A stretch of DNA of 64,000 nt from Branchiostoma floridae (lineage: Eukaryota; Chordata; Leptocardii; Amphioxiformes; Branchiostomatidae): contig NC_049995.1 in NCBI RefSeq assembly GCF_000003815.2, positions 15,018,976 to 15,082,975 on the forward strand, written 5' to 3'. Shown piece after piece: positions 1 through 64,000 of this stretch. The notes under the pieces are model-generated. The model saw only the letters and a program-made list of their open reading frames with translations. It did no database searches and had not been told where the DNA came from. The stretch's first letter is position 1; the number at the start of each line of letters is the position of its first letter. The position numbers and the translations under genes are program-made.

Positions 1-1030
1 TAACATTCAAAGGACAGAGGGAAAAACTAAGATATCCCAACAGTGCATAATTGAAATGACACAAGGCAATATACAGCAATCTAGTGGGTGAATCATTCAA
101 ATGATACAAGAATCCTGAAGGTGTAACATTCGTTCATATAAATTGACAGTTGTCCTCCCGTCGAAACTTGAAGGAGGTAATACGGATAAAACATCGCCTT
201 TCTACAACCGTGTCTTATAAATTGACACAGTTGTCCTCCCGCCAGTCGAAACTTTCTGTTATTAAAGGAGGTTAATATGGATGGAACAGCGCCTTTCTAC
301 AACTGTATCATATATAATAGTCTTTCCCGGGGAGTTTGTCCTTTGAATGTTGCACCAGTTGGGATTCTTGTATCTTATCCTGTATCATTTGAATGATACA
401 CCCTTTAGATCGCTGTATATTACCCTGTATCATTTGAATGATACACTGTCGGAATAGCTTAGTCTTTCCCTTTGTCCTTTGTCCTTTGAATGTTGCACCA
501 GTCGGGATACTTGTATCATATCCTGTATTATTTGAATGATACACCCTTTAGATCGCTTAAACCTGTATCATTTGAATGATACACTGTCGGAATAGCTTAG
601 TCTTTCCCATGGAGTTTGTCCTTTGAATGTTTAACCAGTTGGGATTATTGTATCTTAACCTGTATCATTTGAATGATACACCCCCTAGATCGCTGTATAT
701 TGCCCTGTATCATTTGGATGATACACTGTCAGAATAGCTTAGTCTTTCCCATGGAGTTTGTCCTTTGAATGTTGCACCAGTTGGGATTATTGTATCTTAA
801 CCTGTATCATTTGAATGATACACCCTCTAGATCGCTGTATACCTATTTAATTTGAATGATACACTGCCGGAATAGCTTAGTCTTTCCCTTTGTCCTTTGA
901 ATGTTGCACCAGTTGGGATTCTTGTATCTTAACCTGTATCATTTGAATGATACACCCCATAGATCGCTGTATGCACATTGTGTATTACCCTGTATCATTT
1001 GAATGATACAGTGTCGTCGGAATAGCTTTA
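1..1030. repeat. Satellite array with short palindromes and an inverted arm
   Basis: Units of very roughly 100-170 bases repeat from about 310 to 1030. Each contains one or two copies of a near-palindrome (arms TGTATCATT and AATGATACA with a 2-base spacer), the phrase TAGCTTAGTCTTTCCC and the phrase GTCCTTTGAATGTTGCACCA. Bases 1-140 carry the same unit in reverse complement, so the array is inverted about a centre at 140-300. That centre itself holds two copies of a block beginning near CCTCCCG and ending GCGCCTTTCTACAAC. No coding sense was found; the short open frames here are by-products of the repeat. Confidence 0.8.
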
Positions 1031-1074
1031 AGGCTTTTCCAGAATTCTGGTTCAAATACAGTTAAGTTATATGA

Positions 1075-1109
<35 letters not shown>

Positions 1110-2342
1110 GTAGATCTGTGGAACTTCTTGTATATATATATATATATATATATATGGCAATATGACAGATAATATTCAGAGGTAAAACTTTCATTCGGTC
1201 ATTTGTAGTGCAAAGTCTCGGGTCAGTTGGGATGAACCAATAAGGTTTAATAAGATAACTGATAAAACCTAGATCTGGTCTGTTTAATTAAGCTGTCTAA
1301 AGTGTTTTGACTGAGATACATACGATTCTCCAAACTGAGGGTACTCAATCGGTAATCCCTGGTAGAGTATTGCGTGTTTTGTTTTGGGTAGTTGGTTTGA
1401 TCCGGAAGTATCACATCGGTCACGTGGAAACCCCCATGCAGACCGTAAAACACGAGGTACGCTCGCCAAAATGAGTACTTAGAAGGTCAACTTTGACGAA
1501 ACGAATCTCGTCTTGAACTACTTTTTGAAATCTCAACTGACCTACACACGGTTGCCTGACTCTTTTAGATCACGGGGACACATATAATAGCTCGATTTGA
1601 CGTATCGTGACTGTGCTACGACTTATTGAATGGAGTCTTCTATGTACTCAAAATGGCGCGCCACACCTCCCCTTCTCCAAAGATCGCTCTTTGTTTATCA
1701 ACAAAATATTTCAGTTTTGGTCGCTTAAAATGGTAATATTAGCTTTACAGAAGTCCGATGTACTAGACTAAGTTATGGTGTAAAGTTTGGGATAAATCTC
1801 ACAACACATACCTTATACAAAGCCAAGCTTTGCCGCATGAAAAACTCAATAAAGTGAGAAATGAGCATGATGTTGTGGACTTCTCAGGCGAGTCCACATA
1901 TTTGAAGATAGGTATATCGATGTTATAAAATATATAGTTAAATATAACATTTGACTCTTACCATGCCTGATGCTACCTTTTTCTTGTTTAAATCATATTA
2001 TAATGTAAAACAAATATATAAAATTACTTTATTAACATTTAGGGCTTTGCATTTTATACCTGCTGTCCAATTTTGTTCCCTTACTAAAAAGTGGTATGAC
2101 TTAAAGGTCATCCAAAAATGACCTTTTGACAAGACCATTACTGAAATAAGGGAGATTCAGTAACAAATAAAATTTGAAAGCCGTCCTATTTCCAAACAAA
2201 AATAATCAATAAAAGCCATATAGTTACTAAAAGTAACATTTATTTCAGTTGTTTTGTTTTAGATATAATAGATTTAGAATAGATACTGTATATAATAATT
2301 TAGAACCCTGTGTAATAATGGACTCGTCCTTCACGTGTTCAG
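1031..2342. other. Non-coding stretch with TA microsatellites
   Basis: Two alternating TA runs lie near 1078-1106 and 1131-1155. The remainder, to 2342, shows no gene, RNA or clear transposon. It should contain upstream regulatory DNA for the eEF1D gene, but I can point to no specific element apart from a CpG-containing patch near 1650-1690. Confidence 0.5.
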
Positions 2343-2392
2343 CCTCTTTCGCAAGTGCCAGCCATCTTGGAAGTCGTGGTCAGCTGTGCCAG
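2343..2392 (+). promoter_or_regulatory. EEF1D: Probable 5' leader exon of eEF1D with TOP-like start
   Basis: A pyrimidine run CCTCTTTC at 2343-2350 is followed by a CCATCTTGG box (YY1-like) and then a good splice donor (AG then GTAAAA) at 2393. The matching acceptor is the pyrimidine/CAG at 3897-3899, directly before the eEF1D start codon. Translation-factor mRNAs in animals typically begin with a C followed by pyrimidines (5'TOP). The transcription start is inferred, not shown. Confidence 0.4.
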
Positions 2393-3375
2393 GTAAAAAT
2401 TTCCTTCTTTTCTGCAAGATTCCTGGTGACAAGATACTCTCTGTGTGTCTTAGAATTTAGGAGACATGTCTTAGAATATGTCTGTGTCCTTCGTTTGAAT
2501 ATGTGATGCATGAAAGTCATTTTAATAGCAGTATTTGTTCCGCCGACTTGCTGAAAAATTATGTTCCATATCCACTTTGCTGACGACATGCTTTGCAATC
2601 TGCTGGGTTCTAAAAAAACTCAATTTATTTTACTTTAATATATGATCAAGAAAACTACTATTTGTAGAATTAATTATTTTCTTAAGATAATATAGCTTAT
2701 ATAGCTACATACATCTATAGATACGATATGGACTTTTTTATAAATTTATTTATCAAATTATGATAGTTACTTAATGTCTTAAACTAGTATCAAATCAAAG
2801 ATATTTTAAAAAAATGCGAAATTTTCCAGTCCACTCCTAATGTTTATACGTTTTTTGTATATCTCTCTTTGTTGTATTTCCAGAAAGATTACATGAATGT
2901 CCCGTCAGTTCTATAGAACAGAGCTCGTTTTCCAAATAAGGTCTCGTAAACTCATGACACTTGTCTTTCAGAAAAAAAGCCCAGGCATGTTGGTTTATTT
3001 CGATTTTTTGTCTATGAACGTTCAAAATACTGTAAAATATGGCATTTTGCGGGGAAACGATCAATTCTAACGGATAAATTTATTTGTAATCAATTTGCAT
3101 GTGCAAGCGTGTAGTTCCTTAATCCAAGTGGATTGTACCAGGTGCATGCTCAGAAAGGAAGTTTGATTTTGTGTGGCATTTATCCAGTATGAACAGTGAA
3201 ATAATCTATTCTAACGGAGAACTAGATATGTGATTGATTGATAAATTGATTGATTGATTGATTGATTGAAAAGTTGAAGTGAGAACCAAGCAACTGTGGT
3301 CTTGGAAAGTTATCAGGTATTTTCCTTCACTTATACCCTAAATCTTACGATACACACAACACAAGTAGATTGTGT

Positions 3376-3653
3376 AAGGCAACACTGACTTCATCTTATG
3401 GCTGACATCTGCGAGCACATTGCTTTAATACTGGCCACATGTCCCCGAATAGTATCCCTCGTCAATCAGACTTTGATGCAAGCTCTCAAGGATAAGGGGG
3501 CACATGGTAAGAGCCTTGGGCCAGAGCGCCCCTGTTCCCTTTTGAAACAGGTTGTGGAACTGTAATTTTTCCTGGATTTTCTTTCCAGCCTTCACACAAA
3601 AGTTTGGGAGTCTCCAGAGGATCCATCCATAAAATTAAGTCAGTGTGACCTAA
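3376..3653. repeat. MITE-like element in eEF1D intron 1
   Basis: The left end (AAGGCAACACTGACTT) and the right end (AAATTAAGTCAGTGTGACC) form an imperfect terminal inverted repeat. A related copy lies at about 30129-30517, and a fragment with the same end motif lies near 41775-41860. No transposase is visible. Confidence 0.55.
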
Positions 3654-3698
3654 AAAAAAGAAAAGTAGTTTATACATTAATCTACTGTTCCATTTGCC

Positions 3699-3850
3699 AA
3701 AAAGCAGTTACTCGAGCAGTTGGATATGATTTTAGAAACGGTCAGACCTTTCAGATAGTCAGTGACACTGATGAAAGATAGTGGATACTATCTGAAACAT
3801 CTAACTGTTTCCAAAATCATATCCAACTGCTTGAGTAACTGCTTTTTGAC
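3699..3850. repeat. MITE, 'ACTGGATATGATTTTGGAAA' family
   Basis: Long inverted repeat: the left arm contains GCAGTTACTCGAGCAGTTGG and ATATGATTTTAGAAAC. The right arm is its reverse complement, ending GCTTGAGTAACTGCTTTTTG. Relatives occur at 12240-12350, 18260-18320, 22365-22400, 56540-57520, 58320-58340 and 58735-58800, so this is a very common local family. Confidence 0.75.
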
Positions 3851-3912
3851 CTATCTTATTGCCTGGATGTCTAATCATGACGTACTGTTCCATCCTCAGC
3901 TCAACTCCCAAC

Positions 3913-6900
3913 ATGACGGTACCGAACACCCTCACCCCGGCGACCCTCGACAGCGTGGAGCCTGTCTGGTTCGACAGGTTCCGTGTGGAGGAGGCGGAGG
4001 TCAGGTACCAGCAGCACCTGGCTGACCAGCACTCCGGACTCGTGGTCAAGGTCAGTGGGTCAAACAGCACAGTGGGGTCAAACAGCACAGTGGGGTCAAA
4101 CAGCACAGTGGGGTCAAACAGCACAGTGGGGTCAAACAGCACTCAAGGTCACAATAATACCATGATGATAAAGTCATATTTGTTCTTGATTAAAGACTTC
4201 TGGCATCCTCTGCCCTTGAAGTCTTGTGAAATGCTTAGGCCAAAGATGTATGTCAAGGTTAAAAACAGGTTGAAGGAGAAAAAAAGTGGAAAAAATAAGC
4301 ACCTTCACTGTTTTCGAATGTGCATGTGCAACGACAGGAATTATGGGTAATATGTCAAAGGTAAAGGCCCCTGAGACATTAACAAATCACGTACTGACAT
4401 TGCTATGCAAATTGAAAATAATGGTTGAGACAAGAACTGTTTACAATTGCAAGTCAGGGGCCTTAACCTTTGACATATAACCCACAATTCCTGTCACTGC
4501 ATATTTGTACTTGAAACAGTGAACATGCTTATTGGACTTACCAAGAGAGTGTAGTATGATTTTTGGTTTGTCTGTCCACGTGTGTTTTCATTCTGCCATC
4601 ACTGCCTTGTAGAAATGGTTGGGTTCTTTTTATTCATGTGTATGTGTATTTGTGTACATGTAAATGTGTTTGTTAAAATGAGTGTATATCATCAAGTTCA
4701 CTGCCTTTATATGTAGTATTATGCAATGATAAAGGCAATGAATATGATGATGCCTTCGCTGCATGTTGCATGTTGTATGCTTTGGATTTTTTTTATGGCA
4801 ACATATACTAAAATGAATGTTTGAATTTGTGTCTCTGACTCTTAAATCATAACTTTTGTTACTCATGATCATTAATAAGAATAGAATTTGGCTCAGACAA
4901 AAAGATGAATTATATGCTTTACACGTACTGATTAGATGTAGCTTGGTTTAAGTATATTGTACAACTACAAGTGATACAAGTTTGTTTAATGCCTCTTTCA
5001 TACTATAGTTTAGATAAGGTCTATGTATTTAAGAAGACAAGAAGATGCCAGTAGTACATATATATAGCATGCAGTTTGTTCTGTACGTAAAAAAGCTGCA
5101 CTCCTGATTCTGACTCTGCCTGTTTCCTTGCTACCCTCTGCTTACTAGAAGCGGAAAAATAGAAGTCGGGTGAGTAGCCTATCTTTGGAGCTGTGAAGTT
5201 GTGAAGTTGTAAAGAGTATCCGTACAATGCACACTGTTACTTTTCTCTTGTATAAATTTATACAAAAAAATGCACTTTCCTGTGAGTATAGTAAGAAACT
5301 AGCAAAATGTACATCAATTTGCCATTAGTAACATTGTCTGCACATTGCTCTTGATTTGTCCATGCAAATAAAGATGCACATAAGTCTAATCAATATAAAT
5401 CAACTATTAGGCCACACCGATTTAATTTCTTGGTTCACGGATTCGCTCGCTCCTATTTTTTGGGAAAAAAAATAAAAATAAAAATTACCACTCAGCAAAT
5501 TTTCACCATTAATGAAACCATTCACCAACTTTCTGGTGTAGCAAATTGGCCTTTATATTATAAGCTCCTTAAAGTGTGGGTACAGGTGCCGTTACTGTAC
5601 AAAAATAGTGTTTTTGTACTTTTTTCAAGCTGAAAACTTTTTTCTTTATGTTTTGGATTAGTCGTTACCTTTACCCCAACCATTTTACAATTCTTATTTT
5701 TATTTTTATTTCGCCCTCTCGCTCCTTATTTTTTATGAAAAAATCCGTGAACCAAGAAATTAAATTGGTGTGGCCTTAAATTGATTAAGCAACAATAATA
5801 TTACACTGTCTGGAACAAGTTAGAAATGAGCAACATGCAGTTAATATATGAAAATAAGGCTGAAAACTATTTCTACCCTTTGTCTCTTCTATGCTTCTAA
5901 GTGGTTGCCTGAATACACAATATGTAGTTCTCCATTGCATTACTAACAACCTTCTCATATTGGTGGCTCTTTCGCTCTTCACATAGCTTGTATAGTTGTA
6001 ACTACTTACTACTAACCCTTCACTCTACTCCTCCTTGTCTTCTGTCTTTCCTTCTCTCACTCTGCTGCTTGAAATTTGGACCGTGAAGAAGAAGAAAAAC
6101 AAATCTGACAGCAGTCCCTCCAATGCTGAGGTAGAGGTAACCACTCCTGGAGAGGAAACTGTGCAAAACAAGAAGGCGGAAAAGCCGGAGAAGTCCGGTG
6201 AAAAGAAGGGAGGGCGGGGCAAACAGGCGCAGAACGCCAGAACACCCCCAGCGGAATCAAACAACAAGAAGAAGGGTGGAAAATCTGTCTCTGTAAGCCT
6301 CTTATGGTTACAGTATACATGTGGTTGGGAAGTGATAGTAGTCGTACAAACATAGACATGTTATATAAAATGTACCTCAGACTATATAAGGTAGTACTAC
6401 CATCCTAGTTAGTGTTCCATGGGCTCCCATATATCACTACAGCTAAATGTACATGTTGAAACTACATGTAGTTAGTTTTCCTTTACTCCCACAGTCTCAA
6501 CTACCGGTAGTAGTATTGGAGAGTAGGGGTGAGTACCGGTACAGAAAATTCAGGTACAGGTCCGGTTTAGGTCTAGAGGCTCAGGTACAGGTCCGGACCT
6601 GAACCTGATATTTCATGAATGGGCGATACGTAGTCATCGAAAGAGATGATATTGCATATCAAACGTTTATGCAAATCTTTTTTTCCAAATGTTTCCCCGT
6701 ATGCCCATGTTGACATACAAGTGATGTAAATGCCCATACATTTTTGTCCATTGTGTATACTGCTTACTACATTGTGCATTGTATCATGTCCTATATGAGA
6801 ATGCTTGCATGTGTTGTGACTTGAATGCCTGTGCTGTGGGTGGCAATGTTATGCTGCTAATGAACAAGGCCACACCAATTTCATTCATTGGTTCTCAGGT

Positions 6901-9900
6901 TTAAAGGAACAAACTACTGAACTGACACTCCAAAAAACAACATGAAAACATAGTCCTACTCTAAGCTTCAAGTAAAGTGTATACCTTAGTACACACATTT
7001 TCAGAAAGCGAATAAAGTTATAGTCAGGGTCACGTTTTTCTCCCATGTTTCTCCCATGCTTAAATTTTGCTTGAACTGCCTGGGAACCAAGACAATGGAA
7101 ATGTGTGGCCCCAGCATGTGAGTGTGTGCTGCATTTGTGACATTGTGAAGGCATGACGTGTGTGCTTCCCTCTCTTACTCTGACAATGACTCAGAGCTCT
7201 GGTGAACTTACTGTAGTGTGGCAGGAAATAAGGTTTATGTTTTGTAGTTGGCTTCAAATTTGGTAGCTTGAAAAATAAGGGGAGTGCACAAACTCAAGAT
7301 CAGGTGTTGACAAGTTTCAATTTTATGTCCATTTCTGTTACAATTCAAATTAACAAGATTTGATTTTAAAAAGGGTTGAAAAAAGCACAGCACAAATGCA
7401 TGTAAGTGTACATACGATGTATACATATGTTTGCAATATTCAGAAATCTGTTATACAATTTACACATACAAGAATTACACGGAAAATTGCAAAAGTATGT
7501 TACAAAATGTACCAATGTAATTATTGAGGTACTACCACTGGGCACTACACTGAAAGTATGCTAAAAAAAATCAATGTGTCATTTACAAGAAATCTCATAT
7601 AAAAATCTCATGACATTAAACTTGAATGTGAAATATTTGGAAATATTATTTGGAAATACTTATGGCCTTGCCTCCTGTGTTTCCCTTGTAGGAGGGCACC
7701 AGTAGCATTCTAAATGAGATTGCACGGGCACGCCAGAACATTCAAAACTCCCTCAGTATACCTGTGAGTAGAACAACACCTTTTCTACTAACCTCGCACA
7801 ACCACACCCAACCCCACCCATCCGCACTACTGATCTCTGGTAACGCACTTAGAACCTGCCAGAATCGCATTGATCTGCGTACTAGTACTTGTAGTGTGGC
7901 ACAGCTCCATCTGATTTCTTTTACCAGAAGTCTTGACAGAGTTTTGATGTGTTCTCAAAGCTGGTCCAGAATGTGCAATGAAGGACTAGGCATCCCTAAA
8001 TACTTCTTTTACGAACAACGAATATAGGTAAAACCATGGAGAATGGTGAACTATCCTTACAGATATTAGTAATTCGCTGTGAAAATTTGATGGTATTTCT
8101 CAATATCTTCTACTTTGGAAGCAGTAACAAAGCCAGTCTTCCATTGCACATTCTTGACCACCACATCTGCCCAAATCCCACTCATTGTTGAGAACACCTC
8201 AGTACCTTGCCATGATTTCTGTGTGATAGTTGTTAGATGGAGGTATTGCAGTAGAGACTTCTAGCTTTAATGTTATGATCACTGCATGTGCTTCTCTACT
8301 TCAGCATTAGAACCAAATCTGCATGTCGGTATTGTGACTTTGTGATGTCTCTGATCATGATTCCATAGTTAACACAGCTACGAACTACATGTAGCACCTG
8401 TATTTAGTTATAGAAGGTTTTAGAAGTATCATCAAAATTCATGTCCATTTAGATACAATGATGTACAATTTCTCATGTCCAGGTAGAACTTGTTTATCGC
8501 TTAAGTTTTGATTATTTAGATTGAGACAATTGTCTATTGTGCTTGGTTAACATAAGTCTAGCTTTAATATGTATTATGATCATAGTAAATAGCACTGTAG
8601 CCTTATACCAGTACAGTGTAAATGAAATTTAATGTACGATGTGTAGAGGTACAAATATTTGTTGTATATTATTTATAACCTTTTCTTTTTTTTGACAGTC
8701 AAGTATTAAATTTTGTACCAAACTTTTAAATATTTCTTCAAGATCAGCATTGCAAGGCTGGTGGCAACACTATGGAAACGTACTGCTGTAATTCACATAT
8801 CTGGCTTTATACACTATTTCCACACACAGATAAGGACTCACCAACAAGCTTTCATTCCTCTGGACTTTCTCAGGTTGATAACCTGATGGCAAGAGCTTTA
8901 CTAAATCATAAATGTGTGCAAAAGAAGCCAGTCAGATGGAATCTTCATAATGTCTTTCATTTGAATGTGATATGGCTGCATATTTTCATGATCGAATTTT
9001 AACATACACACAGCCTTGCAATGCTGATGAATTTCTCAGACGTCTTGAAGAGTGTTTGATGTTTCCTAAGTTGCTGTCCTGTTCTGTACCTGTAGGGAGA
9101 AGGGCTGCAGGTAGGCACCAGTGTGGGACACGCCGAGGTGTTCGCTCGACTCTCAACTCTGGAGCAGGAGAACAAGGACCTGAGGAAAGGTGAAGTATAA
9201 AAAAAGTTTGTGAAAAACCACCACGAAAAGTCGTTTTTCCCACTACTCAAGACAATGGTCCAATTTGCTACAAAGGAATATTTGGTGGAGTATCCGACTT
9301 CCATGTGCACTTAAGTCCTATCTTCATGTGAACGTTTGACTAAAGTCTTGGTAGAAATGGCTATAGATTCTTCTCTACTTTGCTTTTGTTATTTTTTGAA
9401 CCTGTAAGCACCAAAACGTATAAACCCATGCTGATGAAATATGGTCATTTTCTACTCGGTCCAAAATCCGGTTAAGAAAATTAAGTTAGAAAGACGGAAC
9501 TGAGACCTTGAAAAACGGGTTTTTAATGAGATTATCATATGCGAAAGGGCGCCGACACACTAAGTCAACAATCATAACAATAGCAAGACAAACAGTGTGT
9601 GGCTTTCCGACCGTGGACAGCGTCCCCAAGCTGCCTGTAGCTTCTACCAAGAATTTTTGTCCATCAAGGTTGACGGATTGGTTTAAAAACTTTTCCGTCA
9701 CACGCAGCAAATTTCCGTCAATTGACGGAAAAACGGACGCTGGCTAGAGCCCTGACAGATACAGAAACTGGTATGTTCAAAGCTGGTTGTTCTGGGGTAA
9801 ATTCTGATGCAAATATGCAAATCGTTGTTGTTTGTTCCACCCCTGCAGTAACCAATGACCTGAAGGCACTTGTGTTAAAACTGGAGTCCCGGGTGGTCTC

Positions 9901-12900
9901 CCTGGAGAAGGGCGGGGCAGCGCCCTCCAACTCACCTGCCAAACCGGTCCAGAAGGTGGAGGAGGAGGATGATGATGATGACGATGATGATGATGATGAC
10001 ATCGACCTGTTTGGAAGTGACGACGTAAGAGGATATTTTTCTCTAATGTTATCAACTTTGTTCCTAAACCTTCAGATTTGTAACCCTACAAGAACTATCT
10101 ACAACCAAAAGTTGTCCCCATAACTTGCCAAGAAAACAGTTATCAAAACTGAAAGTTCCACTGCAATATCATTAAACAAGCCACTAGGGGATCTTATGAA
10201 AACCTACGGGGGCCACATACCAAATATACATGTACAATCCATCTTTGCATTCTCAAGCTATTGTGTTGACACACATACACAATTGCAGGAACACTCATGA
10301 AAATGCAGATATCTGTCTATACTTTACGTGTAGTTTAGTAGGCAGACAGAGAACTGATGTGACGAAGTTTTCATCATCATGTTGACTTGAGGACAACATT
10401 ATGAATACGAGAAATATAAAACAGTTCACTCTGGTTGACCATCACAAAGCATGTATTACACAATAATGAATCAGGGTACTGTATTTGCTCCATGTCACAC
10501 ATTACTGAGGCTGTTAATTCCTTCTCGCAGGAAGCAGATGCTGCAGCAGAGAAACTTAAAGAAGAAAGACTGAAGAAATATCAGGAAAAGAAGTCCAAAA
10601 GTGAGTCTGCCCAATTTGTAAATTTCAATCTTGATTTGACGACCTTCGTGACTATTAGAATCTGATAAGTATAATTGTTGATCTAATACAAAGGTAGATC
10701 TAAGGATTGAAATAACAATGTGTTTGTGCACTTATTACAGATAGTTGATTTTTTTGTTGTCTTGTTTTCAGAGCCAGCTCTTGTAGCAAAGTCTATGATC
10801 ATCCTGGACATCAAACCGGTGAGTTTTGGTTCACTTGATACTGTAATTCACTTTGTCTTCTCGGTACCAAACTTTCACGGTCTGAGAAAATTTAACTTGT
10901 TCTCGGAACTAAATGTTCACGGTGGCGGCAAGTGCACATGAAAAAGTATCTTGTATTATTTGTTATCAGTAATGATGCAGTCATCACATTGAAAACCGTG
11001 AACATAACAGTACAGTCAAACCTGTCTATAGCGGCCACTCAAGGGACCGGACAAATTTGGCCACTATAGACAGGTGGCCTCTGTATAGAGGTGGCAACTT
11101 GTAGATAAAATACCCAAGGGACCGACAAAAAGTGGCCACTATGGACAGGTGGCCCCTCTGTAGAGGTGGCCCCTAATACAGGTTTGACTGTACATTGAAA
11201 AAATCAGGAATAACAGTATGTAATTATTGTCAGTTTTGGTTCTCTTGATATGTAATTGTTGTTACTATCTCAGACACCTCTTTTTACATGTGATAATACA
11301 TTTGAATATTACACTAATGTTACAGCAATTTAATGATAAGTTCAACTTGCGAAATATTGTTGTCTTTATATGTACTGCAAGTATTTACTATTATTAATAT
11401 TGTCTTAATATATTACTCAATGTTAATGTGCAATTATAGTATACTCAAATAACAGGTTGTTTTTCTTCTTTTTCCCCCTGTACTGTTTCTTTCAATATGA
11501 TAGTGGGACGATGAAACAGGTCGGTTCTTTGGATTTTTTTATTGCTTTTGATAAAATAAACTCTTGTTCACAACCTCAATAAGACATGAAAAAAATGTGA
11601 ACATTTTCTTTGAATTGTGTTGGTTAACATAATGCTGAGCTTATCTGTGGAACCACAGTTTGTTATTGATGCAAACTTACAAGTTCTATATTTTGTTTTT
11701 TTACAGACATGGCTGAGGTTGAGAAGTGTGTTCGGTCAATAGCAACAGACGGACTCACATGGGGACAATGTAAGTACTCAGGATATCTGGATATATGCTG
11801 TATTGATGTAGCCTGTGTACCATCCGGATAGTAGTTCACTCCTATGTTTGCTTCTGCTATCCGAGTGGAGACTTGCGCCTTCAAACCGTTTTGTGGTAAC
11901 GTCAGTTAATGAGAAAATTAAGGAATGGGTTCTAGAGCGCTTGTTCGATGACAACAGGCCAAGCAAGCTTACGGAGGGCGCTTTGGGTGTTGGAACGCCA
12001 GTTTGAACGAGCTCATTCCTTACTTCGCTCATTTGTAGGGACCAATCAGCGCCTGCGTCCAAAATTTGGACGATTCCGGACGTTAAGATTATCCGCGTTC
12101 CCAGACGGAAACACAGAGAAGCGACTGCATATAGTGTATAATGAACGTCAGAGCTAGAAGCGACTGTATATAGTATATAATGAATGCCAGGGCGAACTAC
12201 TTTCCGGATGGTACCCAGGCTAGTATTTAAATGGCAATGAAGGTTAGACATCCAGGTAATAAGATACACCAAATAGCAATTGTTTACTAGCAGTTTTTTA
12301 AGCAACTGGATATGATTTTGGAAATGGTCAGACGTTTCAGACAACAGCTGTTATCTTTGGTCAGTGACATAATCACACCCACAACAGGTTAACTTGTCTT
12401 CCCTTTGCTTCCTATTGTACTACACTAGAAATTAGATGTTAGCTGCATTTTTTCTCCTTTTTTCTTGCAACCAAATTTGTCCCCCTGGCCTACAGCATTA
12501 AGAAATTCTAGGTCAGCTTTGTTATTATTGTAATAGAGCTTATTGTCATAGAGTTGGGATTTTTATGAATTGTTTGTTATTTTTGCTTTGTTGCAGCCAA
12601 ACTTGTACCTCTGGCTTATGGCATTAAAAAGCTCCAGATCAGCAGTGTGGTAGAAGATGAAAAAGTTGGAACAGACTTTCTGGAGGAGAAAATCACAGAG
12701 TTTGAAGACTATGTAAGTATAAGTAAAAGTTTGAGTAGAAAGGCTATTCAAGAAGAAGTGCCATTGGTTTTGTTTCTGACAGACTTTCAGTTACCTGAAA
12801 ATAACATAACTAATAAAAATCTAAGCAACAAATAGAAGATGACAAAGTGGGAACAGACTTCCTTGAGGAAAAGATCACAGAGTTTGAAGACTACGTAAGT

Positions 12901-13399
12901 TTATGCACATAGAGTCCGACAAAAAAATCAGACTACTGGAAGGAACCTTGAATATGACTGTATACAGTACATGTAACTGTTTGTTAGCCATTTATCCACC
13001 AGGTACATATTATATGTCCCCTCTACTGTGAAACTGAGTCAAGTTCTCTTGAAAAAGGTGGCATTCTGCCTCGACAAAAAGGAGCATTAATTGGTGGATA
13101 GTTAACCAGTGCTTAATAACTGCATCTCATGTATTCCATATCTGCCTTTTTTAGATTCAGGAATCCTAAGCAAATAATGATGTTTCCCAGTTTATAACTC
13201 TTTTAGCTTGAAGGCACCAAACAAAAACAAAGACTCGTTCATATCTACTCGAGATAGATCAGAGACTTATATATTTGTTTAGTGTGACAGCCAATATTTG
13301 TTTAACTTTTTCGTAACTTTAGTGCCCATGTTAAGATTTTAATATTGTTTTTGTTTATAGGTCCAAAGTGTTGACATCGCTGCCTTCAACAAGCTGTAA
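3913..13399 (+). CDS. EEF1D: eEF1D: elongation factor 1-delta (GDP/GTP exchange factor for eEF1A)
   Basis: Exons: 3913-4050, optional 6089-6292, 7692-7763, 9096-9189, 9849-10024, 10531-10600, 10772-10818, 11504-11519, 11707-11769, 12597-12712, 13361-13399. All joins keep frame: 276 aa without the optional exon, 344 aa with it. The N-terminus has the [15 protein letters not shown] segment, then [14 protein letters not shown], which is typical of eEF1D rather than eEF1B. Next come a leucine-rich coiled coil ([33 protein letters not shown]), an acidic run ending [10 protein letters not shown] (the acidic region of the EF1-beta/delta family) and a Lys/Glu helix. The last third is the exchange domain, from [22 protein letters not shown] through [20 protein letters not shown] to [12 protein letters not shown] and the stop. 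Family role: it catalyses GDP release from eEF1A in the cytosolic eEF1 complex. The start is the first ATG after the CAG acceptor at 3897-3899. Confidence 0.95.
4053..4143. repeat. 18-bp minisatellite just after the first eEF1D donor
   Basis: Five near-perfect copies of an 18-base unit (CAGTGGGGTCAAACAGCA) begin within a few bases of the splice donor at 4051. Because 18 is a multiple of three, the exon 1 frame stays open through the whole array and reads as repeated SNSTVG. It remains open to about 4350. Confidence 0.85.
4326..4502. repeat. MITE with ~46-bp terminal inverted repeats
   Basis: The left end TGCAACGACAGGAATTATGG continues with TAATATGTCAAAGGTAAAGG. It pairs with the right end CCTTAACCTTTGACATATAA followed by CCCACAATTCCTGTCACTGC. 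It lies in intron 1 of eEF1D and encodes no protein. Confidence 0.8.
5410..5775. repeat. MITE, 366 bp, TTA target duplication
   Basis: Terminal inverted repeats of roughly 80 bases begin GGCCACACCGATTTAATTTC and end with the reverse complement GGTGTGGCC. Direct TTA flanks (5407-5409 and 5776-5778) fit a three-base target-site duplication. A half-copy of one end appears near 6868-6905. Confidence 0.85.
6089..6292 (+). CDS. EEF1D: Optional lysine-rich cassette exon of eEF1D (68 aa)
   Basis: The open frame has 204 bases between an AG acceptor at 6087-6088, preceded by a strong pyrimidine tract at about 6015-6062, and a GTAAGC donor. It is in phase 0 at both sides, so it can be included or skipped without disturbing the gene. 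It encodes [13 protein letters not shown] at the start and [12 protein letters not shown] at the end, dominated by Lys, Glu, Gly and Ser. The canonical short eEF1D, as known in vertebrates, has nothing equivalent at this place (between the WFDRFR segment and the [10 protein letters not shown] segment). The AG sits about 25 bases below the pyrimidine tract. Whether it is spliced in is unknown. Confidence 0.6.
10839..11192. repeat. Two adjacent MITEs in an eEF1D intron
   Basis: 10839-11012 starts TACTGTAATTCAC and ends with GTGAACATAACAGTA, with internal TTCACGGT motifs. 11011-11192 starts TACAGTCAAACCTG and ends CAGGTTTGACTGTA, a perfect 14-base inverted end. It contains repeated GGCCACTAT and GACAGGTGGCC motifs. 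A degraded relative of the second element is at 31511-31672. Confidence 0.8.
11770..12370. repeat. eEF1D intron 9 repeats
   Basis: An element from about 11809 (AGCCTGTGTACCATCCGGAT) to about 12225 (ATCCGG..GGTACCCAGGCTAG read as the reverse end: TTTCCGGATGGTACCCAGGC) has inverted ends of about 20 bases. It is followed by a copy of the 'GGATATGATTTTGGAAA' MITE at about 12240-12350. No transposase is seen. Confidence 0.6.
12463..12520 (+). pseudogene. Broken copy of the 5' half of eEF1D exon 10
   Basis: This copy resembles the exon beginning at 12597 (CCAAACTTGTACCTCTGGC versus CCAAATTTGTCCCCCTGGC) and can be read as [12 protein letters not shown] followed by TAG. The acceptor AG has become AA (TTGCAACC instead of TTGCAGCC) and there is an in-frame stop, so it cannot replace the parent exon. 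Confidence 0.75.
12834..12894 (+). pseudogene. Copy of the 3' half of eEF1D exon 10, coding sense preserved
   Basis: The segment reads [20 protein letters not shown] and ends at an intact GTAAGT donor, matching 12652-12712. Nearly all differences from the parent exon are synonymous third-position changes; E to D is the one clear amino acid change. The only nearby AG (in AAATAG) would create a TAA stop with the preceding phase-1 exon, so no working acceptor is evident. It is either a relic of a complete alternative exon or a recent gene-conversion partner. Confidence 0.7.
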
Positions 13400-13535
13400 A
13401 CAAGATCACCGCAGAAGAACAACAACAAACCATCTCCAAACTAAACAACAACAACAACAACAACCACCTTAAACAAACAAAGGAGAAGATATCTAAAAAC
13501 TTTCACTGGTCACCAACACCCATGAAATGTAGCCA

Positions 13536-13541
13536 ATTAAA
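13536..13541 (+). terminator. Candidate polyadenylation signal of eEF1D
   Basis: ATTAAA lies about 137 bases beyond the stop codon at 13397-13399, in an A-rich 3' UTR with CAA repeats. The cleavage site is not determined. Confidence 0.45.
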
Positions 13542-13715
13542 GCTTTCATCCAAACACAGTCAGTTGTGATTATATTGCCAAATTTCAGCCGTCAAAATGG
13601 CCATACACAAATGAATTTGTCCATGAATTATTGTCTGGCAGACCTAAGGAAATGACCAACAAGAAAACAGGAATAGATTTTATAATTGTGTCATGTGCAG
13701 ACTGCATTACTTAAA

Positions 13716-14314
13716 GTTACGTCTATGTGTCCACATTAGGTTACGTCTATGTGTCCACATTAGGTTACGTCTATGTGACCATGTGTCCACATTAGGTTAC
13801 GTCTATGTGTCCACATTAGGTTACGTCTATGTGACCATGTGTCCACATTAGGTTACGTCTATGTGTCCACATTAGGTTACGTCTATGTGACCATGTGTCC
13901 ACATTAGGTTACGTCTATGTGACCATGTGTCCACATTAGGTTACATCTATGTGTCCACATTAGGTTACGTCTATGTGACCATGTGTCCACATTAGGTTAC
14001 GTCTATGTGACCATGTGTCCACATTAGGTTACGTCTATGTGACCATGTGTCCACATTAGGTTACGTCTATGTGACCATGTGTCCACATGTGACATTGTGT
14101 CCACATTAGGTTACATCTATGTGACCATGTGCCCACGTTAGGTTGTGACCATGTGCCCACGTTAGGTTACATCTATGTGACCATGTGCCCACGTTAGGTT
14201 ACATCTATGTGACCATGTGCCCAAATTAGGTTGTGACCATGTGCCCACGTTAGGTTACATCTATGTGACCATGTGCCCACGTTAGGTTACATCTATATGA
14301 CCATGTGTCCACAT
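13716..14314. repeat. Minisatellite, two interleaved unit lengths (24 and 32 bp)
   Basis: About 20 copies alternate between GTTACGTCTATGTGTCCACATTAG and a longer form with an inserted GACCATGT. The 3' third is a diverged subfamily using GTGCCCACGTTAG. It begins roughly 315 bases after the eEF1D stop codon. Confidence 0.95.
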
Positions 14315-14557
14315 CAAGAACAACTGTCAAAAAATGAAAGATACATATTAGACACATAACGTTAAATGATTATGACACACATTGTCTCTTCTCCATTTAA
14401 ATAGTTCCAATACATCACTCTTCAGTCTTTCTGTTTCTCTCCTGTACCTGATCAACTCTCTCCAGTGTTTCTGTTGCTTGTTGATTACCATTGGCATTAA
14501 ACAGACCACCAACTGCTGCATTATATTTGTTGTCTTTACTTTGTTTAGGTTATGAAA

Positions 14558-15160
14558 TACTGTAAATGCATTTAATTTCGCGGGGATTTAATTTCGCGGT
14601 AGCGGCAAAATGGACATTTCGCGGTGGATTTAATTTCGCGGTAGCGCCATCCCGCGAAATTCAATGCATTTTCAGCACTGCACTGTAGTCACGAACTGCC
14701 GTGTAAAACCCGGCGCCTCTACAAACCGCCAGTCGGAAAACACTTGCTGGTTACCCGGTAAGGGTCCTATACAGACGGATAGAACAGTTTCCATGCTTTT
14801 GACTTGTTCTTGCGTGAGCCACTGTTACTGATCTAATCGTATCTACCCTCTCAATACGTAATAGTGTACAGTAGTACGACCTTTGTATCATGGTGAACAT
14901 ACTGTACAGTACTGTAATACAGTTGGTCGTATGAAAAAAATACATGTGTGTCTTCAGTCAAGACTTCACCGTAGTAAGTATGTCAAACATTTCATTATAC
15001 AGTGACAAAGACAGTAGTAGTATGTACATGGAGTGGAAAAGGGGCACCTTAGGCGGCGCCAGCAGACGAAATATTCGCGGTGGATTTAATTTCGCGGTGA
15101 AGCGGCCGCCGCGAAAACCGCGAATATTAATCCATCGCGAATATTTCTGCATTTACAGTA
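14558..15160. repeat. MITE-like element with TTCGCGG repeats (~600 bp)
   Basis: The ends TACTGTAAATGCA and TGCATTTACAGTA are inverted. Both flanks carry clusters of ATTTCGCGG and their reverse complement CCGCGAA; the middle is unrelated. A shorter relative (224 bases) is at 58853-59076. Confidence 0.85.
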
Positions 15161-15631
15161 GTGGTTACGGACATAAGTAGAATAGAGAAAACAAGAACAA
15201 CGACATTGTGTGTATAATTTCATTTGTATGGTTGTGGAAGATAAGTATCGGATACAAGTAGTTGTTTCAAGGGTCTAACCCTCTGACCAAGGAGGTTGAA
15301 CCTTTTTTTAACCTCCTTGCTCTGATGGACAATCCAGGATGTGCAGCTGGTCCAGGAATAAATTTAAGTCTATGCCACAGACTATGCATGCAACATACAC
15401 CTAAAAGTCTCAAGAGTAATTAAACAGGGTCAGTGTGTAGCACCCTCTTGTCAGTGATTTTCATGTGAATTGTTTGGGATATGGGGGGGGGGTATGGATT
15501 TACAAGTGATTTGGCGACATGGAGTGAAAGTGTTCAATTCAAAGGCCCGTCTGACATAACTAAGTTGCATGTTTCCACATAATTATAATTTTAATCTACA
15601 AATACAAGTATATCTGGTTGGTTAAGCTTTT

Positions 15632-15845
15632 CGATAAGTGTGGTGGGGGTCTTAAACGTGATTGAGGTGTGGCTCTCCTCAAACACGGGACCTCTATTTA
15701 ACGTCCTATCGAAGGGACAGCCCTGTGCTCGTTTTCACCTGAGTGAAGTGAGCAAAGGCGTGTCAAGTGCCTTTTCCAAGAGCACAAGATCGGTGGCACA
15801 TCAACGGATTCGAACCTCCTGCCGATTCCCCTAACCTCCACCAAG
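15632..15845. repeat. Dispersed repeat with tRNA-like B-box on the minus strand
   Basis: The block contains CGATAAGTGTGGTGGGGGTC, ACGGGACCTCTATTTAACGT and GGATTCGAACCTCCTGCCGA. On the minus strand the last reads GGTTCGAATCC, which matches an RNA polymerase III B box. I see no full tRNA fold, so I call it a SINE-like or low-copy repeat. Confidence 0.5.
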
Positions 15846-15919
15846 CCTTCCTATGGGGTGTGTGGAGATCGCAGAATTCGGGGGGATCGCAGAAATAGGG
15901 AAATTGGCCATGCAGGGGA

Positions 15920-16075
15920 TAGTCTCCAAGCAGACCCTACGGTGCCTTAGAAATAGCTGGCAAGGCACCGGTGTCCGTTTGACTCCCTTAGCTGGCTATC
16001 TCCCTTTGGCCGGCTATACTCCTTTGCCAGCTTTGATACTATCTCTAAGGCACCGTTGGGTCTGCTTGGAGACTA
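15920..16075. repeat. MITE, 'TAGTCTCCAAGCAGACCC' family
   Basis: Terminal inverted repeats (TAGTCTCCAAGCAGACCCTA and its reverse complement) extend about 30 bases through TACGGTGCCTTAG. Inside are GGCAAGG and CCAGC stems. A relative lies at about 27566-27716 in the TRPV gene. Confidence 0.85.
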
Positions 16076-17539
16076 GCCAGGGGAGTCACTCCATGCTAGG
16101 GTAAATGTTTCCCCTCCGGCTGACCAACTCTTCTGTTTGCAAAAACTCCCCTGGCAAATATTCTCCCTACAATAGCCAGCGTAGCCAGTCTGGTAGAGAC
16201 TAGATTTTACCATGCCGTTTTATGGAGCTACGCCAGCAAGGTATTGACATTCAAGTTAAACTTTACACAACGCTACTCGACAAGCGCGCGTTATCAGAAG
16301 CAAAGATCACATTGATTGATATTAATAACCCTTTATAAAACGGGGGCGAAAGTTCGGGTGCGGTTACGCCCTTATTCAACACTTGTTTTGACGTTTCACA
16401 CCTAACAAAATCACCAAGAAGACTGGACAAGTTTTAGCATAGGACAGTCTAATGATATTAGCCCTTGGGCCTCTTAATTGTGTTCAGAACACTTCTAAAT
16501 TCGTTGGAAGAGTTCGGGGTCAGTCCAATCGTTTGTAGGAACACTCGTAGCCGGTGACTTATATGCAGTCTACACAATTGCAAGGGCATAAACGGGTGAG
16601 TATGTTGTTGTTTTTTTGCTGTGTGCGAAGACTAATACAAATGCAGTATCAACGATATCGATACCGTTTGCAAGATTTATTGCATGATATTTTACTAGTT
16701 CTGTTTCTGTACAATTTGGTTAGTGGAAAGAATTAGTATTTCGGTGGCAATTCTACGCCCACAACCTCAAATTAGGAAGCAATACTACTGCATTTGAACG
16801 TAAAATAAAAGCAAATTATTCAACCAAAGAAAAAAAGCCATTTCAAAAGATTTTTGTTTGACCTAATAGCGGATTTGCATAATCTAAGTCTACCACCTGC
16901 CAAAATAAGGGCGTAGAAGTACATAAGTGCATGATATATGACCTCGGGTACCTAGCAACGCAAGAACCCCGGCACAAGGAACATGGTAAACAAATATTTA
17001 CTAACGTGGCTACAGGTGTGGTGGGGCAAAATATTACGTATCCTACACATGGGCATTTCAAACGGTGAAAACGTCGTCAAATAATTACTTTTTTAACAAT
17101 AGATAATTGCAAATTCTTGCACGAAGGCTACTTACAAGTGACAAAAATGGCAAACAATCGTAAACAAGCGACTATTCCAGTCTAACGCTAAACTGTAACT
17201 TATTGGGTTTGACTTCTTTGATAAACGTGCTCTGATTTCTATTTGGTTTCTTCTGTCTCCTTGTTGAATACGTATACGTTGGTACTTCACGCCGAGGTAC
17301 TTTTTATTGGCGACAGTAAAACTTACACTCTCACTGCATGGTGACTAGCATAGGTAACCTATTGTGAGTAGGAAGGGACTTTGGTCAGACGAAAACATGG
17401 TTACGTATCGTTGTATACACATCGTATATTTTGCATATAGTAGCAATAAACTCTCTATACACTTCTATATGGTGATCTACATAATTTTGCATGGACTCTG
17501 TGATGTGTAGAGAAACAGTTTTTTTAAAGCAATAAAAGC
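16076..17539. other. Region upstream of the TRPV gene, no gene seen
   Basis: No convincing coding exon, RNA or transposon was found. A TATA-like CTTTATAAAAC near 16332 precedes a GC-richer patch (GGGGGCGAAAGTTCGGGTG) and may mark a promoter. That is a weak inference only. Confidence 0.35.
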
Positions 17540-20500
17540 ATGAGAATATCTTCTGTAGTTCTAATGGAGAAAGAAAACACCCACTCTGTGGTAGAGGTTG
17601 GTGAAGGCCAATCGAACCCGGCCTTCGAAACGGACGATACCAACAGTCGCGAGGGGAGCGCTGTTCTGAGACGAAACAGTTCAAAAGTGAAAAGGTAAAA
17701 CCATGTTGTGATCAATTAAATAGGAGAAAAAAATTAACAGTTTTGTTTTTTCTAATGACTTAGGCGAAGTGAATGGCATGTACGTATTTTGTTCATACAT
17801 AAGTGTACACTGTAAACAGTATCACGTACGTTTTCTCAATTGATGGCGTTTCAGTACTATGTATTTCGTGGAAAATAAAATGGTGATTTTGCAAAATATT
17901 TCTTACAGTCAAAAAGGCCTCTCCAATGAAAGCGTTGGGCCGAGTGAAATCGAGATGCAGCCACAAGGTGTGCAGAAAGAAGATGGTAAACTTCAGTTTC
18001 CTACCTTAATTTTGATGCTATTTTAGTATAAGGTTTTGCATAGTCTGGTTTGACTGTCGAATCTTAAAATTTTGTATTCATTTTTTTCAGCGGGAAATTG
18101 TTTTCTAGCCTTAAAGAAGATTCGTGTTTGATGATATGGAATTGTAACAATATTGATGTTGATAATACAGTAATTACCTATAGTATACCTCAATTATACT
18201 ACATTTATCATATGATCAGCCAATGGCATAGACATATGAATGTGTTTACGTCTATTAAGTCCCGGTAATGAGATACGCCAAAAAGAAGAAGCTACTCAAG
18301 TAGTTGGACATGATTTAGGAAAATGTGGCTAGTTATCTTATACAAGATGTACCCGACGTGTCCCCCAGACCACGCAGGTTACCACCAGTCCCTCCACCTG
18401 GCCCTGCTGCGGGACAATGAGAAACTGGCTTTGGAGATTCTGGACCAACACGTGGACTGTGCTAACATGGTCTGCTGTGATAGGAACCACGACGGTAAAT
18501 ATGCCATTTTCGTAATTGTATGCATCCTATTTGTACTGTTAAGTTGTCAGTACATTTAAAACTCGTAAAGTGATGAGTGCCATTGGGAAATGCACATTAC
18601 ACGACTTTCCTCAAAATTGTAAAAATTGTAAAAATTGTAAAAATTCGGTTTGGGAGGTAAAAGGCAATGAAAGGAGGGGATTGGGCTCCGGTTCCCAATA
18701 CCGTGCAATGGATAACCACCCTCATGGTCTCACATTTATACTTCTAGCTCCAAAGAGCTTTGAAAGAGTTAATTTGATGGAAGTCATTGTGTATAATATA
18801 ACCATTGACAATGCAAGTCAAGTACACATTTACTTTGTTCATATCATAGGAGAGTCTCCGCTGCATCTGGCTATCTTTAACGGAAACTTCCGGCTGGTGC
18901 GAGAGTTGGTGAGCCGCGGAGCCGACCCGAACGCGCGCTGTACCGGGACAAGCTTCTCACAGGCACAGGGTGGGGAGGGGGGCGTGCTGTTCTACTACGG
19001 TAAGAAGGCATCGCTAACTACCTTAAAGATGTTTTCTTGTGTTGTTTTTCTACTTGTTACTGCATTGTATAAAAAGAAAATGCCCTTCAATGCGGGGATC
19101 GCTGAAGTTCAAAACATTCTAATGAACATATATAAAACCCCTTTTTGCAAGGTAGGTACAGTCGCTTACGTTACAGGTACTATTGAGAAAACCATAATTG
19201 AAGACAGAATTGACGGCTACTTCTACACACTCAGGTTATTGAAATTTCTAACATTTCCCCTTAGCTATATGGTAAAACAACATAACATTTCAACACTTTA
19301 ATTTACAGGAGAGTACGCCCTCTCTCTCGCTGCCCGACTCGGTATGGAACATATCGTCCGGTACCTGGTTGAAAATGGCGCGGAGTTGGACAACCAGGAC
19401 TCAAAAGGTAAGAATTTGCAAAAAGAACCATGTCCGTTTACCACTGTTTTCTAGCATTGTCCTAGAGCTCCGGATCAAACGATTTTCTTCATTTTGCATC
19501 TGCTCTTTTATCTGTTACAAGTCATTAAGAAATGTAGAAGAATATTCGAAGCCAACTTGGTTATTGCATGCAGTATATATTCTTAAGATATACATATGCA
19601 TGTGTGTAGATAACGTATCACATTCTATGTACTTACTTAAAATACGAAAGAACATGAGACTTAATCTTTGTTGATAGAAACAATAAAAATTAAAAACACG
19701 CAACAATAAAATACAAGTGATAATATTTACAGAACATGCCTGTAAATCACTGAACTATCCTGTATAAAGAAAACGGAAATGACTGAATAACTTTGGGATG
19801 GGGCCTTCTTTGCTTACATAACACAGGAAACACCGTTCTACACGTCTTGTCCATCATGGAACACGCGGACGCGGCCTGCTCCATGGCCAGGCTGGTGCTG
19901 AAGCTGGTGGAGGAACAACTGGAAATACTCAAGACGCAATACGACAACCAACAACTCAGTCTGGTACTAATCAAGTCTCATGTGCAATTGTTTGTTGCTC
20001 TTGGAGAAGAAATCTCTTTAATTTTTGCCCGGCGATCAGAATTCCAATGGTTAAGATTACTCCTGCCCTTCTTTATTTGTCCTAGATAAATCCACTGAAG
20101 TGATTATTGCAGGTACAAAAAACTTATGTCAGTGAAAGATTTCATCAGGTTGGAACAAACATAAGAGAACAAGGATTTGTTTAAACGCACAATCAAAATA
20201 TAAAATCATAGTCTACTACCAGTTAATATTGCTCCAAGGAAGGTGACAAGCAGTCGGCGAAACGTCGGTGGTGACTTTATGTTTTGGTTGTGAAGAAAGA
20301 ACCATATGGTAGTAGACTATGATTTTATATTTTGATTGTATGTTTCTGTTCAGGAGGAGTTTGTCCAGATTAGAGAGAACCTTGATCTGGAGAAGATCAC
20401 CAACAACGCTGGGCTCACTCCGGTCAAGCTGGCGGCGGATAGTGGCAATCTGGAGGTAGAGACATTCACACAGTAATTTTCTGTCACTACCTTCACAGAG

Positions 20501-23500
20501 GGTTTCGTGGTTATTAGCAAAGTACGTACTATGCCTGTCTGTCTGTCTGTCAGTCTGAGCCTGAAATAGAAATGGTGAGAACACTGTTGTTCTCGCCTGT
20601 CATATTATGAGCCATGAGTTTCATTTCAAAGCTAAGGAATGTGCCATTTGATGTAAGGGAAGCCTAGGCCAATTGATCATTGCAATTTATTCAATATTTA
20701 CAATATGGAGCCATTTCAAAGATTCTCCGACCTGCATTCCCTCGGATATGCAATGTCTTGTTATCCTCTCTTTTCTTTTTCATTGTGGAAATATGTTAAA
20801 TGGTTTCTATGCCACGCGAGGGAGGCTTGTCCTTGGCATCCTCACAACATCCTACTATTTGTCTTCAGATGTTCCAGGTTCTTCTTGACCCTAGCCGCAA
20901 GCAACACGTTCTGTGGAAGTACGGCCCCGTGTCCGAGTGTCTGTACGATCTGACCGACATCGACAGTACGCAGCGCGGGGCGTGTAACGGGTTACTGGAG
21001 ATTGTGGTCTACAGTAACGTCCGGAGATTCTACACTAACATCAAGGTAACTATGCAAAGTAAAAGGTACTAAAGAAACTGGTGATTATAGTGTACAGTAA
21101 CGTGCACAGGCTCTGCACTAACGCCAAGATAAAGAGCTCAAATTATAACTCAAGCAGCTAGCGATCGTGGTGTACAACAATGTACGGAGGTTCTACACTG
21201 ATATCAGGGTAAATATGCCAAATAATACTTTCTCAAGTAACTGGAGATTGTAGGGTGCAGCAGCGTGCACAGGTTCTGCACTAACGCCAAGGTAAAGAGC
21301 CCAAATTACAACTCAAGCAGCTAGAGATCGTGGTCTACAGTAATGTACGGAGGTTCTACACTAACATCAAGGTAACTATGCAAAGTAAAAGGTACTAAAG
21401 AAACTGGAGATTATAGTGTACAGTAACGTGCACAGGCTCTGCACTAACGCCAAGATAAAGAGCCCAAATTATAACTCAAGCAGCTAGAGATCGTGGTGTA
21501 CAACAATGTCCGGAGGTTCTACACTAACATCAAGGTAAGTACGCCAAATGTATGGTCAATACGCCAATGTACGGCTCGGTGTCCGAGTGTCTGTGCGACC
21601 TGACCGACATCGACAGTACTCAGCACGGGGCGCGTAACGGGCTACTGGAGATCGTGGTGTACAGCAACGTCCGGAGGTTCTACACTAACATCAAGGTAAC
21701 TATGCAAAGTAAAAGGTACTAAAGAAACTGGAGATTATAGTGTACAGTAACGTGCACAGGCTCTGCACTAACGCCAAGGTAAAGAGCCCAAATTATAACT
21801 CAAGCAGCTAGAGATCGTGGTGTACAACAATGTCCGGAGGGTCTACAGTAACATCAAGGTAAATATGCCAAATAATAGTTTCTCAAGTAACTGAAGATTG
21901 TAGTGTACAGCAACGTGCAAAGGTTCTGCACTAACATTAAGGTAAAGAGCTCAAATTATAACTCAAGCAGCTAGAGATCGTGGTCTACAGTAATGTACGG
22001 AGGTTCTACACTAACATCAAGGTAACTATGCAAAGTAAAAGGTACTAAAGAAACTGGAGATTATAGTGTACAGTAACGTGAACAGGCTCTGCACTAGCGC
22101 CAAGGTAAAGAGCCCAAATTATAACTCAAGCAGCTAGAGATCGTGGTGTACAACAATGTCCGGAGATTCTAGACTAACATCAAGGTAAGTACGCCATATG
22201 TACGGTCAATACGCCAAATGTACGGCCCCGTGTCCGAGTGTCTGTGCGACCTAACCGACATCGACAGTACACAGCGTGGGGCGTGTAACGGGCTACTGGA
22301 GATTGTGGTGCACAGTAATGTACGGAGGTTCTACACTAACATTAAGGTAAATACGGCAAACAACAGTTATTAAGCAACTGGACATCATTTTGAAAATAGC
22401 AAAGAATTTTAAGTAGCATCTACAAACTTTCGTCAGTATCCATGAGCAGATGTGTTGAAGAGCAGGTTTTATATCTTACCAATGAAGGTAAGTAGATGGA
22501 GACTAGATATAGCTGTTTGGTTAATCATTTTTTAAGTTATTTTTCTAGCAGAACTATTGGACTAGTTGCGGGTCACATTCGTCTTTGTTTGTGGCGACGT
22601 TAAGCCGGCGGTCCTTCAATCTTCATTCGGATTTCAAAGATTTTCAATGATTCAACCGAGGTGGGAGCGCTATAGGTTTCATGGGACCTTTGACCCATTA
22701 CTGACGTCCGTGCCCATTCGATCAAGCGCCGAATGTAGCGGGCCATTATACCTAAAGAACGCCTTAGAATTGGTCGAAAATGCACTTTTTATATTCAAAG
22801 TTTAACAAAAGTTGGATACTGTAATTATAAACTACCACGATGTTTGGACTCTTAATCTAAATTTGTTACTGTTGTACTTTCAGGCAGCAAAAATGGTCCA
22901 AACCACGCCTATTAAACAGCTGCTCAACAAGAAGTGGACGAGTTTCGTGCGCGGCTGGTTCCTGGCCTTCGCGCTGGCTTACCTCGTTCACATCATCGTC
23001 TTTACCATCTGCTGCTGGTACCGACCACTGCGGACTGTGGTAAGGGTGGTGAGCAACGGAACTGACAACGTCACGGTCACAGTGGTGGAGAAAGTACCTG
23101 TGTTTGTAAGTTTTACTAATTATTTCTGTCTGGTAGAAAGAGACAATGGTGTACTTAGGAGTTAGTTCACAGATAACGACATTCCTCATCACCGTTCCTC
23201 ATCATACATTTGGAAAAAGGCAACATTTTCCAGCAAATGTTTTTAATCACATTTTCCTGCCTTAGATACTATTGCTGTATGTATTGCTACTAGGACATAT
23301 TCATATACGTGGTGACCAGCCCCTACAGCCCTGTCCTACCATTTGCTACATTTATGTAATCAGACACCAAAGGGGGGTCTGATGACGACCGTATAGTCCA
23401 GGTCATTGGCCGTATTTCTTTAGAATAGAAAAAGAGGACAAGACAGGGCAAAAAAAATATGTTGCACTTCCTTGAATGTAAATATAGATAGTTACATTAT

Positions 23501-26500
23501 ACAAAACATTGTTGTCCTTTTAAGGGCCATATCATAGCGTAGATATTACCAGTAATCTCTGCGCTATTGTCGGGACTTTCTAGATAATATTAAAGTATGT
23601 TTCCCAGTCTGAAATGCAACGGTTTATCCGTGCAGGAGTCGTACAACACCCCGTGGCACCAGGCACGGCTTGCCGGGGAGATGTTCACTCTGTTGGTCGT
23701 ACTGCTCATCCTCTACGTCGAGGTATAACAATAATTTCCCTAGACTTTGTCCTGTATTGAGTACGGATAGTTTTCTTAACATTCTTCTTTACTCCGTAAA
23801 TAGTTTCATCAGGTTAATAAATACTAATATATTTAAGGCCTCGAAACACAACCAAAGTAGTACTCACTTCCAACGTTGCAATATCTGTCAGACACCATCA
23901 TCAGGGTCAGAATGGCTGGATCTCTTGAAACGTTGAAAGTGAGTACTACTCTTAATGTGTTTGAAGAACTTAACTGTACGATTCTTCTTTCCTTTTTATC
24001 ATATGATGCTAGCAATATTAGAAACCTTTTCGTACGTATGTCGACCGTCAATAGGCCGGTCTGGTTCATGTATCATTATCATCAGAACGCTACAGTGGCG
24101 TAGTGACGATCGACTACAAGTCTTATACAGGGATTTCTAATCGGCCGTCACGGTCTGATATACGTCTTCGTCATACTAACTCGGGTGCTGTGGATTTTAT
24201 TGATAGCTTATTCATATTATATATCTGACATAGGAGAATTCTTGTACACAACCAAAATTAAACTTACTTGCTTACGTTTCGGTGTCTATCAGACACCTTT
24301 CTCAGAGCTTCTGACTGGAGTTCTGCTTCTCGTCGCTATATGTAGCCGATGTAGGTGGCGCTTTTGCGACGAGAAGATTATCCCAAATGTGTCCAAGTTT
24401 GTATCCCCCCTTGTCCCGATTCATCACTGGGGCTGACTTTCTTATCCATACCGCCTCTTTAATTCACCTGAGTCGTCTGTTGTCTACCCTGTCTATGACT
24501 ATGGTCCCCTCCCAATCAATCTTGAATTTCAATTTTTTAAAAAGCTGTGAAAACCAAGTTTTACGTAAGTTTAATTTTGGTTGTGTACAAGAATCCTCCT
24601 ATATCCTATATTCTACCAACCTGATGAAATTATTTTCGGCATATTATATATCTGTTTTCAGATATCTGACATTATCCACGTGAAACCACAAGCTTTCGGG
24701 ATTCTCAACGGAGTCGGGAACGGACCTTTCCGTTTTCTGAGGTACTTGAAAATTATTTATTATTTGTTTGGAACTTGCCACTGCGGAGACCTTTTTCAGG
24801 CAGCTTCTACAAGTTTGCCTTCAAACGTTTTGAAATTTAGCATTTATCATCTTGAATCATAATTCAGCTGTATTTTCTGTAGTCTCTAATGGGTTTTCTA
24901 CTTCTCACAAACATTGTCAGATTCAGATTACCTAGAATTGTACAAATCTTTTGTCATAAGCGTAAGACATATTGCATGTAGTGCATAAAAGCTTCTTTGT
25001 GTTTGTACAACCCGTGTTGAAACTTATAACTTTCATTACAGCAGTTTGAAGTGAGCATATTGCTTTTGTGGTGGATTTTGTGTGTCTTTCAGACTAAGAC
25101 CCTTCTAGCGTTGAGTAAAAGGAAAGTGAGAGAGAAACGTTTTCTTCTATCCCAGCCTGTTATACAGTTGTGCGGTGCTGATTCTACTGGTATTCCGGTT
25201 GACGGACCACCCCCGGGAAGACGTGGTCATGTCCCTAGCCCTGGTGTTCGGCTGGATGTTACTGCTCTACTTCTCACGGGGCAGCGAAGCTCTGGGGCCG
25301 TTCACTGTCATTATCCAACAGGTACGCACATACATAACAAGCGTTTTCAGCTAGTGTAGACATAAGGACGTTGTCATGTCCCTGGCGTTGGTGTTCGGTT
25401 GGATATTATTCCTTTACTTCTCACTGGGTAGCGAAGCTCTGGGGTCGTACACTGTTATTATCCAACAGGTAAATATACCTTGCACGATAAGATAATGTAG
25501 TTGTGGACATAACAATACTCCTTGTCCTGGTGTTCAACGGGATGTAGAATTGACAAGGATGTGGCGATGCCCTTGGTGCTGAAGTTCAGCTTGATGTTTC
25601 TGTTGTGGTTTTCATGGGAAGGTAAACCTAGAAGAAGTACTCTCGTCTGACCCCCTTAACTCATCTGACAATACCTAATGCACCCTTCTCACTATGGGCA
25701 GCCCTTTCCTCCCACACTCGATAAATTGTAATATCTTTGACTATGTTTTCAATTTTATTAAAATGACCGGAAGATTTACTTAATCTGATTTGATTGGTAA
25801 TGCCAGCCTTTATGCGCTCTAGCCCGTTTATGTCGTTATTATTCTTGTTATTCTTATGTTGCCAAATGACTTAGTTTATGTTCATGTCATCTTAAGTTAT
25901 ACGTCTCGTTATAATCTCAATTTTGTTACTTTTGATTGTCATTGTATGTGATATACAGAGCAGAAGACCTCCATAAGCTCATTGTGAGCTTCTTGTCCCA
26001 TGCTCAAAAAAATGAATGCGAATAAAATAAAATAAGATAAATAATAAAGTCCTCTAATCATTCACTGTTATCACAGTACCCAACGGCTGTAGAAAAGGGA
26101 GTGGGTGGGTAGGTGGGGGGCTCTTGCTCTTCCATCGCTTCTAAAACAGGAGTCAAACTGAACCTGTAGATATAGCCAACACAGGTATTTAAGTACTTGT
26201 ACAATAATAGTAATTGCAGTTCATTGCACATGTGTCTGATGTTTCTACTATTTACTTCCTCTAGATCCTGGCCGGGGATATCGTTCGCTTCTTTGCCGTC
26301 TACCTTGTCTGTCTGCTGGGATACACGGCAGGTAGGTGATCGGATTATTCAACTGACTTATGTTGGTACCTTCCGATTGTATGATTGTATTGTACAATTC
26401 GTTATATCTGGTTTGGTTATGGCCGTATCTAATGAGAGTTTTGTCTTTCAGTCGGTCTCTCCCTTTCCAATGTTTTTACTTCCTAAAATAAAAGAAGCCT

Positions 26501-28633
26501 TAGTCAAACAGATTTACATTTAGGTACTCATTATCCCAAGGATACAACTGGAACATTGCATTTAGAAAGCAAACACGTTTCTTCTCAACTCCACGTTTCT
26601 AGCCTAACCACTAGGCCATCGACGCTCAAATATAACAGTAAAGGTACGGGTTTAGTGTTAAAATTAACGTTGTTCCTCTGTTTTTCTACAGCTTTTTATA
26701 TCACATATGAGCAAACGGAAGAATACATCGAAAAGTTCTGTGACTTTGAGCACACGATGCTGACCCTGTTCAAACTCACATTTGGGCATGTTATATTTCC
26801 TTTTCTATCTTTTCATCGTCTTGTTTTGCATTTCAGCGTTCTATATCACGTTTGAGCAGGCGGACGAGTACCTGGAGCAGTTCCGTGACTTTGAGCACAC
26901 GATGCTGACCCTCTTCAAGCTCACATTTGGGCATGTTATCTTTCCTTTTCGATCTTTTCATCGTCTTGTCTTGTTCTTCAGCGTTCTACATCACATTTGA
27001 GCAGGCTGACGAGTACCTCGAACAGTTCCGAGACTTTGAGCACACCATGCTGACCCTATTCAAACTGACCCTCGGCGTTGAAGACGTCACGGTTCTGGAC
27101 AAGGCCCCCAACCCCGCCATGGCGGTTGCCTTGTTTGTCAGCTTTCTCATCTTCTCCTTCCTCCTGATGACCAACCTGCTAATTGGCATGATGGGAGAGA
27201 CGCTGTCCAGGGTGTCCGAGGAGAAAAGGGATCTTTGGAAACTGCAAGTAGGTATTGGTTGCTTATTTAGCACAAGCACATGAATTTGATAAGCGCACCG
27301 TGTCGCCTATACTCTTCTCCATAACCCTTTTTCTTTTTCTTCCTTGCACGGGCTTGGTGGCCAAATTACATCTACTAAACTTAAGGCATATAATTTTCTA
27401 TTTCAAATTCATCTAATTTTTTTCACATTTTTCCTCAGCGTGCCTGCCTGATCCTCCTTTTCGAGCGGCGGCTGCCCAGCTGCCTGCGGAGGCCGGCAGG
27501 AGAGTACGTGGACGTGCCGGGGTTCGACCCTAACACCAGATACCTCAGGTAAGGGCTGGTACGTGCTAATCTCCAAGCAGATCCTACAGTCGCATAAGAT
27601 AGCTATCAAAAGCTGGCAGAGGAGTAAAACCGGCCTAGGAGTGTGTTTCGCTACTACAAGGCAAATGGATAGTTGGGCAGTATCTTATGCCATCGTAGGA
27701 TCTGCTTGGGGATCAGGTACATGCATTAGTTTGACCTTGCTCGTCAGTATCGTCAGTGGGTATTCTGAAAGACACAAAGAAAACATGATTCAGGAATTTG
27801 CACTTCAGTAAGATGTTGGATAAAGCCACTGGCAACTAGTACTATTAAAACAGTACTGATTAGATGTTTTGTTCCCATATCTAATTATTAAGACTTTGCG
27901 TAGTTTGTTCATTTTACCGATCAGTTTTATGTTTCTGTTTATTTTTATCTCAAACACATTATCTTAATACTAATCGACCTGTTGACTTGATTTCACCCAT
28001 TGTATATGAACAAATACGAATTGTGTTGGTGGTGGTAAAGATAACACGTCAATGCAGTCAATAAAAAAGGCATAGTATTACAACAAATCAATCAGTCAGT
28101 AGATTTATCCATATTTTTATCCCATGAATTATAGGGTAAAGATCCTGGGGGAGCTGGAGGCCCGCAGTGAGGTGAAGTTTAAGCGGGCTCCAGCCAGACA
28201 GGGGCCAAATAGTGGAACACTTATGTGATGCTAGAATCCACCAGTCAAATTAGTCTATCTATCAATATATCTGTTTATCTATAATCAATCTATTTTGATT
28301 TATTATTTAGGGTAAAGATCCTGGGGCGAACTGGAGGCGCGGAGTGAGGTGAAAATTAAGCGGGCCCCGGCCAGACAGCGCCCGTCTGATGGAACACTTA
28401 ATATGTGATGTCAGAACCTATCAATATATCTATTTACCTATAATCAATCTTGTGTTTATTCAACATATAGGGTGAAGATCCTGGGCGAGCTGGAGGCCCG
28501 CAGTGAGGTGAAGTTTAAACGGGCCCCGGCCAGACAGCGCCCGTCCTTCCAGCGGTCCGTAGTCGGCTCAACCAAATCAGCCAAGATGCGCGCCATGGTG
28601 GACTACTGGCGCAAACAAACTACCAGTCTATAA
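17540..28633 (+). CDS. TRPV-family cation channel, complete, 727 aa
   Basis: Exons: 17540-17694, 17909-17985, 18369-18494, 18850-18999, 19309-19407, 19827-19963, 20354-20455, 20869-21045, 22884-23105, 23636-23722, 24662-24741, 25156-25321, 26265-26331, 26982-27247, 27439-27548, 28471-28633; every join is in frame. Residues about 80-340 are ankyrin repeats (HQSLHLALLRDNEKLALEIL, ESPLHLAIFNGNFRLVRELV, ALSLAARLGMEHIVRYLV). TM1 is around WTSFVRGWFLAFALAYLVHI, followed by an extracellular loop with NGT and NVT glycosylation sequons. TM2 (FTLLVVLLILYVE), TM3 (CAVLILLVF), TM4 (MSLALVFGWMLLLYF) and TM5 follow. Then come the pore helix, the filter TLGVED (578-583) and TM6 (FLIFSFLLMTNLLIGMMG). The C-tail begins EEKRDLWKLQ, resembling the TRP region. 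Length and layout match TRPV channels, closest to the TRPV5/6 type. Family role: a tetrameric plasma-membrane Ca2+-permeable channel. The start ATG is the first in an exon preceded by in-frame stops and is not independently proven. Confidence 0.92.
18255..18320. repeat. MITE fragment next to TRPV exon 3
   Basis: The segment CGGTAATGAGATACGCCAAA through GTAGTTGGACATGATTTAGG matches one arm of the 'GGATATGATTTTGGAAA' family. It ends about 50 bases before the exon that starts at 18369. Confidence 0.6.
20190..20339. repeat. MITE, 150 bp, near-perfect 30-bp inverted ends
   Basis: The left end CAATCAAAATATAAAATCAT continues AGTCTACTAC; the right end is its reverse complement GTAGTAGACTATGATTTTAT and ends TTTGATTG. 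It lies in a TRPV intron just upstream of the exon at 20354, contributing sequence almost up to that acceptor. Confidence 0.9.
21046..22350 (+). repeat. Tandem array of partial copies of TRPV exon 8
   Basis: The 3' end of the exon at 20869-21045 is repeated about a dozen times. Short type I copies (e.g. 21321-21371, 21484-21534) have an AG before CTAGAGATCGTGGT, 51 open bases (LEIVVYNNVRRFYTNIK) and a GTAA donor. Type II copies read LEIIVYSNVHRLCTNAK. Two longer copies (about 21562-21696 and 22218-22347) preserve YGPVSECLCDLTDIDSTQ and onwards, but no acceptor is visible before them. The type I copy at about 22132-22184 has an in-frame TAG. The phase is 0 at both sides in the short copies. 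Confidence 0.85.
22365..22883. other. TRPV intron sequence after the exon-8 array
   Basis: A fragment of the 'ACTGGACATCATTTTGAAAA' MITE family lies at about 22370-22400. A short open frame at 22566-22805 shows no family resemblance and no codon signature I trust. Otherwise nothing is evident. Confidence 0.4.
23840..23950. repeat. MITE with 'GTCTGTCAGACACC' core
   Basis: It runs from AACCAAAGTAGTACTCACTT, through CAGACACCATCATCAGGGTC, to GTGAGTACTACT, with inverted AGTAGTACTCAC ends. It is related to the elements at 24239-24593 and 34847-35066. Confidence 0.65.
24239..24593. repeat. MITE, 355 bp, inverted ends TTCTTGTACACAACC
   Basis: The left end TTCTTGTACACAACCAAAAT continues TAAACTTAC and is matched by the right end GTAAGTTTAATTTTGGTTGT continuing GTACAAGAA. 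The inside holds GTTTCGGTGTCTATCAGACA, the same core as in the neighbouring element. It lies within the TRPV intron between the TM2 exon and the TM2-TM3 linker exon. Confidence 0.85.
25373..25468 (+). pseudogene. Second copy of the TRPV TM4 half-exon
   Basis: From GAC at about 25373, the reading DVVMSLALVFGWILFLYF through GSEALGSYTVIIQQ to a GTAAAT donor repeats the last two-thirds of the exon at 25156-25321. Many differences are synonymous. The upstream TM3 part is missing and the only AG (in ATAAG) lacks a pyrimidine tract. A third, badly decayed copy is visible at about 25556-25606. This could be a disused alternative exon. Confidence 0.7.
25700..26050 (+). mobile_element. Possible 3' tail of a LINE-type retrotransposon
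   Basis: A stretch without coding sense ends in ATAAGCTCATTGTGAGCTTC, then CTCAAAAAAATGAATGCGAA and an AAATAAAATAAG repeat. The combination of GAGCTT motifs and a short AAATAA-type tail resembles the 3' ends of CR1/L2-like LINEs. No reverse transcriptase is present. Confidence 0.4.
26690..26945 (+). pseudogene. Two truncated copies of the TRPV pore-helix exon
   Basis: Three copies of the exon start lie exactly 145 bases apart (26692, 26837, 26982). Each is preceded by its own pyrimidine tract and AG and reads FYITFEQADEYLEQF through FEHTMLTLFKLT. Only the third continues into the selectivity filter and TM6. The first two run into the duplicated intron (TTTGGGCATGTTAT) without a donor, and 145 is not a multiple of three, so reading through breaks the frame. 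Copy 1 is the more diverged (AFYITYEQTEEYIEKF). Confidence 0.85.
27566..27716. repeat. MITE related to the 15920 element
   Basis: It begins CTAATCTCCAAGCAGATCCT and ends AGGATCTGCTTGGGGATCAG with imperfect inverted ends. It sits about 20 bases after the donor of the TRPV exon that ends at 27548. Confidence 0.75.
28132..28228 (+). CDS. Possible alternative last exon of the TRPV gene
   Basis: A first copy of the terminal exon follows TTATAG and keeps the phase (AG plus G). It reads VKILGELEARSEVKFKRAP, then ARQGPNSGTLM and a TGA at about 28226-28228. Used instead of the exon at 28471, it would replace the last ~30 residues with a short tail. A middle copy at about 28314-28400 has one extra base and meets a TGA after 12 codons, so it looks dead. 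Expression is not demonstrated. Confidence 0.45.
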
Positions 28634-28990
28634 AAAAAAGTAGTATTCACCTGCAGTTCCAGAGCAAGCTGCTAGGGGGCCCAAACATACATCACCTCTT
28701 CCTTACATCACTACTGGCGCAAACAGACTACCAGTCTATAAAAAATTATTCCCCTGCAGTTCCAGAGCAAGCTGCTAGGGGGGCAAAACATCACATCTTC
28801 TTTACATCAATCCTGGCGCAAACAGACTACCAGTCTATAAAAAATTATTCACCTGCAGTTCCATAGCAAGCTGCTAGGGGCCCAAACATACATCACTTCT
28901 TCCTTACATCACCTCTGGCGCAAACAGACTACCAGTCTATAAAAATCCCCTGCAGTTCCAGAGCAAGCTGCTAGGGGGCCCAAACATACA
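28596..28990. repeat. Tandem copies of the TRPV stop-codon region and 3' UTR
   Basis: About four copies of a ~110-base unit, each holding CTGGCGCAAACAGACTACCA and GTCTATAAAA (the last codons and stop), then CCTGCAGTTCCAGAGCAAGC and TGCTAGGGG. The first copy belongs to the real gene end; the others are downstream. Confidence 0.85.
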
Positions 28991-29225
28991 CCAAGTCTTC
29001 CTTATATCACAAGCTACCTGCCACCAAAAAAAATCAAGACCATGGCATGTCTAGGTCAAAAGATACAAAAATAGAATGTCTGCTGCAGTACTAAGGTCAC
29101 ATACCAGGGGGCCCAAAATTGACATTGACCTACCCACATACCAAACATCATCGTAATCCATCCAGAGGTTCTAGCGTTGTGCTGACTACAAATATCCGGA
29201 AACACAAACACACAGACAGACACAC
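28990..29225. repeat. Dispersed repeat ending in CACACAGACAGACAC
   Basis: It contains CATACCAGGGGGCCCAAAAT, ATCATCGTAATCCATCCAGA and CTACAAATATCCGGAAACAC. A second copy at 44750-44881 plus 45665-45810 is split by a retroelement insertion. It is probably an old non-autonomous transposon. Confidence 0.7.
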
Positions 29226-30540
29226 CTAAAAAACTATACATGCATTTTCATGCTGGTAAATAAGGATGTGAAATTGATAAAAGTCACAATTTTAGATAGT
29301 TAGCTGCCCAGTGACTCAAATGCATGGTTCGTTGATAAGATCATCCAATAAACAAAGACGTTTAAAGAACTAGAAAGGTCTATACTAAATCTTCCGTTAT
29401 TGAAAATATGACTTTTTTATGGTTTATTAGAGGAATCTTGGAAAAAAATACGCGTATTCCATATTTCACGTTTCAGAGGGAAGTCCCACATACACGCTAA
29501 AAGCGTCTTTCTTTTAGTTAGAACATCATTCTTAACGGAGAAAGCTTCCTCATGATTGCTTTCCTGATGGGTATGATCTATACAAACATTTCAAGGATAA
29601 ATTAAACAGACATCTGTATTATTAACTGTTTTTGTGGTTGGCTTCTAAGTAGATAAATAGATTGAATGAAAGACCTTTATTATACATTTATGCTCCAACA
29701 AGCTAAGTACAGGTCGTAGCGATAAGGCACAAATTCATTTACAGAGACTACTATGTGCTAGTATGTAACGTTACAGGTTCAACTTCTTCTCGCTTCTTAA
29801 GACAGTTGTAAACATAATAAGGGCAGATGTAATCAATAATACAGGATTGATCTAGTTGCATATATATATACCATGTTATATATATATATATATGCAAGTA
29901 TATCCTTCAATGGATGCTATCGACGCTTCCGTTTTCAATCCCATACAGCGAGAGTACCCTTTGGAACTGAAAGGCTTTTCAATTATGCATCAACAGATGA
30001 GCACGTCTACGTGCCATTTCACGAGTAGCGCAAACCACTTTGCTAATATCCCGGGACCTTCACACTACTGTGTGGCATGCGAGCACTCCTGCGTGTTATT
30101 AGGGCCTTATTTTCAACAGTTAAAGTTAAGGCAACACTGACTTAGTTTAATGGATGACATCCTTTGGCAAAATTCAGTAAAAAATTGCTACTAAACCACA
30201 GTCCATTCTTTTCCAAGCTTGATTTGTCCTGTGTTCACCACTAGTAAGACTGTAATAGACAATCAACATCATTTCAATCATGTTTATATTTCCCTTCTTG
30301 TTCAAAGAGGGAACAAGGGCGCTTTGGCCACATGCCCTGACCATGTGCCCCTTCCCTGGAGAGCAGATCCTCTGGGAAGCATAGAATTCTGATTGATCAG
30401 GGATGCTATTGGGTGACAAGATGCCACAGTTTTTTTTTTTTTTTTTTTTTTTTTTAGAACAGGGGAACTCAATGCGCGGTTGCCATCCATAAAGTTAAGT
30501 CCGTGTGGCCTGAGGCTTATTAGTTGTCCAGTTATACATC
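29226..30540. other. Intergenic DNA with repeats
   Basis: TA-rich microsatellites lie near 29860-29895. A relative of the 3376 MITE is at about 30129-30517 (ends AAGGCAACACTGACTTAG and TAAAGTTAAGTCCGTGTGGC), and inside it is a run of about 25 T from 30431. No gene is recognised. Confidence 0.5.
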
Positions 30541-30748
30541 AGCAGCGTTGTTTGACGAGTACGCCCACCTTGTGACCTTCTCGCCATTCTGCGACATACG
30601 TGGCGAACTTTACGGGCCATCGTGACGTCACGCGTCGGCAGTATGCACCAGTCACGTGATCAGACCCGGTAGATAGTGTCTGACTCCGTTCGTGAAGGAT
30701 CGTGTTTTGCGCGGGACTCTGAGGATTGCCGGCCGAATCTGCTCATGG
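30541..30748 (+). promoter_or_regulatory. CpG-rich candidate promoter and leader exon of glycogen-module gene 1
   Basis: The region is enriched in CG dinucleotides (GCGACATACGTGGCG, GTGACGTCACGCGTCGG) in otherwise AT-rich surroundings. GTGACGTCAC is a perfect CRE-type palindrome. CACGTGATC is an E-box-like site nearby. CTGCTCATG followed by GTAGGTCT near 30749 is a plausible splice donor closing a leader exon that would join the acceptor before 34324. Confidence 0.45.
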
Positions 30749-33700
30749 TAGGTCTCAGGGCTTATTCATTACGAGATGTTTCCTTGTACACAGCTTGTTG
30801 ATCGGATGCTTTGCTAATGGTTAATATTAATATTGCGTAGACGTTGCCCAGTCCATAGGTGTAACTATATTTGACAGAGATATTATTTAGCTCAATGGTA
30901 TGCCTAACGAAACTACTTATGGATCAAGACATGTTTACTAGGTGTTTCCCTTTAGATGCTTTTCATAATCGGGTTGTTGAATGAATGCATTGCTAGTGGT
31001 AATGTTATTAGCATAGATTTTATTTATTACACTAATGCCATCACCTTTGTTTACACCAGACTAAATGTAACTTCTAAAGGGGTAATCTATTTGTATTGAG
31101 ATGAGAAGAATACTATATAAATAGACATTCATTGCTCAATTCATAGGTGTGATGATATTCGGCGTAGAGACATTATTTCTCACTCAATGCGTCAAGCAGT
31201 TAGCACCCTAGATGTTTAAACAATGATACTCCGTTATGGTTGATGACATGACATACTATGTGGAGAAGAAAAAAAGGACTGCCTGCTGGTATATGGTTTT
31301 GTAAGTGCATTTTAAGGTTTAAGATAGTCGGGTGTGCCTATTCAGTACGCAAAAAAAGGTCACAGACAGTCATTGGCCCAAATTCTAGACCAAGGATGAT
31401 CGAGTTTTCCCAGCGTTATATAGACTGTTGTGACCTACTTACGAATATAGCGTGTCCAGAACTGGTAGTTTGTCGTATAATTGAAAATCACAGGACTTTG
31501 GGTCTAACATTACAGTCAAACCTTCACATAGAGACTAAGTGGACTGGAATGAAATGTTTTAACTAGCCAGGGAGATCCCTGACGCCTGGCTCAATGGAAA
31601 ACAAACTAAGGGACCACCAAAAATTGGTCACAGACTCACAGCACAATATGGCTGCTGCATATTTGACTGTATCAAGATTCTACCTTTGTAGCATTTTAAG
31701 AATCTAAAAATGCAAGATTGATGTTTTGCCAGCTGCACTACTAGTATAGAAGTATACATTATTAATGTTTTAAGCCTTTACATGAACGTCATGTTGCGCG
31801 GCCTATGGGATTAGAATTTATTGCTCTGACAGTGAAATGTCTGCATCAATGGTATTCGTCTTATCACGCGAGCTTCATTTATTTTATTGTTAGGGCACAG
31901 GCTCGGCATCCAGCTCTATTGTTCTTTTTTCTTGGATCGTTGTATAAAAGAGAATACGTTTTATGCAGAAAAAAATACTAGCAATATCAAGGCGTTTTGT
32001 AAAAATGAGTATTTTAGATGTTATTGATATCTGCAACTCTTATGATAACGTGCCAACGTGTAGCTTATAGCCATCATGGGTAATTTGTGGGCAGCTAATC
32101 TTCTTGGACTTCGGAACATACAAAGATGCAAGTCGTACAAATTACAGAAAATTTCAATAACCGGTCAAAAATTTAAACAACCAGTTTAAATGAGATGCAG
32201 ATAAAGGTGAACTTTATTGGCAACATCTTTGCATTAAGACTTTAACATTTGAATCCCGCCATACGTGAATGGCCGCTAGATAATCGTGTCATGTAAAAAG
32301 CATGTAACAGCAAGAGTAATGTAAGTCGTATTCACGTGCGACAGTGCTGTACACTGTCCTGGCCTACGTGCAATAGGAACATTAATAATTCATCAGTTTT
32401 GACTAGATACAAACTTTCCCTGCCCGTTGTTATCATAAAGGTACAAGTAACCTTTTCTCTGGACGTTAACTACTATCACAATTTTGCTCATTTGTACCTC
32501 AAAGTTGTTAAGTGCATATATTTTACAATCATATTGCTGCTTCAAAGTAATAGGATCTTTTCTTGACACTTAGTGTATTTTTGTCCACATTCACACCACT
32601 TATTAATTATATTTTGTTTATAAAATATCATTAATGATTATTAAAATCAAATTATTTTTAGTACATGCATTAAGTTTTACATATTACGTTAAGATACATT
32701 AGGTCACTGGACATCGAATTTTATTCAGTGCAGTTATTTTATAATCACTTTTCCAAAGGGCGACAACATTCCCTTGGCCTTGATATTGAGTACATTTCCC
32801 ATTCTCCTCACGTGTACGTTTATCGGATTTGTGCCTACGTGCGCTCAGACGCTTTGTGGCCTACATTTACACCGAGTCAATGACCGGGAGGTCGTTCTCG
32901 ACTATATAACACAGTCAAATGATTTTATTGACCTTTAGTCTGATTAGGGTTATTTTAGACAAAAGTATGTGATGTCTGCAAGCGTTGTCTGTTTTAAGTA
33001 GCCAACTTTAGCCCCCAGATTCAACGAAGACAGACGCACAGAGAGATCACTTTGACTTTATTAGAATTGTATAGAGGGCAATATGTGAAATCTAGGCATA
33101 TATATATAGAGAGAGAGACACACACAGAGAGAGAGACACAGAGAGGGAGAGACGGATAGGTAGGTAGATATACATGAACTTGATGAAGATACAGATATAG
33201 ATATATACACAGTTATCCGAGATCTTTTTCCCAAGTTCACTTAAAAAGATCCTTGAAACATGTATGTTTTCAATTATCAAGTTAGATATTACATAACACA
33301 AAACAACAAGTCAAAGTCAACGGCCCGACATTGATTTTTACATGAGTTTGATTTCCCTTCAACGTGCGCCCAGACGCTTTGTAGCCCACATTTACGCCGA
33401 GTCAATGACCGGAGGGTCGTTCCCGACTATATAATACGGACAAACGATTTTATTGACCTTCTGTCTGTCTAGAGTTTATTCCTAGCATTGGTATGTGATT
33501 AAAGAAAAAAGGTGGTTGTTTATACCATCACTAGATTTTTACAATATTATTCTCACTTAAAGTCACTTGTGTTGGGTGTAAAATGTAAACTACAGGAAAT
33601 GTGTAGGTCCTTTGAAATTATGTCATTTAGAAAAGATCATAAAACTCTGATATTGTCTTCTAAAAATACATTAGAGTACATGTATTCTGTTTCTAATTTA

Positions 33701-34323
33701 CGTAGTATTGCAATTATTCTCACTAAAAGCCATTCTTGTTGGGTGTAAACTAAAGACAATGTGTATGACATTCGAAATCATTTTTATTTCTTTCCCACGG
33801 TCAGTTAGAAAAGATCATAAAAATCCGATTTGATCTTTTAACAATACATCAAGTTACATGTATTATGTTGATAATTTTAATATTCTAAGTTTGATATATA
33901 TTCCATCCAATAAAACGGATTCAAGCCAAAGTCAAAGTAGGACGATTCGATATCGGAATCTGGCTACCTAACATGCATTTGATTGAAAACATTGATTTTC
34001 TTTTAACGGTCACACAGGGACTTTACACAATCTGCTGGGATTCAAAATCAATTACGTGATATCGGGCTATTCCATTGCTCAAGCTGTAGGGAGAGGGGGT
34101 CTTAATCTGTGTATAATCAGTGGCATTCGACATCGTAATAACGACATTAAAGATCGATGATGATAATGATGATGACAATGGTTGCTACAATAAAAGCTTG
34201 TTGGAAAAAAAGTAAAAAAACACACATTTCAGTCAACGTTCAAAAAGCATCACTGTAGAATTTTCACCAAAATTTACATATTCTTTGCACCTCTTTTTAT
34301 TGTATGTTTATCATCAATTACAG
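30749..34323. other. Probable long first intron of glycogen-module gene 1
   Basis: No coding exon was found. The stretch holds a decayed 'TACAGTCAAACC' MITE (31511-31672), GA/CA microsatellites (33100-33150), two copies of a TATA-containing block (32835-32960 and 33363-33490) and a tandem pair of ~150-base units (33553-33683, 33716-33867). Confidence 0.45.
32835..33490. repeat. Duplicated ~120-bp block carrying CTATATAA
   Basis: The blocks at 32835-32960 and 33363-33490 share CAGACGCTTTGT, GAGTCAATGACCGG, GTCGTTC, CGACTATATAA and GATTTTATTGACCTT. TATGTGAT follows each. The TATA-like CTATATAA is conserved in both copies. Confidence 0.8.
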
Positions 34324-37300
34324 ATGGCAGACATGGCAAGAGCGCCACTTCCGTCAGCGAACGGAGAGCGAACTACAGTCAACTGGCACGACCATCAGGT
34401 CACAGCGCTGAAGGTAAGACGAGAGAAGAGAAATGCGAGCCACATGATATGTATGCCGAAAGAGAAATTTATGATTCACGTTTCAAATTAGCTTATTGGA
34501 TTAAAATGTTTTTGTTTTATTCTCACATTTCTAAACCACTTGCAGTTAGCCTTCAGTCTTGACCTTGCATTAATGATTTTAAAAAAAAAGTTTCCGTAAT
34601 CAAACTGTACATGTGAAGTACGGTGTGGTGATTTTCATCTTCGTCCCATATTGTTCTATGACATGATTGTTTACGTAGTTTTGGAGCTACTTTCTATATT
34701 CCAGGTTGTTTTGTAGACTTGTAAACTAACCAATTATGATAGGTTAACTTTTTCTTTGCCATCTTTGACATCATCGAGGAGGAAAAAGGGGGAAATATAT
34801 ATGTGTACATGGGCGCTGCCCTTGTCAAAATGCTACTTATCCTAATGGCACAACCAGAGAGTACTTACTCCCAACGTTTCAGTGTCCGTCAGACACCATC
34901 ATCAGGGTTAGAATGGCTGGATACGATTCTCGCTGCTACTTATAGCCGATGTAGGTGGCGCTGCAGCAGTTAGGATGCTGTCCCAAATGTGACTCAGTTT
35001 GTATCCCCCCTCGCCTCTGTCTGACAGACACCGAAACGTTAGTAGTAAGTACTTCCTGGTTGTGCCTAAAGAACCTTACTATATGAATAAAATTGCTACT
35101 TATCCTAATGATTAATACGGTGACTTTTTGCTTTCCCCACAGCCGGACCCGCCCGAGTGCCCGCCCGTGAAGCTGGTGTGGTGTGGGGACATCAGTGGGG
35201 AGGTGGGCGTGATGGGCTCATGGGACGGCTGGAGCAAAGTCTGGAAACTTAACAGAAGGTTAGAGGAGTAAAGTAGACCCTTGTCTACTGTATATAGCTT
35301 ATAGACAAAACTTGTTCAGCTCTTGGAATAAGCCTTCCTCATGCGAAAACGGTGAAAGTCAGCACATAGCAAATATTTCCTTTAACTAGTCGAATTGCCA
35401 AAAAAGGAATGGAGTTTGTGGTGTCTTGTAGAAGTTTTCTCTATGGATGGATGGAATAAGGAAGTAACGGAAGATTCTGTTGTTCCAGTGAGAAGGGAGA
35501 GTACAGCGTGGCGCTGAAGATCCCCTGTGGTCAGCACGAGTACAAGTTCCTGGTCAACAACACCTGGTTTCACGACGAGACCAAGGTAAAGATATCAATA
35601 GCATTGAGTCACGATAAGTTGTTTTCTTGTATTTCTCGTGGAAACTAGACAAATTGTTGTTGACATCGGGTAATATCTATGATAACTGGCTTCCTACCCT
35701 CTTATACTTAGATAGTGATAAAAGATTATATTAGTGATATTTATTACGGAAACTGATTTTAGAGTTAAATCAGAATAATCCAGCTACCGTGAGAACTACT
35801 ACCTGTCAGAACCGTAAGAGAAGAATGCATGTAAAGCTATTTTAAGGGAAATAAAATATATCATAATTATGCAAATGAAAGAATAAAATCCAAAGATTCT
35901 CACTCCCTTTCTTGGCCCGCTCTCCTCCATAGCCGACTGTATCCAACTCGTTTGGGACCCTGAACAACCTCGTCAACGTAGTCAAACTTTCCAATGGTCA
36001 AGCGAAAGCCGGCATCAATGGGGCCCATAAGAAGTCTATCCCCGACGATATCCCAAACAAAACGAACAAGCCCCTTAAACCATCCGAACCGACTCTTCCA
36101 AACAAAACAGCCAACGAAAGCTTAGATGGTTACAAACAGAAGGCAACAACCGCCACCACCGCTACCACCACAACGCCCCAAATCCAGGAAATTTGCAAGC
36201 TTGAGACAGCCAAATTAAAAGAAAGCTGCAAAACGAAGACGACAACCGTCACCAGCAACAACGTGACAGGCCCCCAAATCCCCCAGGAGATTCGCAAGCC
36301 TGAGGAGGTTAGCTTTGGTGATACTGGATTCGGTCAGCACGCCAAGCCTACAAGCAATGGTCCGGCCGACAGCGTTCAGGGGAAAGGAGAAGTCTCCAAT
36401 AAAGAGCCCATGCTACAGACGTGCCCAGTGCCGAAGACCACCGCCAGCCGAGCTTCTCGTCCAGTAGTCCCACCCAAACCTGGGAATTCGACGACAGCCA
36501 CTCCTTCATCAGCAGTTAATCCAGACCCGCTACTCACCACTAAGGCGACATCTAAAGATGTCTGTGTTGTGGAACCAGTGCAACAGAAGTGTCCGCAGTC
36601 ACAGACGACCGCTTACCGGGTTCCTCCAGCTAAATCCCTACCTAAAGCTCCGACGAAGGCAACAACCACAGCTCCTCCACAGAACGCCAGAGCTCGTCCC
36701 GAGGTCCCACCAAAGCGTACAGCAGATAAAACAGGCAGGCCTGAAGTTGGAACTGTTGGAGGTACAAGAAATCCCGAAGCAGCACCGCCAACAGCAAGAA
36801 ATACATTTAAACAGCCTCCCGCGACGAAGCCAAAACCCACCCAGAAACGTGTGGTGACTTCACAAGCTGCATCCAGGACGGCGGCTAAAACTGTGGACGG
36901 CAAGGGGCCCTCCTCACAGTCTGGCCAGGCAGAGACTCGGTATTGTACCCTTAGTCCTTTGATATTAGTGGGATCGTCTTTTAATCAAGAAGTTCAGTAG
37001 AAGCCGTTTAATCGCACACCCAATCTACCAGCGTATTTCGTGCAATTGTCCGACGTGTGCAATAGTGCGACGTTGCCCAGTTGGACTTTTCGTCGTGCAG
37101 ATAAGCTACGAGGGGCATTCAATAAGTAATGCCCCTGACCCACTGCCAGTTGTCTGATCTAGATGAAATGTTGCATGTGTAATGAGTCATATCTCTATGG
37201 ATTATGTTGCAAAAAAACAGCTCTGAACTAATTGTGGTTACTGATTTACTGGTGTTTGAACTGAGTCAGGTGCGAAATGGACCAGGTGTGAAATGGAGCA

Positions 37301-38067
37301 AGTTGAGTGTCGCGCAGTGATCCGGTTTTTGTATTTGAAAGGACGCACACCAAAAGGGACTTTTGATGAAATGAAAAAAACTTATGGTGATGATGCCCCA
37401 TCATATGACCTTGTAAAACGCTGGCATCCTGAATTCAAACAAGGCCGGAAGTCTGTGGAAACAGCTCCCAGACCTGGTCGTCCCTCTTCTGCCATTGATG
37501 AGGCACCTGTCGGAGGACCAACCTGGGATGTCCTACAAGAACGGTGTCCAGAGCTACATCAAATGATGGGAGAAATGTGGGTGGTTCCTATGTAGAGAAA
37601 GACTAATAACTGTGCCAAGTTTCATTAATCTCCTGCTATGGGAAATGGGTCAGGGACATTACTTATTGAATGCCCCTCGTAACAATAGAGTGAATGGGAG
37701 CCGGTTTGGGACCTGGGGAATCCGTTCAATTGACAGAAGTGTGCGTTTATCTGCAATTTACTGGCTTCTAATGCACTGCATAGGTATCACTTGCACAGAC
37801 CGTCATATTTACTAACCGTAGCTGTATCAACATAAGCTTTCAGTGTTACCATAGCAAAGTTCTTTTTTGGGAATTTCCTAGTGCCGTTGGTGACTGTAGT
37901 TTTACTTCTCGTCGCTAGGCAGAGCTGCAATAATAGGAATGCAGCATCGCATATTACCTAACTAAAGAAAGTTTCATCGTACTTTGGCAACTAATGGAAT
38001 GTTTATCATCTTCTTTCTTTGTAGCCACAAGACGTTTGCTGGAAGAAAGGCCAAGACGAACAACTGA
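34324..38067 (+). CDS. Glycogen-module gene 1: single AMPK-type glycogen-binding domain with Pro/Thr/Lys-rich tail (450 aa)
   Basis: Exons: 34324-34413, 35143-35258, 35489-35585, 35933-36939, 38025-38067; all joins are in frame. Residues about 38-118 form a CBM48/AMPK1_CBM domain: VKLVWCGDISGEVGVMGSWD with GW, then YSVALKIPCGQHEYKFLV, NTWFHDETK, PTVSNSFGTLNNLVNV. These align with the sugar-contact Trp, Lys, Trp, Thr and Asn of the AMPK beta domain. The rest is a low-complexity, basic tail with weak internal repeats (TPQIQE and GPQIPQE; TCPVPKTTASR and KCPQSQTTAYR) and two PxxPxK motifs (PVVPPKP near 278, PEVPPKR near 357) of SH3-ligand type. It ends HKTFAGRKAKTNN. No AMPK-beta alpha/gamma-binding C-terminal domain is present, so it is not an AMPK subunit. 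It is probably cytosolic and tethers something to glycogen. The start ATG opens the exon directly after CAG. Confidence 0.85.
34847..35066. repeat. MITE in intron 1 of glycogen-module gene 1
   Basis: The inverted ends GGCACAACCAGAGAGTACTT and AAGTACTTCCTGGTTGTGCC enclose a core with CAGTGTCCGTCAGACACCAT. It is the same family as the elements at 23840 and 24239. Confidence 0.85.
37109..37679 (+). mobile_element. Deleted mariner-type transposon, 571 bp, in a gene 1 intron
   Basis: It is flanked by TA on both sides (37107-37108, 37680-37681), with 34-base terminal inverted repeats differing at one position (CGAGGGGCATTCAATAAGTA, then ATGCCCCTGACCCA). The open frame from about 37293 encodes the N-terminal helix-turn-helix region only: ECRAVIRFLYLKGRTPKGTF, DDAPSYDLVKRWHPEFKQG, APRPGRPSSAIDE. 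These are signatures of the mariner/GVQW3-like DNA-binding domain. The DDE/D catalytic domain is absent, apparently by internal deletion, so it cannot move by itself. Confidence 0.92.
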
Positions 38068-41000
38068 AGGTTTAATATAGGATATAGAGGTAGGAACAGA
38101 TGATAATATAATATTTCTTCTGACTGACTTTTTAACAATTAGTCATTCTTAGATAACTTTGCTATATGAACAATAGAACATGATTGACTCATCTCTTGTT
38201 TCATGTCTTTTTCTCCAGATCTGGAAAAACATGATGCAACGGAGACTTCGACAATGACCTAAGAAGATGCATGTAAATGCTCTATTACCATTGGTCATGG
38301 TGTCACGGTCGATCCTAATATTAAGAAGCTATGGATCGTACCAAAAAAACGAACAAACTAAAAAGAAACAGAAATTAAATGGAAAAGTTTATGAAAGCAA
38401 CCGTTACAATATCATTAATGACAGACAATTTCATGATCAATTGAAGTGCACAATTTGCCACACTTAGAATACTTTAAATGAAATAGAAGTCTTAAATAAT
38501 CTATTATTTGCTGCTTAAGAGCAGGTAGTTGTTGATTGTGGTTTAAACAGTATGTATGATAATTCTTAAGCATCTAGATGATACAAAATCAGACATCAGA
38601 TAAGTCAAAGCTATGCATAAATACATGCTGCAATGAAATAGGATGTTGTAGATGATGATACGCTGCTACGTGTAAATATGCTGCTACTACGTATGATTGT
38701 AACTATGACATTGATAGTATAGCTACTTTAAGCTGCTATAAATGATATATCATAATAACTGCCACGACCGATTCCCTTAGAGTTGTTGCTTGTATTTAAA
38801 ATATAAGGGATGAACAAAATGCTTGTAGCTGAACGTTCTAAACATTGTAGACGACAATCAAAGCAGGTAACTTGTTCAGTACATAATCACATGGGGTATA
38901 AGAGAGACTTCACCATTGAAAAGGGTTGCCCTATATGTGTGTTTTTTTGTGTACTTCTGTGTGGCTGCCATTTCCAACATACACCAAGATTAATGTGCCA
39001 ATTCACATAAGTCACCTTAGCTCAGAGGAACTGTCTCGTAAACCGGGGGTCGTGAGTTCAAACCTCACAGGTGGATGAAGTCGGTTTCTTGATCACTCTT
39101 CTTCTTCTAAACAAGAAAAGTTTGCACTAATATCTTACTTCTTTCTTATCGGAGAAAGGAGTACGTGTCCTTGTCTGTACAGCGATAGCCTGTATGCTAG
39201 ACTGTTCACAGGGCCAATACAGCCCAACTACAGCAGACCTCCGATACTCTGATAAACACGATAGATATTACTGAGATCCGGCTGGAGTCTGGTATCCGGG
39301 CTATTAGAGCGTTATCAGCCGCATAAATTCCACGTTATTTACCCTAGCTACTTCACAGATGTGCAAGCTGTTAGCCTGTGTTTACAACGACAATCTTTAT
39401 TGACACGACAAAAGTACAGCGACTTTCGTAAGGTCTACATGTATAACAACTACTTACAGTACAACTAAACACAAGCTCTCGTTGGCTGGGCTTAATGACC
39501 CCCTCCCCGGCGGCAATCGTAGGACCGGCCGCTAGGGGCGCAGTTTTAGTCAGGCTATGCAAGCTGTGATGTTTATCAAATCTAACATGTCAGAGTTGAA
39601 GCTTTGACATTTCGCTAGATCAGATCACACACCTCTCAGTATACAGTAACCTTAAAGTGAACAAACAGGTTTAGTCTCCGTCAGCTTGAAGACAAATACG
39701 TTTGTGGCGGACAAGCTCTGAAGTATCTAAGTCTATCATTGTCGTCCGATTTTTCCTCACAGGTAGGAATATATCCATTGTTCAAATTAATGATCTCTGA
39801 GGTAGGTTTGCTACGCTCCGTAGAAAGTTATAACATGGTCTTTTGAAACTAGAAAAAATTACAGTCTTTCCTCCTGGCTGGCTGTTGAAAAAGACCAGAA
39901 CAGTTTTCTTTGCGTAGTTACAAAGGATTTCTGCTTCTTCGTGGTTTCAACTGCAACACGTTGTGCTCGAAAGTTGCTAACATTTTGTTCAGAAAGTAGT
40001 TTATTAGGGTAGAGAAATATATTTACGTGACGAAGACAGGATCATTGTTTGTTTGTTTGTTGTGCACTCGTGCAAATATAATTCTATGTCATCCTGACCT
40101 TGCCGAGCGCGTTCGTAAAAGAGACATACAACATTGAAGAAAAGGCACACACAGAAAAAAACTAATATCTTTAGAAAATAGTTGTGAGATACCTATACAA
40201 GATAAGGTGGGATAATTGGTGGAGTGCTGGACGTGACCAGATAAGCAACTACAGTCGGTGTATTTGTGGTGCATCCAGGTAAACATAATTCCATGTCATC
40301 CTGACCTTACCGGTCAATGACGCGTTTGTAAGAGAGACGTACAATCTAAAGAAAAATCACATACAGAAAAGAATCAATAGCTTTTAAAAGGTGTCTATGG
40401 AGGCAGACGTGTCAAATGGATGATAGAAGAGAAGAATTTTTCCAAATAGGGACAAATAAGCAATGCCATGTGAAGTCAGTCTTTTTCAGTCCCCACTCAA
40501 AATTGGGCAAATTAAAGCGTATCTGAAACCATAGGTCCCTCTATAACGTCAGGTTACTTTGTCTTAATGCACGAAGAGGAGTGTGCACAATTGAAGACCA
40601 CATGACACTGTCGGCTTCATTCGTAAGCAAGCGTGACCAGATTAGCAACTACATACGGTGCTTTTGTTCTCCACTCAGGTGAACATAATTCCACTGTGTC
40701 ATGCTGACCTTACCTGTTCCGGACGCGTTTGTAATGGAGGCACACAAAATTGAAGACAGGTCACACACAGAACGTCTTTAAAAAAACGCTCCTGCTAGGG
40801 CAACCTCACTCCCCTGGGCACAAAGCAACGTGCGGGGCATTGTCCAGTAAAGTCTAGACGTAGAAAAAACGCTCGTTATGTTGTCATGTCGTAGTTGGGA
40901 TGAGACCATATTTCATATTTCATCTAAGCATATCGCAGTAGAGCGAAGGAAAGCGTACCTCGTCTTCACGTTACTTTCAAATTGTCTAAATACACAAAAA

Positions 41001-41930
41001 TAGGAGTGTGCACTTTTAAAGACCACATGACACTGTTGGCTTCATTCATAAGCAAGTAGTGATGTTTATCGGGGTTAGATATGACCTCCCATGTCAGATG
41101 TGAAAGTGCATAGTTCACTAGTGCTTCATCGGATGTAAACATACAGATTAGACTTTATGTCATGCAGAAGTAATTGTGTATATGTAAGCTCAAATATGGG
41201 TTCTCGCGCCATTATCATTCATATCTTTAATGTCTATTTTTTTTTAATTGATCAAGACGCTTGGTCACCTCTATAATTAAAAAATGATAATATTTTCTTT
41301 TATGCAAATGTTGAGATGGATGGGAATAATTGGTAAAAGAACGGTCGAGCAGACAGCTAAACCACAGAAAGTGGACGCATCAGAAGAGGAAATTCGTGGG
41401 AGGGTCATCTATGTGTGACAGAGGCCTTGCCCCATGTTGCGTCACTTAGGTCATGTTGATTGATTTTATGGATGGCATCCCGGCACGCATCAACAAACAA
41501 ACAAACTGTAAATCGTATACGTACAAAGCAGCTACAAAATGAGCAAATATATAACGTAGATTGCAAAGAAATGCCATAGAATGCCAACGTCAATTCCAAG
41601 GTCAAAAAAGAAGATGTGAAAGAACAAAAATGAAGTGATTATTGTTCGGTATACCATACCCCGTGTGTGTGCTCAGTCATTTGTTCAACCTTCCTGACCA
41701 CTCGTATTTAATAATAAAGGCAACTTGCGTAACCAATTCTATTTCATTCGCACTCTCGCATCAGTTTTGGGGTTTCCAAAAGGATGTCATCCATATGATC
41801 AAATCAACATGGCCATAAGGATATTGCAGTAATAAACACGCCAGGAATTTTGCGGGAACCACGTCGGGCTTTGACAATGCGAGGTGCCAAGTGACCCTCA
41901 TACGTGCCTCTGGACGTCGTGACGTCTGTA
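38068..41930. other. 3' UTR of gene 1 and intergenic DNA
   Basis: After the gene 1 stop, a GAG/GTAGGA donor near 38090 and a CTCCAG acceptor near 38219 could define a 3' UTR intron. Beyond 38500 I see no gene. Loosely repeated phrases around 40080-40800 (CATCCTGACCTTACC, AAGAGAGACGTACAA, GACGCGTTTGTAA) form a degenerate tandem repeat of about 230-420 bases. Confidence 0.45.
39010..39085 (+). repeat. tRNA-derived SINE-like head
   Basis: TTAGCTCAGAGGAACTG resembles an RNA polymerase III A box and GAGTTCAAACCTC a B box, spaced about 36 bases. The cloverleaf does not close well, so this is more likely a SINE head than a working tRNA gene. Confidence 0.5.
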
Positions 41931-42051
41931 CGAAGTAAATATATATTTTCATCATGTATCTTGGCTTCAGTCCCAGCCTGGCCAGTTCACTCCGGGCTAC
42001 TCCAGTAGACCATCTTCGCTGTTCAGCGCGGTAGAGTTTACAGATTATACA
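41870..42051 (+). promoter_or_regulatory. Candidate promoter and leader exon of glycogen-module gene 2
   Basis: GACGTCGTGACGTCTG (two CRE-like cores) is followed by CTTGGCTTCAGTCCCAGCCT and, after about 90 bases, ATTATACAG with a GTGAGC donor at 42052. The fitting acceptor is CTCTACAG at 43828-43835 before the start codon. The CAGTCCCAGCCTG phrase recurs upstream of gene 3 (55190-55205). Confidence 0.45.
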
Positions 42052-43835
42052 GGTGAGCATTCATCTAACGTTTTCCTATCGCAACCATATATTTATAAGT
42101 ACTGAATAGAGGTACTATTGCTGTAGATGTATAACACATATTTCAATACGAAATATATAACGTAAATCTGGTATTAGAGGTCACAAGTGGTTACAGTAAA
42201 CTATAACAGGTTGGATATTATCATCGTTGGTGAATCGTGATGATGGAATAAGATTTATATGAGTAACCGGTTACCAGTTTGTAGAAAACGATTTCCTGAC
42301 CATAGTATTTGTTTATGGTTTAAGGATTTTACAGTTCGCACTTGATTGTTATTACTGGGGTGCGTACGTGCTAGGGCGACCTTAGAAGGTCAGTGACAAT
42401 TATTAAACAGGTTTTAAATTGATATTTATCAATTTTGAGATACAAATGAGTAACCAGCTACCAGTTTGTAAAAAGCTGCTGGTTTACCATAACGTTAAAC
42501 TTTGTTTACTGGCTGAAGAGATTTAGAGTTCCTACTTGGGTGTTATTGCTGGTATATGGACGTGTTTGGACGAACTCAGAGGGTCAACTACAGTTGATGG
42601 GTTAGGTTACAGTGTAAACATTACAGCCGGGTAATTCTGGTTGGAGCTGGGGTTTACTAAATAAGTAGCCAGATGGCCAACAGATTATCTGATTGTTACA
42701 CGTATTACAAATATGAATTTAGTGGTACAATTATAGGGATACTTTATGGTTAACAGTGTAGTTTAGTACCCAAGACATAAGGCATAGCCCATCGATAACA
42801 AGTTCTCGTTCAATGGTGTTTACGTAATAATCAATATAGATAAAAATGGTGAGCCATAGGGAAATATTGAGGGTTTCCAGATTGTGCAGTTTTGCAATAA
42901 TGTGGGCAAATGGCCAGCGGATAGACGTACTATGTTATATTGGGCAAATAATTTAAACAGACAAGATGCATTTCTACACATATTACGGTTGGGAACTATA
43001 CGAGTGATTGCTTTGGATAAACTTGCAGCAAACACAACACATCGCAAATGATACTCGAACTAAGACATCTAAAACGAAATAAAAGTATTTCACTCACACA
43101 AAAATGCTAGTCAAATTGATGAAAGATGATACACATATTGGAGGATATCTATTTATCAAAAGTATCGATGATAAAGTAAACTTGACAAATGCAAGTTTAG
43201 GGAAGTTTGTGTCAATGTCAATGGCATTACTCGGATTCCACAGGAAGTCATAATAACAAAGTAGTCGCATACATTTTGGACAGTCATCTAATTTGTGCAT
43301 TGTTTTCTTTTATTTGCAACGATTTCTGAAAAAAGTTTGGGGAATCTTACTCCTCCTTTGTACTAAAGAATACCGATATGTATTTGTTAGTCTTGAAAAG
43401 TGAAATACGATCGATTGGCTGTTAGTGATGCTACATACAATAAATCTCAGTCATGTCGTCTGTCATGGTTGAATTATTGGTTTGGTTATGATGCATCTGG
43501 GGGCATCTTCTGTAACAGGGGTCAGATTGTATCTATAGAGGCCATTGAATTACATCCAAGTCTTTCCACGCTAACATACAGAAAGAAATACTGAAAACCA
43601 TTCTCCTCTTAACATCACCAAACCCACAAATTACAGAAAAGATAGGATACTTCGTGTTCTACTGTCTCAGAAAAAAAATCCAATAAGATACAGTTTAACG
43701 TTTGACAAAGACTAGAGTAGTTGCTTACTGTACTGTTGTTCCATTGTTCGCTGCTAATCTGAGTACACGGTCCTTGTTAGAAAAAATACGATAAAATAAA
43801 AATAAAGGTATTTATTTGTCTTGTGTCCTCTACAG
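42052..43835. other. Probable first intron of glycogen-module gene 2
   Basis: No exon is convincing. An approximately 270-base block is tandemly duplicated in diverged form around 42230-42420 and 42440-42610 (TAACCGGTTACCAGTTTGTA versus TAACCAGCTACCAGTTTGTA). No other structure is seen. Confidence 0.4.
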
Positions 43836-43857
43836 TAGCAAAAGGTCACGAGCCAAG

Positions 43858-44300
43858 ATGGCGGACCGAACAAAGGAATGTAGCCCTCTGACGGCCGAGA
43901 GGTCAAGTACAGCTGTCAAGGTAGGACTGAAATAGAAGAGTTATTCTATGTATGTAAATAAACGACTTAACTGCCATGTTTCCCCTTTCCCCTGCATTGC
44001 ATCACATGTACATAAGGTACTCTGTCATTGTCAAATATACATGCATTACCAGTTACAATCGTTGCGCAATAAACTTGACTTGACTTAACTATGAGGTCAA
44101 ATACGCAGTATGATTTTTATCAGTATTCTTTAAAAGCATGTGTCCAAAGTTAAAATCTTAAAGCTTGAAAAAGAGATGAAAACAAATATGATAACTTTAA
44201 TCACTCCACCCCAAGGGATTGATGTCCTGTTTTGTATTCTCTCTCTGTCTCCCCTCTCTCTCTCTATTTATCTCCCTCGCTGTCTCTCTCTCTCTCTGTA

Positions 44301-44337
<37 letters not shown>

Positions 44338-47300
44338 TTGTGTGTGTGTTGTGTGTGTGTGTGTGTGTGTGTGCTGTGTGTGTGCGCGTATGTGTTTGTG
44401 TCTGAGTTTGTGTATTTTTGCCTTGTAGTTTTGTACGTTCTGTCAGATGGCGCTTACTGTAGGAATTGGTGAAGTCTGTAATCTCAGATCGCCTTGTCGT
44501 CTAGATGCTGGCATAGTACGCTAAAGAAAACCTTAATAATTGCTTTTGTCCATAGGCCGGGGCAGAGGACAGCGTGCCTGTGACCTTTGTGCTGAGTTCG
44601 AAAGGAAGGACCAGCGGTGACGTGGTCATTCTGGGGTCATGGGACGACTGGAGTCAGGCACGGAAACTAGAAAATAAGTAAGTAGGACTCTAGTCTAGGG
44701 CTAAGCGAGTTTATCAAGCAAGCTTTTGTAAGCCAAGATTTTGACAAAATCGCCTCTGCAGTTCCAGAACAAGTCGCTAGGGGTCCAAACCATATTTGCT
44801 ATATCACAAGGCCACAGCATGCCCAGGTCAAAATATACCAAAAATAAGACTTAAAGTTCTGTTGCAATATCAAGGTCGCATGTCTGGTATTTTAAAATCT
44901 TTTGATTTTGTTGCAATTATGGGAATGTTTGTCTGAGTAATATTTATGTAAATTTCTGATATGTGTAAAATTGAAACCCGGAAAACCCTGCACAAAAATC
45001 CACGGATGATCATATATGTGAATGAGCTTTTTGATGTTTGTATGTTGTATTTAATGCTTTTATGTTTAGTTTGGTATGTGTTAGTTTAATATTGTATATG
45101 TAAACATTGTCATTGCAAGTTCTGATGTTTTTGTGAGTTTGTTAGTGCTTAGATTGTGGTATCTTTATGTATATGTGATGTGTTTATACTTGTGATTTCT
45201 TGTCTTGTATTTTTATATTTGTCCTTTTGTTGCAAATGGGAATGTTTGAGTAATATTTCTGTAAATTTGTGATATGTGTAAAATTGAAACCAGGGAAGGA
45301 AAACCCTGCACAGAAACCCAGGGATGACACCCCTGCACAGAAGTCCTGGGGAAGAAACCCCAGCACAAAAAATCCAGGGGGGATAAAACACCCCTGTAAA
45401 AAAAGTCCTAGGGAGCAAACCCTAGCCAAAAAAAGCCAGTGGGAATGGCCCCTGCAACAATATGTAAATGTGTTATAGTATATAGTACTGCATATGTCTA
45501 GATGATGGAGTAAATAGTAAGACACTAGTGTGTAAAATATGGTAAGGGAATGCTCGTGTAAATATTCTATAATGATTGTGTTTAGTTTTAAGTGATTATC
45601 TTTGAATGTTTTGTAATTTATAACTTGTGAATAAAATGTGAGAAAAAAAATATCAAGGTCGCATACCAGGGGGCCCAAAATTGACTTTGCCCTTTGTCTT
45701 CCCAACAGCTACTCACATACCTGATATCATCGTAATCTATTTAGAGGTTTTTGAGTTCTGCTAACTACAAATATCGGGAAACACAAACACAAAACACACA
45801 CAGACACCCACACACACAGCCTCACCCCAAACAATATCTCCATATTTCAGACATATAATCAGACTGATTGATCCTTACTATTATCTTGCAGGGAGGACAC
45901 GTTGGAAGCGTGTCTTGACTTACCCAGTGGAGACTATGAGTATAAATTCAAGATGGGCAAAACCTGGTTCTGCGACACGACAAAGGTATAGTGCACAGAA
46001 AGTTAACTTTCTCAACTAGAGTGCTATCCTTCTCTACGAAGGAAAAAGTCAATGCAATCTGTTTCATCTTAGCTTTGGCACAACCTATAAAGCTAAAAGC
46101 ATAGGCAGTTTACATGCCGGAACAAGACATGACTATAGTAGCCTTTAACAGGGGGCAGAGGCTGAATATTGAAGATGCCAACACTGATGTTTGAGAGACT
46201 TGTGCGCATTATAATGGACCCCAAACCAGTGTTTTTTTAACGAAGGGATTTGTGTTCTTTAGTTTCACCGTATCTATCCCCCACCTCCGTGTTCTACATT
46301 ATTCATTCACTCTAGAATATCCCATATCAAAGTATTATTTTCTATACAAAATTCACCTATTGAGAAGTTCCTCTTTACCTCCCTCCCCCACAGCCAGTAG
46401 TGCCGAACGTGTTTGGAACACTCAACAACTACATTGAAGTAGTCAAAGAGACGGATGGAGGCTCAGCTACAAGTTTTCCCGAGACGGTTCAAGTCACGCA
46501 TCTTGACCCTGAAATACTGCAGCAGGCACTTGCCAAAGTCTCGGAGGAGACACAAACGAGTGAGGTTGAAATTGAGAAAACTGACGAACGCAGCACTGCA
46601 GGAGGAGACGACAAGAATTCAACAACTTTTGTTGAAGAGCAGACGCCGATCCAAGAAGACAAGGTCTCGGAGGAGAAAGAAACGAGCAAAGATGGAGTTG
46701 AGAAAACTGATGAAAGCACTATTGCAGAATGTGTCAGGATCTCAGCAACATGTGTTGAAGAGAAGACGATCCAAGAAAACAAGGTCTCGGAAGAAAAAGA
46801 AGCGCCAGAAGATAAAATTGAGACAACTGATGAAAGTGGCATTGCAGAAAAAGACGACAAGATCTCTCCAACATGTTCTGAAGAGCAGACGATCCAAGAA
46901 GACACGGAGCCAACAGCGACAGTCGCACCACAGCAGTTTGTCATACAAGATTCACTGATGAGCATTTGTATGACGCCTGACATGCCTCCTCCAGTCATTT
47001 CAAAGCAGGCGACACATGAAGACAAGGATTTCTCCGAGGAAACAGTTTCACAGGGACGAAAAAGAGACGAGCCTACTGTCTGTGTCTGTAGAAAGCCAGT
47101 GCCGATTCCGGTCAGACCAGTTCCACAGGAGACTACTTCAAATGATGTCATCGAGTCTGAATCCGAGGCCATCACTGAAACAGCGTCACAAGATGAAACA
47201 GCTGCAGAGGGTTCTGAAGACACGAGTCAAAAGTCAAACGAAACAGCACAACAACATGAAGAAGTAGTAAAGGAAGAACAACCCGAGTTGACTATGGAAA

Positions 47301-50300
47301 CAAGAGTTGAGAACTTTGATCAAACTGCTGTTAGCGTGGTCGAAAGGCTTGAAGAAAAGGATGACATTAAAACAACAGCCCAAGAGACAACCCAAATGGT
47401 TGAAACAATCACTCCAGATGTCGAAAAGGAGTCGAAAGAAAGGGTTACACCAGATAGCGTTGAGAAAGAAGAGGACAATACTGTGCCGGAGGCAATTATG
47501 ATAAAAGACACAACAGGGAAAGGAGTTGCCTTTGTGGAAAAGGAGGCAAAACCAGACGAAAGAGCTGAAGATGAGGAAACTGTTTCACGGGAAGGAAAAA
47601 CAGACGAGCCTGTGATCTGTATCTGTTATAAACCAACTCCAGTCACACTAGTTCTATCACCAGAGACTACATCAGAAGATGCCATCGAGCCCAAATCCGT
47701 GGCCACCACTGACACAACATCACCAGATAAAACAGTAGGAGATATTGCTGAAGGCACTGATAAAAAGCCAGACGAAACAGCACAACAACAAGAAGTAAAG
47801 GTGGTGGAAGAACAACCTGAGTCGTCTGTGGACGAAGAAGATGGGAAGCCAGTTGAACAGGCTGCAGATGACAATGTTCAGAAGGTAGAAAGCGTAGAAG
47901 TTTCCATGGAAACACCATTACGAGATGAAGAGGTTGAAATAATTGATGAGAAAAGAGAAGAAGTTGTCCAAGACATCAAAGAGAAGCCAGATCAGAAGGT
48001 TTCCAATGAGGAAACACCTCAGAACGAAGCAACTGAGAGGCCTGACCTGGACGTTAGTGACAAATCAGAGGAAAAGACTTCTTCTCAGACAACACATCCA
48101 GACCAAGCAGCTGACGAGGACGTCATAGACATTGTAGTGCAGTCGGTAGACGAAACAGTTGTTAAAGCTGCCCCAGCCGCGGGTGAGACGTTTGAAGAGA
48201 ATATTCATACCGAAGTCACACTACCAGATGAAACGATTAAAACAACTGTGCCATGTACTGTGGCTGCACCGGAAGAGATAGATGAAACAAATGTTTGGCC
48301 ACCACAAGAGATAACTATTCAAGAAGCTGTCACGAATCTTGAAACTGCAGTCATAACAGAATCGCCTACACAAGACAAAGACGATACTGCAGCAGACTTT
48401 GTCGCTGCAACAGACGAATTGGCTGCGTCCGAAATCCAGCGACGAGTGACAGATTCAGTTCAAGAAGTTTCCCCACAAATCGCTGAAAAGGTAGAAGATC
48501 AGGACGCTACAGCTACAAAAAAAGATGAGGAATCCTCCGAAATACCTCAGTCAGAGGGAACCACTCATGACACTGTGTTGGTAACGTCTGAAGACGTATA
48601 TGAGAAAGGTCATTCTGAAATATCTCCAACTAAGGAACCAGTTGAAGTAATTGTCTTAGACACTGTTGAAAAATTGGACGACACTACCCAGACGGAAACC
48701 CCACCGGCACTGCCAACTGGAGTAGCAGACACTGCTGAGAAAGTTACCTCCAAAACAGCACCAACGTTTGAACCTACACAGAAGGATGCCCCTGACATAG
48801 CTGAAGAGGTGAAGGTTATAACGGTAAAGATTACGAAGGAACCACAGACAGGCAAACCATTTAAGGCGGCTGCTTTACAAAGCAAAACGTATGCTCAGGC
48901 TGTCAAGGACAGTTTCCCCAAAGTTGAGAAGACCGTACAGGAAAACGGAGACATGTCAGATGTGGGCGAAACTCACAAGGAGACACCACCAAAAGACAAG
49001 TCGGTCGATGAGACTGTGCCAGAAAATGTGGAACTACCAAAAGAGGAAGTTACTGAAATGCTGCCATCAGAAAAAGTCGAGGAGAAAGTGTCAGAAAAGG
49101 AGGAGCTAACAAAAGAAGAAATCCACATCGATGCACCATCCGAAGACATAATCATTAAGACGATAGTAGAGCCACAAAGCGTGGAGTTTGGAGAAGAGAA
49201 AGTTCACACAGAAACTCCACCACCAGACAAGCCAGTTGAGAGGGTAGTATCAGAAAAGACGGAAGAACCTAAAATGGAAATCCACACTGAAACTCCACCA
49301 GAAGACAAAACGCCTGAAAACACTGTACAACAGCAACAAGTAGAAGTGGTGGAAGAAGAGAAAGAGGAGGTACAAGTCGTAGTACAAGAGAAAGTACAAA
49401 CAGAAACACTATCACCAGACAAGACAGTTGAGACGAAAGTATCAGAAAAGATGGAAGGACTGGAAGAGGAAGTCAGCATTGAAACGCCACCAGAAGACAA
49501 AACGGTAAAAGAGACTGTAAAGCCACAAGTATCAGAAGTGGTAGAAGAGACAATTCAGACAGAAGCTCCAGATAAGCCAGTTGACGAGAAAGTATCAGAA
49601 AAGGTTGAGGAAGCAAAAGAGGAAATCCACACTGAAGCACCACCAGAAGACAAAATAATTATGACGACTGTACAGCCACAAAACGTGGAAGTGGTAAAAG
49701 AGACAATTCACACAGAAACTCCACCACCAGACAAACCAGTTGACGAGAAAGTATCAGAAAAGGTGGAGGTACCAAAAGAGGAAATCCACACTGAAACACC
49801 ACCAGAAGACAAAACGGTGGAAACGACTGTACAGACACATAAGGTGGAGGTGTCAGAAGATACAGTTCACACAAAAACACAACCACCAGACAAGCCAGTT
49901 GAGAAGGTGTCAGAAACGGTGGAAGTAACAAAAGAGGAAGTCCACATTGAAGCGTCAACAGAAAACGACAAACCAGTTGAAAAGATTGTACAACCACAAC
50001 AAGTATCAGAAGTGTCAGAGAGGCAAGTTCATACAGAAACTACACAACCAGACAAACCAGTTGACGATAAAGTATCAGAAAAGGTGGAGATACCAAAAGA
50101 GGAAATCCACACTGAAACACCACCAGAAGACAAAACGGTGGAAACGACTGTACAGACACAAGAGGTGGAGGTGTCAGAAGATACAGTTCACACAGAAACT
50201 TCACCGCCCAAAAAAACAGTTGAGATAATAGTATCAGAAAAGAAGAAGGTAGTAAAAGAGGAAGTCCACACTGAAACGCCACTAGAAGACAGATCCGTTA

Positions 50301-53026
50301 AAGAGACTGTGCAACCACAAAAGGTGAAAGTGGTAGAAGATAAAGTTCAACCAGAAACTCCACCATCAGACAAGCCAGTTGAGATAATAGTATCAGAAAA
50401 GACGGAGGTAGTAAAAGAGGAAGTCCACACTGAAACACCACCAGAAGACAAGACGGTTGAAAAGACCATACAACATATAACAGTAGAAGTGTCAAAAGAG
50501 GAAAGTCACACAGAGACTCCACCAACAGACAAGCCAGTCGAAAAGAAAGTATTAGAAAAGGTTGAAGTACCGAAAGAAAAACTCCACATTGAAGCAAAAT
50601 CAACAGTTGAGGAAACAGCCCCACACATAGTGGAGTGTTACAAAACTATTCACGAAATACTGACAGAGACAGAACCAACAGACAAAACAGTCGAAATAAA
50701 AGTATCTGACAAGGTGGAAGTACCAACAGAAAAACTCCACACTGAAGCAGAATCAATAGTTGAGAAAACAGCCCCTCCCAAAGTGGAGCCATGTTACAAA
50801 ACCATTCACGAAATCCTGATGGAAGATACTACAGAGAAGATCCCACTGTTTGAGTATACCCAGTTCACACTTGTATGTAAGGAGGAGACCAGTGGTGACG
50901 TGTTCGTTCAAGGATCATGGGACGGATGGAAGGAGTCATTCAAACTCAACAAAAGGTAACGTTAAATCTACTAAATGACTGGTAGATTACTTTGCCTTTC
51001 TCATGTAGTTTTAAACGTTGAAGTTGTAAACGTTGCTCCTATATGTTATTGATTGTTATTCTAGATCTTTCCTTGTCAAATTTAAATCAATTTGTATTGT
51101 CTGTCAGCAGCGCTAGCCCGTTGTAATAGCCACAGGCGGCTAGTTGGGCAGCCCTGGATATGCGAGCTGAATAGCCAAACCTATAAGTGAATAGATGGCT
51201 ACACAACGAGATTTGTGATGCCACGCTGTTAGCGGTAGACGTAATTTTGGGCCGTTGCCACTTTCTCGCCACTTTTGTTCTCTTCAATTCTTTGAAACTC
51301 GTTTCTTCAAATTCTTTTTGTAGTGAAGACGGAAGCTACAGCGAATCTGTGATGCTGCCATACGGTCTACATGAGTATAAGTACCGAGTTGGAAACAGTT
51401 GGATCCACGACGACACAAAGGTACATAGACATAGGTGAAACATATAGACACTGCATATTGTACTGAGGAAGACGTATGAAAGGCATTGAAAAGCCAGTAC
51501 GAGAGTAACTGGTTGGGAAAAGAAACGATCCAGTATAAATTGCACTCCTCATTTCCTTACCACAGTCGGCAGTTCGCAACGCGTTCGGTACGATAAACAA
51601 CGTGCTGAGGGTCCCCGCTGAGGCCGGAGGGAGCGAGTCTGTGGAGATACCGCCTGAAGAAGATAACTTAATAACTAAATTTAAGTCTCTGGTAATTTCT
51701 AAACAGCTGTTACGCTTCTACTCCACAGGCCGCGGTACGTAATGCCTTTGGTACGATAAACAACGTGCTGAGAGTCCCCGCAGAGGCCGGAGGGAAGGAT
51801 TCATTAGAGATCCCACCAGAAGAAGACTCTGACCTGGAGGAGTGTATGAGGGTCCGGCTGGACTGGACAGGAGAGGCGACCGGAGACGTGTTCGTGTCGG
51901 GGTCTTGGGACGGCTGGACACGCAGCTGGAAACTAAAGAGGAGGTAAGTTCTGTTCTGTCTCGTTCTGTTAAGCTAAGGTCACAAACCGCCGTGCGTGCA
52001 GTTGCATGGTGTCTACGTACTACGAGGAGTGTAGTAGGGTCAGGCTGGACTGGACGAGGCGAGCGGGAACGTGTTCGTGTCCTGGTCCTGGGATGGATGG
52101 ACGCGATCCTGGAAACTCAAGAAGAGGTGAGAAAAACTAGCCTGGGTACGGATTAACCTTTGGATCAATCACACGCGTGGCTGTGTGTAAGTTCGTGTGG
52201 TCGAACTGCAGGGTGTTCGATCAGAATTCGAAGCCAAAGGCCCTGGGTTCAAATCGCAATATGCTACTGGTCTTGCGTTTGGGAGGTAAAAGGCAGTGGA
52301 AGGAGAGGGACGGGCAATACGTGTCTCCATACATACTATTACTATTTAAGTAAAGTTCGGTCGACAATACATCTTCAGAGGTTTCGGTTTGTGGATTAAA
52401 AATTAGAGATGAACATTCGAAAGGTGGCTTTTGTACATCTTTTTCAAAAGTTGATGCCTTTTTCTTTCTTCTGTTTTGCAGGAATGACAATGAGTACAGC
52501 GTGTCCCTGACTCTACCCTGCCGCCAACACCAGTACAAGCTCAGGGCCGGAGACACATGGTTCTACGACCAGACAAAGGTAAACGCAGGTGTAAATAGCC
52601 TCTACCAGGCTCCGCGGTTTGCGGTCAAATAATGCACATTCAATGCACATCCTGTACGGTACAAATAGTACGCTAAGGGAGTCGATCGGCCATTGGAGTC
52701 AGTATGTCAGCCACTTACTAAGATGGCACCAATGACTACTTTTACAGGTTACAGCGTGAAGAACCATGGTCTATTTAATATGTTTTATTTATATAGGCTC
52801 TACCAGGCTCCATGGGTCGCATACTGATGGCCGGCAGACTGCCCTAGCGCACTATTGTTGACTCTATTGGCTTTTATCATGTCACTGGATTCTCATTGAT
52901 TTTTGCATCTCTTTTCAGCCGACTGTTCCCAACAGTTTTGGAACCTTTAACAACACCATTGAAGTCGCCGCGCCGCCCGCAAATGTGGCAAAACCCTGGG
53001 GCAAGAGAAAACTGACGGACTTCTGA
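43858..53026 (+). CDS. Glycogen-module gene 2: three AMPK-type glycogen-binding domains joined by a PEVK-like linker (~1785 aa)
   Basis: Exons: 43858-43920, 44556-44677, 45892-45985, 46394-50955, 51324-51420, (optional 51566-51691), 51729-51943, 52482-52578, 52919-53026; all joins are in frame (1785 aa, or 1827 aa with the optional exon). Domain 1 (about residues 28-108): GDVVILGSWDDW, DYEYKFKMGKTWF, NVFGTLNNYIEV. A 4562-bp exon then encodes about 1470 acidic residues rich in E, T, V, P and K, with an ~53-aa unit (KEEIHTETPPEDKTVE) repeated about ten times at 49109-50600. Domain 2: GDVFVQGSWDGW, HEYKYRVGNSWIHD, NAFGTINNVLRV. Domain 3: GDVFVSGSWDGW, HQYKLRAGDTWFYD, NSFGTFNNTIEV, ending PWGKRKLTDF. 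The residues that touch sugar in AMPK beta are kept in all three. No enzyme domain is seen. Inference: a long flexible glycogen cross-linker or scaffold. Confidence 0.85.
44200..44420. repeat. CT then GT microsatellite
   Basis: A CTCTCT-rich run at about 44238-44300 is followed by a GTGTGTG-rich run to about 44400, interrupted by GCGC. It lies in intron 1 (coding) of glycogen-module gene 2. Confidence 0.95.
44882..45648 (+). mobile_element. LINE-type retroinsertion, ~767 bp, with 16-bp target duplication
   Basis: The 16-base direct repeat AATATCAAGGTCGCAT occurs at 44866-44881 and 45649-45664. The insert ends AATAAAATGTGAG plus a run of A, the pattern of target-primed reverse transcription. 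It carries no recognisable protein. It includes a short tandem repeat at 45285-45430 (CCCTGCACAGAAACCCAGGG and similar), and TAAATTTGTGATATGTGTAA occurs twice. The host repeat resumes right after it, matching the copy at 28990-29225. Confidence 0.85.
49000..50610 (+). repeat. Coding repeat inside glycogen-module gene 2
   Basis: Units of about 53 codons (150-165 bases), each made of an A half (VHTETPPPDKPVEKVSEK) and a B half (KEEIHTETPPEDKTVE). B halves start near 49109, 49270, 49467, 49617, 49775, 49932, 50096, 50257, 50416 and 50572. The copies at about 49775 and 50096 are identical over roughly 60 bases, indicating recent two-unit (321-bp) exchange. Indels are multiples of three, as expected for coding DNA. 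Confidence 0.9.
51566..51691 (+). CDS. Optional duplicate FGT exon of gene 2
   Basis: 126 bases, phase 0 at both ends, AG acceptor after CTTACCAC and GTAATT donor. It reads SAVRNAFGTINNVLRVPAEA and continues to EEDNLITKFKSL. It duplicates the start of the next exon (51729: AAVRNAFGTINNVLRVPAEA) but lacks its following glycogen strand. Either copy can follow exon 51324-51420 in frame; only the second leads on directly to domain 3. Confidence 0.6.
52016..52129 (+). pseudogene. Frameshifted relic of a fourth glycogen-domain exon
   Basis: GAGGAGTGTAGTAGGGTCAG through CTGGAAACTCAAGAAGAG copies 51838-51943 and keeps a GTGAGA donor. A net 4-base loss (ACGAGGCGAGCGGGAACGTG versus the 24-base parent segment) shifts the frame, and no acceptor precedes it. 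Confidence 0.75.
52180..52330 (+). repeat. SINE-like repeat with B box
   Basis: CCTGGGTTCAAATCGCAATA matches an RNA polymerase III B box. It is followed by TTTGGGAGGTAAAAGGCAGT and GGAAGGAGAGGG, a tail also found at 18648-18680 next to TRPV exon 3. It is a short dispersed element. Confidence 0.55.
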
Positions 53027-55060
53027 GTAGATTAGAGTCTAAGTGTAGTTTTGCCTTTATATAGGAAAGGCTTTGGTACAATATTGAAGAGAGACGTACA
53101 TAGGTTGATTGTACTTCATTTTAATTCATTTTAAATGAACATTGCATATCCGTTGATGGATGTCTTAATTTGCTATGCCTGCTTAAAGTTAAAAATGATG
53201 GTGTTTTCAAACCAGTTTAGCTCACATAAAATCAATGAACAAATAAAATTAATGTTCCACTGGTTGTAGAGAACGTAATGCGCAGTTCAGTATTAAAAGG
53301 TTTGTTATACCTGGGAAATCCCCAAAGCTGCTTTCGACAAGCACAGTGAACAGTGGTTCACGGCTTACCGTCCTATTTTAAGGACTGCAGCCCTTTAGCG
53401 TGCATGTCGAGTGAGCGACTCAACCGGTATTCAATATAGAACTCTTGACTTCTTGGTCCAAAAACAGGGTCCCTCGTTACAGGACTGCGCATGTGTAACG
53501 AGATGCTTTACAGCTCTTGTTAACTTGCAATAAAAATAAATCAATAGCAAGAATATGAATTTCAGTGCATTTATGTATTCGTAAAAAGGCGGACGACTTT
53601 GTGCCAGTGGTTGGTGAAATGTGTGTTATGCATTTACTAAGAAATATGAATAAACGTGGTGGAATTATGGTGTCTCATTTCTATGTGTTTCCTCCCTTTT
53701 AAAGGTAGTATGTCACTGCACTTGGGGCACCAGTGCGGTACTGCGGGGTTCGTAGATGACCCAACGAATTGTAGAGACAAATGAACGGATTATCTTACGT
53801 TTCATGTTTTTTGTTATCTTTTAAGTCAGACTTTTTCGTATCACGCAATATATCTTAATTATAAAAAATCGGCGAAAATAACACAACAGTGCTGCGGTGA
53901 ACGAACCCCAAAGTGCTGCACCGGTGCCCCAAGTGCAGTGAGATACCACCTTTACAGTCATCATCATGTTACATTCGAACAACCTTGTATGGACCTGTCT
54001 GTTACCCTCCTTCCCATGCATGCCCATATGTTTATTTATTTGTCTATTTTTACTTCAGCATGGCATAAATCACAGAAGCTGGCAGGTCAATGACCTCTCA
54101 GTATTTGGAACTATCATTAGTGACGTAGGAGTCATGTCCATATTTGGCGCGCTCGGTATGTGTCTCTAAACTGTATCTAGAACGTACGGTGTGTATGTGC
54201 AAGCTATGGATGATGTATTTCTTTTATTAATCAATCAATCAATGATCAGTTACAACGTCAACTGTGAATAACATCAATGTAGTCTAATAATCAGTGACAT
54301 AGGAGTCTGTATTTGGTGCGCTCGGTATGTGTCTGTTAACTGTATCTAGAACGTACTGTGTGTGTGTGCGAACTGCAAGCTATTACTATCATCATCTGTT
54401 ACTCTAAGACTTTTTTTCTTTATTGATCAATGATCAGTGACAAAGACAACTGTGAATAACATCAATGTCGTCTAACTGTATGACGACACGGTACTTAGTT
54501 GGGATCTGTCATATCGATGAGTTGTTGCCTTGTAGTAAAAAAAAAACATCACGGTTTCTGATGAATGTTCTACCAGCATTGCATGAGAATCCCGTGCATT
54601 ACATGCAATATATCTGGAGGCACAACTACATGGACACTCACATCTCATCCATCTCCACGTCTAACTATATATCACCGTTTGGGGCAATATAGAAGATCTT
54701 GCGAACAGTTATCTCTACCCTTCTAGTTTTTCTGTTCTTCCTAATGTTTCACTTAATGGCATGCCTTTCTATTCATTGATATTACCCCCCCCCCATCTTT
54801 TCCATTGAAAACTTTTCCGTTGAGAACTACAGAAGATATGACAACCAGCTTTCTCAACACTTCTTGATTTACTGTTTTTCCTAATGTTTCCCTTAGTGTC
54901 ACGCCTGTCCATTCTCTAATGTTACTCTTTTTTATTGTCTAGCCCTCTTACTTTCTCCCTGGACGGTTCCCTGCATGATAATTCTGTCTGGCTGGTCCCG
55001 ATGACCGTGAAAACTACACACGGATTACCGTCCTTATATATAAGTGCACCATATACAGGC
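53027..55060. other. 3' UTR of gene 2 and intergenic DNA
   Basis: AATAAA-like signals occur at about 53242 and 53531. A ~180-base tandem duplication covers about 54110-54460 (TTTGGCGCGCTCGGTATGTG versus TTTGGTGCGCTCGGTATGTG, and CTGTGAATAACATCAATGT in both). No further gene is recognised. Confidence 0.45.
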
Positions 55061-55074
55061 CGGTTTACATACGT

Positions 55075-55257
55075 TCCAGTGACGTGTTAATAGCATTGGC
55101 TCCCGGTGCCAAACGGACTCCGCGTAAGCTGGCGAACTCGTGGGCTACGTGCCGCTGAAATGAGATAAATGTGTTTAATGATGCGACCTGGCTCAGTCCC
55201 AGCCTGTTCTGTTCATGGGTAGGAAGCAGTGTGCTTCGCGCCGTGGACATGAAAAAG
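55075..55257 (+). promoter_or_regulatory. Candidate promoter and leader exon of glycogen-module gene 3
   Basis: GTGACGTGTTAATAGC and CGGTGCCAAACGGACTCCGC are followed by GACCTGGCTCAGTCCCAGCC and, about 60 bases on, AAAAAG with a GTAAGC donor at 55258. The acceptor would be the CCCCACAG at 60082-60089 before the start codon. The arrangement mirrors that of gene 2. Confidence 0.4.
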
Positions 55258-55899
55258 GTAAGCATGTAATTTCTCGATATACATATACAAATACATTGCA
55301 TTCCGATTTAATGACGAGTAATGAAGATGCAAGGGAAGGTTTCTCAGAGAGAGTGACAATACCCTGCTATGAGAGAGAGAATGAAGATTGCATTCAGTAG
55401 ACATAACAATTGGTTTCTTTAGAGGCACAAACATCATGGTCTTACTATAAGGCTGTTGCGAGTAAGACATTGTTACCTTTTACACTACTTGACAACGTGG
55501 AAAGAATCGTAAATTTAATTTACTACCTCTCTATATATATGAGAATGTATTTTCTCACTACAACGCTTGTCGGGTCTTTGTATTTGGTTGTTAATATCCA
55601 AACAGATTTAGGGGTGAAAGATCGTAACGTTTTATATGGGCCAACCTCTTACGGTGCCCACTGTCTGCCGATGACCGAATAGGCGTCATGATCAGAGAAA
55701 CTTGGCGATCAGAAACGTTATTATCCGCAAGCATTTAGCAGCTGCTTTTTTCACAAAGACCTCATTCCGCTATGGAGAGTTCTAGCTGAGGCTAAATTGG
55801 ATCTGTGTAACCTGCACTTTATAATACGAATACCATACAAACTGCCTGAAAAGATACACGCCATATAAAGTGTAGAAATATTCATCTTTATGTGTAGAA

Positions 55900-56440
55900 T
55901 TTTGTCAAGTCGCTAGGTCGCAGGGTTGACGCAGTGAGGTCGCGGCAAGATCGCAGAGTAAACGCAGTAAGGTCGCCGCCCTTGTGGAATAGGACTGCTA
56001 TCAATACGAGACATACGTGACCAGCAGCCATTGTAAAGGTTCGCAGACTTGTCGCAGTGAGATCGCAGGCTGGTCTTATCAAGGTCGTAGAGTAGTCAAA
56101 GCAAGGTTTCCGCCTTTGTGGAATGGGGCTGCTATTAGTACGAGTTGCATGTAACGTCCTCGTAAAAGGTCGCATACTGTTCGCGTAGTGAGGTCGCAGG
56201 CTGATCGTAGCAAGGTCGCAAATTAGTCGCACCAAGGTTTCCGCCTTTGTGGAATGGGGCTGCTATTAGTACGAGTTGGATGTGACCTGCCGTCCTCGTA
56301 AAAGGTCGCATACTGTTCGTAGTGAGGTCGCAGGCTGATCGTAGCAAGGTCACAGATTAGTCGCAGCAAGGTTTCCGCCTTTGTAGAATAGGACTGGTAT
56401 CAGTACGAGGTGCACGTGACCAGACGTCCTTGTATAAGGT
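55900..56440. repeat. Tandem repeat, ~135-bp unit rich in AGGTCGCAG
   Basis: Four diverged copies contain AAGGTTTCCGCCTTTGTGGA, GGGGCTGCTATTAGTACGAG, CGTCCTCGTAAAAGGTCGCA and GAGGTCGCAGGCTGATCGTA. The 9-base word AGGTCGCAG and close variants recur within each unit. Confidence 0.9.
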
Positions 56441-56477
56441 CGCAAACGGTGTATAGATCACGAGCTGAGTGGTTATC

Positions 56478-57530
56478 CACACATTAACGTCACATGCGCG
56501 GGCTCTATGGCACGTAGTCAGATGACAGACAGATGATACAAAAAGGAGTTACTCGATCAACTAAATGTAAATTTAGAAAATTTTCTAAAACCTCAAAAAA
56601 ATTCCAAAATCATATTCAGTCGCTTGACTTTGAAAAATGAAATAAAAAAGAAACTTTTCAGATTATTTGTAGTAAAGTGAGTGGTTAAACACACATTAAC
56701 GTCACATGCGCGGGCTCTATGGCACGTAGTCGGATGATAAACCTACCTACCTAGTCCCATGACCTCCATTTCTTTGGGGGGGGGGGGGGGGGTGGCAAGG
56801 CAGCCATGAAGATAGAGTTACTACGGCAAATAGCAGTTACTAAGCAACGGACTTTGATTTTAGAAAATATTCTAAAACCTCTAAAATTTGTCAAAATCAT
56901 ATCTAGTCGCTTGACATGACTTTGAAAAATAAAATAAAAATGAAAATTTGGAGAAATTTTCAAATTATTTGTTGTTAAGTGAGTGATTACCACACATTAA
57001 GGTCACATGCGCGGGCTCTACGGCAAATAGTCGGATGACATACGGATGATACAATAAGAAGTTACTCAAAGACAAGCAACTAGACATGGTTTTGGTAAGT
57101 ATTCCTAAACCTCTAATATATATATATTTAAACCATGTCTATTCGCGATGATTTCTTTAAATTTTCAAAAAGTCAATTTTGGAAAATTTTCGAATAATTT
57201 GTAGTTAAGTGTTAAGTGAGTGCTCACGATAGACAGATGGTACGAAAAGGAGTTACTTAGGCAAATGGATATGATTTTGGAAAATTTCCAAACTTCAAAA
57301 ATCATATCCAAACATATAATCCAAAATACAGTCACTCAAGCAACTCGACACGATTTTGGAAAAGTTCCAAAATGTTTCAAATTCCATATCCAAACATATC
57401 ATCCAAAAAGCAGTTCCTCAAACAACTGGATATAAGTTTAGAAAATTACCAAAATTTCCAAAAAATCATACAGTTGCTTGAGTAACTGTTTTCTGGCGTA
57501 TCTTATTACCCGGATGTCTAACCTTCAGGT
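56478..57530. repeat. Array of MITE arms and ACATTAACGTCACATGCGCG segments
   Basis: Three copies (56478, 56692, 56992) of a ~60-base segment containing CACATTAACGTCACATGCGC and GGGCTCTA are interleaved with arms of the 'TTACTCAAGCAACTGGATAT' MITE family. A run of 20 G sits at about 56776-56792. Confidence 0.8.
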
Positions 57531-59170
57531 CGATTTATCCTCTTAAGAGAGGTGACACTGACCTTCATCGACGAGACAGCTTACAATGTATTACCGCGGA
57601 TACGTTTGAACTAGAATAATGGAGCTGACTTAACTCCTTTACCAAGGGGTATTTTTATCCAAGACAATGACATTATAAACGGTCATTCACTCAGACACAC
57701 TGAAAGGTTATTTTTTGGTACTATATAATAGCGTTTGGGGGTGGTGTTCGTCGGAGAGTCGGGCAAATTTTTTCCAAGGCCCTCCCCTCCTATCAACTTT
57801 GAAATATATTCAAGACGTCAATACAATGTAGATCACTGCGCCCCCGTTTGGAAATGTCCTTTGCACCATACATACGTACCTTTGATACTGTTTTCTTTTT
57901 ATCACGAAGCAGATATGTCTAACCTTCATCGACGAAGCAGATAATCATTTATTACTGCGCAAATGCTTGAAGCCAGAAGAATTGAGTTAGCTCACTCACT
58001 TAGCAATGCATCATTATCATCCCAGACAATGTTTGGCGTACTCTTATTACCTGGATGTCTAACCTTCATCGACAAAACAATTAATCATTATTACCATGGT
58101 TACATTTGAACTAGAAAAATGGTGTTAGCTTGCGTCTTTGCCAATTGCATTGTCACCCCAGACAATGGCATCATGAAAGCCTCTATACACAGAAACGTCT
58201 TGCAGCAATGCACCAGTCTGAGTTATCACTAGCTTCGTATACATAGTTGACTGTCTGCTTATTAGACAAACAGCCAATACAATAAGCAGTAAGTCAAATA
58301 TATGAAAAAAATGTTTCCAAAATTTTCAAAAATCATATCTTATAGCGTATCTTATTACCTGCATAGACGTTATTTGACCTTCATTGACGAAACAGATCAT
58401 CGTGTATTACCGTGGTTACGTTTGACACAAGAAGAATTGAGTTAGCTCACTCCTTTACCAAGGGCATTGTCGCCCCAGACAATGACATTACAAACGGTCA
58501 ATCACTCAGACTAACTTTCATCACCGAAAGGATAACCGTTAATCACCTTGGATACGCTTGACGCCAGAAGAATGGGTTTAGCTCACTCATTTGCCAAGGG
58601 TATTGTGATCCCAGACAACGGCATTATAATCGGTCAATCACTCAAACACCTTCATAAACATAACGTCTGGCAGCAATACAACAGTCTGATTTTTTACTAG
58701 CTTGGTATACTTAGTCAGCTGACAAACGGATAATACAAAATGAGTTACTCAAGCAACTGGATATGATCTTGGAAATTTTCCAACTTTTACCAACACCATA
58801 ATTTAGTTGCTTAAAGCCAAAAGAATAGAGACAGCTCATTCCCCTTCCCAAATACTGTAAATCTGTAAGTTCGCGGGGATCTAATTTCGTAATTTCGCGG
58901 TAGCGGGGAAAAGGACTTTTCGCGGTGGATTTAAGTTCGCTGTAACACCATAGACTGCAATCTACTAGTAATATCATAATAGAAAAATGTTCGCGGTGGT
59001 TTTAAATTCGCGGTGAAGTGATCACCGCGAAAACCGCGAACATTAATCAACCGCGAACACTTTTACATTTACAGTACATCGTCGTCGACGTCCCAGACAA
59101 CGGCATTATAAACGGTCCATCACTCAGACACCTTCCTACAAAATAACGCCTGGGACTAATACATCAGTCT
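57530..59170. repeat. Degenerate tandem repeat, ~160-bp unit
   Basis: About six diverged units share TAACCTTCATCGACGA, TTAGCTCACTCCTTTACCAA, CCCAGACAATGGCATTA and CGGTCAATCACTCAGACA. The TTCGCGG element at 58853-59076 has inserted in one of them. Confidence 0.8.
58853..59076. repeat. Short TTCGCGG MITE
   Basis: The inverted ends TACTGTAAA and TTTACAGTA flank clusters of TTCGCGG and CCGCGAA, as in the longer element at 14558-15160. Confidence 0.85.
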
Positions 59171-59828
59171 GGTTTATAACTAGCTTGGTATAAATTAATT
59201 ATGAATTAGTTGTAAATTATCTATGAATTTTCTATTAATTCTAATGCACGGTCACGACCTACTGCCGATGATAACACTCGTGTATGTATCTTATTTATTT
59301 GTTGCTATGGAACATGACCATGTTCTTAAGATCAATGAATCGAGAAAGACATCTAGACATAACAATTTTATGTATGGCAATATAAAATAGATCTATGTAG
59401 AAATTTAGTCAAATATATTCTTTTGTTACTTAGCTTGTTATGAGAAGTTGATTTTATTATAGGGGAGGAGGTCTTAGCTCAAAAGCTACATTACACTTTT
59501 CCCCCCTCATGCACCTTTTAATGTATGCATTATGTTTTATGTATAATAAAGTTATCCCTGTACAAATAAATAAGAATAGAAAAATATCCAGCTGTTTTTC
59601 CAGGTCTGGAGACTTGTACGTGCTGTACGTGTGCTTACCGATGAATAAGGCTTTACCCAATAAGGTCAGTATAACCCATTTATTATTGTTAAATAAGGTC
59701 AGTATAACCTATCTATCGTTGTTCTGCTGTAAGAAGACAGATGGTGAATCGGTTAATAGTGCTTTGGTAACTGTTACGCTAGTTCACCTTTATCCGAGGG
59801 GTCACCCTTTTCCGTTGTTTTGAAAAAA

Positions 59829-59930
59829 CAGGGGATAAGGGATATCAAGCCGACGAACAGTGGTTTCAACTTGCAATATTTTCAAAATACTGCAGTTTGA
59901 ATCCACCGTCCGTGGACTTGATATCCCTAA
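59829..59930. repeat. Small imperfect MITE
   Basis: The left arm GGGATATCAAGCCGACGAAC continues AGTGGTTTCAA. It mirrors the right arm TTGAATCCACCGTCCGTGGA followed by CTTGATATCCC. Confidence 0.7.
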
Positions 59931-60111
59931 AGGCCCCTATTTTTTAAGCAACGAATATCTATTAGGTTACCCCGCGGATAAAGGTTTTTTACTGTTATAC
60001 CAATTGTGCAGACGATATTCTTTGGTCATTTTAGAGACAGTATAAACGTATTATGGGTTTTACAATACGGTGATTCTTTTTCCCCACAGTGACAAAACGT
60101 CACAAATCAAG

Positions 60112-63100
60112 ATGGCGGAAGCAACAGAAAAATCACGCCCTCTACCGGGTGGAGCGCCGAGTGCAGTAAAGGTGAGACGGTCTTGACGGAAATAGAAGTA
60201 TGGCAAAGCCACAAAATATATGAATGATCAATGATTTTTTACCTTAATAATATATACTAAGGGTGTTATTATCTGCTCTTCTATCATCCAAACCATTACC
60301 ACAACGTGTGTACATATGTGTGTGTGCGCGCTTGATAGTGTGAGATACGAAGTAAGCATGAGGAAAAACTGACATCTTTTTCGTCCTACTTTCTTCTGTT
60401 CTAACTGCTTTATAAAGAAGAGAATATTTGTGTCCAGTTAGACATTTGTTTGTACCATATAAATAATTGATTTTTTGTGAAACGGACAGGACAAGTCGAT
60501 TACGTTTGGTAATAATACATGTATTGACAACACATACATGCTTTTGTCACCAATATTTATCCACAGTCGGAGGAAACCGACACCGTTGCCGTGAAGCTGG
60601 TGTTGGATGGGGAGATTGCGGACGATGTGGTGATCCGCGGGTCATGGGACGACTGGAGCAGAGACTGGCAGCTAGAAAGGAAGTAACGTATTAAATCACG
60701 TAAAAGACGTTTAGATATACTAGTGTGAATCATATGTGGTATAGAGGACAATGTTTCAAATACTAGTATAACAGCAAATTGTTATGCGTGAAAGCTTTTG
60801 CATGTCAATACTTCAAGCAGTGAGATTGCTTGGTAGGGAAACTCGTATTGACTAAATGCATAGTTGCTCAATTTGAGTGACACAAGCACTCACCATGAGT
60901 TTTCAGTCTCTTCGACGTTAATTAGATTTCTCCTTCAAAGCGCTGAGTTTCATGGAAACCGGAAGTACAATGACGTCAGGAGTGAATCAAAAGTGGCGGA
61001 CGTGCTTTCTTTGTATTGACACATATTTCAAATTGTGGGAGATTTCTTCTGTAGATTGCAACTTCTCCCGACTTTTACACGTTTCTATCATTCAAGATAT
61101 GCATCTAATATCGTCATATGTCTTAACGTTCCGTGTTATCATTATTTTCCCTTTCAGCAAGAAAACGTTAGAGAACCGTTTTTGCCTTGACCTGCCCTGT
61201 GGCTACTATGAGTACAAGTACAGAGGAGGAAGGAGATGGTTCTGCGACAAGTCTAAGGTATCATATAACTATTTATCGTTAGATGTCTGATGTTAGATTG
61301 CTGACGAAGAATCAGTATTTATAATCACACCGATACAAATTACTTCAAATTATTTTCAATTCACCAGTTGAAATCCCAGTCAGCCTTTGTGACAAGTAGT
61401 AAAAACCTTTCTCAGCGACTGAAAAACATGTACACGTACAACAACATTAAAAATCTCCCATTTTCACTCTCCAAGGTATATATAAGTGATAGATAATGCA
61501 AATATGTTTTAAGTGCATAATGTAGACTATAACAAATACATGAAAAAATATGATGTGGCTTTCAAACGAGTGTTATCTTCACTGTTATCTGTGAATTATG
61601 AAGCAAACACATAGAGAAATTCACACTAGTGACTTCAATTCTTGTCTCCGTTTGATTTCAAAATCTTGTTTTTCAGCCGATGGTACGAAACGCGTTCGGA
61701 ACGCATAACAATTACATGGAAGTAAAGAAAGTGCCTGAGAGTGCCAGCCCTCTCGTTCAAGGCCTGCGATCCAAAGTGGCTCATGCCAATATGAAGATAC
61801 AGAAAAAGGTGGATCTAGAAATCCTTCCTTCGGGAAAGGATAAAAAACAGGAAGAGATCGCTGTTATGGATGTAGAAAAGCAATTCCAAGATACCGACGA
61901 GTTCGAAACCCTAGAAAACGACCTAGAAGTAAAGAAAGTTTCTGACGACGTGTCTACCAATAAGGTTGCTCATGTCAGTGTAAGGATAGAAAAGAAAATT
62001 GATCTAGAAACCGTTGATATTGAAGAGCCTGGATCGAAATTAGAGTATGAAACGAAAAGGCAGGATGAAACATCTCAAGACAAAAAGAAGACACAAGAGA
62101 GCGTTGACGTAGAAATCCTTAAAGCGTCAGAATGCAGTGCACAAACCGGACAAGAAACAGAGGCCACAAAGCCTGTCCATGGTACTAAAGAGGGGTCCAC
62201 AGTCAGCGATCCAAGTCTTGCGTTAGTGCAAACGGAAAAGGATGATATTGTTTTTATCAGCAACGATAGAAAGTCTGATATCAAAGCTCTAATAGAAACA
62301 GCAAAACAAGATGTTAATGAAATGGAGGCTGCGTTATACAACATGGCGGTTCTACACGCTGACATGGTCGAATATAAAAGCGTTCTACAAACTGTCGAGA
62401 AATCAGAGGAAGAGGGTGATCTCGATGCAACAGGAAAAATTGTATCTGCTGGACGTATCCATCAAGATTTAAAGAAGAATTTGGAAGAAGAAGCTTCCAA
62501 AGAAAAAGTGCCACTATCAGAAAATGAAGGACAAACGTCAGTCACAGATTCTACCGAAAGGACTGAACAGAAAGCCTACACCGAGACATCAGAACTAGAC
62601 AAGATAACTGAAAAGCCTGTGCATCCGAGAGAAGACCTAGATTTCGCAATAATACCGCTACCGGATGAGAAAGATGATGCAACCGTACAAGACATCTGTG
62701 GAGGGTTAGACGAGAGGGTTTGCCCTGAGATGACCTCCCCGACGTCAGCAACAAGCAGCAGCAATGGTTGGATCGTTGTTGACGAGTTAGAAGACGAAGC
62801 CACACCTCATGCATCAGTACAACATGAAAGCGTTGAGGAGGTTATCCAACACGCGGATGAAATATTGGAAGAGATTTCCATAACAGAGACAACGACAGAC
62901 GAAACAATTGTGGCTACCCAAGGCATTGCTTATAAGGTTCAAGACACATGCGTTATCGAAACAACTCCGTCAGACAAAACGACTGAGAATGGTAATGAAA
63001 TGTTGAAAGAGAGTTCTACTACAGAAGCGCCATTAGACGAAACAGTTATGACTACCGAGGATGTAGTTGACAATCTTCAAGACACAGCAACCGGTGAAGC

Positions 63101-64000
63101 ACCATCTTCAGAGAACACAGTGAAGATTGCCGACATAAAGATGGTGGAGCAGATGGAAGATATGACCGCTACTGAAGCATCATCAACACTAGAGGAAAGA
63201 GTGAAAGACGTTGCTCCAGCGGTTGGAGGTACTGAAGTGAAGCTGGTGTGGAAGGGAGAGAGCAGAGGAGTTCTGTATGTACAGGGTTCATGGGACGGAT
63301 GGAGACAAGCTCATAAACTTACCAAGAGGTGAGGCCTTGTCTATATTGTAAGGCTTCTCTCTCTCCCTCTTCCCATCTCTCCTCCCTCTCTCTCCCTATC
63401 TCTTTCTCTGTATCTACATGTATCTCTATGTTACAAAATGATATAGATAGACAGATAGCTCATCCTGGACAATCAAAACAAAAATGCATGCAATGTGTTT
63501 TGTTTTTTCTTTTGCAGTGAAGGAGAGGTGCAGAGTGTTACCCTGACGTTGCCGGTGGGTCTCCACGAGTATAAGTTCCGAACTGGGAACAACTGGTTCC
63601 ATGACGAGACAAAGGTACATGTAACTTGTTCTAGTAAAGACTAGTCTTAATTGAGAAAATTTTCATTTTGAATCTGTTAATTATTCCTTTCTAAGTAAAA
63701 AAATGACACATTAAAGCTTATTAATTCAAGATTGTTTCTTACAGCCAACCATGCTGAACGCGTTTCGCACGCTCAACAACATACTTCAAGTGTCGGGAGA
63801 AACTTCTGAAGAGACTATCTCCTTAGAAGTGACCATGCCAGACGATACACTGGAAGCAACCGATCTGTGTACGAAAGAGAACAACGATTTCACAAAAGCT
63901 CCAACGTTAGCTGAAACAACAGGGGACGTTGTCTCGGCTATGGTCGTCATGGAAGACAAAATGTCCTCTCAAAAGCCTGTTTCAGACGGTGTGCATCAGA
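60112..64000 (+). CDS. Glycogen-module gene 3: two or more AMPK-type glycogen-binding domains (3' end beyond the window)
   Basis: Exons: 60112-60171, 60567-60682, 61158-61257, 61677-63328, 63518-63614, 63745 to the window end; all joins are in frame, at least 760 aa. Domain 1: VAVKLVLDGEIADDVVIRGS with WDDW, YYEYKYRGGRRWFCD, NAFGTHNNYMEV. The long exon encodes a 530-residue acidic linker. It has a helical, heptad-like patch (ALIETAKQDVNEMEAALYNM, LHADMVEYKSVLQTVEKSEE) and LIR-like motifs DEFETL (F168), LDFAII (F415) and NGWIVVDE (W457). Domain 2: VKLVWKGESRGVLYVQGSWD with GW, HEYKFRTGNNWFHD, NAFRTLNNILQV. Its FRT replaces the usual FGT (Gly to Arg). An open acidic linker then runs off the end, so more modules are likely. 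The first exon (MAEATEKSRPLPGG..AVK) and the 20 bases before the ATG resemble gene 2. The role as a glycogen adaptor is inferred. Confidence 0.85.

Follow-up and report, generated by a model that had tools for sequence, protein, structure and literature searches.

Genes with AMPK-type glycogen-binding modules, in tandem and dispersed, in Branchiostoma floridae

Three genes that carry AMPK-type glycogen-binding modules begin, all on the (+) strand, in the 64,000-nucleotide stretch of the Branchiostoma floridae genome analysed here ("the window"; NC_049995.1, positions 15,018,976 to 15,082,975), and they belong to a family of at least seven kinase-free genes with 13 modules. Judging from sequence, the products are probably AMPK-beta-derived, CBM-only glycogen-binding scaffolds with long linkers that are themselves probably disordered. 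Four of the genes stand in tandem and three are dispersed.

Gene 1 (34324-37000) has four exons and one module, and gene 2 (43858-53026) has eight exons and encodes 1785 amino acids with three modules. Gene 3 runs from 60112 to about 71676 when the numbering of the window is carried on; its first two modules are complete within the window and the remainder lie downstream. The earlier note had described three consecutive same-strand genes with common first exons and 1, 3 and at least 2 modules. The exon models agree on the gene order, the first exons do share a pattern (MADMARAPLPSANGER..ALK, MADRTKECSPLTAERSSTAVK and MAEATEKSRPLPGGAPSAVK), and the module numbers are correct, that of gene 3 being in reality five. 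Its tandem array stands for genes 1-3 and is extended by gene 4 (~77820-86200, outside the window), but the family is not confined to the array, as single modules used as genome queries recovered single-module relatives, one each on C6, C11 and C230. Together with genes 1 and 4, these are the single-module genes. The features within the window are as follows.

34324..34413 (+), gene 1 first coding exon (MADMARAPLPSANGER...ALK); exon model, sequence
35143..35258 (+), gene 1 module exon A (GSWDGW); 69.6 bits to AMPK1_CBM together with exons B and C
35489..35585 (+), gene 1 module exon B (HEYKF..NTWFHDETK); exon model
35933..37000 (+), gene 1 module exon C (FGTLNN) and P/T/K-rich linker to stop; exon model
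43858..43920 (+), gene 2 first coding exon (MADRTKECSPL...AVK); exon model
44556..44677 (+), gene 2 module 1 exon A; exon model, AMPK1_CBM match
45892..45985 (+), gene 2 module 1 exon B; exon model, AMPK1_CBM match
46394..50955 (+), gene 2 long exon: module 1 exon C, linker, module 2 exon A
49382..50593 (+), 7.6 imperfect tandem copies of a 159-base (53-residue) unit within the gene 2 linker
51324..51420 (+), gene 2 module 2 exon B; exon model, AMPK1_CBM match
51566..51663 (+), exon C duplicate in gene 2; alternative end or remnant
51729..51943 (+), gene 2 module 2 exon C and module 3 exon A; exon model, AMPK1_CBM match
52024..52131 (+), decayed exon A duplicate in gene 2; two pieces, 91% and 80% identity
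52482..52578 (+), gene 2 module 3 exon B; exon model, AMPK1_CBM match
52919..53026 (+), gene 2 module 3 exon C and stop; exon model, AMPK1_CBM match
60112..60171 (+), gene 3 first coding exon (MAEATEKSRPLPGG...AVK); exon model
60567..60682 (+), gene 3 module 1 exon A; exon model, AMPK1_CBM match
61158..61257 (+), gene 3 module 1 exon B; exon model, AMPK1_CBM match
61677..63328 (+), gene 3 module 1 exon C, linker, module 2 exon A; exon model, AMPK1_CBM match
63518..63614 (+), gene 3 module 2 exon B; exon model, AMPK1_CBM match
63745..64000 (+), gene 3 module 2 exon C and beginning of the next linker; the exon continues to 65234, beyond the window

The introns of the gene models are GT-AG and the frames open, except in gene 3, where the linker exon that separates modules 3 and 4 contains a transposon-like insert with TTAA ends (L003:2232-3201). 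Gene 2 has an open frame of 1531 codons, and its long exon includes an E/T/V/K-rich linker of about 1476 residues; further along the gene, 51560-51663 and 51723-51826 are 82% identical. The fifth module of gene 3 has its exon C at 71614-71676, beyond a 100-N gap. In gene 4 a TAA stop interrupts the frame, and the first exon is altered. The hydrophobic end of its open frame had been considered as a tail anchor; this was dropped and the segment is now read as a probable intron, since a donor-like site precedes it and a possible terminal exon (RCCRCF, ~86151) follows. That terminal exon, and hence the end of gene 4, is not proven. In gene 1 a donor-like site near 36940 makes a further 3' exon possible; of the two candidates listed, neither was selected as a last exon similar to that of gene 4. 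The 35933..37000 exon alone gave no family match in the profile scan.

Scanning of spliced pieces, with exons joined, placed 9/9 above the Pfam AMPK1_CBM cut-off of 26.8 bits, in agreement with the module type first proposed: eight single-module pieces scored 49.2-69.6 bits (that of gene 3 module 5 without its exon C) and one two-module piece 122.2 bits. The three dispersed copies scored 48.1, 55 and 57.5 bits. Pfam has a separate CBM_48 model, and among the pieces scanned the only one listed with it was the module of the AMPK-beta gene on C1, the one AMPK-beta gene found in the genome. For the two modules tried, the closest solved structures were AMPK beta-1/2 glycogen-binding domains (1z0m at E 5e-15 for one; 4yef and 1z0m at E 1.1e-10 for the other). 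In all 13 modules, as in the C1 gene, the phase is 2 at the end of exon A and 0 at the end of exon B, and the codon at the S108 column is split by an intron in 12/12 aligned modules. These 12 modules separate from three AMPK-beta modules with a support of 100/100. Ka/Ks was 0.32-0.48 for the three module pairs with Ks < 0.6 and 0.21-0.48 for the 20 lowest-Ks pairs of 66. Domain identity, exon structure and purifying selection on the modules are shown at the level of sequence. A genome search by the AMPK1_CBM model alone (E 0.001) returned only the AMPK-beta exons on C1 and missed the cluster, probably because each module is split across three exons. Two other matches were set aside: C11:13018289 (E 0.18), inspected and discarded as chance, and a Cornifin match in the C11 protein, a short-repeat match not counted as homology.

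No AMPKBI domain, the alpha/gamma-binding part of AMPK beta, was found away from C1 genome-wide with the Pfam model, and a genome search with the species' own AMPKBI protein likewise matched C1 only, the next match being on C16 at E 4.8. None was reported in the scanned linker exons. In tblastn searches of the cluster and of the C6, C11 and C230 stretches, the best AMPKBI match (80230-80325, E 0.012) was a translated C-run in a gene 4 intron, taken as chance, and the rest were at E >= 1.3; the species' own CBM, used as a control in the same run, recovered module pieces in the cluster and on C6, C11 and C230. Exon-by-exon searches are weak, as the miss of the cluster by the AMPK1_CBM model illustrates, so a missing match is no proof, and we regard the absence of AMPKBI from the family as well supported rather than proven. 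With AMPKBI found only at C1, the family members are not AMPK beta subunits, and the earlier statement that genes 1 and 2 end without the alpha/gamma-binding domain is supported. Genes 1-3 begin MAD or MAE and have no N-terminal myristoylation glycine, whereas the C1 gene begins MG. The family resembles AMPK beta (PRKAB1/2; the C1 gene) in its AMPK1_CBM module, the positions and phases of two internal introns and the majority of glycogen-contact residues, but differs in that neither AMPKBI nor the MG- start was found, in its long linkers, and in the several modules per chain of genes 2 and 3. The motifs differ too, GSW(D/N).W in the family corresponding to GSFN(N/E)W in AMPK beta. The GSWD-type module described previously is real, but its "HEYKF" and "F(G/R)T.NN" wording is too narrow, as both elements vary among modules (FVT and FNT also occur).

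In the AMPK module, W100, K126, W133, L146 and T148 are reported to touch sugar, and mutating them to reduce binding (PMC2642990); a partial loss of binding is reported for G147R (PMC6274970). Among the 12 aligned family modules W100 is kept in 12/12, K126 in 11/12 (the C230 module has K126R) and W133 in 11/12; of the 11 with exon C aligned, all keep T148 and N150 and all have F in place of L146. G147 is replaced in 4/11, three times by R and once by V. Gene 3 module 4, one of these four, also has W133 replaced by R, and gene 3 module 5, in addition to the 11 aligned, has G147N. The family therefore supplies natural versions of G147R, a laboratory-made mutation. Weaker binding is predicted for modules 2-5 of gene 3.

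The changes at L146 and G147, with W133R in one module and G147N in another, could mean that the fold was retained and glucan binding lost or altered, giving structural proteins or proteins with another ligand. This seems unlikely to us, as W100, K126 and W133 are each conserved in at least 11 of the 12 modules and Ka/Ks is below 1. The same selection signal, the 1531-codon open frame and the GT-AG sites argue against a decaying, unexpressed cluster, a reading we consider hardly credible even with the insert in a gene 3 coding exon, the in-frame TAA and altered first exon of gene 4, and the decayed extra exons of gene 2.

Two other readings would place the family in signalling. As AMPK regulators, the modules would dock on the kinase domain and compete with or replace the beta module with no heterotrimer formed. 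The AMPK-beta exon structure common to the modules and the reported resting of the AMPK module on the kinase N-lobe (PMC4995730) fit such a role, and a serine at the S108 position is kept in 6/12 modules; it is lost in the other 6/12, and several modules per chain with a 1476-residue linker would be unnecessary for it, leaving the idea improbable. In the second, a single N-terminal domain of the glycogen-binding type would respond to a sugar signal, which a disordered tail would relay to partners, as proposed by analogy with fungal Abl1 and yeast Mdg1, described as having an AMPK-beta-like glycogen-binding domain without the remaining beta subunit; Abl1 is reported to act upstream of TOR (PMC5266329). 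Genes 1, 4, C6, C11 and C230 have an equal domain layout, but the repeated modules of genes 2 and 3 favour multivalent polymer binding, and we hold nutrient signalling to be quite improbable for the family. These fungal proteins, compared by description only, are nonetheless precedents: they have a glycogen-binding domain (N-terminal in Abl1) and no beta C-terminal part, though in apparently one module (PMC5266329). The earlier note's statement that no described family has such an architecture must therefore be qualified for these single-module fungal proteins; the open-licence literature, among the matches listed, yielded no animal family of kinase-free AMPK-type glycogen-binding proteins. 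Plant LSF1/SEX4 gave weak sequence matches (8j5d, E 4.4e-7; 3nme, E 1.7e-4); these are glucan phosphatases, and none of the family pieces scanned was reported to match a phosphatase family.

The scaffold reading, which we prefer, would have the family arise from an AMPK beta-subunit gene, or at least have an exon set in common with it, keeping the three-exon module and not the myristoylation-type start or the C-terminal alpha/gamma-binding domain. The module would then have multiplied inside genes (1, 3 and 5 copies) and between them. From its conserved residues, each module would clamp an alpha-1,4/1,6-glucan chain by the AMPK-beta site, and where several modules are joined by long, acidic tethers, which are probably disordered, attachment to the glycogen particle may be multivalent. 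The role of the glycogen-binding module inside AMPK has been called unclear or poorly understood (PMC5805978, PMC4995730); with one AMPK beta gene beside at least seven kinase-free relatives, its glycogen-binding role could be studied apart from kinase regulation.

More speculatively, a basic-aromatic and/or cysteine C-terminus might anchor some members to membrane, positioning glycogen as STBD1 does. Such stretches, which could act as membrane binders, occur in 3/7 readable C-terminal regions. By a tail score designed after the tails had been inspected, the best basic-aromatic windows of C11 and C6 were equalled by 0/500 shuffles each and that of gene 4, ~125 residues before its end, by 14/500; gene 1 (239/500) and C230 (466/500) did not stand out, and the best window of gene 2 (16/500) falls within a module. 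Gene 3 ends NVINVTMTT and has no basic-aromatic or cysteine tail, for which reason we lowered the probability that the lineage built its own glycogen-to-membrane tethers from the AMPK module, as a convergent counterpart of vertebrate STBD1 in which three- and five-module versions could cross-link particles; we now think this possible but rather doubtful. Such tethers would combine one or more N-terminal glycogen-binding modules, a long disordered spacer and, in some members, a C-terminus that is basic-aromatic or open to palmitoylation. If true, it would be a second, independently evolved glycogen-membrane attachment in animal cells. The likeness to STBD1 (genethonin-1) is one of working only, a glycogen module at one end and membrane attachment at the other: STBD1 is described with a C-terminal CBM20 and an N-terminal membrane anchor (PMC5358331), whereas the family has an unrelated module, AMPK1_CBM, N-terminally and at most a basic or cysteine C-terminal region. 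The STBD1-type CBM_20 model was listed for 1/9 pieces, that of gene 4, at 13 bits, below its cut-off of 23.3; elsewhere in the genome, CBM_20 matches lie on C12, C1 and C8.

The array genes belong to the AMPK1_CBM domain family and, as an earlier note had held, are not AMPK beta subunits: neither the alpha/gamma-binding domain of AMPK beta (AMPKBI) nor its N-terminal glycine was found. The profile check proposed there assigned every piece scanned (9/9) to Pfam AMPK1_CBM above its cut-off, and the scanned exons of genes 1, 2, 3 and 4 gave no further family at E 0.01. The closest PDB relatives of the gene 1 module are the glycogen-binding domains of AMPK beta-1 and beta-2, which are likewise nearest to gene 3 module 2. 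The window corresponds to C17:15018976-15082975. The array of AMPK-type module genes first noted was borne out and, with 40 kb downstream of the window added, the family proved larger:

Gene 1: 34324-37000, 456 aa, spliced at GT-AG sites
Gene 2: 43858-53026, 1785 aa, spliced at GT-AG sites
Gene 3: 60112 to ~71676, past the window end, five modules, from GT-AG splicing and downstream sequence
Gene 4: outside the window, single module at 77820-80681, then an in-frame TAA and, beyond it, an open frame of 1313 codons

The earlier counts of one and three modules held for genes 1 and 2, and the count of at least two for gene 3 rose to five with the downstream extension. Genes 1-3 each have a short first exon opening MAD or MAE, followed by a repeated unit of exon A, with GSWD(G/D)W as noted before, exon B, which has a YK motif plus, in most cases, a W(F/I).D stretch, and exon C, with F(G/R/V/N)T.NN, in which V and N extend the G/R first described. 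The linker is continuous with exon C, and in genes 2 and 3 the same exon also holds the next exon A. Exon C of gene 3 module 5 lies immediately past a 100-N gap. The linker exon between gene 3 modules 3 and 4 is interrupted by a transposon-like insert of ~970 bases (L003:2232-3201 in the downstream sequence, 66232-67201 in window numbering), which has TTAA on either end and perfect inverted repeats of 22 and 26 bases, and which we take to resemble a piggyBac-type non-autonomous element. The first exon of gene 4 (L004:3030-3142) has apparently lost its start codon, and exon A could supply a translation start; a single in-frame TAA (L004:6679-6681) separates its module from the long open frame. 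These gene 4 features may reflect an allele, an error or a short intron.

Genome-wide (513 Mb), the Pfam AMPKBI model matched only the AMPK-beta gene on contig C1, and the genome's own AMPKBI protein likewise matched C1 only, with the next match on C16 at E 4.8. Own-AMPKBI tblastn against the cluster and the C6, C11 and C230 stretches gave one match at E 0.012, rejected as falling on a C-run within a gene 4 intron, and the rest at E 1.3 or worse; in the same tblastn, the own CBM recovered module pieces starting at E 2e-4. Such searches see only one exon at a time, and at E 0.001 even the Pfam model for AMPK1_CBM missed the cluster, so the absence of AMPKBI outside the C1 gene is well supported, short of proof.

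The C1 AMPK-beta gene has a phase 2 intron after exon A, at LNK-S, and a phase 0 intron after exon B, directly ahead of PSVDNQLGTLNN. The family modules show the same phases at both positions (13/13 each), with the split codon in the S108 column, as in the C1 gene, across the 12 modules aligned. Given these shared positions and phases, descent of the family from an AMPK-beta-type gene is the simplest reading; an older exon set common to both could also account for them, less simply. A tree of 12 family modules and three AMPK-beta modules separated the two sets with 100/100 support. Gene 2 module 1, gene 3 module 1 and gene 4 clustered at 91/90, and gene 3 modules 2-4 formed one group at 93/97, both under the tool's 95/80 star; Ks among the inner gene 3 modules is 0.37-0.51. 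The groupings suggest that gene duplication came first and multiplication of the inner module in gene 3 later. Gene 2 has traces of module loss, with a surplus exon C at 51566 and, at 52024, a surplus exon A that is broken.

Among 66 module pairs (23 saturated), Ka/Ks was 0.21-0.48 across the 20 with lowest Ks; only three had Ks <0.6, with Ka/Ks of 0.32, 0.35 and 0.48. These values support the module exons as genuine coding sequence under constraint.

We take N150 to be a sugar contact. The 12-module residue alignment, from which C6 was left out and in which gene 3 module 5 lacked exon C, retains W100 in 12/12, K126 and W133 in 11/12, and T148 and N150 in 11/11; L146 is F in 11/11, and the G147 column holds G in seven, R in three and V in one. 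By eye, positions 146, 147, 148 and 150 read F, N, T and N in gene 3 module 5 and F, G, T and N in the C6 module. In rat beta-1, W100, K126, W133, L146 and T148 are reported as sugar contacts, whose mutation reduces glycogen binding, incompletely for L146A (PMC2642990); G147R is described as partially disruptive to binding (PMC6274970). From this conservation and the G147R effect, the modules of genes 1 and 2 and the first module of gene 3 would be expected to bind glycogen, and gene 4 and the remaining gene 3 modules (2-5) to bind it more weakly.

Genome queries with single modules, which give lower bounds on copy number (C6 being missing from some), point to dispersed relatives:

C11: ~14682261-14684840, one-module gene, AMPK1_CBM 48.1 bits
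C230: ~16544-19816, one-module gene, AMPK1_CBM 55 bits
C6: ~9671578-9674085, one-module gene, AMPK1_CBM 57.5 bits

The C11 protein carries an 8-residue repeat of GVPSATKD type spanning ~364 residues, and the C6 protein a 16-residue repeat of PASAAEVPEDNAAPAV type. A weak match at C11:13018289 was discarded on inspection.

The linker of gene 2 (1476 residues, 18.6% E, 12.6% T, with a 53-residue repeat) is probably an unfolded spacer. A basic-aromatic score, devised after the tails had been seen, was applied to six genes in 16-residue windows with 500 shuffles. The best window was matched by 0/500 shuffles for both C11 and C6, by 14/500 for gene 4 in its spliced reading (window ~125 residues ahead of the end), by 16/500 for gene 2, but with that window inside a module, by 239/500 for gene 1 and by 466/500 for C230. 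The C-terminus of gene 3 is NVINVTMTT. With these scores and the gene 3 end, a membrane-binding tail is plausible in 3/7 genes and not general.

The family is thus a predicted set of kinase-free, partly multi-module proteins with AMPK-type glycogen-binding modules in an animal; the surveyed open-licence literature, as far as its text was available, makes no mention of such an AMPK1_CBM family. Fungal Abl1 and yeast Mdg1 have the same layout, in that they carry a domain of this kind but lack the remainder of the beta subunit (PMC5266329). The likeness to STBD1 lies in its way of working only (PMC5358331). Laforin orthologs, with three open reading frames, are reported from Branchiostoma floridae (PMC2714694). 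CBM_20 matches occur elsewhere in the genome on C12, C1 and C8.

Within the window, three adjacent alike frames at 26487-27283, FYIT(Y/F)EQ..EY.E.F.DFEHTMLTLFKLT, look like pore exons that arose by tandem duplication and may be used as alternatives; the last continues into an Ion_trans match (44 bits), and an ankyrin-repeat match within 18543-19301 accompanies them. The channel is presumably TRPV-like. A Mos1-type transposase HTH (HTH_48, 34.8 bits) lies between genes 1 and 2 at 37260-37595. The stretch separating gene 2 from gene 3 contains, at 55945-56444, a tandem repeat with a 134-base unit present in 3.8 copies. Downstream of gene 4, a 1068-codon open frame on the minus strand (L006:1556-4762) reads by eye like the reverse transcriptase, with YADD, of a non-LTR element.
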